Notes under the pieces: generated by a model | Databases searched by the model: none | What the model was told of the DNA's origin: nothing | Seen by the model: the letters and a program-made list of their open reading frames with translations, nothing else | Part shown: positions 1-64,000 of the stretch, piece after piece | Layout of the letters: every line of letters starts with the position of its first letter | Position numbering within the stretch: position 1 is the first letter of the stretch | Made by a program: the position numbers and the translations under genes | Assembly (NCBI GenBank): GCA_017938925.1 | Contig: JAGBAO010000012.1 | Coordinates: forward strand, 1-64,000 | Origin: Bacteroidales bacterium | GTDB taxonomy: Bacteria > Bacteroidota > Bacteroidia > Bacteroidales > UBA932 | DNA: 64,000 bases | Direction: 5' to 3'

Positions 1-112
1 GACAGGCAGCTTTTCAGCCAAAACATTGCCTGTCGGTCCTGAATATCATGCCTTTTGCACCTCAAACGGCACCATCAGGCAGACTTTTGAACAAAACAGC
101 GCCTGTCGGTCC
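1..112. repeat. Two-copy direct repeat, 73 bp period, at the left edge
   Basis: Blocks CAGGCAG (3-9 and 76-82) and CCTGTCGGTCC (29-39 and 102-112) recur with the same 73 bp offset and similar sequence between them (CTTTTnnnnnnAAAACA). Each unit is also a hairpin (GACAGGCA/TGCCTGTC in the first, CAGGC/GCCTG in the second). No coding sequence is supported here. The array may continue to the left of the window. Its function is unknown. Confidence 0.55.
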
Positions 113-157
113 AGCGAATGATTTTACCAACCGACTTTTTCCATCTCAGCCCCAAAA

Positions 158-189
158 TATACCCTGCATTCCGGGGAAGGCAGGGTATA
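158..189 (-). terminator. Hairpin terminator downstream of the TonB-C-like gene
   Basis: A perfect 10 bp inverted repeat (TATACCCTGC / GCAGGGTATA) encloses a 12-base loop that itself has a TTCC/GGAA pairing. Read on the minus strand it is followed by TATATTTT. It lies 43 bp beyond the stop of the minus-strand gene ending at 233, as expected for an intrinsic terminator. Confidence 0.6.
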
Positions 190-232
190 ACGCTAACGTA
201 ATGAGTATTATAAGATTGAGGTTTTGCAACTG

Positions 233-643
233 TTATCTGAAAACGACAGGGATGGTGATTACCACAGCTACAGGATTTCCTCTTTGCTTTCCTGGCGTCC
301 ATTTTCCTGTAGTCTCCAGGAGCTTGACTGAGGCGGCATTGGTGGCTTCATCGAGGCCTCTGACGATCTTGACTCTGCTGATCTCTCCCTTGGATGAAAT
401 GGTGAGGTTGCACATGACTCTTCCTGCTGAGCAGCCTTCCGGTGTCTTCTGATTCATCATCATCTGCATATATTCCTGCATTGGACAAGCCTTGTCATTG
501 ATATATACTTCCGGTTTTTCTTCTACCATTGCATATGAAAACGGATCTTCCTCGGTAAGAACGATTGCAGCAGCATGGTGTGAGAAGGCAATTGACAGCA
601 GGACGCATGCGGCGGCTGTCTTGATGATCTTTGATATTTTCAT
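233..643 (-). CDS. Secreted TonB C-terminal-like domain protein
   Basis: A 136-residue protein. The ATG at 643 is chosen because it gives a good Sec signal peptide (MKISKI, then a hydrophobic core ending HHAAA); the frame stays open 23 codons further upstream but that extension has no signal character. The mature part contains TISSKGEISRVKIVRGLD and then a TGKWTPGKQRGNPVAV segment ending in hydrophobic beta-strand residues. This is the pattern of the TonB C-terminal domain (energy transduction and peptidoglycan or receptor contact) found in many small Bacteroidetes periplasmic proteins. There is no N-terminal TonB membrane anchor, so it is not a complete TonB. It is monocistronic, ending in a hairpin. 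Exact role unknown. Confidence 0.75.
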   Translation of the reverse strand: MKISKIIKTAAACVLLSIAFSHHAAAIVLTEEDPFSYAMVEEKPEVYINDKACPMQEYMQMMMNQKTPEGCSAGRVMCNLTISSKGEISRVKIVRGLDEATNAASVKLLETTGKWTPGKQRGNPVAVVITIPVVFR

Positions 644-757
644 GACTTTGGACTTTATGATTTCCAATCCAAAGATACCCAAAATCACATAACAATGACT
701 ATCCGCAATCAAGGTTTTGTTTCAGTGAATAGAATCACTTATTCTTTGACCGATGAT

Positions 758-1525
758 TTATTCGATGACCAGTCCGTCGTATGCGGGCTGTACGCCATCA
801 GGCAGCTCGGACAGCAGCTCTTCGTAGCGAGGAAGCTGGTGTGACAGGTGGGTGAGCCATGTGTGCTTTGCACCGACTCTGGAAGCCACTTCAAGTGCTC
901 CTTCGAGGGAAAAATGAGATATATGCCTACCTCTTCTGACGCAGTTTATTATGAAGTGATCCAGCCCTTGAAGTTTGGCGAATTCCTCTTCCGGAATCCT
1001 GTTCATGTCAGTGCAGTAGGCTATGTTCCCAAATCTGTAGCCAAGAACGGGCAGGTTGAAATGCTTGCCACGTATAGGGACTATCTCCACTCCGTCTATG
1101 CTGAACGGATGCTCGTCTATGAGGTGAACCTTCCAGTCCGGTGCTCCGGGATATTTGTTCTCTGCAAAGGCATAGGAATACTCCTTCCGCAGAGAATCCT
1201 CCACATATTTCTCGCAATATATATGCGTCGCAGCCTTTTCGAGGTAGTTGAACGCCCTTATGTCATCCAGGCCCCCGGTGTGGTCCTTATGGTTGTGAGT
1301 CAGCAGAATGGCATCCACATGTGAGACTCCGGCGCGAAGCATCTGCTGCCTGAAATCCGGACCGGCATCCACCAGAAACCGTTTCCCGCAGTAGTCCACA
1401 AGCACGCTGGCACGAAGCCTCTTGTCACGCTGGTCCGAGCTTGCGCACACCTCGCATCCGCATCCTATCATCGGCACCCCCTGCGATGTGCCCGTTCCCA
1501 AAAATTCCAGTCTGGCCTTCTTCAT
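758..1525 (-). CDS. MBL-fold metal-dependent hydrolase (PhnP-like)
   Basis: A 255-residue metallo-beta-lactamase fold protein. It starts with LEFLGTGTSQGVP, typical of the PhnP/RNase Z-like MBL branch. A Cys pair follows (IGCGCEVC), then the metal-binding motif THNHKDHTGGLDD near residue 77, YCTDMN near 170 and a final WLTHLSH near 225. Such proteins hydrolyse phosphodiester bonds in cyclic phosphates or nucleotides; the substrate of this one cannot be told. Its start codon overlaps the mtaB stop (TAATG), so it is translationally coupled as the last gene of the tamB-to-MBL run. Confidence 0.85.
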   Translation of the reverse strand: MKKARLEFLGTGTSQGVPMIGCGCEVCASSDQRDKRLRASVLVDYCGKRFLVDAGPDFRQQMLRAGVSHVDAILLTHNHKDHTGGLDDIRAFNYLEKAATHIYCEKYVEDSLRKEYSYAFAENKYPGAPDWKVHLIDEHPFSIDGVEIVPIRGKHFNLPVLGYRFGNIAYCTDMNRIPEEEFAKLQGLDHFIINCVRRGRHISHFSLEGALEVASRVGAKHTWLTHLSHQLPRYEELLSELPDGVQPAYDGLVIE

Positions 1526-2778
1526 TATTTGATTTCGATTTCTACGATGTTATTGATCGCTGCGCTGTCGTATGGTGCTGTCACCCTGATGTAATTCTCA
1601 GTGTAGCCCTCCATCATGCCGTTCCTGTCGGTGCTCTCGAACAGGACCTTGCCGGTGAGTCCCTTATGCGCTGAGACAAATTCCTCATGCAGTTTCTGAC
1701 ACAGTGCCTCCAGCCTCTGCACCCTGAGGGTCTTCACCGAATCCTGCACCTGATCCTTTCGCGAGGCGGCAGGAGTTCCGGCGCGGCGGGAGTAGGGGAA
1801 TATGTGGATGAAAGCCGGACGCACGACGTCGCGGAGGAAGGTGTATGTCTCTTCGAAAAGTTCATCTGTCTCGCCCGGGAATCCAACGATCACGTCGATC
1901 CCGAAGAACACCTTCAGTCCTCCTGGCACTTCCATCTTCTGTCTGATATACTGTATCTTATGAGCGAATGCGGCAGTGTCGTAGCGTCTTCCCATCTCCC
2001 GAAGAATCGTGTCGCAGCCGGATTGCAGAGGAATATGGAAATGCGGAAGGAACTTGGTGCCCGAAGCTATCCAGTCCACCATTTCCTCAGTCAGAAGATT
2101 CGGCTCTATGGATGAGATCCTGTACCTCTCTATTCCTTCCACCTCATTCAGTTCGCGGATCAGGTCGTAGAACGTCTCGCCGGTCGAACGGCCGAAATCT
2201 CCGGTGTTCACTCCGGTCAGCACGATTTCCTTGATCCCCTCTGCAGCAATGGCCTTAGCCAGCGGAATTATCTCTGCAATCGGAATATTCCGGCTTTCCC
2301 CACGGGCATAAGGCACTGTGCAGTAGTGACATTTATAGTCGCATCCGTCCTGCACCTTCAGAAACGAGCGTGTCCTTTCTCCGCTTGAATATGCAGGGAA
2401 GAACGTGCCTATATCGTGTCCGCAGCAATCTCCGCCGCTGACGATATCAATGATGGTCGGCACTATAAGCCCTTTCTCAGTGGCTCCGAACACCTTGCGG
2501 ACTCCCTCGATTGCCTCTATTTCAGCCTTTTTCAACTGGGCGTAGCAGCCTGTGACAAAGATCAGAGCCTCAGGATTCTGACGATGCAGCTTCCTGATTA
2601 TGTTGCGGCTCTTCTTGTCGGAGTGCTCGGTCACGGTGCATGTGTTCACGAGGAAGATGTCTGCTCCCTTCGTCCATGGCACAGCCTGAAAACCCGCACG
2701 GGACAGCTCCCTCTCATAGGTGGAGGTCTCAGCGTAATTCAGTTTGCAGCCTAAGGTAATATATGAAATTTTATGCAT
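1525..2778 (-). CDS. mtaB: tRNA N6-threonylcarbamoyladenosine(37) methylthiotransferase MtaB
   Basis: A 417-residue radical-SAM methylthiotransferase that converts t6A37 to ms2t6A37 in tRNAs reading ANN codons. The N-terminal UPF0004 domain supplies one Fe-S cluster through Cys in TLGCKLNYAE (residue 11), NTCTVTEHSDKKSRN and VTGCYAQ. The radical-SAM CxxxCxxC motif is CDYKCHYC near residue 146. GCKLN and the absence of a dimethylallyl-specific pattern favour MtaB over MiaB or RimO. The substrate base t6A is made with TsaD, which is encoded nearby on the other strand. It lies 7 bp after folB and overlaps the following MBL gene. Confidence 0.92.
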   Translation of the reverse strand: MHKISYITLGCKLNYAETSTYERELSRAGFQAVPWTKGADIFLVNTCTVTEHSDKKSRNIIRKLHRQNPEALIFVTGCYAQLKKAEIEAIEGVRKVFGATEKGLIVPTIIDIVSGGDCCGHDIGTFFPAYSSGERTRSFLKVQDGCDYKCHYCTVPYARGESRNIPIAEIIPLAKAIAAEGIKEIVLTGVNTGDFGRSTGETFYDLIRELNEVEGIERYRISSIEPNLLTEEMVDWIASGTKFLPHFHIPLQSGCDTILREMGRRYDTAAFAHKIQYIRQKMEVPGGLKVFFGIDVIVGFPGETDELFEETYTFLRDVVRPAFIHIFPYSRRAGTPAASRKDQVQDSVKTLRVQRLEALCQKLHEEFVSAHKGLTGKVLFESTDRNGMMEGYTENYIRVTAPYDSAAINNIVEIEIK

Positions 2779-2785
2779 AACCCTA

Positions 2786-3154
2786 TTACATACTACCGGA
2801 ATATAATGTCACGCGAGACCACTGTGCGACTCCCTCCACCGGCGGTCTTTTCTTGGAAACCCTCACGGAGAACCTCACCAGCTGCGGAAATCTCTCCTCG
2901 ATCGCCTTGACTATGCGCCCGGCCACATTTTCCAGCAGTTCGGACGGCACCGACATCTCCTCTGCCACGAGGTCGTATATCTCCCCATAGTTCAGCGTGT
3001 CGCCCAGACAGTCGCTTTCTGCCGCAGCGGACAGATCCAGTTCGCCGCGGAAATCCACTGTGAACAGGTTCCCGCGCACCTTTTCGTGTTCAAGACAGCC
3101 GTGATAGGCCTTGAACTCCATTCCTTCCAGTTCTATTGTTCCTATTCTTTCCAT
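2786..3154 (-). CDS. folB: Dihydroneopterin aldolase FolB
   Basis: A 122-residue protein of normal family length. It opens with IELEGMEFKAYHGCLEHEK, the FolB signature with the YHG motif and a conserved Glu. GDTLNYGEIYDLV follows in the middle, and the end VRVSKKRPPVEG matches the conserved K-x-x-P pterin-binding segment. FolB converts dihydroneopterin to 6-hydroxymethyl-dihydropterin and glycolaldehyde in cytosolic folate synthesis. It sits between the RsmI-like methyltransferase (10 bp) and mtaB (7 bp), consistent with one transcript. Confidence 0.92.
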   Translation of the reverse strand: MERIGTIELEGMEFKAYHGCLEHEKVRGNLFTVDFRGELDLSAAAESDCLGDTLNYGEIYDLVAEEMSVPSELLENVAGRIVKAIEERFPQLVRFSVRVSKKRPPVEGVAQWSRVTLYSGSM

Positions 3155-3164
3155 ATGTTCAGAT

Positions 3165-3875
3165 TCAGGCCAGCAGAAGAAATACGCATGGCCTCTTTCC
3201 GATGACCAGACCTTCCTTCTTCCATTGTGCGACCTTCATGGTCTTTATATAGGCATCAGGCATGGTGATGTTGCATGCCACGCACACCCTTGTAGTCGCT
3301 CCGCATACGGACAGGATGTCCGTAAAGAGCGAATCGTTCCTGTACGGCGTCTCGATCAGGATCTGTGTCTGACGCAGCTGTGCCGACACCTTCTCCAAGG
3401 TCTTCAGCCGGTTTCTTCTCTCGTCGGTCTTTGCCGGAATATATCCGCAGAAGGCAAACGACTGGCCGTTCAGTCCTGAGGCCATCAGAGCCATCATCAG
3501 AGAAGACGGTCCCACGCAAGGCACCACCTCGATTCCGTGACGATGTGCGAGTGCGACTAATTGAGCGCCAGGGTCAGCCACAGCTGGAAGCCCTGCTTCG
3601 GAAATCAGTGCTACATCGTTTTCGTCATCGAAAAGACGAATATATCCTTCGATTGTGGCCTCGTCAGTGTGTTCGTTAAGTTCATGAAACTCAAGATCTC
3701 CGATCTTTCCGCGCAGCCCAGCTTTCGAGAGGTAGCGGCGTGCCGTGCGCACTTCCTCCACAACAAAAGTCCTGAAACCTTCCAACGATTTCAGAACAGG
3801 TCCCGGGATCACTTCTGCCGGGTCATTCTCTCCGAGAGGGGAGGGAATGAGATATAACTTACCTTTTTCTACCAT
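3165..3875 (-). CDS. RsmI-like SAM-dependent methyltransferase (tetrapyrrole methylase family)
   Basis: A 236-residue protein of the tetrapyrrole methylase fold. It begins KLYLIPSPLGENDP, has VVEEVRTARRYLS near residue 40, the substrate-binding stretch ALISEAGLPAVADPGA near 95 and VVPCVGPSSLMMALMASG near 117, and then FAFCGYIPAK. These are RsmI motifs (16S rRNA C1402 2'-O-methylation), but Bacteroidetes carry this shorter variant with altered N-terminal residues, so the rRNA target is not assured. The first 17 bp overlap the 3' end of tamB, so translation is probably coupled. Confidence 0.8.
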   Translation of the reverse strand: MVEKGKLYLIPSPLGENDPAEVIPGPVLKSLEGFRTFVVEEVRTARRYLSKAGLRGKIGDLEFHELNEHTDEATIEGYIRLFDDENDVALISEAGLPAVADPGAQLVALAHRHGIEVVPCVGPSSLMMALMASGLNGQSFAFCGYIPAKTDERRNRLKTLEKVSAQLRQTQILIETPYRNDSLFTDILSVCGATTRVCVACNITMPDAYIKTMKVAQWKKEGLVIGKRPCVFLLLA

Positions 3876-6800
3876 TTTCTTTATCCTCTGGTGCCTGAAT
3901 CTCTATCTCCACTCTTCCTCCGCTTACCATAGCCTCTTCCTCCGCCAGTCTTGCTGCCTGCCTTTTGGCCTTGCTTGAGAACATGTTCCTGAAGAACTGC
4001 CTGAAACTGTTGAACTCAGTCTGGTAGGTCAGACCGACACCGTTCCTTTGTGAATTGTCAAGGAAGTTTGTGTATGAGTCTGCCGAATGGGAGAACAGAT
4101 TGAGCCTGAATGAACCGGAACGGTTGAGCTTTATCTCTATATCGAGGTCGCCGACCACATCCTGTGTTCCGCCCGTGTTGTACTGCTTGTTTCCGACGCT
4201 ACCGTTCACGACCACCCTGTTGTTGAACAGCTGGGTGGAAACGGCCACGTCAAATATGTCTGTTCCCTTGTCGCTTGGCTGATAGTTCAGTCCGAGGTCA
4301 AGCGGGATGTCGAGTTTCTGGAATATGTTACTAAGCTGATTTGCAAGCATTTCCGTAACGTTGGAGTACAGCATAGAGGAATTGTTCACGATGCCGGACT
4401 GCTCGTCAGGAAGAAAACTGTTGGACAGAATCAGCGAAAGGAACTGCTTCTGCACCTTGTCTTCCGTGCTCAGCGCGCTCTCCACTCTGGACTTGATGGT
4501 CGGATCAAGATCCGGAATCTCGATCGAGAAGCTAAGTCGAGGGTTGCTGATCTGGTCTGTGATGCTGATTCCGCATTCGACGGTTCGTCTGTTCGCAACT
4601 GAAGTCGTGTCGGCTATCAGGGTCGACAGCGAAGCCTTGGTCTTGTATATCGCATCGATGTCCAGAGTACTCTCCATGATGTCCCCGTTAAAGCGTATCG
4701 TGCTTCCGTCCTGGATCTGGAAGTCTCTGCTGACCAGTCCCATGGCTACAAACTTATAGTTTCCTCCGGTGAGAGTGTAGTCTCCGTTTATATTGAATAT
4801 GTCATCGCTGACCTCCAGTTCTATGACTCCGCTTCCGCGTCCCGACAGCACGTTTCCGCTGGCCTTGTCGATCTCCACGAAAGCCTCCACATCCTGCGAT
4901 GCACCGACTTTGAGCGTGACAAGGAAATCGTTCTCCTTCTCTTCCTTCTTCTGCATGTCGGTCATCATCGCCTCATATGGATCTATATGGATTTCATTCT
5001 CCACTTCCGTGAATTTCAGCAGATTGGTTCCCTTTCCTGCATTTTCTTCAGCGCTGATCGGAATATGAAGCTGTCCTCGCCTGGATGTGACTGCATCCAC
5101 GTCAAGCCTGATGGAACTTAGCGGACCGGTGATCGAAACGTTTCCTGTTCCGAATATATTGCCATAGAAGCTCTCTGCCATGCTTTCCGGAATGTCAATT
5201 CCTTCGATGTTGTTGACCCTGATATGAGTGTCGAAGCTTATATCCCTGAAATGATCCCAGTTTATGCTGCCTGTCACGTTTCCGGTTCCGTTGAATCTGT
5301 CCCTGACACTGATGTCATCGAAATATACTCCCTTGCTGTCAAGGTGGAAAGTGCCGCCGGCATAGTAAGGGACGTTTGTGTATGCAATCCTGAGCATGCC
5401 GTCTTCAAGCCTTCCGCCGACACTGCTGATTTCCATGTTGTCCAGCTTTCCTCCTGCGGTGATCTCGCCGCTCAGATATCCGTCCATCTCGCTGAACACA
5501 TCCTTAAGCATAGGCTGCACATACCCCACAGCAAGTCTGTTCATTCCCACTCGAGCCTGCAGACTCCTGTCTTTCAGAAACAGCTGTCCATGTGCGTCAA
5601 GGCTGCTTCTCCCGTCCAGATCGTTTCTTGCAGATATGTTCAAGCAGTCGTCTGTCCTGTCCCATTCACATCCGAGATCGAGGATGCCGAGAGGAGTGTC
5701 AGCGATATATGTGGAGTCGCAAAGCATGTCAACGAGCAGCCCTTTCCCTTCTGAAGATGAAGTCAGCAGGGCATCTCCGGTCATGGCACCTCTTATTCCC
5801 AATCCCGGTATGAGAGAATTTATTATTGATATATCAAATCGTTGCAGTCCAAGCGTAAGTGTGTCATTCTGAGAACTTGAAACCTTTCCGTTAATGCTTA
5901 TAGCCTCTTCGCCGGAGGTCAGTCCGAATCCCTTGACCTCTACGTCCTGTCCTAAAATGTTGACTCTCGACGGGAGAATGTTCCATTCCCTGGAGTTGAT
6001 GTACAGATTGGACGGAGCAAGGTCAATCGCAAGTCCGAGATTGTTGTCATTTCTGGAAAGAATTCCACGTGCGATCATCTGACCGTGGTTTTCCAGCTCC
6101 GCATCGTTATTGTATGAAAAACCGGCACCAATGCGGTTGTCCTGTGCAAAGATCTGAAGCCTGCTGTCCTTCAGAAGCAGTGAGGCCACCTGGATCTGAC
6201 TGCAGCCCACCTCGCCGCTGAGATTCTCATTGTAGTTGTTGAACCCGGCATATACGTTCTTCAGGAACTGCTTTCCGTAAGCTAGTCTTCCGGAGCTGAC
6301 CTCTGCTTTGAATCCTCCGTCCTTGTCGATTTCGGCATATGCTGACGTGCCTGACTCGATGTATAGCCCTGGCAATGCAAAGGCGAGGACATCCATCATA
6401 TTATGGAATTTGATGGAGGCGTCATAAGTTGCCCCTGACCAAACCTGGACTGAATCCTTGAACATGGCAGGAAGCTCCTTTGCCAAAGTCAGTCCCTTGA
6501 AGTCTTTGATGAACTGTCCTATTGGAGCTGTGCCTGAATATGATGCCTCTGCAAATGGGGCATTCATCTCGATCCTGTAATCGTCCCTGGTCTGTTCCAG
6601 CATAAGCCCGATCTGTCCTATGCTGTATCGCCCTCCTTCGTTTGCCAGTTCGATATTGCCTATATCGACGCTGCCGGAAGCATTTCCTTCTGCGGAAATG
6701 CTGTAATCGGCCTGCGTACTGAATCTGACCTCCGATGCGCCGCGACGGTCTATCCTGATGGCATTGAGGTCTGCCTTGCTTATGTCGGCAGTCAGACTGT

Positions 6801-8412
6801 AGGTCTTGTCTCCATCTTCCTGTGTGTCCTTTGCCGCTTTAATATGGAAACTTAGGTTAGGATCATCTGACAGCATCGTGGCCTCGAACGATTCCTTGTT
6901 CAGATGTCCTGCTGCTGTCACTCCGGAATAGTCATATCCATGAAGATGCATCCTTTGTATTCCGAGGGAATCAAGACGAATGTCAGGGAAGTCCAGATCC
7001 CTGCCAAGTTCCGCTCCGAATGTTATTCCTGCAGTTGTCTGTCGTATAAGTTCCGATCCTATTATGCTGCCGATGTCGAGATCTTCCGTCATGACTGATC
7101 CCGATATCCCCAGCGGCCTGTTGTCGCTGAGGATGTCATCGAGTCTTATGTCGGCATCTGCCTGTCCTATCAGGGAACCGATAGAGGCGTTGATCCTCAT
7201 GTCGTTCAGAGTGCCCTTTACCTTTCCGTCAAGACTGAAAAGCACACCCTTTGCGAAACCGCTCAGATCCAGCTCTTCTCCTTCGTCCATCCATTCCGAG
7301 ATGAAATCTCCAAGGCCCTCTGTGGTGAGCAGCATGTCACTGACTCTGGCATTCAGCCGGGTGGTTTCTATTTCAGGAATTCCTGTCATTCTTCCGTTCA
7401 CCTTTCCGGAGAATCCGCCTCCCTTCAGTGCCACCTTGACGTCCTGCACCTGGAAATCGTTCACATATCCGCTCATCCTTCCGGATATGCGTGCCCTCAG
7501 CCTGTTGTCTCCGAGCTGTGGTGCAAAATATTGCAATGTCCTGAAATCCAGCTCGCTGGGAGCTATCTCTCCGTCCATCTTTATCTTGGCGATATAGTCG
7601 GAAAAGTCATCCACGCTGCTGAAACTCATCATATACAGCGGAAGATACAGGTCTGACCATTTGTCCGTCAGATGGAGATCCTTGACTATGGCACGCCCTC
7701 TTCCCACTTTCGCACTTCCCGAAATGGAGTTGCAGACCCAGCCGCTCTTCTCCCGGAAAGACAGCTTGTCGACAAAGCCCGTCATGATTCCTCCCTTGAA
7801 CTGGAGCTCCCTGGCATTGATGTTAATGTTCCTGACATCCATGTCGTTCCAGTTGATTCCTCCCTCAAAGTCGATCTTTTCCATCTTGTGGTTGTACATA
7901 TGGAAACCGAGGTTGTGGATCTCGACCTTCCTGATATGGAAAAGCTCCTTGTCGCTGTACTGCTTGTCCTTCTTCTTGACGATTCCGAAGATTCGAGTAA
8001 GGCTTTCCGCCTCGGTGTCTCCGTCACCTGAGTCAGGGCGGTCCTCAAGCACCAGATTCATCTGTCCGTTGCTGACGAATGCCTTGTCTATATGCAGACT
8101 GCCGTGTTTGAACAGTCCCTCAAGAGTGAATTTTGCAATTATGTACTGTGCCCTGAAAAAGGTGTCCACCTGCACGCCGGTCAGAGAGTCCTTGACCGGA
8201 TTCTTGTCCAGGATGAGCGTGTTTTTGAGTACGAGGGTGGTGAAGGGCTTTAAATGGATCTTCTCGAAGGAAATGTCTCCCTCGATCTTATCCGACAGAC
8301 TTTTGACAACTTTGCCGGCAATATATGTCTGCACCTGCGGCAGCTGAATGGTCAGCGACACCGCAAATACGAAAGCCAGGATAGCGACAATCGTCAGCCA
8401 GAATATTTTCAA
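3859..8412 (-). CDS. tamB: TamB-like translocation and assembly module protein (AsmA/DUF490 family)
   Basis: A 1517-residue protein with one N-terminal membrane helix (IFWLTIVAILAFVFAVSLTI) followed by LPQVQTYIAGKVVKSLS, the usual start of Bacteroidetes TamB. Long beta-strand-rich AsmA-like repeats follow. The C-terminal DUF490 region is about residues 1050-1450 and contains LTGGNYKF, FNGDIMESTLDIDAIY, RLSFSIEIPDLDPTIKSRVESAL and QLSNIFQKLDIPLDLGLNY. It spans the periplasm and helps deliver phospholipid or outer-membrane proteins to the outer membrane. No ATG is available: the frame opens at TTG 8412 (just upstream, codons encode HKVIKRA without an ATG), so the true start may be a rare codon a few residues earlier. 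Confidence 0.88.
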   Translation of the reverse strand: MKIFWLTIVAILAFVFAVSLTIQLPQVQTYIAGKVVKSLSDKIEGDISFEKIHLKPFTTLVLKNTLILDKNPVKDSLTGVQVDTFFRAQYIIAKFTLEGLFKHGSLHIDKAFVSNGQMNLVLEDRPDSGDGDTEAESLTRIFGIVKKKDKQYSDKELFHIRKVEIHNLGFHMYNHKMEKIDFEGGINWNDMDVRNININARELQFKGGIMTGFVDKLSFREKSGWVCNSISGSAKVGRGRAIVKDLHLTDKWSDLYLPLYMMSFSSVDDFSDYIAKIKMDGEIAPSELDFRTLQYFAPQLGDNRLRARISGRMSGYVNDFQVQDVKVALKGGGFSGKVNGRMTGIPEIETTRLNARVSDMLLTTEGLGDFISEWMDEGEELDLSGFAKGVLFSLDGKVKGTLNDMRINASIGSLIGQADADIRLDDILSDNRPLGISGSVMTEDLDIGSIIGSELIRQTTAGITFGAELGRDLDFPDIRLDSLGIQRMHLHGYDYSGVTAAGHLNKESFEATMLSDDPNLSFHIKAAKDTQEDGDKTYSLTADISKADLNAIRIDRRGASEVRFSTQADYSISAEGNASGSVDIGNIELANEGGRYSIGQIGLMLEQTRDDYRIEMNAPFAEASYSGTAPIGQFIKDFKGLTLAKELPAMFKDSVQVWSGATYDASIKFHNMMDVLAFALPGLYIESGTSAYAEIDKDGGFKAEVSSGRLAYGKQFLKNVYAGFNNYNENLSGEVGCSQIQVASLLLKDSRLQIFAQDNRIGAGFSYNNDAELENHGQMIARGILSRNDNNLGLAIDLAPSNLYINSREWNILPSRVNILGQDVEVKGFGLTSGEEAISINGKVSSSQNDTLTLGLQRFDISIINSLIPGLGIRGAMTGDALLTSSSEGKGLLVDMLCDSTYIADTPLGILDLGCEWDRTDDCLNISARNDLDGRSSLDAHGQLFLKDRSLQARVGMNRLAVGYVQPMLKDVFSEMDGYLSGEITAGGKLDNMEISSVGGRLEDGMLRIAYTNVPYYAGGTFHLDSKGVYFDDISVRDRFNGTGNVTGSINWDHFRDISFDTHIRVNNIEGIDIPESMAESFYGNIFGTGNVSITGPLSSIRLDVDAVTSRRGQLHIPISAEENAGKGTNLLKFTEVENEIHIDPYEAMMTDMQKKEEKENDFLVTLKVGASQDVEAFVEIDKASGNVLSGRGSGVIELEVSDDIFNINGDYTLTGGNYKFVAMGLVSRDFQIQDGSTIRFNGDIMESTLDIDAIYKTKASLSTLIADTTSVANRRTVECGISITDQISNPRLSFSIEIPDLDPTIKSRVESALSTEDKVQKQFLSLILSNSFLPDEQSGIVNNSSMLYSNVTEMLANQLSNIFQKLDIPLDLGLNYQPSDKGTDIFDVAVSTQLFNNRVVVNGSVGNKQYNTGGTQDVVGDLDIEIKLNRSGSFRLNLFSHSADSYTNFLDNSQRNGVGLTYQTEFNSFRQFFRNMFSSKAKRQAARLAEEEAMVSGGRVEIEIQAPEDKENGRKR

Positions 8413-8454
8413 TGCCCTTTTGATGACTTTATGGTTTTATATTTCTCCAACTTG

Positions 8455-8462
8455 CAAAAATA
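8455..8462 (-). promoter_or_regulatory. -7 element of the tamB operon promoter
   Basis: On the minus strand this reads TATTTTTG, an exact match to the Bacteroidetes -7 consensus TAnnTTTG. It lies 43 bp upstream of the tamB start. No clear TTTG -33 box is seen. It mirrors the divergent tsaD -7 element. Confidence 0.55.
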
Positions 8463-8485
8463 GTAAAAATATCGGATAAAATCCG

Positions 8486-8493
8486 TATTTTTG
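8486..8493 (+). promoter_or_regulatory. -7 element of the tsaD promoter
   Basis: TATTTTTG matches TAnnTTTG exactly and lies 55 bp upstream of the tsaD ATG. Together with the minus-strand element at 8455-8462 it forms an inverted, divergent promoter pair in the 136 bp spacer between tamB and tsaD. Confidence 0.6.
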
Positions 8494-8548
8494 CGGCCGG
8501 TTTTTAATGCAATTAAAAGACCAAGGATTTTAAGAAAAACATAAAGAT

Positions 8549-9571
8549 ATGTCTGAAATAATCTTAGGAATAGAATCCTCCTGCGACGACACTTCGGCTG
8601 CAGTCATCAAGGACGGCTACCTGCTCTCCAACGTGCTGGCCAGCCAGGATGTACATAAGGCATATGGCGGAGTCATCCCTGAACTTGCCTCCAGGGCGCA
8701 TCAGGTGAATATAGTTCCCGTGGTGAGCGAAGCCATAACCCGTGCCGGAATCAAGGCCTCGGATATCACGGCAATAGCCTTCACACGAGGTCCCGGACTT
8801 CTCGGATCCCTCCTTGTGGGTACATCCTTCGCGAAGGGACTTGCAATGGCTCTGGACAAGCCTCTGGTGGAGGTAAACCATCTTCAGGGACATATTCTCG
8901 CGAACTTCATCAAACAGTATGACAGCGAGAACCGTCAGCCTCAGTTCCCTTATCTATGCCTCCTGGTTTCGGGCGGCAATTCCCAGATCGTGAGGGTGAA
9001 CAGCCCTCTGGAATATGAGATCCTCGGTCAGACTATCGATGACGCTGTGGGAGAGGCATTTGACAAGTGCTCCAAGATGATGGGGCTGGGATATCCCGGC
9101 GGTCCGATAGTGGACAGGCTTGCAAAGCAGGGAGATCCGCTCCGTTTCAAGTTCTCCAAGCCCCACATTCCTGGCCTAGACTACAGCTTCAGCGGCATAA
9201 AGACCTCGCTGCTGTATTTCGTGCGTGACCAGATGGCGCTTGATCCCGAGTTTATGGAGAAGAACAAGGAAGACATATGCGCGAGCTTCCAGAAGGCCCT
9301 GATAGACATCCTGATGGACAAGCTCATCAAGGCAGCGAAGCAGACCGGCATCAAGCAGATTACGATAGGTGGAGGAGTCTCTGCCAACAGCGGTCTCCGT
9401 GCACGCATCGAGGAGGAAGGCCGCAAGCGTGGCTGGACCACCTTCCTTCCTGAATTCAAGTTCACCACAGACAATGCTGCCATGATCGCGATTGCCGGCT
9501 GGTTCCACTACCGGAACGGTGAGCGTGCCTCCCTCGACGTGGCCCCGGTGAGCCGACTCGCCGAATTTTAG
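8549..9571 (+). CDS. tsaD: tRNA threonylcarbamoyladenosine synthase component TsaD
   Basis: A 340-residue ASKHA-fold protein of normal length. It starts IILGIESSCDDTSAAV, has the metal-binding HLQGHILA near residue 111, LVSGGNSQI near 138, the conserved GEAFDKCSKMMGLGYPGG and IGGGVSANSGLR near 273. TsaD transfers the threonylcarbamoyl group from TC-AMP to A37 of ANN-decoding tRNAs, working with TsaB and TsaE. mtaB on the opposite strand further modifies the same base. It is followed 11 bp later by the COG2509 flavoprotein. Confidence 0.97.
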   Translation: MSEIILGIESSCDDTSAAVIKDGYLLSNVLASQDVHKAYGGVIPELASRAHQVNIVPVVSEAITRAGIKASDITAIAFTRGPGLLGSLLVGTSFAKGLAMALDKPLVEVNHLQGHILANFIKQYDSENRQPQFPYLCLLVSGGNSQIVRVNSPLEYEILGQTIDDAVGEAFDKCSKMMGLGYPGGPIVDRLAKQGDPLRFKFSKPHIPGLDYSFSGIKTSLLYFVRDQMALDPEFMEKNKEDICASFQKALIDILMDKLIKAAKQTGIKQITIGGGVSANSGLRARIEEEGRKRGWTTFLPEFKFTTDNAAMIAIAGWFHYRNGERASLDVAPVSRLAEF

Positions 9572-9582
9572 AAACAGACATT

Positions 9583-11154
9583 ATGAAAGAGATAGAAGTA
9601 ACCACCAAGTTAGGCAAGGAACTGACTGCCGATGAAATCCAGACAGCTGCCGTGAAGGCTCTCGGCGTGTCTCCTAAGATGAAGGAGCAGATACGCTATC
9701 GCATAGTCCGCCGCTCTATTGACGCCCGCAACGACGTCCTCTACCGCTACCGTCTGGAAGTGTACCGCCCTGAGGAGGTGATGGAGGAATATGTTCTTGA
9801 AGAATATAAGGATGTGTCCTCTGCAGAGCCGGTGATCATAGTGGGAGCTGGCCCGGCCGGAATGTTCGCAGCCCTGCGTCTTCTGATGAAGGGGCTCAAG
9901 CCGGTCATCCTGGAGCGCGGAAAGGATGTACATGCCCGCAAGTTCGACATGGCTAAACTCTCGCGCGAAGGTGCTGTGAATCCCGACTCCAACTACTGTT
10001 TCGGAGAGGGCGGAGCCGGCACGTTCTCGGATGGAAAGCTCTACACGCGCTCGTCCAAGAGAGGAGACATCCGCGAAGTTCTGCACCAGCTGGTGCGTTT
10101 CGGGGCAGACCCATCCATCCTTATCGATGCCCATCCTCACATCGGAAGCGACAAGCTCCCGATCGTTGTAGAGAACATCCGCAAATGCATCATCGAGCAC
10201 GGGGGAGAGTATCATTTCGACTCCCGTGTCACCGATATAGTCAAGAAACCGGACGGCTCCTTCGACGTTCTCGTCACCCCGAGCGCCTCCTCTGTCATAC
10301 CGGGCGAGCGAAGCGAGTCGAGTGTATACAGCTCCCGCAAAGTGATCCTCGCCACAGGCCACTCCGCCCGCGACATCTACGAACTCTTCGACCGCAAGGG
10401 CTGGGAGATCCAGGCCAAGGGATTCGCCCTCGGAGTCCGTGTGGAACATCCTCAGTCCCTGATAAACCGCATCCAGTACCACGGAAAATACCAGCCGTTC
10501 ATGCCGACCGCAGAGTACTCCTTCGTGACCCAGGTCCTGGACAGGGGAGTGTTCTCATTCTGCATGTGTCCGGGCGGTATCCTGGTTCCCGCAGCAACCG
10601 CTTCCGGCGAGCTCGTTCTGAACGGAATGTCCAACTCCCAGCGTAACTCCAAGTGGGCAAATGCAGGAGTCGTGGTCCAGATCGAGCCGCAGGATTTCCC
10701 TGAATATGCCAAGCACGGCCCTCTTGCCCTGCTTCAGTTCCAGAAGGACGTAGAGAAGACCATGTTCGACTATACGGGCTCCTTGAAGGCCCCGGCCCAG
10801 CGTATGATGGACTTCTGCCGAAGGGTTCCTTCCTCAGGCCTCCCGCAGACATCATATCACCCAGGTGCCGTTGCAGCCCCTCTGCATGAACTCCTCCCTG
10901 AACACGTCTCACTGCGTCTTAAATACGCCTTCCCGGAGATAGGAAACAAGAAGATGCACGGCTACTATACAAATGAAGCGCTCCTGCTCGGAGTCGAGTC
11001 CCGCACCTCATCTCCTGTCCGGATCCCTCGCGACCCTGACACGCTGGAGCACACGCAGGTCGGCGGACTCTACCCATGCGGTGAAGGTGCCGGCTATGCT
11101 GGCGGAATCGTCTCCTCAGCCCTCGACGGCATCAACTGCGCAGCTAAGATTTAA
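9583..11154 (+). CDS. FAD-dependent oxidoreductase (COG2509-type)
   Basis: A 523-residue flavoprotein. An N-terminal segment of about 80 residues with KALGVSPKMKEQIRYRIVRRSIDARN precedes the dinucleotide-binding motif VIIVGAGPAGMFAALRLL (near residue 84). FGEGGAGTFSDGKLYTR near 140, KVILATGHSARDIYELF near 255 and a C-terminal GLYPCGEGAGYAGGIVSSALDG follow. This is the widespread uncharacterised FAD-dependent dehydrogenase family; the substrate is unknown. Residues around 235-245 (VIPGERSESS) correspond to a REP-like DNA insertion (see that entry). It is probably co-transcribed with tsaD. Confidence 0.88.
   Translation: MKEIEVTTKLGKELTADEIQTAAVKALGVSPKMKEQIRYRIVRRSIDARNDVLYRYRLEVYRPEEVMEEYVLEEYKDVSSAEPVIIVGAGPAGMFAALRLLMKGLKPVILERGKDVHARKFDMAKLSREGAVNPDSNYCFGEGGAGTFSDGKLYTRSSKRGDIREVLHQLVRFGADPSILIDAHPHIGSDKLPIVVENIRKCIIEHGGEYHFDSRVTDIVKKPDGSFDVLVTPSASSVIPGERSESSVYSSRKVILATGHSARDIYELFDRKGWEIQAKGFALGVRVEHPQSLINRIQYHGKYQPFMPTAEYSFVTQVLDRGVFSFCMCPGGILVPAATASGELVLNGMSNSQRNSKWANAGVVVQIEPQDFPEYAKHGPLALLQFQKDVEKTMFDYTGSLKAPAQRMMDFCRRVPSSGLPQTSYHPGAVAAPLHELLPEHVSLRLKYAFPEIGNKKMHGYYTNEALLLGVESRTSSPVRIPRDPDTLEHTQVGGLYPCGEGAGYAGGIVSSALDGINCAAKI
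10300..10326 (+). repeat. REP-like element captured inside the FAD protein gene
   Basis: TGTCATACCGGGCGAGCGAAGCGAG has the look of the dispersed intergenic element common in Bacteroidetes, which in one frame reads VIPGERSES. Here it lies in frame within a loop region of the flavoprotein and adds residues of no obvious structural importance. The identification rests on recall of the repeat type and could be tested by counting copies in the genome. Confidence 0.45.
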
Positions 11155-11205
11155 ACCGATAGACCTGCGTCACCAGCCGCACGTCCCACTTTGTAAGATA
11201 TTGAT

Positions 11206-12495
11206 ATGAAACGTATTATGTGCAGTACGGCACTGCTTCTGCTGTCGATTTTTTCCGCCGTGTCCCAGTCTCCGTCCCGGACCCTCCGCATAGACTATAT
11301 ATTCTCCGGCACAGACCGCAGCCAGGAAATTTCCCTGGACGAGATGTCATGCTTCGACGGCTGGGCAGGAAGGACAGTCAATCTGGACAAGGTTCCTGTC
11401 AGGGGAAACGGCCAGATCAGCATGACTGACATCGCCTCCGGAAAGGTCCTCTACAGACAGTCTTTTTCGACCCTTTTTCAGGAGTGGCAGACCACTGAGG
11501 AGGCAACCCGCATAAGGCGTTCCTTCGAGAATGTCTTCCTCCTTCCGATGCCTTCTGAACGGGCTGTAGTGAGGGTGGAACTATATGATTTCCGGGGTAA
11601 GGTATCGGCTTCATTGAAGCATGAAGTGAACCCGTCAGATGTGTTGATACGCAAGATAATACGAAATGCCGCTCCGCATAAATATATTTTGAGGAACGGG
11701 ACTCCTCAGGAGTGCATAGACGTTGCGATCCTGGCCGAAGGATACACTGCGGAAGAAGCGGAAATCTTCTATGAAGATGCGGAGAAGGCAGTCGCAGCAA
11801 TCCTCTCTCATGAGCCTTTCGCAAGCATGCGCGACCGCTTCAATTTCGTGGCAGTCGCCCTGCCTTCTAAGGATAGCGGCGTGAGCGTTCCTGGACAGGG
11901 ACTTTGGAAGAATACTGCCCTGAGCTCCCATTTCAACACTTTCTACATGGACCGGTACCTCACGACCCTTCGTCTTAAGAATCTTCATGACAGTCTCTGC
12001 GGCATTCCATATGAGCATATCGTAATTCTCGCAAACACCGATACTTACGGCGGGGGAGGCATATTCAATTCCTACACTCTCACCACGGCGCATCACAAGG
12101 CTTTCGAACCCGTCGTCGTTCACGAATTCGGCCATAGTTTCGCCGGTCTCGCCGATGAATATTACTACGACGACCAGTTTGTGGAGTACTATTATCCGGA
12201 CTGTGAACCTTGGGAACAGAACATCACGACCCTCTTCGATTTCGCCTCGAAATGGGAGGACATGCTGCCACGTTCCGTAGCCGTCCCGAGCCCGATGCCG
12301 GAAGGTCCCATCTGGGATGAAACAGGAAATGGAAAGGATTCAATGATAGGAGTTTATGAAGGTGGCGGATACCAGTCAAAGGGCGTCTATCGCCCATACT
12401 ATGACTGCCGTATGAAGACCAATTCTCCGAAGGCATTCTGTCCTGTCTGCCAGCGAGCCATCGCCCGCATCATCGATTTCTATACGGTTGAATAG
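11206..12495 (+). CDS. Secreted M64 (IgA peptidase-type) zinc metallopeptidase
   Basis: A 429-residue protein with a Sec signal peptide (MKRIMCSTALLLLSIFSAVSQ). An N-terminal beta domain covers about residues 25-145 (DYIFSGTDRSQEISLDEM, matching peptidase_M64_N). The catalytic domain includes VAILAEGYT near 166, MRDRFNFVAVALPSKDSGVS near 205 and the zinc site HEFGHSFAGLADEYY near 306 (HExxH plus a downstream acidic ligand). M64 peptidases of gut Bacteroidales are secreted or periplasmic; only the Thomasclavelia ramosa enzyme is a proven IgA protease, so the substrate here is open. Convergent with the SRP RNA gene. Confidence 0.88.
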   Translation: MKRIMCSTALLLLSIFSAVSQSPSRTLRIDYIFSGTDRSQEISLDEMSCFDGWAGRTVNLDKVPVRGNGQISMTDIASGKVLYRQSFSTLFQEWQTTEEATRIRRSFENVFLLPMPSERAVVRVELYDFRGKVSASLKHEVNPSDVLIRKIIRNAAPHKYILRNGTPQECIDVAILAEGYTAEEAEIFYEDAEKAVAAILSHEPFASMRDRFNFVAVALPSKDSGVSVPGQGLWKNTALSSHFNTFYMDRYLTTLRLKNLHDSLCGIPYEHIVILANTDTYGGGGIFNSYTLTTAHHKAFEPVVVHEFGHSFAGLADEYYYDDQFVEYYYPDCEPWEQNITTLFDFASKWEDMLPRSVAVPSPMPEGPIWDETGNGKDSMIGVYEGGGYQSKGVYRPYYDCRMKTNSPKAFCPVCQRAIARIIDFYTVE

Positions 12496-12548
12496 AGGAC
12501 CCGTCCACGAGGTGCCCGATGTGAACGACGCAGCAAGGCACGAAAAAA

Positions 12549-12645
12549 GGGAAAGCTTAGTACATCGCACCGCTACGACCTCCTACCCTTGCTACGGTCA
12601 AGTCCTGGGGGAATTCGGAGGGAGCTGGTCGTGTACGACTTTCCC
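12549..12645 (-). ncRNA. ffs: Signal recognition particle RNA (small bacterial type)
   Basis: A 97 nt minus-strand RNA. The ends pair (GGGAAAG at 5', CTTTCCC at 3') and are followed by U6. Inside, ACGACC pairs with GGTCGT. The apical helix has the conserved symmetric-loop sequences CAGG and AGCA (in CCCCCAGG ... AGCAAGGG) expected of SRP helix 8, where Ffh binds. The tetraloop is not canonical GGAA (ACUUGACCGU). A perfectly spaced promoter lies just upstream and predicts transcription starting at about 12645, exactly at the 5' pairing end. Confidence 0.8.
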
Positions 12646-12650
12646 GACTG

Positions 12651-12681
12651 CAAAAGTAGACAATTTTTCCCGACCTGCAAA
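12651..12681 (-). promoter_or_regulatory. Promoter of the SRP RNA gene
   Basis: On the minus strand, -33 TTTG (12678-12681) and -7 TACTTTTG (12651-12658) are separated by 19 nt. Both boxes match the Bacteroidetes sigma-ABfr consensus exactly. Initiation about 6 nt downstream coincides with the first paired base of the SRP RNA. Confidence 0.8.
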
Positions 12682-12850
12682 AATTATTTGATTTTCCGTC
12701 ACGGTCCCTCCTCTTTGTGTTCTCTGCGGAGCCTTATAGGAAGTAGATACCTTTACTTTTATCGAAAAAACTTCCCTCGTTAACTCTTTGAGCAATAGTG
12801 GTTTAGCTTTCGGGGGGGGGTATTATGTATTCAAAAAACTTCTGATTTTC
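12682..12850. other. Intergenic region with a G9 homopolymer
   Basis: No gene is seen between the SRP RNA promoter and the fimbrial operon promoter. The notable item is a run of nine G at 12812-12820, about 31 bp upstream of the -33 box of the plus-strand promoter at 12851-12882. Such tracts change length by slipped-strand mispairing and here could alter spacing to an upstream regulator site. Confidence 0.7.
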
Positions 12851-12882
12851 CTTGCGTTTGCGCGCATATTTGCGTAATTTTG
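12851..12882 (+). promoter_or_regulatory. Promoter of the fimbrillin-like operon
   Basis: -7 element TAATTTTG at 12875-12882 (exact TAnnTTTG) with CTTG at 12851-12854, 20 nt upstream, as a near-consensus -33 box. Predicted start near 12889, about 50 nt before the first ATG at 12940. It lies directly downstream of the G9 tract. Confidence 0.7.
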
Positions 12883-12939
12883 CGTATAGCTTTTGGGTGT
12901 ACTATGCCCGGTTGTGAGGTGAAAATAAAAATTCTAACA

Positions 12940-14181
12940 ATGATAAGACTTAAGAAGGTTTTGCTATTCGGCTTGATTTCCCTATGCGGGGCGCTTAGCG
13001 CATACGCACAGGATTTCACCGATACCCTTACGGTCTATTTCCCGATGAGCAGGTCTAATTTCAACCCTCAGTACATGGATAACGGAAAGCGATGCGATCA
13101 GTTCCTTGAGCATGCACGATCGCTCAGCTCAAACAAGTTCTTCCGTGTCTACAGGGTTGATTTTGTTGGATCGGCTTCACCGGATGGACCTGAGGCGTTC
13201 AATGCCGCTCTTGCTCAGAGACGTGCTGACAATCTGGTCAAGTATCTTCACAAGAAGGTCGAATTTCCCGATTCTGTTGTTTTCGTTTCGACAGTAACTG
13301 AGGATTGGGATGCTCTCGCAGGTATAGTCAGGGCTGACAAGGATGTCCCACAGCATGATGAGGTGCTCGCTGTGATCGGCAATGACGAGTTGGGAGAGGG
13401 CAGGGAATCAGAGTTGAAGAAGAACTATCCGGCGTCCTGGACCTATATGGCCAGGGAACATTTCCCGTTCATGCGAAGCTTTACCATCTTCATGCATGTC
13501 GGAGTCGAGTACCCGGAAATTCAGGAGGTGGAAAATGAACTGGACATGATGCTGCAGGCCGAAGAGGAACTCGTCATCGAGCAGGATTTCTTCAAGGTGC
13601 AGACAAAGGACACCGTTGCACTTCTGCCTATGCCTTGGAAACATGAACTGACCGTCAAGACAAACGGTGTAGGCTGGGCTATGGGACAGATCAACGTGGC
13701 TGCCGAGTATGACATCGCACCTCATTGGTCCATTGCAGTGCCGTTCTACTATTCCGGAGGATACAACTATTTCTCAAAGACGATCAAGTTCAGGGGCATA
13801 GTCCTTCAGCCAGAGGCAAGATATTACTTCAACGCCGACCTCGCCAATGATGGCTGGTATGTCGGTGCCCATCTGGGAGTAGGCTGGTACAATTTCGCAG
13901 TCAACGGTGACTATCGAATCCAGGACCACGGCGGAAAGCGTCCTGCCTGGGGAGGTGGAATCGGAGGTGGATACACCATGCAGTTCAAGAAGCATCCGGC
14001 CTGGGGCATGGAATTCGCCCTTGGCGCAGGCGTCTACGATGCCCTCTATGACAAGTTCTACAACGAAGTCAACGGACCTATCGCCGAATCATCAGTGCGC
14101 AAGGTCTTCTTCGGAATCGACAATGCAGCGGTTTCGGTCACATATAAGTTCGGTTTAAAGAGAAAGGAGGGCAAGAGATGA
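12940..14181 (+). CDS. OmpA-like / DUF3575 outer-membrane protein of a fimbrial operon
   Basis: A 413-residue protein. The ATG at 12940 is chosen because it gives a clean signal peptide (MIRLKKVLLFGLISLCGALSAYAQ); an in-frame upstream opening at 12880 overlaps the promoter. Residues about 25-120 resemble an OmpA-like domain (VYFPMSRSNFNP, then VDFVGSASPDGPEAFNAALAQRRADNL). The C-terminal half (VGWAMGQINVAAEYDIAPHWS, LQPEARYYF, YVGAHLGVGWYNF) is a DUF3575 beta-barrel-like domain. In Bacteroidales this combination heads fimbrial (Mfa/Fim) operons and is thought to anchor or organise the structure at the outer membrane. Its stop overlaps the next start (ATGA). Confidence 0.82.
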   Translation: MIRLKKVLLFGLISLCGALSAYAQDFTDTLTVYFPMSRSNFNPQYMDNGKRCDQFLEHARSLSSNKFFRVYRVDFVGSASPDGPEAFNAALAQRRADNLVKYLHKKVEFPDSVVFVSTVTEDWDALAGIVRADKDVPQHDEVLAVIGNDELGEGRESELKKNYPASWTYMAREHFPFMRSFTIFMHVGVEYPEIQEVENELDMMLQAEEELVIEQDFFKVQTKDTVALLPMPWKHELTVKTNGVGWAMGQINVAAEYDIAPHWSIAVPFYYSGGYNYFSKTIKFRGIVLQPEARYYFNADLANDGWYVGAHLGVGWYNFAVNGDYRIQDHGGKRPAWGGGIGGGYTMQFKKHPAWGMEFALGAGVYDALYDKFYNEVNGPIAESSVRKVFFGIDNAAVSVTYKFGLKRKEGKR

Positions 14182-15197
14182 AAAGACTGATCAGAATCCT
14201 TCCTGTCATCGTCATCATGCTCACCTCATGTGTCCATGAATGGCCGACCTCGGTTCCGACCGACCTTTCGCTCAAGCTGGTCTTCGACCGCAGCATCACT
14301 CCGTACGATACGGTGACATTCGACACAAGAACCCGTGCGGCGGAATCGTTCGATGTCAGATATGTCATTGAAGCATTCAGAAGCAAGCCGAGTGGCGCCG
14401 ATTACTACCGCGACGCAGCCGCCCGTATGGTCTGCACAAAGGATGACGTGCTGAATCTTGACCATGAAGTCCGTATGACAGTCCCTGATGAAGGAAAATA
14501 TGTCATCAAGGTCTGGGCAGACTTTGTCGAGGCAGGCAGTCAGGAACATAGATTCTACAATACGGATAACTTCGGTGAAATCACCATACACGCACATGAG
14601 GGTAACTCGGAATACCGTGATTCATACATCGGAACCACAGAGATTGAGGTCATCAGATATGGCTCGGAAGTTCCTGTCGTATCAGGAACTGTCAATATGT
14701 CCAGACCTCATGGTAAATTCCAGATCATCTCTACCGACCTCAATGACTTTGTGACCAAGGAAACCAAGCTCATGAGGGAACGTCTGGTGCAGAGCGGTAT
14801 GGATCCGACAAAGATTCCTGAGACCATCGACCTGGACAATTATGTGGTGCGTGTCATGTATAACGGCTTCATGCCGTCAGCATTCAATATGCACACTGGG
14901 CGTCCGAACGACTCTTCGACAGGAGTGTACTTCGATTCAACCATATCGGCGCTTAGCGAAAACGAGGCCCTCCTCGGATTCGACTATGTCCTCGCACAGG
15001 AAGGAGATGCCAGCGTGACCCTGGCTGTCGTGATCTACGACAAGGCAGGCAACGAACTCTCCGCCACCGACAACGTGTCAGTTCCGCTCAAACGAAGCAT
15101 GCTGACGACCATCAAGGGCAACTTCCTCATCCAGGAGTCCGGCGGCGGTGTCTCCATAAACCCTGATTTTGACGGTGAATTTAATCTTGTAATATAA
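14178..15197 (+). CDS. FimB/Mfa2-like fimbrillin-family lipoprotein
   Basis: A 339-residue lipoprotein with lipobox MLTSC at about residue 15. It has the core motifs shared by all later members of the locus: a KVWADFVEAGSQ strand (compare VLFWAQ), FYNTDNFGEITI, and MSRPHGKFQII (compare ERPVAQLNI). The C-terminal part has GVYFDSTISALSENEALLGFDY and KRSMLTTIKGNFLIQ, the latter equivalent to the YRTNILGNLIT motif of the others. By position (second gene, after the DUF3575 anchor) it fits the Mfa2/FimB anchor subunit, which limits fibre length and ties the fibre to the cell. Coupled by ATGA overlap to the anchor gene. Confidence 0.72.
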   Translation: MKRLIRILPVIVIMLTSCVHEWPTSVPTDLSLKLVFDRSITPYDTVTFDTRTRAAESFDVRYVIEAFRSKPSGADYYRDAAARMVCTKDDVLNLDHEVRMTVPDEGKYVIKVWADFVEAGSQEHRFYNTDNFGEITIHAHEGNSEYRDSYIGTTEIEVIRYGSEVPVVSGTVNMSRPHGKFQIISTDLNDFVTKETKLMRERLVQSGMDPTKIPETIDLDNYVVRVMYNGFMPSAFNMHTGRPNDSSTGVYFDSTISALSENEALLGFDYVLAQEGDASVTLAVVIYDKAGNELSATDNVSVPLKRSMLTTIKGNFLIQESGGGVSINPDFDGEFNLVI

Positions 15198-15206
15198 GGC
15201 ATGCCA

Positions 15207-16019
15207 ATGAAGAATACATTATATATATTGATTGTAGTTGCCATGACATTGTCCGCATGCAGCAAGCCGGAGTCTCTTCCGGCTCCTGGCGGTGAGGTTA
15301 TCGTGAATTATTCCGTTGCTGTCCCTCAGACCAGGGCGGTGCCGGACGATGCGGTCAACTATGTATGGTATGCCCTATATGACCATGGCACGGGGACTCT
15401 CCTCAAGGAGTATGAACCGGTGATTGTCATCGGCGGAAGGGCAGAGTGTCCTGTGAGCATGATGCGTAAGCATTCTTATAAGGTTGTATTTGTTGCGCAG
15501 CATTTCGAACTGAATGGCGGACAGAAAGTCCCTTCATATTCTGTTGATGCTCAGGCGGCTGTGATTTCCATGCCACGTCTGGCAGTTGCCAATTCCGATA
15601 ACTATGATGTTTTTACATGTGTGGATGAAGTTCTTGATTATGATGGGGCAGAACCGGGGCCGGTAGAGTTGAATCGTATAACCGCACAGGTGAAATTTAA
15701 ATGTATTCCTGCTTCCTGGGATTCCTTTATGCCGACAGCAAGTTCCCTCGCATTGGAAGGAGTGCCGCAGTCATACAATTTGTTGACAAAGGAGTTTTCG
15801 GCAACAGCAGTCAAGGTGGAATATGCTAAGGCATCTCTTGACAATGGACAGCCTTGCTTGATAGGAACAGCCTACTGCTTTGCCCGCGAAAATATATCAA
15901 AGGCAGAACTTACGCTATATAATAATAGCAGGCATATTGTCCTTGAGGCAGATTCAGTGCCAGTGGAAAAGAACAACAGGACTAATGTCCTCTTTACAGA
16001 AGATCTGAATAATCTATAA
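15207..16019 (+). CDS. Short fimbrillin-like lipoprotein (P0)
   Basis: A 270-residue lipoprotein (lipobox TLSAC). The ATG at 15207 has AAGG about 8 nt upstream; ATG 15201 is an alternative adding two residues. After the lipid anchor comes VPQTRAVPDD, a basic-Ala site like the others in the locus. KVVFVAQHF, YDVFTCVDEV, PVELNRITAQVKF and, at the very end, NNRTNVLFTEDL follow. The protein stops at this last motif, so it is a single fimbrillin-like (DUF6562-type) domain without a beta-helix extension. It lies between the FimB-like gene (9 bp) and P1 (18 bp). Confidence 0.7.
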   Translation: MKNTLYILIVVAMTLSACSKPESLPAPGGEVIVNYSVAVPQTRAVPDDAVNYVWYALYDHGTGTLLKEYEPVIVIGGRAECPVSMMRKHSYKVVFVAQHFELNGGQKVPSYSVDAQAAVISMPRLAVANSDNYDVFTCVDEVLDYDGAEPGPVELNRITAQVKFKCIPASWDSFMPTASSLALEGVPQSYNLLTKEFSATAVKVEYAKASLDNGQPCLIGTAYCFARENISKAELTLYNNSRHIVLEADSVPVEKNNRTNVLFTEDLNNL

Positions 16020-16037
16020 TCTCAAATATCAACAGAC

Positions 16038-19000
16038 ATGAAAAAGTTATTTTACACAGCGACCCTCGTCGCGCTCTCGATTCTGGCGGCATCCTGCCAG
16101 AGGGAGAACCTGGAACCGCTTGACGCCCAGGTGGTAACGTACACCGTGCAGTTGCCGGATGCTATCGGCACAAAGGCATCTGGTGACGGAATGACACTTC
16201 ATTATGAGGTGTATCGTACAGATGAAGAAGAAGCGACTGATTTCACTACAGGAGCTACTCTTCTCTATCACAAGGAGGAGGCTTTCGAGAACGGAGTGGT
16301 CAATCTTAATCTGGAACTCGTAAACAATCAGAACTTCACAGTTCTTTTCTGGGCTCAGACAAATGGCAATGATGCATTTGACTGCGATGATCTGACGAAT
16401 GTCACAATTTCAACAGACCTCAAAGCCAATCAGGAGAACTATGCGGTTTTTTCCGGTCATGATTTTATCGAGTCTGGTGAACAGCTTACAGGTCGTGAAA
16501 TCAAACTCGAACGCCCGGTTGCTCAGCTCAATATAGCTACAACTGCTGCCAGTCTTGAATCTTTTAACTCTATCGTTACAATTGATAAGTCATCTGTAAC
16601 GCTCACAGGTAAGCTTGCAACTTCATATAATGTTGCTACTCTTACTGCCGGTACAGCAGCAGATGTTGAGTTTACATATTCAGCGCAGGAAGCACCATCA
16701 GGTGAGTTCAAGACCGATTATCCATATGTTGCGATGAACTATGTTGCTTTCGTTGATGCAGACGGTGAGAATGTAAAGGTTGACTACACAATCAAGACTT
16801 CAGTGGGAGACATCACCAACACTATCGGCAACGTTCCTCTCAAGCCTAACTACCGTACAAACATCCTCGGTAACCTCATCACAGAAACATCTGACTATGA
16901 GGTGTCTCTTGAAGCAGACTGGGGTGGTGCCGCCGAAGAAGTGGAGGTCATTACAGATGGTCTTGTCAAGATCAATGGAGTGTACAATGTATCAAATGCA
17001 AATGGTCTTGCATATGCTTCTCAGAATCTGTTTGCTAAGGAAGGTGGTTCATATGTATTGACTGAGGATATTGATATGACAGGTGCTTCATCTGTTGTTA
17101 CTAAGGCAGCAGGATTGACATATAATTCAGCTGCCTTGACTCATATGATGACTTCTGGACAATCATTTGAGTTTGATGGTGCTGGTCATGTTATCAAGAA
17201 TCTTCCGGGAATGTTCATTGCTTATACAGGTTCTGCAAAATCTGTAGTTGTCAAGAACTTGACTTTGGAGACCCCTAATGTAGCATATAATGTCAATGAT
17301 GACCCGGATGCAAATGGTAATAAAACCGATGCGGTAGGTGCTTTCATCGGTTATGCCGGTACTTCTACGACTATTACTCTCGAGAACTGCCACGTAAAGG
17401 GAGGTAAGATTGAAGGTGGTCACTGGACAGGTGGATTTGTAGGTTATGCTGCCGGCTGGTCTGGCAATGGCCCTGTTTTCGAAACATTGACAATCAAGGA
17501 TTGTTCTGTAAAGAATGCTGAAATTACAGGTAAGGGTTCTTGCGGCGGTATCATCGGCCATGCAACAGGCGATCCTTGGACATTGGTAGATATGGACAAT
17601 ATTGCAGTTGCTTTCAATAAGATCATCTCGACAGGATCTTCTGACAATAAAGCAGGTTCCGTAATGGGTACTCTTGGTACTGCCGGTCAGCCTACAACTG
17701 TAAACGGTGTGACCAAGACAGGTGGAGTGACTATTGATAGCTATGAAGCTTCAGTTAATGATGTTAAGTCAAATAATGTCGTTAATACGAAACTTTGGGG
17801 CCGTCAGGGAAATAGCGACGGCGTATTGACTATCAACGGTGAGAAGGTAACTGATTTCAATGCAGGTGTTGCTACTACCGACGCTGTTACCGTAAGCAAT
17901 GATGAAGAATTGGCTAAAGCTATTGCAGGAGCTACTGGCGATATGGTCATTAAACTTGCTTCAGGAACTTATAGTAGTGATATCAACCTCACTGTTGCAG
18001 AATATGGCGGTGCAAAGGGTGATCTTGTTTTCAAGGCCGTTGAAGGTGCTGAGCCTGTTATTGCTGGTACTGTGACTTTGGGACTTTATGAAAAACAAAC
18101 AACAAATGTAGCTAAGTGGAAAGGCAACGTAACATTTGAAGGCATTACATTCGACCATGCAGAAGCAGCAAATCACAGTTTTAGCGTACAGAATGTTGGT
18201 ACAGATGACAAATCTGTAGCTCTTACACTCAAGAACTGTAAGATTATCGGTGATGGTGAGTATGGAATAGGTGCTAATTCTGGTTGTATAGCTTATAACT
18301 CTAGTATTATTGGTTGTACTTTCGAAAATGCAGCCATGCAAATTACTGGAAATTTTGGTACTGGTCTTGTAATTGATGGATGTACTTTCAATGAGTCTCG
18401 CATTAATGTGCAGGGCGGTAACGGTGTGACTGTTCAGAACTGTAACTTCACAAATACGTTAACTGATGCGTATTTAAATAAAGATTTCTATCTGATTCGT
18501 TCTAATGCTATTCCGATGACTGTGAAAGAATGTAATATCGTGATTGATTCGGAATTATCAGATGTCGCAACTGATCAGGATAAGTGGGCTATTCTTTGGA
18601 AACGTAAAGCCGATGCAAAATGGAATGTGTCTGATGTTAATATCCAAATGACAGACACAGCTATCGAACAGCAAAGTCTTATGGTGATTAAGGACGAGGG
18701 TACTGATAACTTTAATCTTAACAATATTACTTTAAACGATAAGGCTTTTGCTTCTACAGCAGCTTCGTTGACTTATGCTGTTAATTCCGGTGCTACAGAT
18801 ATTTATGTAGAAGGCAATTTCAAGATGCCGACCAGCGGTACTTCAAATGCTATCACAATCAATTCATGGAACGGAAAAGCTACCATCGACAACACCCTCG
18901 GTTCTTATTGGGATGGTGCTACCTTGACATTTAACAATGTCAACTTCAAGACTAGCACAGGCTATGCTAATGGAAATGGCTCTGACTACGCAGCTCTGTA

Positions 19001-19502
19001 TTCTAAGAATGTTACTTACAATAAATGTAACTTCAGTGGTCCGATGCGCCTTGGTCGCGACGGAGCTAAGTTCATAGATTGTACATTTAACGATCTGGGC
19101 AATGATTACGTCTGTACATATGGCAATGCGGCCTCATTCACAGGTTGTACATTCAATTCTGCAGGTAAAGCTCTCTTGATTTACAGTGACGGAAATGGTT
19201 CAGGAAAATCACCTGCTGTAACTGTGACCGGTTGTACATTCAATGCGACACAGGCAGGATATGCTGCCGCTATTTCTAACCAATCTTGTGCAGCTATTGA
19301 AATTGATAACTACGGTTGTGGAGTAACGTTGACTACATCAGAAAATACCGTAGATTCAGATTTCTCAGGTGAGTGGAGAATCAAGACATATTATACTGGC
19401 AAAGGTAATGCCGTTTCAGCAAACGGTACAGAATACACCACTCTTGCTCTCGATGGCAGGACTATGACCATTGAAGGTACAGTTGTTACTGTTCAGTATT
19501 AG
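16038..19502 (+). CDS. Fimbrillin-like lipoprotein with right-handed beta-helix (P1)
   Basis: An 1154-residue surface lipoprotein. Lipobox AASC at 20 is followed by QRENLEP and the basic-Ala site IGTKASGDG near 46. The fimbrillin-like (DUF6562-type) domain runs to about residue 290 and carries TVLFWAQ, LERPVAQLNI and NYRTNILGNLIT. The rest is a long repeat region of Asn/Cys-rich turns typical of parallel beta-helices (GAFIGYAG, GGFVGYAAG, LTLKNCKI, IIGCTFEN, VQNCNFT, FIDCTFND, FTGCTFNS), the first part with GLUG-like GG(F/I)(V/I)G motifs. Beta-helices often bind or process glycans, but no catalytic residues can be assigned. It looks AT-richer than the flanking housekeeping genes. Probably an extracellular adhesin or pilus-tip-like subunit. 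Confidence 0.75.
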   Translation: MKKLFYTATLVALSILAASCQRENLEPLDAQVVTYTVQLPDAIGTKASGDGMTLHYEVYRTDEEEATDFTTGATLLYHKEEAFENGVVNLNLELVNNQNFTVLFWAQTNGNDAFDCDDLTNVTISTDLKANQENYAVFSGHDFIESGEQLTGREIKLERPVAQLNIATTAASLESFNSIVTIDKSSVTLTGKLATSYNVATLTAGTAADVEFTYSAQEAPSGEFKTDYPYVAMNYVAFVDADGENVKVDYTIKTSVGDITNTIGNVPLKPNYRTNILGNLITETSDYEVSLEADWGGAAEEVEVITDGLVKINGVYNVSNANGLAYASQNLFAKEGGSYVLTEDIDMTGASSVVTKAAGLTYNSAALTHMMTSGQSFEFDGAGHVIKNLPGMFIAYTGSAKSVVVKNLTLETPNVAYNVNDDPDANGNKTDAVGAFIGYAGTSTTITLENCHVKGGKIEGGHWTGGFVGYAAGWSGNGPVFETLTIKDCSVKNAEITGKGSCGGIIGHATGDPWTLVDMDNIAVAFNKIISTGSSDNKAGSVMGTLGTAGQPTTVNGVTKTGGVTIDSYEASVNDVKSNNVVNTKLWGRQGNSDGVLTINGEKVTDFNAGVATTDAVTVSNDEELAKAIAGATGDMVIKLASGTYSSDINLTVAEYGGAKGDLVFKAVEGAEPVIAGTVTLGLYEKQTTNVAKWKGNVTFEGITFDHAEAANHSFSVQNVGTDDKSVALTLKNCKIIGDGEYGIGANSGCIAYNSSIIGCTFENAAMQITGNFGTGLVIDGCTFNESRINVQGGNGVTVQNCNFTNTLTDAYLNKDFYLIRSNAIPMTVKECNIVIDSELSDVATDQDKWAILWKRKADAKWNVSDVNIQMTDTAIEQQSLMVIKDEGTDNFNLNNITLNDKAFASTAASLTYAVNSGATDIYVEGNFKMPTSGTSNAITINSWNGKATIDNTLGSYWDGATLTFNNVNFKTSTGYANGNGSDYAALYSKNVTYNKCNFSGPMRLGRDGAKFIDCTFNDLGNDYVCTYGNAASFTGCTFNSAGKALLIYSDGNGSGKSPAVTVTGCTFNATQAGYAAAISNQSCAAIEIDNYGCGVTLTTSENTVDSDFSGEWRIKTYYTGKGNAVSANGTEYTTLALDGRTMTIEGTVVTVQY

Positions 19503-19512
19503 ATAAAACGGA

Positions 19513-19535
19513 TTCCCGATCAAGTCGGGGATGAC
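19513..19535. repeat. REP-like inverted repeat after P1
   Basis: CCCGA-TCAAG-TCGGG forms a short hairpin. The same sequence (with a longer stem) recurs at 29107-29127. It precedes the CTGACC-loop hairpin in the P1-P2 gap. It is a common Bacteroidetes intergenic repeat type and may act as a transcript-end or recombination site. Confidence 0.55.
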
Positions 19536-19541
19536 TATCGA

Positions 19542-19567
19542 CCTCAAGCCCCTGACCGGGCTTGGGG
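19542..19567. repeat. CTGACC-loop hairpin H1 (P1-P2 gap)
   Basis: CCTCAAGCCC, loop CTGACC, GGGCTTGGGG: a 10 bp stem with one T-G pair. It ends 48 nt before the P2 ATG. The same element occurs at comparable distance upstream of P3, P4 and P5. There is no U-run directly behind it, so a strong intrinsic terminator is unlikely; it could be an attenuator, processing site or REP element. Confidence 0.65.
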
Positions 19568-19615
19568 TTGCCAAAGACTGAAACATTAATAATTATTAAC
19601 TTAAATTTTATCATT

Positions 19616-22600
19616 ATGAAGAAATTGCTTTATTGCGCGGCAGCTCTCGCAACGCTTCTCTTCGCTGGCTCTTGCCAGAGGGAGAATCTTGAGCCTGCTC
19701 AGGAGAGCGCAGCAGTGACTTTCACTGTCGAGGCTCCGGCCGCTCTTCAGACCAGAGCAATCGCTGACGGTCTGAACGTCAATGAGCTTATTTACGAGGT
19801 ATGGCTTACCGAGACTCTCGGTGACCTTACTCAGAATGCTCAGAAGCTTTATCAGGCTAAGACCGATATGGCTGTTGAGAATGGTGTAAACAAGGCTACC
19901 CTCACTCTCGATCTGGTAAACGACCAGAAATTCACTGTCCTCTTCTGGGCTCAGGTGAAAGAGGCTGGTGCCTACACTACTGATAAACTTACAGAAGTGA
20001 CTTATGCAAAGAATGAGTACAATTCTAACGATGAGTCCCTTGCTGCTTTCTATGCAGTTGCATATGTAAATGACAGCAAGCATGTGGAGAAGGATGGAAC
20101 AACAGCAGCAGATTCAAAGGTTTCTCTGCGTCGTCCATTCGCGCAGCTCAATTTGGGTACTCTCAACACTTCTACTGCTTATACTGTTGCACTTGAAAAG
20201 TCAATGGTTACAGTGGAAAATGTAAACACTGTATTCAATGTAGCTACAAGTGAGGCAACTCAGCCTGTTGCAAAGACATTCAAGATGGCGGAAGTGCCAA
20301 CAGAGTCTCTCTCAGTAAACGGAACAACTTATGAGTATGTTGCTATGAACTACATGTTCGCTGGCGACAATATCTCTGTTTCATACGATATCGAGACTAC
20401 CTTGAACGGCACTAGTGCTCATGTTACAAATACTGTTTCTAGTGTTCCTCTCAAGGAAAATTACCGCACCAATATCATCGGTAACCTCCTGACAAGCAAG
20501 GTTGACTATGAGATTGTTGTCGATGCTGCTTTCAATACTCCTGATGAGATTGTAGTAGAGGGAGTTGATTATGTTACAACTGATCTTGAACTTAATGAGG
20601 CCCTGAAGCAGGACAAGAGAGACATCGTGATTGATCTTGCGCAGGAGGAAGTGACAAGGGCTACATCTCCAAAGACATATAATGTAGACGTGACTTCCTG
20701 GAAGAAACTTGCATTTGGTGGTGAACTGACTAAATCCATCACTATCAATGCAAACGGCAATACAATCAATTTCAATCTTTTGGATGGCGATTGGAGCCAC
20801 GTTTCTCTTAATAACGATGACGCAGTTCTGACTATCAATGATGCCAATATAACAACCAGTGGAGAAAATACAGGCCATTGGAAGAGGGTAATCCTTCACT
20901 TTGCATCTGATGTAGTTCTGAATAATGTAACCGCTGCTAATGGTCTTGGTTTCAAGAAGGATGCATATCTTAATGATGTTGAGGTCTCTCAGGTAGGAGA
21001 TAATTATGCACTTTGGGTATGGGCTCAGGGACAGACTGTGACACTTGATGGCGTTTCAGTTGATTCTCCAGGCCGTGCGCTCAAGGTCGCTGACGAAGAT
21101 GCAACTGGTCCTGCAAAGGTTACTGTCAATGTTTCTAATTCTACATTCAAATCAGTAAAGAAGGCAGCAATCCTCGTGACATCGAAAGCAGGTGCTGTCA
21201 TCAACTGGGGCAAAGGCAACGACATCACAGGTGTGGCTGCTGATCCTGCAAATGCTGTTTGGGTTGATGATGGCGAGAAATATCAGAATATTGAGGATGT
21301 TACAGTAACAGGAGCATCAGTGATTATTGAGGGGCAGGTAAGCGCGACTCCAGTAGTTACTAACGCAGAAGAGCTCAAGGCTGCCATTGCAGCTGCAAAT
21401 AATGATAAGCAGACTGTAATACTTCTTAAGGCTGGTACATATACAGGTGCATTTGACATTGATGGTAAGAATGTTGCCCTTATCGGTGAGGATGGTGTTG
21501 TTATTGACGGACTTGTACACGGTCTTGATTTTGCGCATATCCTTCTTCGTAACATTACACTTACTAATGCAACTCCTGCTGCCTCTGGTTCGGCACGTCA
21601 TAATGCAGATTACTATTGTCTTGGTGCGTATGTTGCGGATATTACCATTGAAGACTGTGTGTTCGATGTAAATAATTCTGGCAATGCAGCTGGCAAGGGA
21701 GCAATCAATATTTATGCGAATCGTTCAGACTATAAGACATCTGAGATCAATGGTGTTCAGTATGATCTTGTAATCAGAAATACTACATTCAACTGTAACG
21801 GCGAGCGCCCGATCCGCGGTAAAACAAATTCTTACATTGATGGTTGTACTTTCAATGACCAGCATCGTTATGCAATCCAGGTTCAGGGTAACAGTGGTCT
21901 TTCAACTGAGACTGTTACATTCATCAATAATAAGATCGTAAATCCTTGTTCAACTTCAGGTGAAGCATTTGCTGCCGGTGTTTCTATTTCGAAATCTCAG
22001 CTTCTTGAGGAGGCTGCATTCAATATTTCCGGCAATACTCTTGAGTCTACCAAGTTTGAGGATCTTAAGTTTGTCTATGACATATCCGACAATGTAAAGA
22101 TCACAACTTGTTCTCTCAACGGCAAGCAGATAGAAGATACTCAGTTGTTTGTAATAGAGGGTGTAGATGATGCCAAGGAAGTATATATGGAACTTCCATA
22201 TTCTTATGACGAAGTAAAAACTTATACTGTTTATACTCCGCTCGGACTTTCCATTATTAATGCCAAGATGGCAGATAAGTCTCTCGGCAGGGATGCAATA
22301 GTAGTGCTCGCAAATGACATAGATTTCACTGGATATACTTGGACTCCGGTTGACTCACATGCAGATAGCGCTTTCGAGATTGCAGAGATTAATGGTAATG
22401 GGCATACTATAAGTAATTTCACTATTAACGGTCAGGCTATGTTCAAGCGTTTTGCTGGTTCTGGTGACGTTGTTATTAAAGATATTACATTTGATAATGC
22501 TACAGTCAACAGTACTGCAATAAATACTTCCATTCTGACAGTTCAGACATATCAGAATGTCCTTCTTGATAATGTTGACGTTAAGAATTCTACTATTACG

Positions 22601-22927
22601 GGTGGGTATAAAGTAGCTCCTCTTCTCGCCACAGTTTATAATGAGTCATCATCTACTGTGACAGCAACACTTAAGAATTGTGATGTAGAGAATGTGACTG
22701 TAAAAGCAACTTCTTATGATTTCTGCACTGCTGGAATGGTTGCATTTGTTTATGCAGACAACAATGATAAGGTCGTGTTTGAGAACTGTACAGTGAAGGA
22801 TGTAAAGTTGATTGCACCAGATGATAGCTATAAGGCACATGCTGCAGTCTATACCACTGGCTCAGATTCTCTTTATAATGAAGCTGAAGGTGTAACTGTT
22901 ACAAACGTGACATTCGAAGCACTTTAA
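19616..22927 (+). CDS. Fimbrillin-like lipoprotein with beta-helix (P2)
   Basis: A 1103-residue lipoprotein. The ATG at 19616 gives signal peptide MKKLLYCAAALATLLFAGSC; the frame is open upstream but runs into the hairpin leader. QRENLEP follows the lipidated Cys, and the basic-Ala site LQTRAIADG is near 47. The fimbrillin-like domain ends at NYRTNIIGNLLT near residue 290. The C-terminal region has beta-helix repeats (LNNVTAANGLGFK, NWGKGNDITGVAADP, LLRNITLTNATP, IEDCVFDVNNSG, IDGCTFNDQ, LKNCDVENVTV). NWGKGNDITG and its surroundings are closely repeated in P3, showing recent duplication or exchange. Confidence 0.75.
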   Translation: MKKLLYCAAALATLLFAGSCQRENLEPAQESAAVTFTVEAPAALQTRAIADGLNVNELIYEVWLTETLGDLTQNAQKLYQAKTDMAVENGVNKATLTLDLVNDQKFTVLFWAQVKEAGAYTTDKLTEVTYAKNEYNSNDESLAAFYAVAYVNDSKHVEKDGTTAADSKVSLRRPFAQLNLGTLNTSTAYTVALEKSMVTVENVNTVFNVATSEATQPVAKTFKMAEVPTESLSVNGTTYEYVAMNYMFAGDNISVSYDIETTLNGTSAHVTNTVSSVPLKENYRTNIIGNLLTSKVDYEIVVDAAFNTPDEIVVEGVDYVTTDLELNEALKQDKRDIVIDLAQEEVTRATSPKTYNVDVTSWKKLAFGGELTKSITINANGNTINFNLLDGDWSHVSLNNDDAVLTINDANITTSGENTGHWKRVILHFASDVVLNNVTAANGLGFKKDAYLNDVEVSQVGDNYALWVWAQGQTVTLDGVSVDSPGRALKVADEDATGPAKVTVNVSNSTFKSVKKAAILVTSKAGAVINWGKGNDITGVAADPANAVWVDDGEKYQNIEDVTVTGASVIIEGQVSATPVVTNAEELKAAIAAANNDKQTVILLKAGTYTGAFDIDGKNVALIGEDGVVIDGLVHGLDFAHILLRNITLTNATPAASGSARHNADYYCLGAYVADITIEDCVFDVNNSGNAAGKGAINIYANRSDYKTSEINGVQYDLVIRNTTFNCNGERPIRGKTNSYIDGCTFNDQHRYAIQVQGNSGLSTETVTFINNKIVNPCSTSGEAFAAGVSISKSQLLEEAAFNISGNTLESTKFEDLKFVYDISDNVKITTCSLNGKQIEDTQLFVIEGVDDAKEVYMELPYSYDEVKTYTVYTPLGLSIINAKMADKSLGRDAIVVLANDIDFTGYTWTPVDSHADSAFEIAEINGNGHTISNFTINGQAMFKRFAGSGDVVIKDITFDNATVNSTAINTSILTVQTYQNVLLDNVDVKNSTITGGYKVAPLLATVYNESSSTVTATLKNCDVENVTVKATSYDFCTAGMVAFVYADNNDKVVFENCTVKDVKLIAPDDSYKAHAAVYTTGSDSLYNEAEGVTVTNVTFEAL

Positions 22928-22940
22928 TAATTTATTCCGA

Positions 22941-22966
22941 CCTCAAGCCCCTGACCGGTCTTGGGG
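22941..22966. repeat. CTGACC-loop hairpin H2 (left of GNAT cassette 1)
   Basis: Same element as H1 but with GGTCTTGGGG on the right arm, which breaks one base pair (C-T). It lies 14 bp after the P2 stop. Together with H3 on the other side it brackets the first GNAT cassette as a direct repeat. Confidence 0.6.
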
Positions 22967-23146
22967 TTGCAAAGATCCTCGGCTGAGGTAGGGTTCTAGG
23001 TCAGCCTAAGGATAAAGTTCTTTGACATACTGGAAACGAAAAGACAAAGATTCGGATTTCTTCGTCCCTGAAAACGGGGTGTTCGTCACAAAAACGGATA
23101 AAAAAAAGAAATTTGAATAAAAAAAAGAAAAACTTGCATGATCCGT

Positions 23147-23178
23147 CTTGACGGAGCGGTTTGACTTTCATACATTTG
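23147..23178 (+). promoter_or_regulatory. Promoter of GNAT cassette 1
   Basis: -7 TACATTTG (23171-23178, exact TAnnTTTG) with CTTG (23147-23150) 20 nt upstream. Predicted start near 23185, leaving a leader of about 73 nt before the small ORF. The promoter sequence is identical in all three cassettes, so each can be transcribed independently of the fimbrillin operon. Confidence 0.7.
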
Positions 23179-23257
23179 CTGTGGACATTCCCGATGTGGG
23201 ACGAGCTCACCTGCGTGAGAGGAATGGAGAATGTTTAACGTTTAAATGTATAAAGTT

Positions 23258-23416
23258 ATGGCAACACCGATTGCACCGACACCTGAACTGACTGGAAAGG
23301 CAGCTAAGGAGTTCATGGAAGACATGGCAAAATGCAGGAAGGCAACCAAGGAAGAAGCTGAAAGGGTCAGACAAGGAGCAGAACGCATTAAAGGTATGAT
23401 TCACTTCGATTTTTAG
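23258..23416 (+). CDS. Small cassette protein, antitoxin-like (copy 1)
   Basis: A 52-residue protein starting MATPIAPTPELTGKAAKEF and ending in a charged, probably helical segment (ATKEEAERVRQGAERIKGM) and HFDF. An in-frame ATG four codons upstream (MYKV) is an alternative start. The same small protein stands immediately upstream of a GNAT gene in all three cassettes, the arrangement of an antitoxin before its toxin. It shows no ribbon-helix-helix motif such as that of TacA. The function is inferred from position only. Here its partner gene is deleted to a remnant 15 bp downstream. Confidence 0.65.
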   Translation: MATPIAPTPELTGKAAKEFMEDMAKCRKATKEEAERVRQGAERIKGMIHFDF

Positions 23417-23431
23417 ATTTTTATCTGAAAC

Positions 23432-23647
23432 ATGAAAGTTGTGAAGTTGACAGATGACTATGATTTCAAGTCATTTGATTGTGGAAGTCGCACTGGATGT
23501 GTCTTTATAACTGTCGATGCATTAAGAAATGCACTGCCGTTTTATTTTAAGAATAGATTCAATTGTCTTGATAAACGACAATTAACACTTGACTCTGACA
23601 CAGTACAGTTGTATTTTAATTTAAATGAATTAGACGGAATTATCTGA
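23432..23647 (+). pseudogene. GNAT acetyltransferase remnant with internal deletion
   Basis: A 71-codon frame whose first part (KVVKLTDDYDFKSFDCG) matches the start of the intact GNAT in cassette 2 (FVRLTPDFEFTEFDCG). Its second part (RTGCVFITVDALRNALPFYFKN) matches that protein's end (RTGCAFVTVDALRNVVDFYYKN). About 110 residues between them, including the acetyl-CoA-binding loop, are missing, and the reading frame is kept. It cannot be a working acetyltransferase. It could be a translated dead fragment or a dominant-negative or decoy peptide. Confidence 0.8.
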
Positions 23648-23668
23648 TCCACATACTCCTGTCTTTTC

Positions 23669-23701
23669 GTTCCGCCCGCGGCAATGCCGATGTGGCGGAA
23701 C
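23669..23701. repeat. Cassette right-end hairpin (copy 1)
   Basis: GTTCCGCC (23669-23676) and GGCGGAAC (23694-23701) form an 8 bp stem around a conserved loop containing GGCAATGCC. TTCGTTTTTGG follows, so it may act as the cassette terminator as well as its right boundary. Near-identical copies are at 28013-28045 and 29021-29053. Confidence 0.65.
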
Positions 23702-23756
23702 TTCGTTTTTGGCAGTGATGCCGCAAATGTCGTTTCCAGGATGGGCAGAAAGAGAG

Positions 23757-23782
23757 CCTCAAGCCCCTGACCGGGCTTGGGG
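23757..23782. repeat. CTGACC-loop hairpin H3 (upstream of P3)
   Basis: CCTCAAGCCC-CTGACC-GGGCTTGGGG, fully paired as in H1. It ends 45 nt before the P3 ATG and directly follows the right end of GNAT cassette 1. With H2 it forms a direct repeat around the cassette. Confidence 0.65.
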
Positions 23783-23827
23783 TTGCAAAGAGACAATTTT
23801 TAAATTATTAACTTAAACTAAAAACAG

Positions 23828-26800
23828 ATGAAAAAGATTTTGCTTTTCGCGACAACGCTAGCTGCTCTGTTCCTTTCTGCTTCTTGCCAGAGAGAGAATC
23901 TTGAGCCGGTGGCTGCTGGTGCGACTTTCACTGTGACAGTTCCAGGTGAAACTGCCACTAAGGCATTCTCTGACGGAACCAACATCAACAAGGTTTTGTA
24001 TGAGATCTACAAGACAGACGAAGTTGAGACTGCTACTGCTCAGCCTCTCGCAAAGGGAGCCGTCAGTATGTCCAACAAAGAGGCAACTGTGACTTTTGAC
24101 CTGCTTCAGGATCAGGAGTATACCGTTATCTTCTGGGCTCAGAAATCCGTTAATGAAGAGGGTACCAATAAGTATTACAACACAGGTGACCTCAGGACTG
24201 TGTCTATTAATGCTGCTACTGCTCTGAATGCAAACGACGAGGATCGCGCTGCATTCTTCAAGAGGGTGGATTTCGCAACACCTATGGCGGAGGTTAAGGA
24301 AGTGGAGCTCGTCCGTCCTTTCGCGCAGCTCAACCTTGGTACTACAGCTACAAGCCTCAATCCTGTTCAGCCAGGTCAGACTCAGGGATATACTATCAAT
24401 GTTGAGAAGTCGTATGTAAAGGTTGAAGGTCTTTCAACTACTTTCAACACTCTCACCGGAGTAGCTGCTGAGGAAGACAATGATTTCGAGTTTGCTCTCT
24501 ATGAAACTCCATATGCTCAGGATAATACAGAGGTTCTTGAAGTGAACGGTGTTAAGTATCACTATGTCGGTATGAACTACTTCTTCGTTTCAAAGAACGA
24601 GGACCTCGTAACCGTTTCTTACAAGATCAAGACAGACAAGGGTGAGATCACCAACGAAAACATCATCAACGTTCCTGTCAAGGCAAACTACCGCACAAAC
24701 ATCATCGGTAACCTCCTCACAACCGAGGCTGATTTCGAGATCGTTGTTGATGAGGATTTCAATATTCCAGACGAACTTGTCGGAGAAGGTGTTGTTTTCG
24801 TCAAGACTTCTGAGGAACTTCTCGCAGCACTTCAGAGAAATGAATCGCACATAGTAATTGACCTCGTCGGTACTCAGACTAAGGCTGTTACACCAGTGGA
24901 ATTCAAGATTCCAGTAGGCGCTCACGAGCCTAAGTACTACTTTGGTGGCGAAAAGACCAAGACCATTACAATCAATGCTAACGGAAATACCATTAACTTT
25001 GATCATAAGAACACTGATTGGAACTACATCCGTTGCGTGAACGATGCTGCAAAGTGGATCATCAATGATGCAGTTCTTACAAACAGTGGTGCAAACGATG
25101 GCCCTTGGAACCGTCATGACATAAGCTTCTACAATGCTGTTGAGTTGAATAATGTGGTTTCTGACAAGGCTTTTGCTTTGTTCCAGAATGCTAATCTTAC
25201 TAATGTGCAGATTTCAGATGTTCATCCGAACAATTCTGAGGCATATGGAATCTGGATCAGGCCTAATGGCCAGACAGTTAATCTCGACGGTGTTACTATC
25301 ACTCCTTCTGAAAATAAGACAACTGACCGTGCGATCAAGATTGATGATCAGTATGTTGATAATCCAGCAAAGGTTGTCCTTAATGTAGCAAACAGTAAGT
25401 TTGTATCTCAGAAGAAGTCTGCAATTCTCGTTAAGTCTCCTGCTGGAGCAGAGATCAACTGGGGAGAAGGCAACGATATCACTGGCGTTACTGCTGATCC
25501 TATCAATGCAGTGTGGGTGGATGAGGCAAGTGCACAGTATGCATCTGAGGTTAATGTAAAGGGCGCTTCAAAGGTAGTTGAGGGTGCTGTAGAAAATGTA
25601 CCTGCTTCTGATCAGGCTGCTCTCACGGCTGCTCTTGAGGAGGCTGCTAAGAATCCAGAGACAACAGTGGTTGTTAATGTTGCAGCTGATACTTATGGAA
25701 CTCTTCCTGCACTTTCATCAAACGTTGTCCTGAATTGTGCCGAAGGTACAGTGTTCGAGGGTACTTCGGGTCTCAATGTTAATGGCGCGACTGTTATAGG
25801 TGCTACATTTGAGAGCGACGGAACAGCTGTAAGCGGTACTATTGATGGTGTGTTTAAGAATTGTACCTTTGATGGTAGCGAGGCTCTTCGTTGGTGTTAT
25901 ACAGATGAAGGTGACGAAATCTTATTTGAAGACTGTGTCATTAAGACTGATTTCAGAGGTTTCCACTTTGATGGTATGAATGGCAATGTTACTTTCAGGC
26001 GTTGCGAGATCAATGGTTTCAATGCTTACGGTGGAAAAGGAACAGCAACATTTGAGAACTGTGTCTTTGGAAATGATGAGTCAGGCTACAATGGTTTAAA
26101 TACTTATTCAAATACTGTTCTTAAGGATTGCAAGTTTGTTTACAATAGTGGAAAGACCAATTTTATTGATATGGAGGGAACTGGCAAGACATTGTCTATC
26201 ACCAACTGTACTGCAACTCTTGATGGTACAGAAACGCCTGTCATTGATTTTGTTGGTGGCAGCAAGTTGGATAACAATACAGTGATTCTTGATGGTAAGA
26301 CATATGCTTCTTCTCAGACCAGTCTTTCGAATGCCCTCAATAATGGAGCAACCGAGGTCTTACTTAAAGATGGTAACTACACAATGCCAGAGCCTGATCT
26401 CAGAGGTAAGGGACTGACTGTTACAGGTTCTAAGGATGTTGTGATTGATGCACAAGCAGTTGATGCTAGAGATCAGTTCGTTACAGGTGCAACTCTTAAA
26501 TTCGAAGGTGTTACACTCAACTTTGGTATAGTTAATTATATGGGCTTTGCCAATACAGCAAGCTTGACTTATAAGGATTGTGATATCAACGGTTTGCAGT
26601 TCTTGTTTGGTCAGAATGTTGTGTTTGATGGCTGCTCGCTTAACTCTAACGGTGCTGAGCACACTGTTTGGACTTATGGCGTAAAGAACGTAAGCTTCAC
26701 AGGTTGTGACTTCACTTATGGCGACCGCGGTGTCAACTGTTACAGTGACAACGATGTTGCAGGAGGGCAGACTGTAAACTTCACCAAATGTACATTTGCT

Positions 26801-26968
26801 ACTGAAAATACAGCATCTGAAGGTGCTGTCGAGATCAATAGTTGTTTCATCTCTGAAGGTATCGTAGTAAATATGGACGGTTGCACAGCCCCAGCATATG
26901 GCAAGATGGCATATGTCTCTCCTTGGGATAGCACAAATGGTGCAAAGACTACAATCAATATCAAATAA
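23828..26968 (+). CDS. Fimbrillin-like lipoprotein with beta-helix (P3)
   Basis: A 1046-residue lipoprotein (MKKILLFATTLAALFLSASC, then QRENLEPV). Basic-Ala site TATKAFSDG is near 46. The fimbrillin-like domain has YTVIFWAQ, LVRPFAQLNLGT and NYRTNIIGNLLT (near residue 295). The C-terminal region resembles P2 at first (YYFGGEKTKTITINANGNTINF, NWGEGNDITGVTADP) and then becomes a beta-helix with FKNCTFDGSE, FEDCVIKTDFRGFHF, FRRCEINGF, FENCVFGN, YKDCDINGL and FTGCDFTYG. It is flanked by GNAT cassette 1 upstream and cassettes 2-3 downstream. Confidence 0.75.
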   Translation: MKKILLFATTLAALFLSASCQRENLEPVAAGATFTVTVPGETATKAFSDGTNINKVLYEIYKTDEVETATAQPLAKGAVSMSNKEATVTFDLLQDQEYTVIFWAQKSVNEEGTNKYYNTGDLRTVSINAATALNANDEDRAAFFKRVDFATPMAEVKEVELVRPFAQLNLGTTATSLNPVQPGQTQGYTINVEKSYVKVEGLSTTFNTLTGVAAEEDNDFEFALYETPYAQDNTEVLEVNGVKYHYVGMNYFFVSKNEDLVTVSYKIKTDKGEITNENIINVPVKANYRTNIIGNLLTTEADFEIVVDEDFNIPDELVGEGVVFVKTSEELLAALQRNESHIVIDLVGTQTKAVTPVEFKIPVGAHEPKYYFGGEKTKTITINANGNTINFDHKNTDWNYIRCVNDAAKWIINDAVLTNSGANDGPWNRHDISFYNAVELNNVVSDKAFALFQNANLTNVQISDVHPNNSEAYGIWIRPNGQTVNLDGVTITPSENKTTDRAIKIDDQYVDNPAKVVLNVANSKFVSQKKSAILVKSPAGAEINWGEGNDITGVTADPINAVWVDEASAQYASEVNVKGASKVVEGAVENVPASDQAALTAALEEAAKNPETTVVVNVAADTYGTLPALSSNVVLNCAEGTVFEGTSGLNVNGATVIGATFESDGTAVSGTIDGVFKNCTFDGSEALRWCYTDEGDEILFEDCVIKTDFRGFHFDGMNGNVTFRRCEINGFNAYGGKGTATFENCVFGNDESGYNGLNTYSNTVLKDCKFVYNSGKTNFIDMEGTGKTLSITNCTATLDGTETPVIDFVGGSKLDNNTVILDGKTYASSQTSLSNALNNGATEVLLKDGNYTMPEPDLRGKGLTVTGSKDVVIDAQAVDARDQFVTGATLKFEGVTLNFGIVNYMGFANTASLTYKDCDINGLQFLFGQNVVFDGCSLNSNGAEHTVWTYGVKNVSFTGCDFTYGDRGVNCYSDNDVAGGQTVNFTKCTFATENTASEGAVEINSCFISEGIVVNMDGCTAPAYGKMAYVSPWDSTNGAKTTINIK

Positions 26969-26978
26969 ATATTCCCGA

Positions 26979-27004
26979 CCTCAAGCCCCTGACCGGGCTT
27001 GGGG
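26979..27004. repeat. CTGACC-loop hairpin H4 (left of GNAT cassette 2)
   Basis: Fully paired CCTCAAGCCC-CTGACC-GGGCTTGGGG, 11 bp after the P3 stop. It is the left member of the direct repeat (with H5) that brackets the tandem cassettes 2 and 3. Confidence 0.65.
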
Positions 27005-27184
27005 TTGCAAAGATCCTCGGTTGGGAAAGGATTCCCGGCCGGCTTAAGGATAAAGTTCTTTGACATACTGGAAACGAAAAGACAAAGATTCGGATTTCTT
27101 CGTCCCTGAAAACGGGACTTTCGTCACAAAAACGGATAAAAAAAAGAAATTTGAATAAAAAAAAGAAAAACTTGCATGTGCCGT

Positions 27185-27216
27185 CTTGACGGAGCGGTTT
27201 GACTTTCATACATTTG
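27185..27216 (+). promoter_or_regulatory. Promoter of GNAT cassette 2
   Basis: -33-like CTTG (27185-27188) and -7 TACATTTG (27209-27216) with 20 nt spacing, identical to cassettes 1 and 3. Confidence 0.7.
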
Positions 27217-27295
27217 CTGTGGACATTCCCGATGTGGGACGAGCTCACCTGCGCGAGAGGAATGGAGAATGTTTAACGTTTAAATGTATAAAGTT

Positions 27296-27454
27296 ATGGC
27301 AACACCGATTGCACCGACACCTGAACTGACTGGAAAGGCAGCGAAGGAGTTCTTGAAGGAATTGGCTGAATGTAGAAAAGCATCTTCTGAGGAGAAGGCA
27401 AGAATCAAGGCTAATGCTCAGTGGGTAGGGGAAAGGATGGATTTTGATTTCTGA
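27296..27454 (+). CDS. Small cassette protein, antitoxin-like (copy 2)
   Basis: A 52-residue protein identical to copy 1 over its first 19 residues (MATPIAPTPELTGKAAKEF) and diverging after that (KASSEEKARIKANAQWVGERM, ending DFDF). The conserved head and variable tail suggest that the tail gives partner specificity. Its stop is 4 bp before the GNAT start. No DNA-binding motif can be named. Antitoxin role inferred from order only. Confidence 0.68.
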   Translation: MATPIAPTPELTGKAAKEFLKELAECRKASSEEKARIKANAQWVGERMDFDF

Positions 27455-27458
27455 GCAT

Positions 27459-27989
27459 ATGGATATTGATGAACTTCAGTTTGTACGCTTGACTCCAGAT
27501 TTTGAATTCACGGAATTTGATTGCGGTCATGATGATCTGAATGATTTTCTTCTGAATGATGCTAAGGAGTACCAGAAAGGACTGATTGCCGTTACATATC
27601 TTGTCAAGTATCACGATGAACTTGCCGGATACTTTACTCTATCCAATGACAAGTTGTCGATAAAGGATAGTGATAAGTCAAGTTGGAGGAAAGTCAAGAA
27701 CCTTTTTCACCATAGCAAGCATCGGGGAGATTATCCTGCAGTCAAGGTCGGTCGACTTGCAGTGGGATGTAAGTATCAAGGCTTTGATATAGGCTCCCGG
27801 ATTCTTGATTTTGTCAAGTATGCTTTCGTATATAAGAAGCGAACCGGATGTGCATTTGTCACAGTGGATGCGTTGAGGAATGTAGTCGATTTTTATTATA
27901 AGAATAATTTCAAGACTCTAGTTCCCTTTACTGGCGAATCTGATAATTTAACGGTACCGATGTATTATAATTTATTGGAGCTGATCTGA
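27459..27989 (+). CDS. GNAT-family N-acetyltransferase, TacT-like (copy 2)
   Basis: A 176-residue protein. The ATG at 27459 is chosen; the frame also opens at TTG 27444 inside the small ORF. It begins DELQFVRLTPDFEFTEFDCGHDDLNDFL, the typical head of TacT/AtaT-like GNATs. Core beta4 and the acetyl-CoA loop are PAVKVGRLAV followed by YQGFDIGSRIL (Q/RxxGxG/A-like, with Asp where Gly is usual). TVDALRNVVDFYYKNNF follows, and the terminal MYYNL has the Tyr usually needed for catalysis. TacT-type toxins acetylate aminoacyl-tRNA and are held by a small antitoxin. Here the partner would be the preceding 52-residue protein. The target is not provable from sequence. Confidence 0.75.
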   Translation: MDIDELQFVRLTPDFEFTEFDCGHDDLNDFLLNDAKEYQKGLIAVTYLVKYHDELAGYFTLSNDKLSIKDSDKSSWRKVKNLFHHSKHRGDYPAVKVGRLAVGCKYQGFDIGSRILDFVKYAFVYKKRTGCAFVTVDALRNVVDFYYKNNFKTLVPFTGESDNLTVPMYYNLLELI

Positions 27990-28012
27990 TCAATACATAC
28001 GCTTGTCTTTTC

Positions 28013-28045
28013 GTTCCGCCCGCGGCAATGCCGATGTGGCGGAAC
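28013..28045. repeat. Cassette right-end hairpin (copy 2)
   Basis: GTTCCGCC / GGCGGAAC stem with the conserved GGCAATGCC-containing loop, 24 bp after the GNAT stop. Equivalent to 23669-23701 and 29021-29053. Confidence 0.65.
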
Positions 28046-28181
28046 TTCGTTTCTGGCAGTGATGCCGGAAACGAAAAGACAAAGATTCGGATTTCTTCGT
28101 CCCTGAAAACGGGGTGTTCGTCACAAAAACGGATAAAAAAAAGAAATTTGAATAAAAAAAAGAAAAACTTGCATGTGTCGT

Positions 28182-28213
28182 CTTGACGGAGCGGTATGAC
28201 TTTCATACATTTG
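28182..28213 (+). promoter_or_regulatory. Promoter of GNAT cassette 3
   Basis: CTTG (28182-28185), 20 nt spacer, TACATTTG (28206-28213). Same as the other two cassettes. Confidence 0.7.
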
Positions 28214-28292
28214 CTGTGGACATTCCCGATGTGGGACGAGCTTACCTGCGCGAGAGGAATGGAGAATGTTTAACGTTTAAATGTATAAAGTT

Positions 28293-28454
28293 ATGGCAAC
28301 ACCGATTAAAGAGACTCCGATTTTGACGGGTAATGATGCGAAAAGATTCATTCAGCGTATGAGTGAAAAACGTGAGATTTCTGAAGGAGAAATAGTTCGT
28401 ATGAGGAGGAACTATGAACTGATAATGAGTATAGCAGATTTTGATTATGAATGA
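28293..28454 (+). CDS. Small cassette protein, antitoxin-like (copy 3)
   Basis: A 53-residue protein. It begins MATPIKETPILTGNDAKRF and so keeps the family head, with a divergent charged helix (REISEGEIVRMRRNYELIMSI) and DFDYE at the end. The stop overlaps the GNAT start region (28447-28454), so the two genes are translationally coupled more tightly than in copy 2. Widespread small Bacteroidales proteins share this head; their role as antitoxins is an inference. Confidence 0.68.
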   Translation: MATPIKETPILTGNDAKRFIQRMSEKREISEGEIVRMRRNYELIMSIADFDYE

Positions 28455-28998
28455 GGAAATTTTGACTTCTTGTCGTGTGAGACTGATGCGTGATGGAGAG
28501 TTGATAAGAGATTTCTCATGTAATGATTTAGATTTGGACGATTATATATTGAATGAGGCTGATTTATATCAGTCAGAATTCTTGGCGACAAACTATCTGC
28601 TGGAAGATTCGAAAGCTAACCTCATGGCATTCTTCACTCTGCTCAATGATCGAGTTTGTGTCGCTGATTTCCGCAGCAAAACCGAATTCAATCGATTCAG
28701 AAAGCGGAGATTCGTACAAGCCAAGCGTTTTAAAGGATATCCAGCAGTAAAGATTGGACGTTTGGCAGTCTCAACCAAGTGGATGCGTAATGGATTAGGT
28801 TCCATTTTGTTGGATTTTATTAAGTCTTATTTTACCAAGAACAGAAGGACTGGATGCCGTTTTTTGACTGTCGATGCATATCATGGTGCCGTTGACTTTT
28901 ATGCCAAAAACGGGTTTGTCCGACTAAGTGAGGGAAGTTCTGATGGAAATACATGTTTAATGTATTATGATTTGATTGACTATAAGTCTAAGTTATAA
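28447..28998 (+). CDS. GNAT-family N-acetyltransferase, TacT-like (copy 3)
   Basis: A 183-residue protein (ATG 28447, overlapping the small ORF by 8 bp). It is only distantly similar to copy 2 but has the same layout: FSCNDLDLDDYILNEADLYQ, AFFTLLNDRV, PAVKIGRLAV, an acetyl-CoA loop MRNGLGSILLDFI, RRTGCRFLTVDAYHGAVDFYAKNGF and the terminal MYYDL. Shared cassette ends with different cargo suggest cassette exchange rather than simple duplication. Probably a translation-inhibiting acetyltransferase toxin, but it could be an ordinary acetyltransferase. Confidence 0.75.
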   Translation: MNEEILTSCRVRLMRDGELIRDFSCNDLDLDDYILNEADLYQSEFLATNYLLEDSKANLMAFFTLLNDRVCVADFRSKTEFNRFRKRRFVQAKRFKGYPAVKIGRLAVSTKWMRNGLGSILLDFIKSYFTKNRRTGCRFLTVDAYHGAVDFYAKNGFVRLSEGSSDGNTCLMYYDLIDYKSKL

Positions 28999-29020
28999 CT
29001 AAATAACAATTTGTCTTTTC

Positions 29021-29053
29021 GTTCCGCCCGCGGCAATGCCGATGTGGCGGAAC
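29021..29053. repeat. Cassette right-end hairpin (copy 3)
   Basis: GTTCCGCC / GGCGGAAC stem with the same loop as in copies 1 and 2, followed by TTCGTTTTTGG. It lies 22 bp after the GNAT stop. Confidence 0.65.
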
Positions 29054-29106
29054 TTCGTTTTTGGCAGTGATGCCGGAAACGTCGTTTCCAGGATGGGCAG
29101 AATGAG

Positions 29107-29127
29107 ATCCCCGATCAAGTCGGGGAT
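29107..29127. repeat. REP-like inverted repeat before P4
   Basis: ATCCCCGA-TCAAG-TCGGGGAT, an 8 bp stem, same element as 19513-19535. It stands between the end of cassette 3 and hairpin H5. Confidence 0.6.
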
Positions 29128-29136
29128 GACGACTGA

Positions 29137-29162
29137 CCTCAAGCCCCTGACCGGGCTTGGGG
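29137..29162. repeat. CTGACC-loop hairpin H5 (upstream of P4)
   Basis: Fully paired CCTCAAGCCC-CTGACC-GGGCTTGGGG ending 48 nt before the P4 ATG. Right-hand partner of H4 around the tandem GNAT cassettes. Confidence 0.65.
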
Positions 29163-29210
29163 TTGCAAAGAGACAATAGATTTTATTAATGATTAACTAA
29201 AACAAAACGC

Positions 29211-31616
29211 ATGAAAAAGTTTTTCTACTTTGCAGCGGCTGCGGTCATGATGCTGACAGCAGCTTGTCAGCGTGAAATGCTTGAATCACCGCTTCAGGGC
29301 GACACAAAGGTGACTTTCACCGTAAGTCCTGCTGAGGCTGCGACAAAGGCGGACATTGCTGACGGTACGAATGTAGATATCCTTTATTGGGAAATCTACG
29401 ATGAGAATCTCACAACTCTTCTAGGCGAGAACTCAGTGGGAAAAACAAGTGACAAGACCTTTACTGTGGATCTCTCACTTGTGGCTGACCAGAAATACAA
29501 TATCATTTTCTGGGCAGAAGTAGACGGCAAGGGTCATTATGTGACTGATGACCTCCGTAAGGTGGGCATCAACTACACTGATGAAAATGGAGATCCGTTG
29601 AAGGCCAACAAAGAGGAGCGTGCAGCTTTCTTCAGAGTGTATCCTTTCAGCACTGAGAACGGAGAGCCTATCAATGAGGATGTTGAAATCTATCGTCCAT
29701 TCTCACAGCTCAACCTTGGCGCAACTACACTCACAACATCACTTAATAAGGTGAATGGTGGTCAGATCGAGGTCGAGTCCACTTCAGTGACCGTGACAAA
29801 TATCGCTAATGTATTCAATACAGTTTCTGGTAAGGGTGAAGGTGAAGTTCCTGTGACCTTTGCTCATGCCAAGACTCCTGTTGACGACTACACTCAGAAA
29901 GATCTCGAGGTGGGTGGTGCTACATATCACTGGCTCGGAATGAACTACCTCGTTGTCAACGATGACTCTGACAATGTGACTGTCGATATAGAGGTCAAGA
30001 CCTCTGTAGGAACTGTAAAACACTCTGTTCCAAACGTTCCGATTAAGGAAAACTACCGTACAAACATCCTCGGTGACATCCTCACAACAGGTGCGACATT
30101 CAAGGTGATCGTGGACGAGAAGTTCCAGAAGCCAGACTATATCACTACACATGACGGGACCTACACACTCACATCTCTTGCAGACCTTCAGTGGTTCCAG
30201 CAGCAGGTGAACAAGGAGGGAAGCACATTCGAAGGCAAGACCGTCAAGCTCGGTGCTGACATCGACCTTCAGGGTGCAGAGTGGGAGCCTATCTCTGGTT
30301 TCAAAGGTACATTCGACGGTTCAAGCCTTACAAAGGGAGCTGCTGACAACTACACAATCAGCAATTTCACTGTCAATGTAAACAAGAACGGTGGTTTCTT
30401 CGGAAGCATCAACGGAACAGTCAAGAATGTCAATGTCGAGAATGCTACTGTGGTTTCAAATCACTTTGCAGGTGCTCTCGTGGGATATGCATATGGACGC
30501 ATCGAGAACTGTCATGCAAGTAATGTGAGAGTTACTTCAGAGCCTGAACTTATCAACGGCAAGTACGACAACGGTGACAAGGCTGGTGCAATCGTAGGTT
30601 ACATCTGCGGTGAGCCTATGTCATATCTCGTTAACTGCTCTGCAACCAACGCTACTATCACAGCTTACCGCGACCTCGGTGCTGTAGCAGGATGTATCTC
30701 TGGAGAAATGACTGTAGAGGGTAACGCAGCAAAGGATTGCAAGATTGTTCTTGACCAGGTTATCAATGGCGAGTACGCAGGAAGCAAAACAGCAAATGCA
30801 AATGCGATAGTAGGACGCAATCAGACAAGCAACATAACTGAGGCAGACTTCAATGCAATCAATGATGTCGCTCAGGGAGTTGAGAACAAGAAAACAGTTG
30901 CCCTTGACGAAGGAACTAATGATAAACTCGCCGAGGCCCTTAATAATTCCGACGTCGCAGCAGTTGAGCTCCCTGCTGGTGAGTATATCATTCCAGCCAC
31001 AGCCAAAGGAAAGGAAATAACGTTCAAGGGAACAGATAAACCAGAGGATGTTGCTGTTGCAGTAACCAAGGTCGGAACAGGCGGAGAGAACTGCGACTAC
31101 GGTCTTGACGGCTCTACCGTTACTTTCGAGAACATCACAATCACCACCAACAGCTCGACTTACATCGGATATGCCCGTTGCAACGGTACATACAAGAACT
31201 GTATCATCAACGGAACATACACCCTCTATGGTGACAGTGTATTTGAGAACTGTACATTCAATGTTTCGGGTAATGTCTACAACATCTGGACTTGGGGCGC
31301 TCCTACAGCCAGATTCGTGAACTGTACATTCAATTCAGACGGTAAGGCCCTCCTTCTTTACGGAACGGCAAATACAAAACTTACGGTTGAGAACTGTACA
31401 TTCAACGATAAGGGCGGCCTGTCAGACAAGAAGGCAGCAATCGAGATCGGTAACGACTACAACAAGTCATATGAACTGATCGTAAACAAAACTACTGTCA
31501 ACGGTTACGAGATCAATGACGAGGGTATCAACACCGGTACCACTCTCTGGGCAAACAAGAACTCAATGCCGCAGGATAAACTCAACGTCGTAGTAGACGG
31601 CGTAGACGTATACTAG
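29211..31616 (+). CDS. Fimbrillin-like lipoprotein with GLUG/beta-helix (P4)
   Basis: An 801-residue lipoprotein (lipobox TAAC at 19, then QREMLES). Basic-Ala site AATKADIADG is near 46. Fimbrillin-like domain with YNIIFWAE, IYRPFSQLNLGAT and NYRTNILGDILT (near residue 285). After a strand-rich linker (LTSLADLQWFQQQVN, GADIDLQGAEWEPI) come GLUG-like repeats (GGFFGSING, GALVGYAYG, GAIVGYICG, GAVAGCISG). A short Asn-Cys-Thr-Phe beta-helix follows (FENCTFNVSG, FVNCTFNSDG, VENCTFNDKG). The TGTACATTCAA repeats at DNA level match P1. Confidence 0.75.
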   Translation: MKKFFYFAAAAVMMLTAACQREMLESPLQGDTKVTFTVSPAEAATKADIADGTNVDILYWEIYDENLTTLLGENSVGKTSDKTFTVDLSLVADQKYNIIFWAEVDGKGHYVTDDLRKVGINYTDENGDPLKANKEERAAFFRVYPFSTENGEPINEDVEIYRPFSQLNLGATTLTTSLNKVNGGQIEVESTSVTVTNIANVFNTVSGKGEGEVPVTFAHAKTPVDDYTQKDLEVGGATYHWLGMNYLVVNDDSDNVTVDIEVKTSVGTVKHSVPNVPIKENYRTNILGDILTTGATFKVIVDEKFQKPDYITTHDGTYTLTSLADLQWFQQQVNKEGSTFEGKTVKLGADIDLQGAEWEPISGFKGTFDGSSLTKGAADNYTISNFTVNVNKNGGFFGSINGTVKNVNVENATVVSNHFAGALVGYAYGRIENCHASNVRVTSEPELINGKYDNGDKAGAIVGYICGEPMSYLVNCSATNATITAYRDLGAVAGCISGEMTVEGNAAKDCKIVLDQVINGEYAGSKTANANAIVGRNQTSNITEADFNAINDVAQGVENKKTVALDEGTNDKLAEALNNSDVAAVELPAGEYIIPATAKGKEITFKGTDKPEDVAVAVTKVGTGGENCDYGLDGSTVTFENITITTNSSTYIGYARCNGTYKNCIINGTYTLYGDSVFENCTFNVSGNVYNIWTWGAPTARFVNCTFNSDGKALLLYGTANTKLTVENCTFNDKGGLSDKKAAIEIGNDYNKSYELIVNKTTVNGYEINDEGINTGTTLWANKNSMPQDKLNVVVDGVDVY

Positions 31617-31624
31617 TATATTTG

Positions 31625-31652
31625 CCCCACAGCGCCTGACCGCGCTGCGGGG
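31625..31652. repeat. CTGACC-loop hairpin H6, covariant stem (upstream of P5)
   Basis: CCCCACAGCGC, loop CTGACC, GCGCTGCGGGG. The stem sequence is entirely different from H1-H5, yet pairing (one A-C mismatch) and the hexaloop are kept, and it ends 49 nt before the P5 ATG. This is the best evidence that the structure and loop matter. Confidence 0.65.
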
Positions 31653-31701
31653 TACCAGAAACATAAAAGGAATTATAAACAGAATTAACAATATTAGTAC
31701 A

Positions 31702-32643
31702 ATGAAAAAGTTATTCTACTGTGCCGCAGCTCTCATTGTCCTCCTCTTCGGCAGTTCATGCCAGCAGGAGAAACTTGAGCCGGCCGGAGAACAGACACTC
31801 GTTACGTTGGAGGTAGAGATTCCGTATCTGGCTCAGACTAAGGCCATTTCCAAGGCGGAACTCACTGATATCGTATATTATGAGATCTGGAGAACAGGTG
31901 GAACAGAGAAACTCTTTGCATCCTCTGCTGTCGTGACTGATTGCAAGGCTTCCATTCAGATTTCTCTTGTCAAGGGCTTGACCTATGACTTCATCTTCTG
32001 GGCTCAGAACAAGGATTGCGGAGCGTATGACGTGACGGAACTCAAGACAGTCAAGGTGAAATATGATGTCATTACCGCAGCCGGCAATCAGGATAAGTTC
32101 GATGCGTTCTATGCATTCAGATCTTACACTGTCGAGGTGCCGTTCGACAAGACTGTCAAACTCGAAAGACCGTTCGCTCAGCTGAATTTCGGAGCCACTA
32201 AGATGGCTACCACGCTTGGTGACATCAAGTTGGGAGATACGCAGGTGACTGTAAGCCCGGGACTTCCTACCGTCTTCAATACGGTCGAGGGCAAGGGTGA
32301 GACTCCGACAGCAAATCCTGTGACCTTCAAAGCCAAGGGACTTGCCACTTCCGCTGAGAAACTTGAGGTGGACATTGACAAGAACGGCTCCATCTCAGAA
32401 GAAGAGAAGTTCACATGGGTGTCCATGAATTATATGCTCAGGTCTGACGAAAGCACATACACCGTCACCACAGACTTCGGTGTCGAGGGAGTGGGCTCTG
32501 TCAAGCATTCCGTTTCGAATGTACCGCTCAAGGCAAACTACCGCACAAACATTCTCGGTGACCTGTTCACAAGCGATGCAAGACTCAACATCGTGGTGGA
32601 GCCGGATTTCAAGAAGCCGGACGAGGTGAAGGACGCAATATAG
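31702..32643 (+). CDS. Single-domain fimbrillin-like lipoprotein (P5)
   Basis: A 313-residue lipoprotein (MKKLFYCAAALIVLLFGSSC, QQEKLEPA). Basic-Ala site AQTKAISKAE near 47. Fimbrillin-like domain with YDFIFWAQ, LERPFAQLNFGAT and NYRTNILGDLFT near residue 283, ending about 20 residues later (PDFKKPDEVKDAI). It is the only one of P1-P6 without a C-terminal display domain. It may be a stalk-type subunit or an original single-domain member rather than a broken gene, since the stop follows at the natural domain boundary. Confidence 0.72.
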   Translation: MKKLFYCAAALIVLLFGSSCQQEKLEPAGEQTLVTLEVEIPYLAQTKAISKAELTDIVYYEIWRTGGTEKLFASSAVVTDCKASIQISLVKGLTYDFIFWAQNKDCGAYDVTELKTVKVKYDVITAAGNQDKFDAFYAFRSYTVEVPFDKTVKLERPFAQLNFGATKMATTLGDIKLGDTQVTVSPGLPTVFNTVEGKGETPTANPVTFKAKGLATSAEKLEVDIDKNGSISEEEKFTWVSMNYMLRSDESTYTVTTDFGVEGVGSVKHSVSNVPLKANYRTNILGDLFTSDARLNIVVEPDFKKPDEVKDAI

Positions 32644-32682
32644 AAATAATTACAATTACAAATAACTAATTACTTTATCATG

Positions 32683-32690
32683 AAAAAAAA
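32683..32690 (+). promoter_or_regulatory. A8 homopolymer after the P6 start codon (frame switch)
   Basis: ATG (32680-32682) is followed by eight A and then TC. With seven A the frame would read MKKILLSAAALLTLLFAASCQ, a perfect lipoprotein signal like its paralogues. With eight it shifts out of frame. The other paralogues have at most five A here. Slipped-strand mispairing, or polymerase slippage during transcription, would restore the frame; a sequencing or assembly error is the alternative. Confidence 0.75.
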
Positions 32691-32710
32691 TCTTACTTTC
32701 CGCAGCGGCT

Positions 32711-35365
32711 TTGCTGACATTGCTTTTCGCTGCATCGTGTCAGAAAGAAGACTTCTCTGGCGCAGATGGGGAATTTGCGACCGTGACTCTCACAGTCCAG
32801 GCTCCGGCATCTCCTGTAACCAAGGCTTTTGGTGATGGAACTACCTCAAACCTTCGTCTCGATTTCGGCGTGTTCGATGAGAACGGTGAGGTGCTTGATG
32901 CCCTTCGTCAGACTGATATCGAGTTCGGTGCTGCCGACTCAGAGGGCAAACGTTCGACAACAGTTAAAGTCAACCTTGCCAAAGGTAAGACTTACCATTT
33001 CATTTGCTGGGCTCAGGACAATACGCTGGCTTGCTACAATCATGGCGATCTGAAGGCTATTACCGTTGACTATTCAAAGGACAACGCAGCAAATGTAGAG
33101 AAACGTGACGCTTTCTACGCATGCGTGAAATCAGACATCGTAACGGCAGACTATACCCAGACAATCACTCTTACCCGTCCTTTCGCACAGCTTAATGTGG
33201 GCTCTGACGATCTTAAGGAGGCAGAGAAGGCAGGCCTTGACACCACTAAACTTTATGTGGAACTCAGCGTGACCGATTGCCCTAACGTGCTTAATGCTGA
33301 TTTCGCTAAGCAGTCATATACTGTTGCCGGTTCAGTAGAGGCAACATTCACAAAGGCAATCTGCCCTGCAACAGGCACGAATCCGGAGAGAATCAATGTG
33401 GAACTCAACGGTACTCCAAAGAGTTACAGCTGGCTCTCAATGAACTATATCTTCACTTCAGTCAGCAAGGATGACCTTAAGAAAGTGACTTTCAATCTCT
33501 ACGAGGAAGGCACTCATCTTGTTACCTACACAGAGGACAACGTGCCTTTCCAGGCAAACTGGCGTACAAACCTCCTCGGCCGTCTTCTGACAACTGACGG
33601 AAAACTCACAGTTGTTATCGATCCGAACTTTGCGAATGTCCACAACATCTATCTTGATGCAATCTCACAGGCAGCTCTTAAAACAGCAATAGATAATAAG
33701 GTGGCTGGAACATACAATGTTTCAGGTTATGTTCACGCCGTTGCGGCAGTGGGTACAGACCTGGAGACAGTCACTTTGAAGGATGACAAGGATGAAGCCA
33801 ATCCAACAGAAACAAGAGACTATACACTCAGTGTAGTCGGTTTGAAGTCTGATGATACATTCTATCAGGAAGGTGACTATCTCGTAGTCTCAGTAACAGT
33901 TGATGCAGAGGGTGAGGTGTCAAATGCTCAGAATCACGTGTACCACCGTCCAGCAAAAGCCGATGATGAAGAGGTGGTTGAACCGGTTACACCGGAACTC
34001 TCTCTTGTTGTTGAAGATACAGTGCCAGTCCCTGCAGAGGGCGGTAATGTTACAGTCAAGGTCACTTCCAATGTGGCTTGGACTCTCTCACTGAACGGTT
34101 CTAAGGTTGCAGAGGGTAGTGAAGCCGTGGCTAACCATACAGTTGAGGTCGCAGTTCCTGCAAACGAACAAACAGAGGAGATAACTCATACACTTGTCCT
34201 TTCAGATGTCCCTGCAGAAGGCGCAACAGCAGTTACCAAGGAAGTCTCTTTCGTGCAGGCTGCTGCTGAGGCAGTAGAACCAGAGGTACCAGCATTTTCT
34301 GCAGGTAAATATTGGATTATGGCTATTGAAGATAATGTGACAAAGGTGATGACCCCACTTGCGGATAATTTGTCATATGGCTATGGTCCAAGTGCCGATG
34401 TTGTTGATAACAGAAGCTTTGCAATAAATGCTTTTACATTTAATGAAGTTGAAGGAGGATTTACAATTCAGGATGAGTCTGGAAAATATTATTATTCAGA
34501 TGCAACTCATAAATCTTTCCAACTTACTACAGATTCATCGAATGATGGTCTAGTATGGTCGGTATCAGTTCAGGAAGATGGAATATATATTCTTACCAAT
34601 GTCGCAACTGAACGTACTATGAAATATGGAGACGGTACTTTTACAACCTTCGGAGTATATTTGGATACAGAAGAAAATACAGGGGTATATCCTACTCTTG
34701 TTAAGGCCGATAACCCACTCCCGGTTGAGTTAAGTTCTATTTCTGTCAGTGGACACACTACTTCATTTATTGAGGGAGATTCATTTAAATTTGGTGGTAC
34801 AGTAACTGCTACATATACAGACGGATCGAAAAAAGATGTTACTGAGTATGCTTCAGTGACAGAGCCGTCTATGGCAGATGGAGCGACTGTTACTGTAAGT
34901 TATACAGAAGGTGAAGTTACAAAGACTTATGAGTATGTGATATCTGTGAGAGCAGCAGATGAAGAAGTTACACTTGTAAATGAAATATTGGAAATTACTG
35001 CTTCTACCGGTAGCTTGTCTGCAGACAGCGGCTCTATCTCTTGGACTGGAGAATACTTCACATGTACAAATGTAAAAGATCAAAGTAGTACCGCAATTCG
35101 TACAACCGATACAGATCACCATCGTTTTTATGTCGGCTCAAAACTAAAGTTTTCTTCGAATGATGGTAAGACTTTTAGTAAGCTAGTTCTAACCTGTCGC
35201 TCCTCATATGTGGCTAATACCGATAACGTTACTTATCCAACCAATGTTACCGTGAGTGTTGATGGTACAACCGTAACCATTACTTTCACAGAAGCTGTAT
35301 CTGAGATCTCACTTGATATCGTAAAACAAATACGTATTAGTAAAGTTGACGCAACACTTCAGTAA
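32711..35365 (+). CDS. Fimbrillin-like lipoprotein with BACON/Ig-like modules (P6), start out of frame
   Basis: The open frame starts only at TTG 32711 (884 codons), in the middle of a signal peptide (LLTLLFAASCQKEDF). The natural ATG at 32680 is out of frame because of an A8 tract. Basic-Ala site PVTKAFGDG; fimbrillin-like domain with YHFICWAQ, LTRPFAQLNVGS and NWRTNLLGRLLT. Instead of a beta-helix, the C-terminal half has an OB-like part (TYNVSGYVHAVAAVG), a BACON-type domain (LSLVVEDTVPVPAEGGNVTVKV, AWTLSLNG), a Big-type Ig domain (FKFGGTVTATYTDGSKKDVTEY) and a C-terminal beta domain. No hairpin precedes it; it lies 36 bp after P5. Confidence 0.72.
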   Translation: MLTLLFAASCQKEDFSGADGEFATVTLTVQAPASPVTKAFGDGTTSNLRLDFGVFDENGEVLDALRQTDIEFGAADSEGKRSTTVKVNLAKGKTYHFICWAQDNTLACYNHGDLKAITVDYSKDNAANVEKRDAFYACVKSDIVTADYTQTITLTRPFAQLNVGSDDLKEAEKAGLDTTKLYVELSVTDCPNVLNADFAKQSYTVAGSVEATFTKAICPATGTNPERINVELNGTPKSYSWLSMNYIFTSVSKDDLKKVTFNLYEEGTHLVTYTEDNVPFQANWRTNLLGRLLTTDGKLTVVIDPNFANVHNIYLDAISQAALKTAIDNKVAGTYNVSGYVHAVAAVGTDLETVTLKDDKDEANPTETRDYTLSVVGLKSDDTFYQEGDYLVVSVTVDAEGEVSNAQNHVYHRPAKADDEEVVEPVTPELSLVVEDTVPVPAEGGNVTVKVTSNVAWTLSLNGSKVAEGSEAVANHTVEVAVPANEQTEEITHTLVLSDVPAEGATAVTKEVSFVQAAAEAVEPEVPAFSAGKYWIMAIEDNVTKVMTPLADNLSYGYGPSADVVDNRSFAINAFTFNEVEGGFTIQDESGKYYYSDATHKSFQLTTDSSNDGLVWSVSVQEDGIYILTNVATERTMKYGDGTFTTFGVYLDTEENTGVYPTLVKADNPLPVELSSISVSGHTTSFIEGDSFKFGGTVTATYTDGSKKDVTEYASVTEPSMADGATVTVSYTEGEVTKTYEYVISVRAADEEVTLVNEILEITASTGSLSADSGSISWTGEYFTCTNVKDQSSTAIRTTDTDHHRFYVGSKLKFSSNDGKTFSKLVLTCRSSYVANTDNVTYPTNVTVSVDGTTVTITFTEAVSEISLDIVKQIRISKVDATLQ

Positions 35366-35861
35366 CCTGTATTCGGTTAATTTTCACGATGATGACCTTG
35401 GCGCTACCATTTCAGTCGGAAATGTCAGTGTGAAGATTTTGACAGAGTCTACTCTGGTGGAATCCTTTTCAAACTCGATTGGTACTCTGTAATCATCATC
35501 CCAACAAACTTTAAACTTTCAGCCGCCATTACCTCGGTAGTACCGGGTAGTGGCGGCGTTGTACATGAAAGTGGGAGATTCGTGATCTTCGGCTTGCTTC
35601 TATAACAGCTGGTCTGCAATGAGATGAGCGTGCCAGTTAGTGATATGCAATCTTCGTAGGAAATTTACAACCGGTTGCTCTGGACAACATGCATTCTGTG
35701 TCTTGTGTGGCATATTAGGCAGAGTAACCCGACGGTTTCTTACCCCTTTACTCAGCCTTAGTGTTATTATATGCTCTCTGAGTCACATTGAGCGAAGTGA
35801 CCGGTTGAGAAAACAACAATCTGTATGCCACCTGCTTGTGCAGATGCTTGGTGGGATACCC
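35366..35861. other. Non-coding gap between P6 and cdd
   Basis: About 500 bp with no convincing gene on either strand. It holds a strong inverted repeat (35522-35557) and a REP-like motif near 35778-35805 (GTCACATTGAGCGAAGTGAC, of the dispersed GAGCGAAG type). A short open stretch around 35386-35600 has no start codon and no recognisable family. It may be the decayed end of the array. Confidence 0.5.
35522..35557. terminator. Large hairpin downstream of P6
   Basis: GCCGCCATTACC and GGTAGTGGCGGC pair over 12 bp with one wobble and a loop of about 11-12 bases. It lies 157 bp after the P6 stop, with GTTGT rather than a clear U-run behind. It could end the array transcript or be a repeat element. 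Confidence 0.4.
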
Positions 35862-36335
35862 TTAGATACTGTCAAAAATAAGCGGGAGGAGGTCATCGAC
35901 CTTTTCGAATTTCCAGACCTTTGAGGCACCGACCAGAAGGACTGCCATCGGCTTACCCCCCTTGGACTGGTACTGGGCCATCACCTGGCGGCAGGCACCG
36001 CATGGGGTGGCCGGGGATTCGCAGATGTGGCCGTTCTGGCCGGCTGCGATCGCTATCGCTGTCATCGCCTTGTCGGGGCGGCTGGCGCTGGCATAGAAAA
36101 GGGCGGTGCGCTCTGCACAAAGACCGGAAGGATAGGCAGCATTTTCCTGATTAGCTCCCTTGACGATCTCTCCGTCTTCAAACTGCACTGCTGCTCCCAC
36201 ATTGAAGTTCGAATATGGTGCATATGACAATGCCACTGCCTCAACTGCGGCTTCTGCAAGGAGTCTGTCCTGCGGCTGGAGTTCCTCGATGGAGGCGTAC
36301 TCCGTATAGGCGATTTTTATCTCTTTGTTTGTCAT
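35862..36335 (-). CDS. cdd: Cytidine deaminase
   Basis: A 157-residue cytidine/deoxycytidine deaminase of normal length. SYAPYSNFNVGAAVQ near residue 35 binds substrate. The catalytic zinc motif is CAERTAL near 72 (Cys-Ala-Glu) with PCGACRQVMAQY near 108 (PCxxC). It converts cytidine to uridine in pyrimidine salvage. Transcribed alone from a TATATTTG promoter, divergent from mnmA. Confidence 0.93.
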   Translation of the reverse strand: MTNKEIKIAYTEYASIEELQPQDRLLAEAAVEAVALSYAPYSNFNVGAAVQFEDGEIVKGANQENAAYPSGLCAERTALFYASASRPDKAMTAIAIAAGQNGHICESPATPCGACRQVMAQYQSKGGKPMAVLLVGASKVWKFEKVDDLLPLIFDSI

Positions 36336-36359
36336 AACAGTTCAATTAAGTTATCTTTG
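36328..36359 (+). promoter_or_regulatory. mnmA promoter
   Basis: -33 TTTG (36328-36331), 20 nt spacer, -7 TATCTTTG (36352-36359), all consensus. Predicted start near 36366, leader of about 38 nt. Confidence 0.72.
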
Positions 36360-36376
36360 CGCTTGCACAAAGTGTA

Positions 36377-36384
36377 CAAATATA
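36377..36384 (-). promoter_or_regulatory. cdd promoter -7 element
   Basis: TATATTTG on the minus strand, an exact TAnnTTTG match 42 bp upstream of the cdd start. No clear -33 TTTG. Confidence 0.5.
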
Positions 36385-36403
36385 ATCTTTTTATTTAAAA
36401 TAA

Positions 36404-37765
36404 ATGGATAACAGCAAGATAAAGGTGTGTATAGGCCTCTCAGGAGGTGTGGATTCCAGCGTTGCGGCTCTTCTTCTGAAGCAGCAGGGCTACGATGTGT
36501 TCGCCCTGTTCATGCAGAACTGGCACGATGCCTCGACCACCCTGCACGGTGACTGCGAGTGGGAGGAGGACAGGTTTGTCGCGGAACTGGTGGCCCGCAA
36601 GGTGGGGATCCCGTTCTATTTCGTGGATCTGAGCAAGGAGTACCGCCAGAGGGTGGTGGACTATATGTTCAGCGAATACGAGAAGGGACGCACACCCAAT
36701 CCTGATGTCCTGTGCAACAGGGAGATAAAGTTCGACGCTTTCCTCAAGTGTGCGAAGAAGCTCGGTGCAGATATGGTTGCGACCGGACATTACTGCCGCA
36801 AGGACACTGTTTCCATCACTGACAAGGACGGCCAGAGCAGGCAGGTGCACAGAATCCTTGCCGGTTCGGACCCGAACAAGGACCAGAGCTATTTCCTCTG
36901 CCAGCTCAATCAGGAACAGCTCTCGCAGGCACTTTTCCCGATCGGAGACATCATGAAGCCTGAAGTTCGCAGGCTGGCCCATGAGGCGGACCTTCCGTCG
37001 GCCGACAAGAAGGACTCCCAGGGAATATGCTTTGTCGGAAAGGTGGACCTTCCGACCTTCCTCCAGCAGAAACTCAAGCCATGCGAGGGCGATATAGTTG
37101 AGATCTTTGATGCGTTCTATGCTGATAATGAGCAATATAGGAATTACGAGTCTCTAAGGCAGATTATCTCCGAAGGCTCGGAAAAACTTTCGTCTCTGAC
37201 GGACGACCAGCTTCTGGAATTCTCAAAGCCGATAAGCCACGAGGTCAGATTCGAGACGGAGACTTACAGAAGCGGCCGCAAGCACATAAAGAAGACCAGA
37301 TACAAGGCAAATCCATTCGGAAAGATAGTCGGAAGGCACGACGGGGCTCAGTTCTACACCATAGGTCAGCGAAAGGGACTGAATGTCGGAGGCCATGAGC
37401 AGCCGTTGTTCGTCATAGAGACCGATATAGAGAAGAATATAATATATGTAGGCGAAGGCCACAGCCACAAGGGCCTGTCACGCAGCTGTCTGAGGGTGGC
37501 TCCGGAGGAAATCCACTGGATCCGTCCCGATATGAAGATGGAAGTGGGGGAGCAGAGACGCTACAGTGTCCGCATACGCTACCGTCAGCCCCTCCAGGAT
37601 GCCACGCTTCTTATGCGTGAGAGCGGGTTATATATAATCTTTGACACACCTCAGAGAGGAATCACTCCGGGGCAGTTCGCTGCCTGGTACACTCCTGTAG
37701 AGGAAACACTTGAGACCGGCCACAAGGACACCTCCATGGAGATGGTCGGCTCAGGAGTTATTTAA
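36404..37765 (+). CDS. mnmA: tRNA-specific 2-thiouridylase MnmA with an insertion
   Basis: A 453-residue enzyme that adds the 2-thio group to U34 of tRNA Lys, Glu and Gln. The PP-loop ATP motif is LSGGVDSSVAALLL near residue 13. NPDVLCNREIKFDAF near 100 holds the catalytic Cys, MVATGHYCR the substrate loop, KKDSQGICFVGK near 205 the second catalytic Cys, and FYTIGQRKGLNVGG the C-terminal domain start. Typical MnmA is about 360-390 residues. The excess is a segment of roughly 65-70 residues between GDIVEIFDAF and KIVGRHDGAQF, rich in charged residues. It overlaps the convergent flavoprotein gene by 8 bp. Confidence 0.93.
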   Translation: MDNSKIKVCIGLSGGVDSSVAALLLKQQGYDVFALFMQNWHDASTTLHGDCEWEEDRFVAELVARKVGIPFYFVDLSKEYRQRVVDYMFSEYEKGRTPNPDVLCNREIKFDAFLKCAKKLGADMVATGHYCRKDTVSITDKDGQSRQVHRILAGSDPNKDQSYFLCQLNQEQLSQALFPIGDIMKPEVRRLAHEADLPSADKKDSQGICFVGKVDLPTFLQQKLKPCEGDIVEIFDAFYADNEQYRNYESLRQIISEGSEKLSSLTDDQLLEFSKPISHEVRFETETYRSGRKHIKKTRYKANPFGKIVGRHDGAQFYTIGQRKGLNVGGHEQPLFVIETDIEKNIIYVGEGHSHKGLSRSCLRVAPEEIHWIRPDMKMEVGEQRRYSVRIRYRQPLQDATLLMRESGLYIIFDTPQRGITPGQFAAWYTPVEETLETGHKDTSMEMVGSGVI

Positions 37766-39164
37766 GAAGGGACTTCGCGGCAGACTGGCCGGCAAGATAT
37801 CCTGTCGAGAACGCTGTCTGGAGGTTATATCCTCCTGTGTCGGCATCCAGATCCAGAACTTCACCTGCGAAATACAGTCCGGGAACAAGGCGGGACTCCA
37901 GTGTCTTTGCTGTCACGTCTTCCGTGCTGACTCCACCCGCTGTCACGACGCATCTTTCATAGCCCACAAAGCCCTCTATCTCCATCTTCCAGGTCTTGAG
38001 TGCCTTTGCCAGAGTCTTGTGGTCGGCGTTCGGATTGAGCTTGATGAATGCAGGGATGAGGGACATCGGCAGCACCTTGGTCAGCAGGATGCGGAACTTA
38101 TCCTTATACTGCCTGCCGGCATTGCGCTTGTCCTTCATGATCTCGTTCCAGAGGGTGGATATCCTGACAGTCAGGTCTTCAAGTTCCACAGCAGGCTTCA
38201 TGTCAAGTGTTATATATGCCTTGGAACCGTTGATTATTGCATTTACGCAACGGCGGCTGATCTTGAAGCCTATCGGGCCTTCCAGGCCTCCGTCCGTGAA
38301 ATCGAGGTCGCCGAACTCGTATGCCGCCTCATTACCGTCGATGTGCAGGGTCAGTCCCACGTTCTTCAACTGATTGCCGCACAGGATCTTGCCTATTTCA
38401 GTGAGCGGTGTGCTTCTGTCTATGTGGCCTTTCATCGTGCCGGCAGAGGTGACATCCTTGTATCCTTTGGGGACAATCGCCGTCAGAGACGGGAAGAGCG
38501 TCCTGATCTTGTGACCGGTCTTCCGGGCCCATTCGTATCCGTCTCCGGTGGATCCGGTCTTAGGGTAGGAGAGACCTCCTGTGCATATGATGAGCCTTCT
38601 GCACTCGAATCTCCTCCCATCCCCGCAGATCACTTCAAACCTCTCCTCCAGATCCTCACCCTTGGCATCCTGAGTCTCCCTCCTGTCATCTTGAGCAAAG
38701 CGAAGGATCTCCTTCACCTCAGCCCCGCAGAGAATCTCCGCCCCGGCTCCCTCAGCAGCCCTGACCAGTGCATCCACCACGTCAGAAGCCAGGTGAGACT
38801 CAGGAAACGCCCTGTCCCCACGCTCCACCACATACGCCATCCCGTGATCTTCAAGGAAACCGAGCATCTTTTCTGAAGTGAGATTATAGAACGAAGGCTT
38901 GAGAAAGTTCGGTTTGGGGTGTATATGCTCCTGAAACTCGTTCCACTGCTTGACGTTGGTGAAATTGCATCGTCCCTTGCCGGTGATCATGATCTTCCTT
39001 CCCGGCCTGGCCATCTTTTCCAGCACGACCACACGTGTGGCTCCGTTTCCTTGATCACGCTCTTCACCGTTCCCGTGTACGGTCAAGAACTCTGCTGCTC
39101 CAGCAGAAGCCATCAGACCAGCAGCGCCGCCTCCGATTATTATTATATCTGCCTTGTTTGTCAT
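37758..39164 (-). CDS. HI0933/YhiN-family NAD(P)/FAD-dependent oxidoreductase
   Basis: A 468-residue flavoprotein. ATG 39164 (MTNKADIIIIGGG) is chosen because the dinucleotide-binding strand starts there; the frame is open 25 codons further up. Motifs: IIIIGGGAAGLMASAG near residue 6, KMARPGRKIMITGKGRCNFTN near 50 (family signature), LIICTGGLSYPKTGSTGDGY near 190, VVTAGGVSTEDV and LYFAGEVLDLDADTGGYNLQ near the end. The family is of unknown substrate. Two insertions relative to relatives are seen: FLTVHGNGEERDQGNG near 27 and a REP-derived EILRFAQDD near 155. Confidence 0.87.
   Translation of the reverse strand: MTNKADIIIIGGGAAGLMASAGAAEFLTVHGNGEERDQGNGATRVVVLEKMARPGRKIMITGKGRCNFTNVKQWNEFQEHIHPKPNFLKPSFYNLTSEKMLGFLEDHGMAYVVERGDRAFPESHLASDVVDALVRAAEGAGAEILCGAEVKEILRFAQDDRRETQDAKGEDLEERFEVICGDGRRFECRRLIICTGGLSYPKTGSTGDGYEWARKTGHKIRTLFPSLTAIVPKGYKDVTSAGTMKGHIDRSTPLTEIGKILCGNQLKNVGLTLHIDGNEAAYEFGDLDFTDGGLEGPIGFKISRRCVNAIINGSKAYITLDMKPAVELEDLTVRISTLWNEIMKDKRNAGRQYKDKFRILLTKVLPMSLIPAFIKLNPNADHKTLAKALKTWKMEIEGFVGYERCVVTAGGVSTEDVTAKTLESRLVPGLYFAGEVLDLDADTGGYNLQTAFSTGYLAGQSAAKSLLK
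38686..38712 (-). repeat. REP-like element inside the HI0933-family gene
   Basis: On the minus strand GATCCTTCGCTTTGCTCAAGATGACA encodes ILRFAQDD in frame. This is the look of a dispersed Bacteroidetes repeat usually found between genes. Here it enlarges a surface loop of the flavoprotein. Recognition is from memory of the repeat; copy counting in the genome would confirm it. Confidence 0.5.
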
Positions 39165-39247
39165 AAGATTCCATGTGTTCCGTCCGTCTGTCATGTAAAC
39201 AGTCAAGACATCTTCAAAATTTTTCTGCGAATTTATCAAAAAATCTC

Positions 39248-39255
39248 TATATTTG
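39248..39255 (+). promoter_or_regulatory. tRNA-Thr promoter -7 element
   Basis: TATATTTG, exact TAnnTTTG, 28 bp upstream of the tRNA 5' end. A plausible start lies near 39262. Confidence 0.6.
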
Positions 39256-39283
39256 CAGTCCCTTTACACAAAGGAGTTACGTT

Positions 39284-39356
39284 GCCACTTTAGCTTAGTC
39301 GGTAGAGCATCGCATTCGTAACGCGAAGGTCGTGGGTTCGAATCCCATAGGTGGCT
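39284..39356 (+). tRNA. tRNA-Thr (anticodon CGT)
   Basis: A 73 nt cloverleaf. Acceptor GCCACTT pairs with AGGTGGC (one G-T pair), discriminator T, no encoded CCA. D arm AGCTTAGTCGGTAGAGC, anticodon loop TTCGTAA, T arm GTGGGTTCGAATCCCAT. Anticodon CGT reads ACG (Thr). The last anticodon-stem pair (31-39) is A-C, unusual but seen in some tRNAs. Confidence 0.95.
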
Positions 39357-39362
39357 CAAAAA

Positions 39363-39400
39363 ATCCCTGATGATCAGCTTAAGATCTCAGGGATACGTTT
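39363..39400. terminator. Bidirectional terminator between tRNA-Thr and ccsA
   Basis: ATCCCTGA ... TCAGGGAT hairpin followed by ACGTTTTT on the plus strand and by an A run (T run on the minus strand) on the other side. It can end both the tRNA transcript and the opposing ccsA transcript. Confidence 0.7.
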
Positions 39401-39409
39401 TTATAAGGC

Positions 39410-41509
39410 TCAGGCGTAACTGTGCAGGCCACCGAGCAGGAAATTCACTCCGAAATATGTGATCAGCACGCTGATGAATGCCAGTATGCAGAACAGGTGG
39501 AAGTTCATCGGCTTGCGGAACCATTTCAGACTTCCAGCATGAAGCCCGAGCGAGTACACCAGCATTGTGATCAGAGCCCAGACCTCTTTAGGGTCCCATC
39601 CCCAGTAGCGCCCCCAGGAGATGTTCGCCCAGACGGCTCCGATGAATATTCCAGCAGTAAGGAGGAAGACGGCAGGGTAGAGCATGATATTGCTGACAGT
39701 CTGCAGATATTCCACTCTCTCTATGCTGCCTCCGCGTGCGGAAATGATGAATGCGGCCACTCCGTTGAGCATCATGAATGCGAACAGGACATAGGACACC
39801 ATTATCACCATCACATGTATGCTCAGAAGAGGAGACTGGAGCACCGGCATCAGCAGGGTGATCCGTGGGTTGGCTTCTCCCATCATGGACACCAGCATGG
39901 CGGCTCCGCAAAGGAGGATTCCCACAGGCAGGGCAAATCTGAACCTGTTCCTGATGCTGATGCACAGAATCAGGCTGCACCAGGCCATGAACTGCATTGT
40001 CTCGTTGCCGTTCGACAGTGGTACGTGCCCCGATATGAACCACCTTAGTCCGATATGGAAGGTCAGATATCCGAATACAGCCACGCAGATGCATGTCAGG
40101 CAGATTCTTAGCCATGTCAGCCGTTTGTCTGACAGACAGAATGCCAGAAATGCCAGAATCCCGACAGTCAGGCAGAACATTGCCAGAGGCTTGTTCAGAT
40201 TCGAGGAATTATACAGTTTCTCGGCTTGGAAGACTGCCTCGGAAGGATAGCCAACGGCGCCCTCTGAGGCCTGCTCCATGCGCATCTTTGCGAATGCCCT
40301 GATCTGTTCTGCCGGCTCCAGCAGCGCGATCCTCCTGTCCAGATCGAGCATGTCTGTGGCGCAGACCATGGTGATGAGGCTGAACTTCTCGTTTGCCGCA
40401 TGGATGTTCTTTATGTTGTCTCCCGACATGTTCTGAAGTGCAGATTCCAGCTTGTAGATGCCTCTGTCCAGAAAATCGTCGAGCGAGGCATATTTCCCGT
40501 CAACTCCGAGGATTACCTTTGCATCTGCGCCTTTGATCTTGATCATCGGCTCGCACCTCCAGCTCTCCGGAAAGAAGAACCATCCGGCCAGCACCTGTTC
40601 GCATGTCAGCCCTTTGTATGAAGGCTTTCCATATATCTTGACAGTGAAGTCCCTGGCGAAGGTCTGAAGCGGGCATATCCTGTCGTTGTAGTAGAAATAC
40701 ATGTCTCCGAATGCGTCGGCAGCCTCCCTTGATATTGTCTTCGGTACATTTCCATTGGCTGAAACAGCATTGAATGAGCCTCCTGCCAGAATCAGGATCA
40801 GGAATGTCTTCTTCAGTGCCGGACTGTTCAGAAGGCTTCTGAATCTGCTGCCTTTCTGGAAGAAGAACCCTGCCATACTGAGGATAAGGAGCAGATATCC
40901 GGAGTAGGTGATCCTGATTCCCCACGGATCATGGGATACGGCCAGGGTTGCTCCTTGTCCATCGCGGTCAAATCCGGACTGATAGAAACGGTAGCTCCTG
41001 TGTCTGTGGATGTTGTTCATTGACACTGTCGCTTCGGACCGCTCTCCCCGGTCACATATTTCTATCGTGCTGATGTAGTCCATCGGTGCACTTGTCCCGG
41101 CGTAGTTCTTGAGTTCGAAGCTCTTCAGGACAACCGTGAACGGCATGTCGCAGGTGTCTTCATCTGCCGTTATGAAGCAGCATGACGGCTCGCCGGAATC
41201 CGCACGCAGATGCATCCGCCCCTGTTCTCCCCACAGGTGGGTGACCATCGCCCCAGCCAGAATAAGCACAAATGAAAGATGAAGACAGAATGACGCCACA
41301 TGCTTCCAAAGATGTCTTCTGATGATGTAGGTGGCGGAAACTGCCGTCAGCAGGCACCAAAGGACTATCGTGAAGGGCGAGGTGTATATCTCTTCATACG
41401 CGAAGCCGCTGCCATACATCTTTTCGAGTATGGTAGCGGCAATCAGTAACACAGTTATCAGTCCGGTCAGGCCGAATGATGCATATTTCAGAAGTTCTTT
41501 GCCCGTCAT
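39410..41509 (-). CDS. ResB-CcsA fusion, cytochrome c biogenesis protein (system II)
   Basis: A 699-residue membrane protein. The N-terminal half is ResB-like: two membrane helices (residues about 10-100), a periplasmic beta part (FTVVLKSFELKNYAG near 125, SYRFYQSGFDRDGQGATLAVSHDPWG near 175) and another helix. After a periplasmic loop (NVPKTISREAADAFGDMYFYY) the C-terminal half is CcsA with eight or so helices and the tryptophan-rich haem motif WGRYWGWDPKEVWALI near 640. It moves haem across the membrane and attaches it to CxxCH of apocytochromes c. No cytochrome gene is adjacent. A terminator separates it from the tRNA. Confidence 0.88.
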   Translation of the reverse strand: MTGKELLKYASFGLTGLITVLLIAATILEKMYGSGFAYEEIYTSPFTIVLWCLLTAVSATYIIRRHLWKHVASFCLHLSFVLILAGAMVTHLWGEQGRMHLRADSGEPSCCFITADEDTCDMPFTVVLKSFELKNYAGTSAPMDYISTIEICDRGERSEATVSMNNIHRHRSYRFYQSGFDRDGQGATLAVSHDPWGIRITYSGYLLLILSMAGFFFQKGSRFRSLLNSPALKKTFLILILAGGSFNAVSANGNVPKTISREAADAFGDMYFYYNDRICPLQTFARDFTVKIYGKPSYKGLTCEQVLAGWFFFPESWRCEPMIKIKGADAKVILGVDGKYASLDDFLDRGIYKLESALQNMSGDNIKNIHAANEKFSLITMVCATDMLDLDRRIALLEPAEQIRAFAKMRMEQASEGAVGYPSEAVFQAEKLYNSSNLNKPLAMFCLTVGILAFLAFCLSDKRLTWLRICLTCICVAVFGYLTFHIGLRWFISGHVPLSNGNETMQFMAWCSLILCISIRNRFRFALPVGILLCGAAMLVSMMGEANPRITLLMPVLQSPLLSIHVMVIMVSYVLFAFMMLNGVAAFIISARGGSIERVEYLQTVSNIMLYPAVFLLTAGIFIGAVWANISWGRYWGWDPKEVWALITMLVYSLGLHAGSLKWFRKPMNFHLFCILAFISVLITYFGVNFLLGGLHSYA

Positions 41510-41536
41510 AGGTGAAGTGTCTGTATGACAGAATGA

Positions 41537-42739
41537 CTAAATCAGTCCCAGAAGCTTGCTTCGGGAGAGCATGCACACTCCTATTGTGCCGCCTTTTTCT
41601 CCAAGCTTGCCCAGCTTTATCTTTGTGTCTTTGTTGATCATGTTAAGCGAGTGCTTCTGCACGGCGCTCTTCAGAGGCAGCATGAGGTAGTCTTCCACTT
41701 TCGCCATCTTGCCTCCGATCACCACGAGTTCCGGGTTGAACAGGTTTATGAGTCCTGCGATCGCCCTGCCCAAGGTGCTTCCGATCTGCTCTATGACCTC
41801 TATGACGAGCACATCTTCCTCCTTTACGGCAGATATGATGTCGTCAAGGGTGATCTCCTCGCCCCTCTGATGCTTCTCGGAGAGGACAGATGAGCGTCCC
41901 TCCTCGAGTTTCTCAATAAGAATCCTGTGGGCTGCAGAACCGGATGCTCCTGTCTCCAGGCATCCTGTCTTTCCGCAGCGGCAGATCCGGTTGTTGTCCA
42001 GGAGAGGGAAGTGGCCGATCTCGCCTGAGAATCCTGATTTACCGTATGAAAGCTTGCCGTTTATCACCATTCCCATACCAAGGCCCCATGTCACATTGAG
42101 AAAGAGCATATCCTTTTCGTCCTGAGCGACGCCGCAGATATACTCTCCATATGTCATGGCTCTGGAATCGTTCTCCACATACACCTGTGCACCAAGAACT
42201 TCCTCCATCAGAGAGGCGATAGGCCTGTCCTCACCGATGAAGTAGGTGAAGCAGTATCCTGTCTCGTTGTTCACGCGTCCGGACAGATTCACTCCATAGG
42301 CAAGCACTTTGTCCTTTGCGATGCCCTCTTTGGAGACGAAGTCCTGGATGATATCGCACAGCTCTCTGAAGGAAGCTTCTGAACTGATGACCGTGAAAGG
42401 AATGTCGCCGGAGTATGAAACCACCTGGCCATTGAAATCCGTGATCGCTATGCTGACAGACGACTTGCTCACGTCAGTACCTACAAAGTATCCGGCCGAC
42501 GGGTTCAGACCGTATATGCTTGGCCTTCTTCCGCCGTTGGTGTCCAGTTTCCCCATATCCTGGATAAAACCCTCTTCGATGAGTTCCTCTATCAGTTTTG
42601 TGGTTGTAGGGATACTGGTGTTGATTTGCTTGCTGAGGTCTGCGAGGCTGAAATTTCCTTCAATTATACCGAAAGTAAGAATCCTCTGCTTGAGCAGGAG
42701 ATTCTTGCCTTCGTTGTTCTTTAAAAATTTGGAGTACAT
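41537..42739 (-). CDS. ROK-family transcriptional regulator (NagC/Mlc type)
   Basis: A 400-residue protein. An N-terminal winged helix-turn-helix (residues about 15-75: LLLKQRILTFGIIEGNFSLADLSKQINTSIPTTTKLIEEL) is joined to a ROK sugar-kinase-fold domain (FVGTDVSKSSVSIAITDFNG). The zinc site CRCGKTGCLE is near 265, with GEIGHFP before it and NPELVVIGGKMAKV near 340. ROK repressors sense sugars or amino sugars such as GlcNAc and xylose. It is the third gene of the MFS-DUF4434 arm, ends the operon, and probably controls this locus, since no SusR-type or hybrid two-component regulator is present in the window. Confidence 0.87.
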   Translation of the reverse strand: MYSKFLKNNEGKNLLLKQRILTFGIIEGNFSLADLSKQINTSIPTTTKLIEELIEEGFIQDMGKLDTNGGRRPSIYGLNPSAGYFVGTDVSKSSVSIAITDFNGQVVSYSGDIPFTVISSEASFRELCDIIQDFVSKEGIAKDKVLAYGVNLSGRVNNETGYCFTYFIGEDRPIASLMEEVLGAQVYVENDSRAMTYGEYICGVAQDEKDMLFLNVTWGLGMGMVINGKLSYGKSGFSGEIGHFPLLDNNRICRCGKTGCLETGASGSAAHRILIEKLEEGRSSVLSEKHQRGEEITLDDIISAVKEEDVLVIEVIEQIGSTLGRAIAGLINLFNPELVVIGGKMAKVEDYLMLPLKSAVQKHSLNMINKDTKIKLGKLGEKGGTIGVCMLSRSKLLGLI

Positions 42740-42753
42740 CTTTCTTTATTTAT

Positions 42754-44139
42754 TCATTTATCTTTTGTCCAGTATCTCTCGATATCTTCAAGCGATTTCC
42801 CTGTTGTCTCCGGGATGACTTTCCACATTATAAGCATGTATGGTACGCACATCGCCGCAAAGATGAAGAATGTGCCTGCCTGGCTCCATCCCAGAAGTAC
42901 CGGGGTTAGCTGGCCGATAAGATATGTTCCGATCCAGAGGGCGAATCCGGCAATCGACATGGCGCGTCCGCGCACGCTGTTAGGATACATTTCAGAGAGG
43001 AGCACGAACACCACAGCGCAGATTGAAATCGCCGTGCAGAAGACGTATGTCAGGAAGAACGTGAGCATGAATCCGTTGCCAAGGCCGAGGGAGGAACCCC
43101 ATGCGAAATATATTCCGATGGCGACAAGGCAGATGATCATTCCTGACACGCCCAAGTAGATGAGCTGCTTGCGTCCCACTCTGTCTATGATGAAGACTGC
43201 AAGCACAGTGGTCACGCAGTTCACCACTCCCACGAGGACTGTCGAGAACATCGGGTTGTCGAATCCGGCGTCAGCAAATATCTTTGGTCCGTAGTATAGA
43301 ACGGCATTTACTCCCATGAACTGTCCCAGGATGGCGATAGCGCTTCCGGCTATCACGGCGAGAAGGATTCCCGGTTTCAGAAGGTCAGACCATGAGCCTT
43401 TGTCGCCTGACATTGATTCCTCAGTAGTGGTGATTTCGTTGTCGATATCCTCCTGGTCAGCATATATCTTTGAGAGAACTACAGATGCCTTCTCCATTTT
43501 CCCCTTGACGATGAGCCACTTAGGACTCTCCGGTATGAAGAATATGATGAAGAAGAACAGCATGGCAGGAAGTGTCTCGCTTCCGAGCATTCCGCGCCAC
43601 ATCTCGCTGTTCCATATGTTGGTCCAGAGCCCGCCGGCCACGGAGAGGTCTCCGTTGGAGTCGATTACCCAGTTTGCGAGGTAGGCAAGAAGGAAGCCTA
43701 CGGTCACTGCAAGCTGATAGAGCGATACGAGAGTTCCGCGTATTCTGGCAGGTGATACCTCTGATATATATATAGGCGAAACGATGGAGACGATTCCGAT
43801 TCCGATGCCGCCGACGATGCGGTATGCAACCAGTCCGTCAAAGCTTCCGCAGACGGCACATCCGATGGCGGAGATGCTGAACAATGCAGCAGATATGAGC
43901 ATTGTGAGCTTACGTCCGAGGTAGTCGCTGAGCGAACCGGCCACGAGAACGCCGGCAATCGAGCCGATGAGGGCGCAGCCCACATACCAGCCTTCCATCA
44001 TGTCTGTGAGACCGAACTGGCTCTTCACTATTGCTGTGGTGCCGGAGATGACTGCAGTGTCATATCCGAAGAGGATGCCTCCGATGGCCGCTACAACAGC
44101 CATGAAGATCACATAACCTGAGGTGTTTTTCTTTTTCAT
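42754..44139 (-). CDS. MFS sugar transporter (sugar porter family)
   Basis: A 461-residue inner-membrane protein with 12 predicted helices. Sugar-porter signatures: GGILFGYDTAVISG near residue 20, GSLSDYLGRKLTM (loop 2-3), RIVGGIGIGIVSIVSPIYISEVSPARIRG near 125, PESPKWLI near 205, RVGRKQLIYLG (loop 8-9) and PETTGKSLEDIE at the end. It is a proton symporter of the XylE/GlcP type; the sugar is unknown. It lies 14 bp before the ROK gene and 32 bp after the DUF4434 gene, so it likely takes up the monosaccharide released by the locus. Confidence 0.92.
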   Translation of the reverse strand: MKKKNTSGYVIFMAVVAAIGGILFGYDTAVISGTTAIVKSQFGLTDMMEGWYVGCALIGSIAGVLVAGSLSDYLGRKLTMLISAALFSISAIGCAVCGSFDGLVAYRIVGGIGIGIVSIVSPIYISEVSPARIRGTLVSLYQLAVTVGFLLAYLANWVIDSNGDLSVAGGLWTNIWNSEMWRGMLGSETLPAMLFFFIIFFIPESPKWLIVKGKMEKASVVLSKIYADQEDIDNEITTTEESMSGDKGSWSDLLKPGILLAVIAGSAIAILGQFMGVNAVLYYGPKIFADAGFDNPMFSTVLVGVVNCVTTVLAVFIIDRVGRKQLIYLGVSGMIICLVAIGIYFAWGSSLGLGNGFMLTFFLTYVFCTAISICAVVFVLLSEMYPNSVRGRAMSIAGFALWIGTYLIGQLTPVLLGWSQAGTFFIFAAMCVPYMLIMWKVIPETTGKSLEDIERYWTKDK

Positions 44140-44171
44140 GGAACGTCATTGCCGGTTGACCGGCAATCTCC

Positions 44172-45254
44172 TTATTTAATGTTAAAATATTCCTTATATC
44201 TGTTGTAAAGGTTGCCTGCAGCCCCATATACCGACTGCGGACTCATGAAATGAGGAAACTCGAAGGTGATGGCCTTGTCATATCCGCACCTCTTTGCAGC
44301 TTCCAGTTTCAGACGCAGTTTGTCGAACTTGATCGGGAGGAACTTGATCGGCATGTCACGGTCGAATGTCTCCGCGTTGGTCCAGCACTGCATTCCATAT
44401 TTGTCCGCCAGCTTCTTGTTCACGCTGAAGAAGGCGTCGAGCTCGTCATAGTCGATGTGACCATCCTGGAATGCGACTGCATCCACAACATCGTGGATGC
44501 CTGCAAAGATCTGATTCCACTCCCTTTCATGCTGCTCCACGGACACGGCGTTATCGTTGATGGCCTTGTTGGTGCCCATGATGGCCTTCTTGCCGTCGAT
44601 CCATGGCGAGATGAACACTGGCATTCCGCCTGATACTTCCTTGCACTGGGCGCCCATGGCGTGGAACGCATCCACAGCTCCTATCGTGTCGCGGCTGATT
44701 TCCGTGCTTATGTACCATCCTCCGAAACTGTCGTATTTCTCTCCGTACATCTTCCACACCTCGTCAATCACGAATTTGTTGTCCTCGATCTCGTGGCTCA
44801 TGTCCTTGGTGTCCCAATACACTCCGGAGTCATAGAGTCCGAGGTAGAACTTCATTCCATACTTCTGAGCCAGACGGCAGAACATGTCGATAAGGTCAAC
44901 GGAAGGCATGTAGCAGCCCTTCTTAAGAAGGTACGGAGACGGATAGGTTATGAACTTTCGGTAGCCACATCTGATGTCGATGACGGTGTCGATGCCGATG
45001 GACTTCATATATGCAAAGTCCTGGTCCCACTCCTTTTCGCCCCAGTTCTGGTGCGGGATGTCATGGGATATCTCATCGAGGAAGGTGCCAGTGATCCTAA
45101 GACCGTTGTCCTTCGGAACTATCAGTTTCCCTGCTGAAGAGTCTGTTATGAGAGTCTGATTTTCGCTGTTGCAGCTGCTAAGAAGTGTTGAACCGGCTAT
45201 TGCGGACGCACCTCCGATAGCCATTGTCTTGATAAAATCTCTGCGGTTAGTCAT
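44172..45254 (-). CDS. DUF4434-type secreted TIM-barrel protein, Tat signal
   Basis: A 360-residue protein. The N-terminus has a twin-arginine motif (NRRDFIKT) and then a hydrophobic stretch ending LLSSC, so it is probably Tat-exported and lipidated. The body has the DUF4434 pattern: GLRITGTFLDEISHDIPHQNWG, DQDFAYMKSIGIDTVIDIRCGYRKF, YGMKFYLGLYDSG, FGGWYISTEIS and ITFEFPHFMSPQ. DUF4434 proteins look like TIM-barrel glycoside hydrolases; no member is firmly characterised to my knowledge. First gene of the minus arm, divergent from the GHL10-like/SusCD arm. Confidence 0.75.
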   Translation of the reverse strand: MTNRRDFIKTMAIGGASAIAGSTLLSSCNSENQTLITDSSAGKLIVPKDNGLRITGTFLDEISHDIPHQNWGEKEWDQDFAYMKSIGIDTVIDIRCGYRKFITYPSPYLLKKGCYMPSVDLIDMFCRLAQKYGMKFYLGLYDSGVYWDTKDMSHEIEDNKFVIDEVWKMYGEKYDSFGGWYISTEISRDTIGAVDAFHAMGAQCKEVSGGMPVFISPWIDGKKAIMGTNKAINDNAVSVEQHEREWNQIFAGIHDVVDAVAFQDGHIDYDELDAFFSVNKKLADKYGMQCWTNAETFDRDMPIKFLPIKFDKLRLKLEAAKRCGYDKAITFEFPHFMSPQSVYGAAGNLYNRYKEYFNIK

Positions 45255-45385
45255 AATCTTTCAAATAATTCGTAAAGTTATTGTTTTTTCTTGAAAATGT
45301 CCAATTTTAATAATAGTTTTTTAAGAATTTTAAAAACATGGTTGCATTTTATCTCAAATTATTATGAAGTGTCAATAAAATTATC

Positions 45386-45393
45386 TAATTTTG
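45386..45393 (+). promoter_or_regulatory. Promoter -7 element of the SusCD arm
   Basis: TAATTTTG matches TAnnTTTG and lies 22 bp upstream of the first gene. The 161 bp divergent spacer (45255-45415) is very AT-rich, with several A/T runs, and would carry regulator sites for both arms. No clear minus-strand promoter could be identified. Confidence 0.55.
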
Positions 45394-45415
45394 AAAATTA
45401 TTATAAAAAGAAGCT

Positions 45416-46744
45416 ATGAAACGTATTTTTCCGATTGCTCTTGCACTTCTAATAATTGCGATCTCCTCATGTTGCCGTCAGCAGGCAAACGAGTTCAATC
45501 ACAACTACATGTGGTTCGACTGTGAGGCGAATTACGCCACTCTTTCGCATCCGGACTCCATATTATATTATATGAAGAAATCTCAGGACCTGGGATTTGA
45601 CAATGTGGTTGTGGATATGAAGTCCATTATGGGAGAAGTGCTTTATGACAGCAAGATTGCTCCTTATATGGGTGACTGGGAAGGTGTCGTAAGGGCAAGG
45701 GACTACGACATGCTCGGATATTTCATCGAGTACGGAAAGCAGCTGGGCATGAGGGTCTTCGGCTCTCTCAACGTCTTTGCCGGAGGTCACAACTATTTCG
45801 ACAGGGGAGTGGTCTATATGGACAAGGCCGACTGGCAGTCGATCTGCTATCACAACGGCAAGCTCACCCCGATTTCAGAAATCAAGACTAACTACAACTG
45901 CATGATGAATCCGTCTATCCCGGAAGTTCAGCAGTATCAGATAGACATCCTCAAGGAATTCGTGCAGAAATATCCTGAAATCGACGGACTTATCTTCGAC
46001 CGCGTCCGTTATGACGGAATCACTGCGGATTTCAGCGATCTTTCAAGAAGGCAGTTCGAGGAATATGCAGGTGTGAAGGTGGAGAACTTTCCTGAAGACA
46101 TCCTCAGCTGGTATGACGAGGACGGAAAGCTCAGACAGAACTGGGTGCCCGGCAAGCACGGAAAGAAGTGGATAGAGTGGCGTGCGACAGTCATTCATGA
46201 CTTCGTGGAGAAGGCACATGAGGCTCTCAAGGAGATCAACCCGGACCTCATCATCGGAGACTACACCGGAGCATGGTATCCGACCTACTGGCAGCTTGGC
46301 GTGAACTGGGCGAGCAAGGACTATGACCCGTATCAGGTCCCTGAATATCAGGCATGGGCGACTGAAGACTATCACAAGACCGGTTATGCCGAGATGCTTG
46401 ACGTCTATATGACCGGCCTCTATTACACGCTGATAACAAAGGATGATGTAGACAGGGCTACAGGAGTTGTCGGCCAGCGTTCCGAGGCAGGAATGGACAA
46501 CAGTCTCACTTACTGCTACAGCGTGGAAGGCGGTGCAGAGATAGCAAAGTCCATCACAAAGGGTGTGGTTCCGGTGATAGGATCCATCTATGTGGAACAG
46601 TATCTCGGAGATTTCACTCCTTTCGCTCCGGCTGTGGAGCAGGCTCTCAAGAGCACGGACGGCGTGATGATCTTCGATATCGTCCACCTGAACAAGCATA
46701 AGCTCTGGGACGAGCTTGAGAAGGCCATGAAGGCCGGAAAATAG
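45416..46744 (+). CDS. GHL10-like lipoprotein, putative glycoside hydrolase (1)
   Basis: A 442-residue lipoprotein (lipobox ISSC at about 19). TIM-barrel pattern: HNYMWFDCEANYATL, LGFDNVVVDMKS near residue 60, LGMRVFGSLNVFAGG near 110, YPEIDGLIFDRVRYDG near 190 (Asp/Arg cluster) and NPDLIIGDYTGAWYPTYW near 275. This resembles the glycosyl hydrolase-like 10 group (PF02638/DUF187), which is predicted rather than proven to cleave glycans. A distant paralogue lies at 54657. First gene of the long plus-strand operon, 44 bp before susC. Confidence 0.75.
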   Translation: MKRIFPIALALLIIAISSCCRQQANEFNHNYMWFDCEANYATLSHPDSILYYMKKSQDLGFDNVVVDMKSIMGEVLYDSKIAPYMGDWEGVVRARDYDMLGYFIEYGKQLGMRVFGSLNVFAGGHNYFDRGVVYMDKADWQSICYHNGKLTPISEIKTNYNCMMNPSIPEVQQYQIDILKEFVQKYPEIDGLIFDRVRYDGITADFSDLSRRQFEEYAGVKVENFPEDILSWYDEDGKLRQNWVPGKHGKKWIEWRATVIHDFVEKAHEALKEINPDLIIGDYTGAWYPTYWQLGVNWASKDYDPYQVPEYQAWATEDYHKTGYAEMLDVYMTGLYYTLITKDDVDRATGVVGQRSEAGMDNSLTYCYSVEGGAEIAKSITKGVVPVIGSIYVEQYLGDFTPFAPAVEQALKSTDGVMIFDIVHLNKHKLWDELEKAMKAGK

Positions 46745-46788
46745 TCCCGAACGCGCAGACTAACCAAATTAATAACTAAATACTGACC

Positions 46789-49700
46789 ATGAAAGCGGTT
46801 TTAAGGAATTTGCTTGTCATGTTCATCTTCCTCCTGGGGGGGGCAGCTTATGTAACAGCTCAGCCTACAATCAGAGGTAAGGTGACGGACGCGGAAGGAC
46901 GACCTCTGGAAGGAGTGGTTGTCCTTGTCGAAGGCACTACGAACGGTGCCATGACTGACATCAACGGTAATTATTCCATCTCATCTCTGAAGAAAGGCGA
47001 TGTCCTGATCTTCTCTTCATTGGGACTGGCGGACCAGACCTTCGAGTGCACGGGCTCGATGTCAAAGCTGGATGTCACGATGAATGAAGATGTGACATAT
47101 CTGGAGGAGACCATCGTAGTCGGATACGGTACCCAGAAGAAGTCTTCGATGACAAGTGCCGTGTCCGCAATCAAGGGAGACGACCTTCTCAAGGCACCTT
47201 CTACAAACGTATCCCAGCTTCTTGCAGGACGTCTCACCGGTGTGTCTTCCGTGCAGGAATCAGGAGAGCCGGGCCTCGACCAGGCTGCCATCCGAATCCG
47301 TGGAGCACAATATTCTGCAAAATATGTTGTCGACGGTTTCCCTGTGGACAACATCAATGACATCGATCCATACGACATTGAGAGCATCTCTGTCCTCAAG
47401 GATGGAGCTTCTGCGGCAGTCTACGGTCTTCAGGCAGCCAACGGTGTCATCATCATCACAACCAAGAAAGGTTCTGCAAGCAAGCCGAAGATCACCTACA
47501 ATGCGACCTTCGGTGCCTCGATGAACGCGAATTTCCCTGAATTCATGGACGGTCCACAGTTCGCATACTATTATAATGTAGCGGACATGATGGACAAACT
47601 CGCCAGTGGTGCCATCGCTGCCGAGACTGACTATGTCCCTTATTTCACAAAGGCGAACATCGATGCCATGCTCAACGGTGACCCGACAGACGGATGGGAC
47701 AATGTCAACTATATCGACAGGATCTTCGGAACAGGCTTTACCCAGAAGCACAACATAACAGTTCAGGGCGGAAGCGAGAAGACAAAATATTTCGCATCGT
47801 TCGGATATCTGGGACAGAACGGTAACATCGACAACTTCACATACGACAGATACAACATCCGTACGAACGTGGAGTCACAGCTTGCAAAGAACTTCAAGTT
47901 CAATATAGGTCTTTCCGGCGTCCTTTCCAACCGTCACACTCCAGGATTCAACTCCGGCGGTACAGACGCCAACTCCTATGTGGGAGAGGCAGGATGGCTT
48001 TCAGTGGCCAACCAGACCATCCAGATGCACCCATATCTTCCGGAGACCTACAACGGACTCTACACAGCGTCCATAAAGGCAAACACTTCTCTCCCTCAGT
48101 CACCTCTGGCTGCGATCTATGAGTCCGGCTACAAGAAGACAAGAGGACTGGATGTTTCTGCCAACATGTCTCTTTCATACGACTTTCCTTGGCTCAAAGG
48201 CCTTCAGTTCAAGGTTTCAGGTGCCTTCGATTATGGTGCATCCATGAACAAGAACCTCGACACTCCTTATGATATCATGGGATATGCAGACGGAGTATGG
48301 AAGGAATATGCAGACCCACGCGGAAAGGGATCAGGAGTCAAGGTAGGAGAGGGAACCTCATACTATCAGAGACTTACAGGCCAGGCAAGCGTATCGTATG
48401 CCAACTCTTTCGGCCTTCATAATCTCGAACTCCTCGCTCTCGGTGAGATGATCGATTACAAATCAAACAACCATTCTGCTTATGCGAAGATGCTGCCGTT
48501 TGCAAACCTTCCGGAACTGAGCTACGGTCTTCCAACAGACTCACCGATTTCCGGATCAAGCAACGCCTGGCGTTCTGCAGGTTATGTGTTCCGTGCGCGT
48601 TACAACTGGGACGAGAGATATCTTGCCGAGTTCACAGGCCGTTACGACGGATCATATAAGTTCGCAGGAATGGCGAAGACCCGTTGGGGCTTCTTCCCTT
48701 CTGGGTCCGTGGCCTGGAGAATGTCCAAGGAGCCTTGGATGGCAGATATGGACTGCATCGACGACTTCAAGATCAGAGGTTCGGTAGCATTGCTTGGAAA
48801 TGACAATGCGAGTGCATATATGTTCCTTAATTCATACAGCAAGTACTACTCTGATATAGTCTATCCTTCTTATGGCGGAGGTACTGTAGTCGTTCCAGGC
48901 TATGGCGACATGGGTGTGGCGAACAAGGATCTGACCTGGGAGAAGAACCTCTCCTACAACGTCGGATTCGACCTGAGCATGTGGAACGAGAAACTCGGAA
49001 TGGAGGTTGACGCATTCTATAATTATATATATGACATGCTCTCGTCTCAGGGAGGTTTCCCACCATCAATGGGTGGCTACTATCCTGCGGTCATCAACAA
49101 GAACTCTTACGACACAAGAGGTATCGATGTGCTGGTTTCTCACCGCAATCAGTTCTACGCTGGCGGAAAGCCTTTCTATTACGGTATCAGCGGAACTGTG
49201 ACCTTTGCCCGCACACGCTGGCTTGTCTATCCGGATGAGCCGAATGTCCCTGAAAACCATAAGGTTGTGGGCAGACCTCTCGGTGCTATCATGGTGTGGA
49301 CTGCTGACGGACTGTACAGAACAGAGGAGGAGATCGACAACTCGGCATGGTACGGAACACGTCCATGCATCGGAGATATTAAATATGTGGATATCAACGG
49401 TGACGGCAAGATCGACGGCGATGACAAGGGCTTCATCGGAAGGACCAACCGTCCTGAGCTCACCTTCGGTCTCAACCTCAACTTCGCATGGAACGGCATC
49501 GATTTCAATGCCCAGTTCACAGGAGGTTCGCTTTTCGACGTTTCGTTGACCGGTACCTACTACAACGGATACGACGACAACACCATCTGGACACAGACCT
49601 TCAAGGAGAATGCAAACTCACCTCTCTTCCTTGTGGAGAATGCCTACAGCATCTATAATCCAGAAGGAACTTTCCCACGTCTGACCCTCGGAGCAACCGG

Positions 49701-49968
49701 ACACGGCGGTGACAACGGTCTTGCATCCACATTCTGGCTACGTGACGGAACATATGTCAGACTCAAGTCTGCACAGCTCGGATACACTTTCCCTCAGAAA
49801 TGGACAGAGAAGATCAATATCGAGACTCTCAGATTCTTCGTCGAGGGACAGAATATCTTCACCATAGACGGACTTCCACAGGGTATCGACCCTGAGTCTC
49901 CGGGTGTGAACAACGGTTATTATCCTCAGCAGCGTCTGCTCATGGGAGGAATCACTTTGACTTTCTAG
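46789..49968 (+). CDS. susC: SusC/RagA-family TonB-dependent outer-membrane transporter
   Basis: A 1059-residue protein. Signal peptide (MKAVLRNLLVMFIFLLGGAAYVTAQ), then a carboxypeptidase-regulatory-like domain (IRGKVTDAEGRPLEGVVVLVEGTT), the TonB box/plug start (EETIVVGYGTQKKSSMTSA near residue 105), plug motif AAIRIRGAQYSAKYVVDG and a 22-strand barrel ending GGITLTF with terminal Phe. It imports oligosaccharides bound by the SusD-like partner 9 bp downstream. The signal-peptide codons contain a G8 run (46836-46843) in frame, a possible phase-variation tract. Symbol used for the family; the substrate is unknown. Confidence 0.95.
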   Translation: MKAVLRNLLVMFIFLLGGAAYVTAQPTIRGKVTDAEGRPLEGVVVLVEGTTNGAMTDINGNYSISSLKKGDVLIFSSLGLADQTFECTGSMSKLDVTMNEDVTYLEETIVVGYGTQKKSSMTSAVSAIKGDDLLKAPSTNVSQLLAGRLTGVSSVQESGEPGLDQAAIRIRGAQYSAKYVVDGFPVDNINDIDPYDIESISVLKDGASAAVYGLQAANGVIIITTKKGSASKPKITYNATFGASMNANFPEFMDGPQFAYYYNVADMMDKLASGAIAAETDYVPYFTKANIDAMLNGDPTDGWDNVNYIDRIFGTGFTQKHNITVQGGSEKTKYFASFGYLGQNGNIDNFTYDRYNIRTNVESQLAKNFKFNIGLSGVLSNRHTPGFNSGGTDANSYVGEAGWLSVANQTIQMHPYLPETYNGLYTASIKANTSLPQSPLAAIYESGYKKTRGLDVSANMSLSYDFPWLKGLQFKVSGAFDYGASMNKNLDTPYDIMGYADGVWKEYADPRGKGSGVKVGEGTSYYQRLTGQASVSYANSFGLHNLELLALGEMIDYKSNNHSAYAKMLPFANLPELSYGLPTDSPISGSSNAWRSAGYVFRARYNWDERYLAEFTGRYDGSYKFAGMAKTRWGFFPSGSVAWRMSKEPWMADMDCIDDFKIRGSVALLGNDNASAYMFLNSYSKYYSDIVYPSYGGGTVVVPGYGDMGVANKDLTWEKNLSYNVGFDLSMWNEKLGMEVDAFYNYIYDMLSSQGGFPPSMGGYYPAVINKNSYDTRGIDVLVSHRNQFYAGGKPFYYGISGTVTFARTRWLVYPDEPNVPENHKVVGRPLGAIMVWTADGLYRTEEEIDNSAWYGTRPCIGDIKYVDINGDGKIDGDDKGFIGRTNRPELTFGLNLNFAWNGIDFNAQFTGGSLFDVSLTGTYYNGYDDNTIWTQTFKENANSPLFLVENAYSIYNPEGTFPRLTLGATGHGGDNGLASTFWLRDGTYVRLKSAQLGYTFPQKWTEKINIETLRFFVEGQNIFTIDGLPQGIDPESPGVNNGYYPQQRLLMGGITLTF
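46836..46843 (+). repeat. G8 homopolymer in the SusC signal peptide
   Basis: Eight consecutive G span codons 16-19 (Leu-Gly-Gly-Ala). A gain or loss of one G would truncate the transporter at once. The run is not needed by codon choice, as Gly has three other codons. Confidence 0.85.
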
Positions 49969-49977
49969 GTTAAGATT

Positions 49978-51669
49978 ATGAAAAAATTACATAAAATAAT
50001 CCTCCTTGCAGGAGTGATCCTGGGAATCACCTCATGTGATTTCCTCGACATGGACCCTACAGACCGTGTCTCAGACAAGGTGATGTGGGAATCTACTGAG
50101 AATGCGGAGTACCATGTGAACTATCTCTACACATACGTATATGACGTTCTCATGTCACAGTGTGCTGCCGGCCTCACCGAGGCGCTGACAGACCAGCTCA
50201 AATACGGCTCATACAACTACAACGCAATGTGCTTCATCCCAAGCGAGATTGCATACGGTGACGCTACCACCCTCACAGCCAGCTATGTCGATGCATATCT
50301 CGGATACTGGGGCTCCTGGTATCAGGGTATCATGAAGGCAAACAATGCAATAAGCAACCTCAAGGCCTTCGGTCAGATGTCTGATGAGGACAAGCTGCGT
50401 CTTGAAGGTGAGATCCGTTTCATCAGGGCTTATCTCTACTTCGACCTTATGAAGAGATATAAGGAAATCATCATCTATGATGAGAAGATGGAGGAATATC
50501 AGAAGGACAAGAAGTTCAGCACTGAGGCGGAAGGCTGGGAGTTCATCTACAACGACCTTAAGTTCGCTGCTGAGAATCTGCCTGACAGAACAAAATCAGG
50601 CGGACGTATTGACCAGGGCATGGCCTGGGGATTCATGAGCCGTGCAATGCTCTATGCAAAGCAGTATGAGCGTGTAGTAGAGGCTGCCGACAAGGTTGCG
50701 GCTCTCGGGTATAGCCTTGAGGCAAACTATAAGGACGCTTATTCCAAGAGCATCGCTGCCGGAAATACGGAGGCTATTCTCCAGTATAACTTCGACAGGG
50801 CCAGTGATGTGACTCACAGCTTTGACTTCTACTACACTCCGGGTGGTGACTACACTCTCTTCGGCGAGGCCGGTGGCGGATACGGTACACCTACCCAGGA
50901 AATGGTGGAGTCATACGAATATGCTGATGGAAGCGGATTCCCGGATTGGGAACCATGGCACGACTCGACAACCGAGACACCTCCGTATGAGACGCTTGAG
51001 CCTCGCTTCCATGCTACCGTGCTTTACAACGGATCTTCATGGAAAGGTCGCAAGATCGAGCCTTATGTGAAAGGTGCAGACGGCTGGATGGAATGGAACA
51101 CAGAGCGTGAGCCAAAGGGAAGGACATGCACCGGATACTATCTCCGCAAGATGGTTGACGAGGGACATGATGTGATTGCGTATTCAGGTGGAACACAGCC
51201 ACTTATCGCCCTTCGCTATGCTGAGGTCCTTCTTAACAAGGCTGAGGCTTGCTATTTCCTCGGTGACACGCACTATCCGGCAGCCAACGAAATCGTCAAG
51301 ACTATCCGTGCCCGTGTAGATCTTCCTTTCGATGGCGGTCTCGCAGGACAGGATCTCTGGAAGGCAATCCGTCAGGAGAGAAAGGTGGAACTTGCTTTCG
51401 AGGGACACTGGTACTGGGATCTCCGCAGATGGGGAGTCGCTCATCAGAAATATCCTGAGGGACTTTCCGGCTACAAGCTTCACGGTCTGAAGATCGAGAA
51501 GAACAATAACGGAACGGATGACGATCCTTCTGATGACATCTACACATACACTTACGTATCTGTTGATGACCAGAACAGAAACTTCCTTCCTAAGATGTAC
51601 CGTTTCCCGCTTCCGGAAAGCGAACTGTCCAGCAACAAGGCTGTAGAACAGTATCCTGAGTGGAAATAA
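49978..51669 (+). CDS. susD: SusD/RagB-family glycan-binding lipoprotein
   Basis: A 563-residue lipoprotein (lipobox ITSC, then DFLDMDPTDRVSD). SusD features: YLYTYVYDVL, the TPR-like helix EGEIRFIRAYLYFDLMKRY near residue 145, LRYAEVLLNKAEACY near 405 and the C-terminal RQERKVELAFEGHWYWDLRRWG near 465. It sits on the SusC barrel at the cell surface and closes over bound glycan. Co-transcribed with susC (9 bp gap). Symbol used for the family. Confidence 0.95.
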   Translation: MKKLHKIILLAGVILGITSCDFLDMDPTDRVSDKVMWESTENAEYHVNYLYTYVYDVLMSQCAAGLTEALTDQLKYGSYNYNAMCFIPSEIAYGDATTLTASYVDAYLGYWGSWYQGIMKANNAISNLKAFGQMSDEDKLRLEGEIRFIRAYLYFDLMKRYKEIIIYDEKMEEYQKDKKFSTEAEGWEFIYNDLKFAAENLPDRTKSGGRIDQGMAWGFMSRAMLYAKQYERVVEAADKVAALGYSLEANYKDAYSKSIAAGNTEAILQYNFDRASDVTHSFDFYYTPGGDYTLFGEAGGGYGTPTQEMVESYEYADGSGFPDWEPWHDSTTETPPYETLEPRFHATVLYNGSSWKGRKIEPYVKGADGWMEWNTEREPKGRTCTGYYLRKMVDEGHDVIAYSGGTQPLIALRYAEVLLNKAEACYFLGDTHYPAANEIVKTIRARVDLPFDGGLAGQDLWKAIRQERKVELAFEGHWYWDLRRWGVAHQKYPEGLSGYKLHGLKIEKNNNGTDDDPSDDIYTYTYVSVDDQNRNFLPKMYRFPLPESELSSNKAVEQYPEWK

Positions 51670-51685
51670 TCAGATAAGAACAATT

Positions 51686-53437
51686 ATGAAAAAGATATAT
51701 TACATATTGATTGTGACAGTTCTCGCTCTCCTGTCTTCTTGTCAGAAGCCGGAGTTCGTGGAACCGACAGTGGAGCGTCAGGGCATTACCAGCCTCACAG
51801 CCTATTTCACTCAGGGAAAATATGTTGAGAAGGAGATGGGTAAGCTCGACCTTAGCAATGTGGATGCTTCGGAAATGACTCGTTATGAGATTCCGATCAT
51901 GTTCTATTATCCTGAAGAGTCTGATGCCGTGACCACCCTTCATATGTCTCGCGTCAGAGTCAGGGCCGAACTTGCCCCTAACTGTAAGATCGAGCCTCCT
52001 CTGACTATCCTCGACCTTAATCTCGAGAACCAGTTTGTGTTCACTAACGCTCAGGGAGAGTCCAAGGACATCGTCATCACCGGTAAGAGAGTCAAGTTCC
52101 AGACAGCTCAGTTCCTGAGTTTCAACCTTATCAACCCTGTTGACTCCTCGCTCGTTGTCGAAGGATTCGTTGATAATGAGGAAAAGACAATCTATCTGTT
52201 CACCATCGATGATCTCGACGGTCTCGTAGTCGAGGCTGAGCCTTGGTATCATGGGTCGATCAAGGATTATGACGTGCTCAGCACCGTCCCTGCGTCCTGG
52301 AACAACGACACGACAGTTGTCGCTGTAGCGCATGACGGAAAGACCGAGCAGGAATTCAAGGTCCTTAAGAGGAATCCTTCCAAGATTAGGTATGGTTTCA
52401 ATGTAAGTACTGTCAAGGAACTCTTCAACGTGGACCCTTGCGTGACCTTCGGTGCCCCTAATTACATGATTCCAGTGTACTCTTCTCTGGCCTTTGTTGA
52501 CGGAAATCTGGTTGTCTGTCATGGTCCTGATTACACTCCTGTATATGTTGATTCCCGTAATGGCTCGAAGAAGGGGGAGATCGTGACAGGAGGAAAGGCA
52601 TTTGGTGCTGTAACAAATGATGAGGCAGGCAATATGCTCTTGTGTACCCATGTCGATGAGTACGCGACTTCATGGGAAATCTATAGGACTTCATCTGTTT
52701 CAGAGGCACCTGTACTGTGGCATACTCATAACAAGAGTGTAGGACTTCCAATGGGAGCAAAGATCAGAGTTTGTGGTAATATAGATGCTGATGCAACCAT
52801 CATCGTGAACTTTGAAGGTGTGGATGGTGTGACTGTTTCCGGACAGTTCCTTCAGATCACAGTCCAGAATGGTGCTGTCGTTAAGGAGGAGGTTCATGAT
52901 CTGTATAATAATTCAGGTCTTTCATGGGGCTCATCTCCTATCAATGCTGCCGGAATCGTTCCGACTAATGCAGCAGGTGATAACGGATGGTTCTATGCCG
53001 CATATTCGATAGACGGAATGTATTGGGTACGTAAGGACTACAAACTCGGCAAACTGATAGGATCTAATGAGGAGTACCCATCACATGTCAACCCGAACTG
53101 TCTGGACAGCAAGATGTTCAATAATGCCAACTATATGGCTCTCTTCGTCTCCCATCATTTCCCTGCATGGGAGCCTCAGAACATCGACCTCTGGCTGTAT
53201 GACATAGGTGACCCTGCTACTGTATCAGGTGAATATCAGACCTCACCTGCGATAGTTGCTTATGACAGCTGGGTGGACTACTATAACAAGACCAACAATG
53301 CCAAGAATGAGACAATGTCTTCATCAGATGTGGTGATTGCACAGTCAAAGGATGGATTGAGGTTATATGTTTATTGCTACGACCATTATGCTGGTGTTCT
53401 TTGCGGATACACTGCAGACTGTGTCAAACGTGAGTAA
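51686..53437 (+). CDS. Lipoprotein, DUF5018-like, SusCD-associated
   Basis: A 583-residue lipoprotein (lipobox LLSSC, then QKPEF). The N-terminal third is Ig-like (residues about 30-225), with ITSLTAYFTQGKY and VITGKRVKFQTAQFLSFNLI. The rest is probably a beta-propeller, with blades such as LAFVDGNLVVCHG, GAVTNDEAGNMLLCTH, DNGWFYAAYSIDGMYWV and SKDGLRLYVYCYDH. Such proteins follow SusCD pairs as surface glycan-binding proteins (SusE/F-like position). The C-terminal part is related in layout to that of the BACON protein at 56202. No catalytic motif seen. Confidence 0.65.
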   Translation: MKKIYYILIVTVLALLSSCQKPEFVEPTVERQGITSLTAYFTQGKYVEKEMGKLDLSNVDASEMTRYEIPIMFYYPEESDAVTTLHMSRVRVRAELAPNCKIEPPLTILDLNLENQFVFTNAQGESKDIVITGKRVKFQTAQFLSFNLINPVDSSLVVEGFVDNEEKTIYLFTIDDLDGLVVEAEPWYHGSIKDYDVLSTVPASWNNDTTVVAVAHDGKTEQEFKVLKRNPSKIRYGFNVSTVKELFNVDPCVTFGAPNYMIPVYSSLAFVDGNLVVCHGPDYTPVYVDSRNGSKKGEIVTGGKAFGAVTNDEAGNMLLCTHVDEYATSWEIYRTSSVSEAPVLWHTHNKSVGLPMGAKIRVCGNIDADATIIVNFEGVDGVTVSGQFLQITVQNGAVVKEEVHDLYNNSGLSWGSSPINAAGIVPTNAAGDNGWFYAAYSIDGMYWVRKDYKLGKLIGSNEEYPSHVNPNCLDSKMFNNANYMALFVSHHFPAWEPQNIDLWLYDIGDPATVSGEYQTSPAIVAYDSWVDYYNKTNNAKNETMSSSDVVIAQSKDGLRLYVYCYDHYAGVLCGYTADCVKRE

Positions 53438-53442
53438 TAGTT

Positions 53443-54654
53443 ATGAGGAACATGATTGACTTTCTTCTGGCGGTTCTGCTGCTTTGTCCTTTCTATTCAT
53501 GCGACGATGTCAAGGAGTATCCTTGGAACGACGCGTGGGATCAGACAGAGCAGGAGACTCCGGAGGATTCGGAAAACACAGACTCTACGGAGGATCCTTC
53601 AGATCCGGAAACCCCAGGCGACTCTGAAGATCCGGAAACACCACAGGAACCGGAAACTCCGGAAGAACCTGTCGAGCCTGAAGAGCCCGAGACTCCGGTT
53701 GAACCGGAAGAACCAGAAACTCCTGTCGAGCCGGAGACTCCTCAGCAGCCTGGAGAGCCTCTCACTCTTGAATGGACTGATGTGTCGGAATCTTTCGGAA
53801 CCCTTCCGTCATACATCACCGTGAAGAAGTCCACTTCCGCCATTTCCGGCAAGAAGACTCTGATCTATGTCGCTGAAGCCGATCTGGCTCAGGCTCAGTG
53901 GGATGTGTGGAGTGTGAAGATAAAGGCAAATGATGGCAACCTGACTGAAGCTACAGACGACTCATACAAGACTCCTTCACAGGTCTATGCGGACGGCTCG
54001 TGGCCGGTCGTGATCAACGGAGGTTATTTCTATTCCCAGGGAGGACAGAACTACACGGCAAGCCTTGCTGTCAGCAACTCCGAAGCTCTTGCCTACAATA
54101 TCGGCTATGAGTATGATGACGCTGGCAAGATGCTCTATCCGACAAGGGCTGTATTCTGTCAGACGAAGGACGGCGAGTATGATGCCTGCTGGACCTATAC
54201 CATCTGGAATAGAACAACTTATGTATATTCTTCACCGTCAAAAGATCAGACAAAAGTCCCGACGCCGACATATCCTTCTTCCACCGGTGAGTTCAGGATG
54301 CAGACTGCTGTCGGAGGTGGTCCTGTGCTGATTGATAACGGTAAATGTGTAAATACATATAAAGAAGAAGTTTTCTACGGAATTGGTCCGGAGAGTTCAC
54401 AGCCGAGAACGGCAATCGGCGTGACTGCCGACAGTAAGATGATGTTATTTGTCTGTGAAGGTCGAGAAATGACAACCGGAGTCGCTGGACTCACTACAGC
54501 TGAAGTCGCAGGTGTGCTTATGGGTCTTGGTTGCGTCGAGGCCATAAATCTCGACGGCGGTGGCTCAAGCTGCATGCTTGTGAACGGTCAGGAGACAATC
54601 AAGGTGTCTGACGGAAGCCAGAGGGCTGTTGCCAGCACCGTAATGCTTAAATAA
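53443..54654 (+). CDS. Surface phosphodiester glycosidase (NAGPA domain)
   Basis: A 403-residue lipoprotein. Lipobox YSC, then DDVKEYPWNDAWDQTEQE and an acidic Pro-Glu-rich spacer of about 75 residues (repeats of ETP, EEP and PEEPETPVEP) that lifts the enzyme off the membrane. The catalytic NAGPA domain (PF09992, residues about 125-403) has VINGGYFY, AVGGGPVLIDNGK, PRTAIGVTADSKMMLFVCEGR and the signature AINLDGGGSSCMLVNGQ near 368. In mammals this fold removes GlcNAc from GlcNAc-1-phospho-mannose; bacterial homologues are phosphodiester glycosidases. Its leader is nearly the same as that of the next gene. Confidence 0.85.
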   Translation: MRNMIDFLLAVLLLCPFYSCDDVKEYPWNDAWDQTEQETPEDSENTDSTEDPSDPETPGDSEDPETPQEPETPEEPVEPEEPETPVEPEEPETPVEPETPQQPGEPLTLEWTDVSESFGTLPSYITVKKSTSAISGKKTLIYVAEADLAQAQWDVWSVKIKANDGNLTEATDDSYKTPSQVYADGSWPVVINGGYFYSQGGQNYTASLAVSNSEALAYNIGYEYDDAGKMLYPTRAVFCQTKDGEYDACWTYTIWNRTTYVYSSPSKDQTKVPTPTYPSSTGEFRMQTAVGGGPVLIDNGKCVNTYKEEVFYGIGPESSQPRTAIGVTADSKMMLFVCEGREMTTGVAGLTTAEVAGVLMGLGCVEAINLDGGGSSCMLVNGQETIKVSDGSQRAVASTVMLK

Positions 54655-54656
54655 GT

Positions 54657-56195
54657 ATGATACATTTGAGGAACATATTATTTGCACTATCCCTTCTTCT
54701 CATGATATCCTGCGAGGATGTCAAGGAGTATCCATGGAACGACGCATGGAATCAGACAGAGCAGGAGTCTCCTGAAGACTCTGGAAATGAAGATGATCCA
54801 GAGAACCCGGAGAATCCGACTGATCCGGAAAATCCGGAGAATCCTGCTGACCCGGAAAATCCTGATGATCCGACAGATCCGGAAAACCCTGAAAATCCTG
54901 TTGACCCGGAGAATCCAGAGGTTGATCCTGTGGTAACGGGAGCAAAGGCCAGAATGGTCTGGATCGATGCTGCTGCCAATTTCAGATATTATGCTAATGA
55001 TCAGGAGCAGATCAAATCCGATATGCAGCGTCTCAAGGATATAGGATTCACAGGTGTAGTTGTGGATGTCCGCCCCACCAATACTGGAGTTCTTTTCGCT
55101 TCTTCGAAAGAGCCTGCTCTGACCAAGGTTGATGCCTGGGTCGGTGGAAGTTATGTATGGGTGGAAAGAACGGAGTCGTTTGATTATCTGCAGGCTTTCA
55201 TCGATGCGGGAAAGGAGGCAGGACTTGATGTCTATGCAAGCATCAATACGATGGTGGGAGGATGCAACCTTCCATACGGCCTGGGCAAGGTGGGAATGCT
55301 TTATGACAATCCGGACAGAAAGTCGTGGGCCAATGTGATCAATACATCAGATGGCCTTGTCAACACCCTGGATATGTCCGGCTCTGGCACCAAGTTCCTG
55401 AATCCGGCTAATGACCAGGTCGTGACCTATCTCACTGATCTTCTTGCGGACCTGGCGGAATATGACCTAACTGGAATCATCCTTGACCGTTGCAGGTATG
55501 ATGACAATGATCTTTTAAGTGACTTCTCCGACGTGTCCAGAACTAAGTTTGAGGCGTATCTTGGCAAGACCGTGTCTGAATGGCCGATAGATTTCACCTA
55601 CAACGATGACGGATATATTGTCAATGTGACCGACCTTCAGGCAAAGTGGATGGCGTTCCGTGCAAAGAACATCCATGACTTTGTGGAGAAGGCATCAGCA
55701 AGAGTCCATACCGTCAACCCGGACATCCGTTTCGGTGCATATGTGGGAGGATGGTACAGTTCCTACTATCTCTCAGGAGTTAACTGGGCAAGCCCGAACT
55801 ATAATGCACGCAACTCATATGGCTGGGCACCTGATGATTACAGCAGTTACGGCTATGCAGATCATTGTGATATCATGATTATAGGTGCATATGCCTCGAC
55901 CTCCAAGGTGTACGGAAATGGCGAGTGGTCCATGCAGGGATTCTGCAAGCAGGCTGAAAGGCTTTTTGCCGGGGATGTGCCGTTTGTGGGCGGTCCGGAC
56001 ATAGGAAACTCGACTGGCTTCACCAGCGGTGGGCAGGGAAGTCTGATGCCGTCAATTGTTGATGCATGCATAAACGCATCCACTGAAGGAATGTTCTTCT
56101 TCGACCTCTGTCATATCAGAATGTTTGACTACTGGGACGACATAAAGACAGCATTCGATCAATATCTTAACACTTTAAATACTAACCCTAATTAA
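54657..56195 (+). CDS. GHL10-like surface glycoside hydrolase (2) with repeat spacer
   Basis: A 512-residue lipoprotein. Leader SCEDVKEYPWNDAWNQTEQE is almost identical to that of the preceding gene. A spacer of about 55 residues follows, made of short PENPEN and PDDPTD repeats, itself a microsatellite-like DNA tract (54770-54930). The catalytic-type domain has MVWIDAAANFRYYAND, RLKDIGFTGVVVDVRP near residue 132, GLDVYASINTMVGG near 190, DLTGIILDRCRYDDND near 270 and NPDIRFGAYVGGWYSSYY near 355, i.e. the same TIM-barrel type as the gene at 45416. Predicted glycosidase, unproven. Confidence 0.78.
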   Translation: MIHLRNILFALSLLLMISCEDVKEYPWNDAWNQTEQESPEDSGNEDDPENPENPTDPENPENPADPENPDDPTDPENPENPVDPENPEVDPVVTGAKARMVWIDAAANFRYYANDQEQIKSDMQRLKDIGFTGVVVDVRPTNTGVLFASSKEPALTKVDAWVGGSYVWVERTESFDYLQAFIDAGKEAGLDVYASINTMVGGCNLPYGLGKVGMLYDNPDRKSWANVINTSDGLVNTLDMSGSGTKFLNPANDQVVTYLTDLLADLAEYDLTGIILDRCRYDDNDLLSDFSDVSRTKFEAYLGKTVSEWPIDFTYNDDGYIVNVTDLQAKWMAFRAKNIHDFVEKASARVHTVNPDIRFGAYVGGWYSSYYLSGVNWASPNYNARNSYGWAPDDYSSYGYADHCDIMIIGAYASTSKVYGNGEWSMQGFCKQAERLFAGDVPFVGGPDIGNSTGFTSGGQGSLMPSIVDACINASTEGMFFFDLCHIRMFDYWDDIKTAFDQYLNTLNTNPN

Positions 56196-56201
56196 TTCAT
56201 T

Positions 56202-58352
56202 ATGAAAAGAATCGCTTTATTTCTTGCGATAGCAGCAGCTGCCATCGCATGTACAAATGAAGAGACTGTCACCCCTGAACTCAAGGTGACGTCAGAAACA
56301 GCGGATCTCGTTATCCCTACAGAGGGTGGCGAGCTCACATTGACGTTCAACGTGAACGTGGACTGGACAGCTGAGGTGAAGGAAGCTGAGGCTAAGGAAT
56401 GGTGCTCGCTTTCTCCAGCATCTGGAAAGCCAGGTGACAACACTCTCAAGGTTATCGCTCTTGAGAACGAAGGAACAGAGAACCGTACGGTTACGGTTGT
56501 CCTCAGAGCTCTTGAGGCTACTCAGGAAATCGTTGTGACCCAGCTCCAGAAGGATGCTCTCGTGCTCACTGGAAAGAAGGAGTTCGAGGTTGCTTATCAG
56601 GGCCAGAACCTCGAGTTCGCAGTTTCACACAACTCTGAGCTGAAGGCAACTGCTGATGTTCCATGGATCACAGAGGTCAAGGCTAAAGCTGTTGAAGAGT
56701 CAAAGCTCACTTTCGCTGTCGCTGCCAACACTGGCGAGGCAAGAACCGGAAAGATCACTTTCGAGGCAGGTTCCCTCAAGGAAGTCGTTACAGTAAAGCA
56801 GGCTGCCTGGGCACTTGAGTTCACTGTCACTCCTGCTGAGACAGCAAAGACATTTGAGGCTGAAGGCGGTGAGTACGAGGTGACTGTAGCTGCTAACGTC
56901 GAGTACACAGTGACGGTTCCTGAGAATGACTGGCTCACAGTTACTGATGCAGAAGGTGTATATACTTTCACAGCAGCGGCAAACACTACTCCTGCTACTC
57001 GCGAGATTGAGGTGAAGATCGCACCGAAGGATGAGAAGCACGCCGAGGCAGCAGTCGCTATCAAGATGAATCAGAAGGGCGCTGGTGCTAAGCTTGTGGT
57101 AACCCCTGAGGAGGCAGAGAAGTGGTTCGATTGCGCTGCCGCTACGTTCGAACTTACTGTTGACACTAACCTTGAAGTTGAAATCACTTACGGCTGGGAT
57201 GCAGAAGGTATTCAGCCATGGATATCATATACAGAGGCTGCAGGTGTCTATACTTTTGCAGTTGAGGCAAATGCTGGATGGGATCTTAGGTCTGCGTTCG
57301 TTTATATTACTCCGAAGGATGAGGCTTATGCAGATATGCAGGTAGCTCTCAGTGTGTTCCAGACAGGACATGCAAATAAACTTTGGTCTAAGGAAGTAAA
57401 GGCTATTGATGGCTACGATCCTACTCAGAAAGTCCGTCTTGCAAAATATGGCGAAAAACTGCTTCTTGCCAACACTACAAAGGTATTTGTTATGAATCCT
57501 TTAACAGGCGAAGTAGAAAGTACTATCCCTATGCCTGAAGGAGTGACAGCACATAGCGTTTTAGTTGATGATGCCGGTAACTTTATGATTGCTGCTGACG
57601 GAGGAGTAGGTGCTGAGATGGCTCTTTATCTTATACCAGACCCAACTGCTCCTGCACCTGAGGTTTTACTCACATATAATACAGGAAGCTATTATGCTAC
57701 TGATACTGGTAATTTCCGTGTAAAAGGAAATGTAAAGGGTAACGCAGTAATCACTGCAACTGCTTCCGCTGGGGCTGGTGGAGCTGCTATAATGTGGGAA
57801 GTCATTGATGGAAAATGCAGTTCATCGTCATGGACAAGTGTTCCTTATACAGGATGGAATGTTAGTAGAGTTTGTGTCGCTCCTGCTGGCTCAACGCTAT
57901 CAGATGGTCTCTTCTATATTGGTTACGGTGATGTTGCTGATCCTAAGATCTACGACCTCTATTATACTGCATCTCCAGTGAAAAACGCTGCTTCTGAATG
58001 GACTGTTTCTTATGTTACCGGTGCATCATGGATGGAAAACTTTAACTGTATATCAACCGCAGAATGGAAAGGTAACAAATATGCTGCCTTCGTTATGGGA
58101 TGTCTGTTTAATTACGATTCTGCTGACGCAGTTCTTCTGAATGTAAATAATCCTGCACCTGCTGAGCATTTGTATACGCATCACGGAGACGGAGATGCAA
58201 ATTGGGATTGGAGTTTGGATCCAGCTGTCAACAACTCTTATACAAATGCAGGACCTTATAGTGATGTTCTCCTCGTTCCTACCGAAGATGCTCTCTTGAT
58301 GGTTTATGTCGACAGTCAGTACGGCGCAATGGCTTGCATTGCAATCCAGTAA
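56202..58352 (+). CDS. BACON-domain lipoprotein with beta-propeller-like C-terminus
   Basis: A 716-residue lipoprotein (lipobox AIAC at 17). Four BACON/Ig-like domains lie in tandem at about residues 25-112, 115-200, 203-290 and 292-385, each with a strand like TADVPWITEV or NDWLTVTDAEG and closing VVTVKQAA or IKMNQKG. The C-terminal 330 residues (VKAIDGYDPTQKVRLAKYG, SVLVDDAGNFMIAADGG, KGNVKGNAVITATASAG) look like the propeller of the 51686 protein. Probably a surface glycan-binding protein: BACON domains act as spacers and the propeller as binding module. Last gene before a strong terminator. Confidence 0.75.
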   Translation: MKRIALFLAIAAAAIACTNEETVTPELKVTSETADLVIPTEGGELTLTFNVNVDWTAEVKEAEAKEWCSLSPASGKPGDNTLKVIALENEGTENRTVTVVLRALEATQEIVVTQLQKDALVLTGKKEFEVAYQGQNLEFAVSHNSELKATADVPWITEVKAKAVEESKLTFAVAANTGEARTGKITFEAGSLKEVVTVKQAAWALEFTVTPAETAKTFEAEGGEYEVTVAANVEYTVTVPENDWLTVTDAEGVYTFTAAANTTPATREIEVKIAPKDEKHAEAAVAIKMNQKGAGAKLVVTPEEAEKWFDCAAATFELTVDTNLEVEITYGWDAEGIQPWISYTEAAGVYTFAVEANAGWDLRSAFVYITPKDEAYADMQVALSVFQTGHANKLWSKEVKAIDGYDPTQKVRLAKYGEKLLLANTTKVFVMNPLTGEVESTIPMPEGVTAHSVLVDDAGNFMIAADGGVGAEMALYLIPDPTAPAPEVLLTYNTGSYYATDTGNFRVKGNVKGNAVITATASAGAGGAAIMWEVIDGKCSSSSWTSVPYTGWNVSRVCVAPAGSTLSDGLFYIGYGDVADPKIYDLYYTASPVKNAASEWTVSYVTGASWMENFNCISTAEWKGNKYAAFVMGCLFNYDSADAVLLNVNNPAPAEHLYTHHGDGDANWDWSLDPAVNNSYTNAGPYSDVLLVPTEDALLMVYVDSQYGAMACIAIQ

Positions 58353-58364
58353 TGTTTTCTGATT

Positions 58365-58393
58365 ATGCAGTCGGAAAAATCTTCCGACTGCAT
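58365..58393 (+). terminator. Terminator of the SusCD operon
   Basis: ATGCAGTCGGAA / TTCCGACTGCAT, a perfect 12 bp stem with a 5-base loop, 13 bp after the stop of the BACON gene. CAAATAATTTTAT follows. Confidence 0.75.
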
Positions 58394-58405
58394 CAAATAA
58401 TTTTA

Positions 58406-58413
58406 TAACTTTG
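58406..58413 (+). promoter_or_regulatory. Promoter -7 element of the epimerase gene
   Basis: TAACTTTG, exact TAnnTTTG, 34 bp upstream of the AGE epimerase ATG and just behind the operon terminator, so the epimerase can be expressed separately. No clear -33 box. Confidence 0.55.
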
Positions 58414-58446
58414 AGCGATTGACTAAAATCGTTAAACCACAATAAT

Positions 58447-59610
58447 ATGGATTTCAAGAAACTTGCAGAGCAATATAAGAGTGAACTGCTCGACAGTGTC
58501 CTCCCATTCTGGCTTGAGAAGTCTCAGGACAAGGAGTTCGGAGGATATTTCAGCTGTCTGGACAGGGACGGAAGCGTCTTTGACACCGACAAGTTCATCT
58601 GGCTTCAGGGCCGTGAGGTCTGGATGTTTGCCATGCTTTACAACAAGGTTGAGAAGAAACAGGAGTGGCTTGACTGTGCCGTTCTGGGAGCGGAATTCCT
58701 GAAGAAGTACGGTCATGACGGCAACTATGACTTCTATTTCTCGGTGACCCGTGAGGGCAATCCGATCATCCAGCCTTACAACATCTTCTCCAACACCTTC
58801 GCGTGCATGGCCTTCGCCCAGCTTGCTGAGGCTACCGGCAGCGAGGAGTACAAGGAGATTGCTCTGAAGACATTCCAGAGGATTCTTGACCGCCGTAACG
58901 ATCCAAAGGGCCGTTGGGAGAAGTCCTATCCTGGCACCCGTCCGATGAAGGGCTTCGCCCTCCCGATGATCATTTGCAACATGGCTCTTGAGGTGGAGAA
59001 CATCCTCCCGGACAAGACCCTGCTGGACAAGACCATCGACGAGTGTCTGAGTGAGATCCTCAATGTGTTCTATCATCCTGAGCTGGGTGTCATGCTCGAG
59101 AATGTTGCTCCCGACGGCACTCCGATCGACTGCTTCGAAGGCCGCGAGATCAATCCGGGGCACGACTTGGAGGCCCTGTGGTTCATGATGAATCTGGGAA
59201 TCCGCCGCAGCGACAAGGCTCTTATCGACAAGTGCGTCGAGATTGCCCTCAGCGTGATCGATTTCGGCTGGGACAAGGAGTACGGCGGAATCTTCTACTT
59301 CCAGGACAGCAAGGGTGCTCCGATGCAGAAACTGGAGTGGGATCAGAAGCTCTGGTGGGTGCATCTCGAGTCAGCGATCTGCATGATCAAGGGCTACCAG
59401 CTGACCGGCAACGAGCAGTGTCTGGAGTGGTTCAAGAAGCTTCACGACTACATGTGGACACATTTCAAGGATGCCGAGTACCCGGAGTGGTACGGCTACC
59501 TGAACCGTCGCGGCGAAGTCCTGCTGACCCTCAAAGGAGGCAAGTGGAAGGGCTGCTTCCATGTCCCACGCGGACTATACCAGATCTGGCAGATTCTCGA
59601 AACACTATAA
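58447..59610 (+). CDS. N-acylglucosamine 2-epimerase family protein (AGE/NanE type)
   Basis: A 387-residue (alpha/alpha)6-barrel epimerase of normal length. Motifs: KFIWLQGREVWMFAMLYN near residue 55, RWEKSYPGTRPMKGFALPMI near 155, EGREINPGHDLEALWFMM near 230 (conserved Arg/His), QKLWWVHLESAICMIKGY near 300 and KGGKWKGCFHVPRGLYQIW at the end. The GCFHVPR segment matches renin-binding protein and bacterial ManNAc/GlcNAc 2-epimerases more than cellobiose epimerases. It would interconvert GlcNAc and ManNAc in the cytosol, linking this locus to amino-sugar catabolism. Confidence 0.85.
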   Translation: MDFKKLAEQYKSELLDSVLPFWLEKSQDKEFGGYFSCLDRDGSVFDTDKFIWLQGREVWMFAMLYNKVEKKQEWLDCAVLGAEFLKKYGHDGNYDFYFSVTREGNPIIQPYNIFSNTFACMAFAQLAEATGSEEYKEIALKTFQRILDRRNDPKGRWEKSYPGTRPMKGFALPMIICNMALEVENILPDKTLLDKTIDECLSEILNVFYHPELGVMLENVAPDGTPIDCFEGREINPGHDLEALWFMMNLGIRRSDKALIDKCVEIALSVIDFGWDKEYGGIFYFQDSKGAPMQKLEWDQKLWWVHLESAICMIKGYQLTGNEQCLEWFKKLHDYMWTHFKDAEYPEWYGYLNRRGEVLLTLKGGKWKGCFHVPRGLYQIWQILETL

Positions 59611-59615
59611 TCTCA

Positions 59616-59645
59616 AAGCGTGCGGCCCCACAGCCGCACGCTTTT
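59616..59645 (+). terminator. Terminator after the epimerase
   Basis: AAGCGTGCGGC / GCCGCACGCTT, a perfect 11 bp stem with a CCCACA loop, running into TTTTAT. Classical intrinsic terminator, 5 bp after the stop. Confidence 0.9.
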
Positions 59646-59656
59646 ATCTGAAATAC

Positions 59657-59687
59657 TTTCGTTACTATATAGATTTTTGTAAGTTTG
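59657..59687 (+). promoter_or_regulatory. Promoter of the 170-residue hypothetical gene
   Basis: TTTC (59657-59660), 19 nt spacer, TAAGTTTG (59680-59687, exact TAnnTTTG). Predicted start near 59694, leaving a leader of only about 12 nt before ATG 59706. Confidence 0.6.
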
Positions 59688-59705
59688 TATTGTAAACGAA
59701 CAGTT

Positions 59706-60218
59706 ATGGAAGAAAGTCGAGCTGAGTTCGTTCTATACAAGTCGTATAAGGGCGGTGGAAAGGTGTATTTGATGAGAGGTATGGACAAAACCAAGCCTGA
59801 TTATAATGATATACTGACAATTGCAGTATTATTTGCCAGACGTGGCTCTATAGTTCAAGTGGTATCACCGGTGCATTATAAGGATAAACTTTATTCCTTG
59901 ATATTCAGGATGCTGATTGGTACCCGGTATTACAGGAAATGTCCGGATCTGATCGTTGACGGACGATGTTACGAATATGAGAGTTATATTTCTCCTTGGT
60001 CTAAACGTAAATTGTCCAATATGCTATCTAATGGATTGAAACAGTCTGATTGTCTTGTGTTAAATAATAATAAAGGGGCCTCAGATAGATTCTTGAGAAG
60101 GCAAGTCTTTTCCAGATTCAAAATAGGTTCTCAGATAAAGGAAGTTTGGATATACGAAAAAGGAACTCTCAGACAGTTATGGTTTTCCTCTGAAATAAAA
60201 AACAGGGAACCAAAATGA
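59706..60218 (+). CDS. Conserved Bacteroidales hypothetical protein, nuclease-like pattern
   Basis: A 170-residue cytosolic protein with no signal peptide. ATG 59706 is used; an earlier in-frame opening at 59685 lies in the promoter. It has the pattern PDLIVDGRCYEYESY near residue 82 (Asp and two Glu), KRKLSNMLSNGLKQSDCLVL near 100, and NNKGASDRFLRRQVFSRF, followed by IKEVWIYEKG. The Asp...Glu-x-Glu plus Gln-Ser and basic cluster resembles restriction-like or CdiA-CT tRNase-type folds found on Bacteroidales mobile elements. This is pattern recognition only. It has its own promoter and terminator and looks AT-richer than its neighbours, so it may be a recent arrival. Confidence 0.55.
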   Translation: MEESRAEFVLYKSYKGGGKVYLMRGMDKTKPDYNDILTIAVLFARRGSIVQVVSPVHYKDKLYSLIFRMLIGTRYYRKCPDLIVDGRCYEYESYISPWSKRKLSNMLSNGLKQSDCLVLNNNKGASDRFLRRQVFSRFKIGSQIKEVWIYEKGTLRQLWFSSEIKNREPK

Positions 60219-60225
60219 TTCCCTG
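60203..60225 (+). terminator. Terminator overlapping the end of the hypothetical gene
   Basis: CAGGGAA / TTCCCTG stem with a 9-base loop containing the stop codon. An A6 run precedes it, so it would work better on the minus strand, where it gives a U run. Confidence 0.5.
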
Positions 60226-60317
60226 CAATGTAGTGCACCGTAGTGCCTACTAACTTTCTACAAAGCTTTGAAAGCTGTTGCAAATATAATGCATTATTTT
60301 TATAATTCAAAAGTCAA

Positions 60318-62186
60318 ATGAAAATCTTCAATTCTACTCTTAGGCTGATTGTTGTCGGGTTTACCCTCTGTCTGACATCCTGTTCAAGGCCAGAGCATGT
60401 GGATGTGCTTGTGGTCGGAGGTGGAGCGAGCGGAGTGTCTGCCGGTGTGCAGGCGGCCAGGATGGGAGTTCCGACCATGATCGTGGAGGAGACTCCGTGG
60501 ATCGGCGGAATGCTTACGGCGGCAGGTGTCAGCTGTATAGACGGAAACTATAAGCTCCAGAGCGGTCTGTTCGGAGAATTCGCCGATTCTCTGGCTCGAA
60601 GATATGGAAGCTGGGAGGCACTTCAGACAGGCTGGGTGAGTTATATAAATTTCGAGCCCCATGTGGGACAGGAGGTGCTCACTGCCATTACGGACTCATG
60701 TGGCGATCTGCTCGATGTCAGGAGGGAGACCGTGATGGAAAGCGTCAGAAAGGATGGGGATGTGTGGAAGGTGGTTCTCAGACCGTCTGACGGAAGGAGA
60801 TATGTCGTGACAGCTGATGTGCTGATTGACGGTACCGAACTCGGTGACGTGGCAAAGGCGTGCGGCGTGGACTACAGGATCGGTATGGAGTCTTCCCGGG
60901 AAACCGGTGAATCCATTGCCCCGGAAAAGTCCAATGACGTCATTCAGGACCTTACTCTTGTTGCGACTCTCAAAGACTTTGGCAAGGATGCAGACATGAC
61001 CATCGCAAGACCTGAGGGCTATGATCCGTCTCTTTTCTATAATTCCGCAGTCAATCCGCACAACACTGTGCCTCCGACCGGTCAGACTCTCTGGCCGGCA
61101 GACATGATGATAACCTACGGCAGGACCCCGAACGGGAAATATATGATCAACTGGCCCATCTGTGGCAATGACTTCTATGTCAACTCAATAGAGATGACCC
61201 GTGAGGAAAGGGAAAAGGCTTATGCACGGGCTCGCAATCATACCCTTTCGTTCATATATTTCATTCAGACAGAGCTGGGAATGAAGCATCTCGGAATTGC
61301 TGATGACGAGTTCCCTTCAGAGGATGGTCTTGCCCTGATTCCTTATCACAGGGAGTCCAGGCGAATTGTGGGGGAGGCCTTCTACACCATGGATGCTGCT
61401 GCCGCACCGTATGAATATAAGTATCCTTATTACAGGACTGGAATAGCGGTGGGAGATTATGCTGTCGATCATCATCATTTTGCCCATCCCGAGTGGCAAT
61501 CCCTTCCTGACCTTCATTTCTATCCGATCCCGTCATTCAATGTCCCACTGGGAGTGATGATTCCAAAGCAGTCTGATGTTGAGAACCTTATCGTGGCAGA
61601 GAAGTCGGTTTCAGTGTCAAATCTCATCAATGGAGCAACCCGCCTCCAGCCGGTGGTCATGCAGCTTGGACAGGCTGCCGGTGCCCTTGCAGCTCTCTCT
61701 CGGATCCAGGGAAAATCCGTGAAGAAGGTTGCAGTGCGTGATGTCCAAAGCGTTCTTCTTGACTCCGGGTGCTATCTGATGCCGTTTCTTGATCTTCCAA
61801 AGGACAACAGACATTTCAAGGCTCTTCAGAGGATAGGGGCCACCGGAATCCTTCGAGGGGAAGGCAGAAACGTCGGCTGGACCAACCAGACCTGGTTCCG
61901 TGCAGAAGATCCGCTCCTGGCGGAGGAAATATTCACGGATGGATATTACGACGGCATCCTCCCTCTTGCGAAGGGACCGGTGAAGGTGGGCAGGTTCATT
62001 GACGCCCTCCGCAGTCTCGGTGTCCCTTTCCCGGCTTCGGCAGAATCCTGGTGGACAGCACACGGACTTGATGATTTCAATCCGGACCGTGTCCTCACCC
62101 GTCTGGAGGCAGCTGTAATGATAGATGCCGCCATAGACCCTTTCACCATGTTCGGTGTGGACTATAGCGGCAAAATCCAAAGATAG
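60318..62186 (+). CDS. Secreted FAD-dependent oxidoreductase lipoprotein
   Basis: A 622-residue lipoprotein (lipobox LTSC, then SRPEHVD). The FAD_oxidored type (PF12831) dinucleotide motif DVLVVGGGASGVSAGVQAARMG is near residue 30, with VEETPWIGGMLTAAG next. VTADVLIDGTELGDVAKACG lies near 170, YPYYRTGIAVGDYAVDHHH near 375 and VPLGVMIPKQSDVENLIVAEK near 415. The last 110 residues hold GATGILRGEGRNVGWTNQ and NPDRVLTRLEAAVMIDAAI, which resemble an SLH-type helix pair. These flavoproteins recur in polysaccharide loci, but the reaction is unknown. The substrate may be an oxidised or amino sugar. Confidence 0.8.
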   Translation: MKIFNSTLRLIVVGFTLCLTSCSRPEHVDVLVVGGGASGVSAGVQAARMGVPTMIVEETPWIGGMLTAAGVSCIDGNYKLQSGLFGEFADSLARRYGSWEALQTGWVSYINFEPHVGQEVLTAITDSCGDLLDVRRETVMESVRKDGDVWKVVLRPSDGRRYVVTADVLIDGTELGDVAKACGVDYRIGMESSRETGESIAPEKSNDVIQDLTLVATLKDFGKDADMTIARPEGYDPSLFYNSAVNPHNTVPPTGQTLWPADMMITYGRTPNGKYMINWPICGNDFYVNSIEMTREEREKAYARARNHTLSFIYFIQTELGMKHLGIADDEFPSEDGLALIPYHRESRRIVGEAFYTMDAAAAPYEYKYPYYRTGIAVGDYAVDHHHFAHPEWQSLPDLHFYPIPSFNVPLGVMIPKQSDVENLIVAEKSVSVSNLINGATRLQPVVMQLGQAAGALAALSRIQGKSVKKVAVRDVQSVLLDSGCYLMPFLDLPKDNRHFKALQRIGATGILRGEGRNVGWTNQTWFRAEDPLLAEEIFTDGYYDGILPLAKGPVKVGRFIDALRSLGVPFPASAESWWTAHGLDDFNPDRVLTRLEAAVMIDAAIDPFTMFGVDYSGKIQR

Positions 62187-62196
62187 GACAGTCAGG

Positions 62197-63615
62197 CTAT
62201 CTGCTGACCTTTTCTGTATATACCCGTCCGAACCTGTCTGTGACGCGAACCTCCAGCACTTTTGCCTTCGGAGAACGTCTTGCGCGGAACATGTTCTCTG
62301 TCGGGGCGGCATAGACCCAGGTCCTCTTGAGAGATGACGGATCCTTGTAGCATTCGCGGGCGAGGGGATCCTGGGTCTTGAAACGCTCCATGTCGCAGAC
62401 CTTCACTCCATCCTCGAAATATTCCACCTTCCAAAGCGGATCATAATCCCATACGTTCGCCACTACGTATCCTTTGTGAAGAGGATCGTCGATGTAGAGC
62501 TTCATCTGGTAGTCGAGCGGATGGCCGCAGCCTTTGTATATCCACTCAGTCGAGTCCCCGTTCATCGTGAAGTGCTTGAATCCTGCCGGAGAACCGTCTA
62601 TGCAGACAGGACCGCACCACCATGCTCCGCAGAGGCCGGCAACGTTGATTTCCGCAATGTTGTCGCTGATCTGCTCATAGTCTGCGGTGTGCATATGTCC
62701 CGAAAGAATGAGGGTGTTGTATGGCTCCAGCATCGCATAAAGAGGGGCCTTGTTGGAGAGCACCTCGCTGATCATCCCATACTGGAATGCATCTCGGTCC
62801 GACTTGTCGAGTGTGGTGGGAATATGCATGGCAACAACTACATTCGTTCCCTCAGGAACAAATGACAGGTCATTCTCCAGCCATCTGAGCTGTCTTTCAT
62901 TGATATACCCGATGTAGAACCAGTCGCGTCCGATATAGAAGTTGTTGTTCAGGACAATATAGTGCACCTTTCCGACATTGAATGAGTACCAGCATGGACC
63001 GAACATGTCTTCGTAGTTCTTCATGGATGTCTCGAAGGAACGTCCCCAGTTGGTCATGTCGTGGTTTCCGATCACATATCTGTAGTCGAAACCGGACTTT
63101 TCCATGATCCTGTTGTATTCCGGATAGATGCTGTGGTCCCAGCCTACGATGTCTCCGAGGCAGAGTCCGAAGGTGTAGCTGTCCTTTATGCCTTGTGCAT
63201 GTTGTCCGATGTCTTCCGCATGCTTGTCAAGGTCGGGAAGTTCGTCCCTGTCGCTGATCTGAGGGTCTGCGATGACAATCAGGTTGTGTCTGCTGTCGTC
63301 CTTCGGGTTTTCTGCCACCACGAAATCATAATTCCTTCTGCCCTTTTTGATTTCCTTGTAGAAAAGTGTCTCACCCTCCAGTGTGGCGGAAGTGTAGCCG
63401 GCAGGAGTGGATATGAAGATGAACCTGCTGTCTTCGTCAGCTGTCATCCTGAATGTTCCGTTGCTGTCTGTGGTTACCGTATTCAGTCCGTCGGAAACCA
63501 CGACTCCTTCGATTGCTTTTCCGTCTGTCGTACTGACGGTTCCGCTGATCTCTCCGATTTCAGAGCATGAAACCAATGCGGCAAGAATCAGTATGCCTGT
63601 TATTGCTTTTTTCAT
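62197..63615 (-). CDS. Calcineurin-like metallophosphoesterase lipoprotein
   Basis: A 472-residue lipoprotein (lipobox LVSC at 17). An N-terminal carboxypeptidase-regulatory-like or metallophosphatase-N beta domain covers about residues 20-95 (ISGTVSTTDGKAIEGVVVSDG). The calcineurin core follows: IVIADPQISDRDE near 113 (Asp-x-Gln in place of the usual Asp-x-His), LGDIVGWD near 153, VIGNHDMTN near 185, VVAMHIP near 260 and LSGHMHTADYEQ near 305, ending with a metallophosphatase C-terminal beta domain. It hydrolyses phosphomono- or diesters outside the cytosol. Convergent with the FAD lipoprotein (10 bp gap). Confidence 0.87.
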   Translation of the reverse strand: MKKAITGILILAALVSCSEIGEISGTVSTTDGKAIEGVVVSDGLNTVTTDSNGTFRMTADEDSRFIFISTPAGYTSATLEGETLFYKEIKKGRRNYDFVVAENPKDDSRHNLIVIADPQISDRDELPDLDKHAEDIGQHAQGIKDSYTFGLCLGDIVGWDHSIYPEYNRIMEKSGFDYRYVIGNHDMTNWGRSFETSMKNYEDMFGPCWYSFNVGKVHYIVLNNNFYIGRDWFYIGYINERQLRWLENDLSFVPEGTNVVVAMHIPTTLDKSDRDAFQYGMISEVLSNKAPLYAMLEPYNTLILSGHMHTADYEQISDNIAEINVAGLCGAWWCGPVCIDGSPAGFKHFTMNGDSTEWIYKGCGHPLDYQMKLYIDDPLHKGYVVANVWDYDPLWKVEYFEDGVKVCDMERFKTQDPLARECYKDPSSLKRTWVYAAPTENMFRARRSPKAKVLEVRVTDRFGRVYTEKVSR

Positions 63616-63625
63616 TTCTTAAGGA

Positions 63626-64000
63626 TTATTTATAGATTTTGTCTTCCATTTTCCAGCCGGTAAGAGTCGAGATGTAAGGAATCATGCAGCTTGCCACCTT
63701 GATATGGCCCTGATAGTTAGGGTGCCAGCTCGCTCCCAGATCGTCCTCGTAGTTGTGAGCGAATCTGGAGACAGTCATGTAGGCCACATTCTTCAGCCCG
63801 CTGGCTACGACAGCGCTGCGGATATAGTCGTATAGGTACGGATTGGCAGGCGAACCCATGCACAGGACCGGAATATCTTCTCCATAGTTGCCCTTGATGC
63901 TTTTGAGCAATGAGATGTAGTTGGTCCGGAAATTCTCTTCCAGAGGCTGCTCGCCTGTGGAGAAGTCGTTGGTTCCCAGGTATATGACCACAACGTCCGG
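63626..64000 (-). CDS. SGNH/GDSL hydrolase, C-terminal part (cut by window edge)
   Basis: The frame is open to the right edge (PDVVVIYLGTNDFS reading in), so the start is outside the window. The visible 125 residues contain the SGNH block III GTND and block V DDLGASWHPNYQGH (catalytic Asp/His). This is the carbohydrate-esterase (CE2/CE3-like) arrangement that removes acetyl groups from sugars. Ten bp upstream of the phosphoesterase on the same strand, so the two are likely co-transcribed. Confidence 0.85.
   Translation of the reverse strand, partial: PDVVVIYLGTNDFSTGEQPLEENFRTNYISLLKSIKGNYGEDIPVLCMGSPANPYLYDYIRSAVVASGLKNVAYMTVSRFAHNYEDDLGASWHPNYQGHIKVASCMIPYISTLTGWKMEDKIYK

Follow-up and report, generated by a model that had tools for sequence, protein, structure and literature searches.

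Bacteroidales DUF6562-type lipoproteins pair a FimA-related head domain with apparently exchangeable tails, suggesting a subtype of type V pilus-like systems

Judged by sequence, a gene array of a gut Bacteroidales bacterium combines a common head domain, homologous in its first part to FimA-type fimbrillins, with a conserved processing-type site, a recurrent gene order and tails that have been exchanged between heads. We think it somewhat probable that, among the type V pilus-like systems of Bacteroidales, the array represents a subtype that puts several tip adhesins on the same mounting domain and shuffles the tips. The DNA analysed (GCA_017938925.1, contig JAGBAO010000012.1, positions 1-64,000, forward strand; hereafter the window, 64,000 nucleotides) carries a DUF3575 barrel gene (BAR), a full-length DUF6562 lipoprotein (ANC) and seven further lipoproteins (P0-P6) at 12,940-35,365 (Table 1). 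The gene positions given in a preliminary description of this DNA, with every gene on the plus strand, are borne out. The BAR reading frame opens at TTG 12880, and ATG 12940, chosen by eye, is its plausible start. The SRP RNA gene at the left edge of the island aligns with a copy in genome G021, and 37 nt separate the end of that copy from the aligned cytidine deaminase gene.

Table 1. Features of the array and its borders. Tail lengths are counted from approximate head ends.
Feature	Position	Strand	Evidence
Small SRP RNA gene (Bacteroidales type)	12545..12652	-	Rfam RF04183, 112.2 bits; island left edge
Nine-G run 5' of first gene, possible slippage site	12812..12820	.	Sequence only
BAR: OmpA-like part and DUF3575 outer-membrane barrel	12940..14181	+	PF12099 E 7.1e-27; OmpA E 0.1, under cut-off
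ANC: full-length DUF6562 lipoprotein, probable anchor	14178..15197	+	PF20200 E 1.8e-78; model pLDDT 85.5, pTM 0.80
P0: short head lipoprotein, tail-less	15201..16019	+	Head profile 94 bits; no Pfam match
P1: head and 844-residue tail	16038..19502	+	Head profile 294 bits; DUF6562 41.9 bits (six-frame)
P2: head and ~778-residue mosaic tail	19616..22927	+	Head profile 324 bits; DUF6562 50 bits (six-frame)
P2 approximate exchange zone (residues 500-560, within tail)	21113..21296	+	Nucleotide sequence closer to L092_1 before the zone, to L092_2 after it
300-nt direct repeat, copy 1, left of P3	22926..23225	+	Repeat comparison
Small ORF and shortened GNAT-like copy	23246..23647	+	ORFs; no Pfam match
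P3: head and 721-residue beta-helix tail	23828..26968	+	PF20200 3e-19, PF13229 5.3e-9
P3 approximate exchange zone (residues 515-575, within tail)	25370..25553	+	Nucleotide sequence closer to L092_2 before the zone, to L092_1 after it
300-nt direct repeat, copy 2, right of P3	26964..27263	+	93% identical to copy 1
Small ORF and GNAT-like acetyltransferase	27284..27989	+	PF13673 2.2e-4, PF13508 3.2e-4, both under cut-off
Repeat, partial third copy	28067..28260	+	97% over 194 nt
Small ORF and GNAT acetyltransferase	28281..28998	+	PF13673 1.8e-8, over cut-off
P4: head and 483-residue tail, GLUG/beta-helix character	29211..31616	+	PF20200 6.4e-14; Glug 6.5e-4, just under cut-off
P5: head alone	31702..32643	+	PF20200 1.9e-10
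P6: head and 562-residue tail	32711..35365	+	PF20200 3.5e-14

The heads of P0-P6 are one divergent DUF6562-type domain. The same head had been claimed for all seven proteins, and they do share one alignment of the lipid-bearing Cys, basic-Ala site, FWAQ, RPFAQLN and NYRTNI elements, but the exact motifs are not kept in P0 (FVAQ, RITAQVK, NNRTNV), P4 (FWAE, RPFSQLN) or P6 (CWAQ, NWRTNL). P1-P6 and ANC exceed the PF20200 (DUF6562) cut-off in a six-frame genome search, and these seven matches are the only ones in the genome (92% complete) at E up to 1. The Pfam protein scan lists DUF6562 for ANC and P3-P6 alone, leaving P1 and P2 unlisted, and P0 matches in neither search. P0-P5 each have their own start, signal peptide and lipobox, and a lipobox is recognised in 174 of 198 heads from the window and its relatives. 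The ATG of P6 near 32680 and its signal peptide are out of frame with the remainder at an A8 run. Slippage at A-runs was rejected as a general switch, since among the 198 heads P6 alone shows such a frame break.

The relationship of these heads to known fimbrillins emerges from profile-profile comparison. With signal peptides removed, the head profile matches FimA-type fimbrillins of the genus at 92.5% (E 4.9e-7, 176 columns), against at most 0.5% for reversed controls, at most 1.0% for reversed and unrelated controls together, and 7.9% for FimA versus Mfa2, which serves as a yardstick. The homology is confined to the head's first half, and profile-profile comparison is required to see it; with signal peptides removed, a plain hmmsearch run with the head profile finds nothing in the FimA set at E up to 1, and weak matches to that set appear when signal peptides are included. 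The match of heads to Mfa2 falls from 46% to 0.2% once signal peptides are removed, and Mfa_like_1 gives 0.1%. A PDB sequence search with the head and anchor profiles returned no matches for either.

This placement is further supported by the processing site. The TKA sites are in register in the head/FimA alignment, and 165 of the 174 heads with a recognised lipobox carry a basic-Ala/Ser site at the position of type V processing, compared with 308 of 1044 control windows (30%). The genome has one C11 (clostripain-family) gene, a 454-residue frame on G000:C32, as a candidate for the Arg/Lys-specific surface protease of a type V pilus. Its other three DUF3575 genes likewise precede lipoprotein genes with FimA, Mfa2 or Mfa_like_1 matches. 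The earlier label 'type V-like' thus finds support in the profile match to FimA-type fimbrillins, in the conserved site and in a layout like that of the pilus-type operons in the same genome. The families suggested for a profile search were found in part: DUF6562 in ANC and P1-P6 and a beta-helix family in P3 alone, but neither PF06321 (FimA) nor PF08842 (Mfa2), which, like PF13149 (Mfa_like_1), are absent at E up to 1 from the nine window proteins.

The lipoprotein encoded after the barrel, previously described as FimB/Mfa2-like, turns out to be full-length DUF6562 without an Mfa2 match, and is probably the anchor. Comparing the profile of its family with Mfa2 anchors gives a weak match (12.6%, signal peptides removed). 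P. gingivalis Mfa2 lacks a basic site, whereas ANC has an R-A site; in the ANC model, RTRA lies in or beside a low-confidence loop (47-55) between strands. A basic-Ala/Ser site occurs in 20 of 50 anchors, ANC included, versus 68 of 300 control windows.

A sample of 393 genomes from the order yielded DUF6562 in 23 (our own included), and it also occurs in records that are not metagenome-assembled, with strain-type carriers in Bacteroides gallinarum DSM 18171, Alistipes sp. Marseille-P5061 and Prevotella sp. P5-108; no paper in the literature set searched names the family. The gene order recurs in other Bacteroidales, and in 47 of 60 cases among relatives the nearest classed gene on the anchor's upstream side is the barrel, but of the ten named genomes that were searched, three or more have heads scattered over many contigs as well. 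Linkage of the arrays to DUF3575 and anchor genes, which the preliminary description had proposed to check in related genomes, is therefore common but not general. Among clusters that end inside the stretch examined, 34 of 47 hold one or two heads, which makes a long fibre doubtful and leaves no clear stalk; one contig (G454:C7) holds 13 heads.

The tails agree in part with what had been described. P0 and P5 do stop at the domain end. Four beta-helix tails had been reported, of which that of P3 is confirmed by Pfam (E 5.3e-9) and that of P4 approaches the GLUG cut-off (20.4 versus 20.5 bits), while the tails of P1 and P2 match nothing over cut-off and are tied to the P3/P4 tails solely by 30-38% identity over 151-445 residues. 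The BACON/Ig-like modules reported for one protein are not upheld in P6: BACON was not found, and Big_4 and DUF4969 fall under cut-off. In 44 chosen members (E up to 0.01), the tail families include Pectate_lyase_5 (four), CBM_4_9 (two) and Chondroitinas_B (one), and further tails are of LRR, GLUG or M26_N types.

Comparison with relatives suggests that tails and heads have separate histories. The P1 tail is 67-70% identical to that of L161_4 from a Mediterranea metagenome-assembled genome, and the heads of the two are 27% identical; similarly, the last 217 residues of P4 are 85% identical to L072_8, with heads at 30%. When P2 and P3 are compared with a deer-gut genome (L092_1, L092_2), their distal tips have changed places, at a point about 200 residues inside the tail and away from the head border. 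An assembly chimera was rejected as the cause: the longest exact match between P2 and P3 is 17 nt, and 11 nt in the neighbourhood of the exchange zone, the corresponding values for the deer-gut pair being 43 and 16 nt. Head and tail find the same best relative in 28 of 143 genes, the two halves of the head in 86 of 147, and among 64 pairs with a shared tail, the heads of 27 are less than 45% identical by best local alignment. Tandem relatives also carry 684-713 nt of exactly identical head DNA between dissimilar flanks and tails. Such repeats in locus L145 may be assembly copies (a metaWRAP bin, probably from short reads), an origin less likely for L070, which lies on a 1.59-Mb contig. Recent homogenisation of heads is seen in relatives and not in the window, since the window heads are only 26-44% identical to that of P4. 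As read from these alignments, the modularity of the tips and their exchange between mounts is new. The GNAT pairs around P3 were set aside as part of any mechanism; 7 of 17 gaps above 250 nt between classed genes of relatives hold ORFs of at least 80 residues.

We propose that each protein would be exported, lipidated and displayed at the cell surface, where the loop that follows the head's first strand would be cut after Lys/Arg by a surface protease, and a strand of a neighbouring subunit would fill the opened groove. ANC would form the lipid-anchored base, with P0 and P5 as short linkers. Tailed heads could only terminate a fibre and would therefore act as tips, holding beta-helix or other binding domains off the cell. 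Recombination would swap tails, both inside an array and from genus to genus, allowing a lineage to alter its binding target while the mount stays.

A broader reading, possible but held only tentatively, is a combinatorial adhesin system of gut Bacteroidales in which a constant DUF6562 mount is joined to tips from a pool that recombination moves around, inside arrays as well as between families, and in which, in some lineages with dispersed genes, expression would be limited to roughly one variant at a time by invertible promoters. In the sheep-gut relative RGIG5465, each of six dispersed head copies has an invertible-promoter-like element, with inverted repeats around a promoter-like box; the pattern occurs at six places in the genome, all six upstream of heads, and reversed-pattern controls give none. 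One box is directed at its own gene and five away. In two further genomes with dispersed genes, the 20 stretches examined before heads showed nothing consistent. Two of these stretches, in genome G462, carry long palindrome-like pairs (19/20 and 14/15 nt) exceeding six shuffles each. In the window, exact inverted pairs upstream of P1-P6 stay below 12 nt, with one of 11 nt at P4; for P0 and the operon's first gene, the search covered repeats of at least 24 nt. The earlier suggestion of a silent/expressed variant library thus stands as a variant library, in the form of tip exchange, but its silent/expressed part finds no support in the window and some in one relative.

Somewhat unlikely, in our view, is that the proteins are separate surface lipoproteins, with the fimbrillin-like domain as a spacer or export mount and cutting at the basic site releasing tails without forming a fibre. 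The frequent lipobox, the small clusters lacking an evident stalk and the many scattered heads of several relatives agree with this, but the position of the site and the gene neighbours match those of type V pili, and anchors keep the site less often, which would fit a split into cut tips and uncut base. Antigenic variation from silent cassettes, with one window gene expressed and the others as donors, appears improbable: the mosaic tails, exchange between neighbours, the out-of-frame P6 start and the locus-specific repeats on both sides of P3 would suit it, but P0-P5 have starts, signal peptides and lipoboxes of their own, the spacing of P0-P2 and of P4-P6 is operon-like, P1-P6 have no exact inverted pair of at least 12 nt on their upstream side, and the six-frame search reveals no DUF6562 pieces beyond ANC and P1-P6 that could serve as promoter-less donor fragments beside one expression site. 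A glycan-degradation locus with polysaccharide-lyase-like enzymes on a lipoprotein mount is very improbable, for although some of the 44 chosen members carry the Pectate_lyase_5, CBM_4_9 or Chondroitinas_B matches listed above, Pfam describes Pectate_lyase_5 as an adhesive domain, other tails are of different types, and P0-P6 contain no Pfam enzyme family over cut-off.

If the type V pilus-like reading is true, it adds a large family to type V-like pili, shows gut Bacteroidales renewing adhesins by tip-domain swapping and provides a natural mount on which binding domains already get exchanged; the combinatorial reading, if true, would mean surface variation on type V-like tip pilins via whole-domain exchange. 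The tip swaps revealed by comparison with relatives suggest a previously undescribed means by which gut bacteria could change their adhesion targets, and the strain-type DUF6562 records make the reading testable.

Like the type V pili FimA and Mfa1, the array encodes lipoprotein precursors with a basic-Ala site behind the first strand, a homologous first head part, a DUF3575 neighbour and tips with C-terminal domains. It differs in that heads and anchor are DUF6562 rather than PF06321/PF08842, there is no evident stalk, one relative's array holds at least 15 heads, and tips are exchanged between mounts. The C18 operon of the same genome (DUF3575-DUF5119-Mfa_like_1) likewise combines an OmpA/DUF3575 barrel, a DUF lipoprotein and fimbrillin-like heads (at least three, beside two further lipoprotein ORFs), the last long-tailed, but its anchor and head families are others and the head profiles are unmatched (0.1%). 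Tip-pilin diversification by retroelements in Bacteroides, as summarised in a review that cites it, also places variable tips on pilins, whereas whole tail domains are exchanged in the DUF6562 arrays. Mosaic surface lipoproteins are arrayed much as in Borrelia vls-type silent cassettes, in the outline compared here, but the window holds whole genes rather than fragments and a single expression site is not evident. The inverted repeats around promoter-like boxes in RGIG5465 resemble the surface-gene invertons of Bacteroidales (PMC11892184) and set this relative apart from P1-P6 and from the two other dispersed-gene genomes, where such elements were respectively not found and not consistent.

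We read the locus, with moderate confidence, as an adhesin system of type V-like character whose tips can be exchanged. The array comprises a barrel gene (BAR), a full-length DUF6562 lipoprotein (ANC) and seven further lipoproteins, P0-P6, which share an N-terminal mounting domain, the head. A six-frame search of the genome (2.67 Mb, 92% complete) places DUF6562 above cut-off in ANC and P1-P6 and gives no further match at E ≤1, while the protein scan lists the family for ANC and P3-P6 and not for P0, P1 and P2. P0 scores 94 bits against the head profile built in this analysis. The head motifs named in the preliminary description are visible in one alignment. Five heads continue into tails of 844 (P1), 778 (P2), 721 (P3), 483 (P4) and 562 (P6) residues, with head ends approximate. 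Of the beta-helix tails proposed earlier, that of P3 is supported by Pfam and that of P4 nearly so (GLUG), whereas those of P1 and P2 are linked to the P3 and P4 tails by similarity only; the BACON assignment for P6 was not confirmed by the protein scan. In P6 the signal peptide is out of frame with the rest of the protein at an A8 run that follows the ATG, a break at such a run that is seen in P6 alone among 198 heads and could be a frameshift, a switch or an assembly error.

Features of the window and of an operon of like layout elsewhere in its genome
Feature	Position	Strand	Match or description
IgA peptidase M64 family gene	11206-12495		adjoins SRP RNA gene, upstream of array
SRP RNA gene	12545-12652		RF04183; island begins beside it
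Nine-G run	12812-12820		upstream of the operon's first gene; possible slippage switch
Array (BAR, ANC, P0-P6)	12,940-35,365	plus	
BAR		plus	barrel gene; DUF3575, E 7.1e-27
ANC		plus	full-length DUF6562 lipoprotein; DUF6562, E 1.8e-78
Palindromic element, ~35 nt (CAAGCCC...GGGCTTG)	five places within 19511-29169		P1/P2 border, P2 end, before P3, P3 end, before P4
Small-ORF/GNAT-like pairs	22926-28998		three, one shortened, in P2-P3 and P3-P4 gaps
P6 ATG and A8 run	32680-32711		
Operon of like layout	G000:C18, L031 632-11062		OmpA/DUF3575, DUF5119 lipoprotein, three Mfa_like_1 proteins

Evidence for exchange of tips comes from protein identity in 100-residue windows. Up to about residue 530, P2 shares 57-87% identity with L092_1, the first head gene of a related locus; between there and about 850 it shares 54-87% with L092_2, which lies next to L092_1, and beyond about 850 it shares 65-84% with L093_1. 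P3 begins at 56-82% identity to L092_2 and from about residue 520 changes to 87-96% identity to L092_1, to which its distal DNA is 74-99% identical (13 of 18 windows reach 90% or more). Distal tips of two neighbouring genes have therefore been exchanged reciprocally between the genomes of the window and L092. The zone of exchange is some 200 residues into the tail, within the part common to both tails. Similarly, P4 shares 85% identity with L072_8 of genome G195 over its final 217 residues (heads 30%), and the P1 tail is 67-70% identical to one from a Mediterranea MAG (heads 27%).

Heads and tails also part company in the relatives. Exact identity of head DNA between tandem genes extends over 713 nt in the L070 pair and 684-713 nt in two L145 pairs; the DNA ahead of the start and beyond the head is dissimilar in these pairs, and weak protein similarity (33%) remains between the L070 tails. 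Among ten tailed pairs from the same locus with heads at least 80% identical, tail similarity is undetectable in seven, weak in two and strong in one. Counting pairs that are not independent of one another, 58/106 head pairs at ≥60% lack any tail similarity at E 1e-3, and 27/64 tail pairs at ≥55% over 120 residues have heads below 45% (best local alignment, a few short). The best relative is the same for head and tail in 28/143 genes, for the two head halves in 86/147 and for the two tail halves in 36/126. Tail kinds in 44 chosen members (E ≤0.01) include GLUG (9), beta-helix (5), M26_N (4), Pectate_lyase_5 (4), LRR_5 (2) and CBM_4_9 (2). In L114 (1096-6247), near-identity of DNA between two tandem heads continues for 600 nt or more into the tail; here, unlike in the tail-swapped pairs, the whole gene was duplicated recently.

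The head is related to fimbrillins at the level of profiles. With signal peptides removed, its profile matches the FimA-type fimbrillins of the genus at 92.5% (E 4.9e-7, 176 columns), with the TKA sites in register, while the controls, which were reversed sequences, barrel proteins and a single tail family, reach at most 1.0%; in the comparison of two accepted type V proteins, FimA and Mfa2, the value is 7.9%. After trimming, the value against Mfa2 is 0.2% for heads and 12.6% for anchors, and anchors reach 58.9% against FimA-type proteins. The untrimmed values are higher (heads 98.1% FimA and 46.0% Mfa2; anchors 96.0% and 91.1%), so signal peptides had added to them. Plain hmmsearch with a head profile returned nothing at E ≤1 from the FimA proteins without signal peptides, and there was no match (0.1%) between the head and three Mfa_like_1 proteins encoded by this genome.

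A site in which Ala or Ser follows a basic residue occurs 15-45 residues past the lipid Cys, mostly at 25-30, in 165 of the 174 heads with a recognised lipobox (unrecognised in 24/198 heads and 10/60 anchors), against 308/1044 control windows elsewhere in the same head proteins. Anchors have this site in 20/50 cases with a lipobox (control windows 68/300). The ANC model (mean pLDDT 85.5, pTM 0.80) places strands at residues 28-36, 41-45 and 58-69, with RTRA, by our own count, in a low-confidence loop at 47-55; P. gingivalis processes its shaft and tip precursors in that loop and leaves Mfa2 uncut (PMC5789003). Most of the final 18 residues of the model are low-confidence, which is how a donor strand might look. 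Since the tail occupies the C-terminus, tailed heads would end a fibre or sit directly on the anchor. P0 and P5 are the only stalk candidates in the window, and small clusters in relatives have no evident stalk.

DUF6562 is carried by 4/61 genomes of the genus and 23/393 drawn from the order, the window's own genome counted in both. When the head alignment was used to scan GTDB contigs, 315 of 326 pattern matches were confirmed; the best 80 of these 315 (73 loci) were retained, and they are mainly MAGs from ruminant and other animal guts and also include strain-type records of Alistipes, Bacteroides and Prevotella. Profiles built in this analysis were used to class 36 earlier and 73 new stretches plus the window, giving 60 anchors and 223 heads (198 without duplicates and incomplete heads). 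The barrel is the next classed gene upstream in 47/60 anchors; of the 13 exceptions, at least four sit no more than 70 nt from a contig end. Among 47 clusters whose end falls within the stretch, one head is present in 17, two in 17, three in seven, four in one, five in four and seven in one, the window. Arrays without an anchor in the stretch may be larger, with 15 heads from the contig end in G453:C25 (RGIG8520, water deer) and 13 in G454:C7 (RGIG9489, yak). Heads are scattered over many contigs in RGIG5465 (13 matches), RGIG2076 (19) and SIG178 (22), weak and partial matches counted. Between two heads of the yak array lies a 339-residue ORF without a head match (L093 5871-6890, the same as L238, contig 227921-228940). 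The best head relatives of P0 and P1 fall in the anchor-led loci L118 (RGIG9489) and L156 (cow4.3), and those of P2-P6 are, in order, heads 1, 2, 4, 6 and 9 of L092 (RGIG8520); judged by these relatives, the window looks like two loci joined.

The locus behaves as a block gained or lost, since in G021, the one genome of the same genus on which this comparison rests, the 23 kb from the SRP RNA gene to the cytidine deaminase gene are missing and the alignments on the two sides end 37 nt apart. DUF6562 has no match in G021, a MAG 77% complete. The M64 gene is probably outside the adhesin system, as it is aligned in G021 as well. The corresponding place in G021 (L173 3788-3916) is empty, yet another 2.1 kb is present there on the opposite side of the SRP RNA gene, as if this were a hot spot. 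Within the array, the GNAT-like pairs are accompanied by ~300-nt repeats, two copies of which, 93% alike, lie on both sides of P3; other matches to them in the genome are at most ~46 nt. These pairs may be cassettes of toxin-antitoxin-like type, keeping the repetitive array stable, and the palindromic element is a possible terminator or cassette border.

Expression may be switched in one relative. RGIG5465 has an inverted-repeat pair, arms about 170 nt apart, at six places, all upstream of heads (6 of its 13 head matches); the reversed-pattern control had no match in that genome. Each element holds one TAnnTTTG box, the Bacteroidales -7 box, about 22 nt from one arm, facing the gene in one element and away in five. 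Alignment shows the gene-facing element to be in the opposite orientation to three others, and the remaining two align with none. In this single assembled genome the elements resemble a set of invertible promoters of which one is ON. Comparable elements were found neither in the window nor in 20 upstream stretches of two other genomes.

The literature searched, which excluded most subscription journals and all bioRxiv preprints, yielded no mention of DUF6562, and titles and abstract beginnings among the matches listed held no description of this system. Fimbrillin together with beta-helix occurs there in a biofilm review, and DUF3575 together with fimbriae in two papers, one of which has it as table entries. 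Tailed tips as such are already known, since a 2025 review (PMC12632263) describes tip pilins with C-terminal binding domains, along with retroelement diversification. The same genome has further DUF3575 genes on contigs C2 (with a FimA match), C13 (Mfa2 and FimA matches) and C18, where the largest Mfa_like_1 protein has 1211 residues and a repeat match at its end. An arrangement in which a barrel gene is joined by a DUF lipoprotein and by heads with and without tails is therefore not special to DUF6562. The C18 operon is alike in layout to the array, but its DUF lipoprotein is DUF5119 and its heads are Mfa_like_1.
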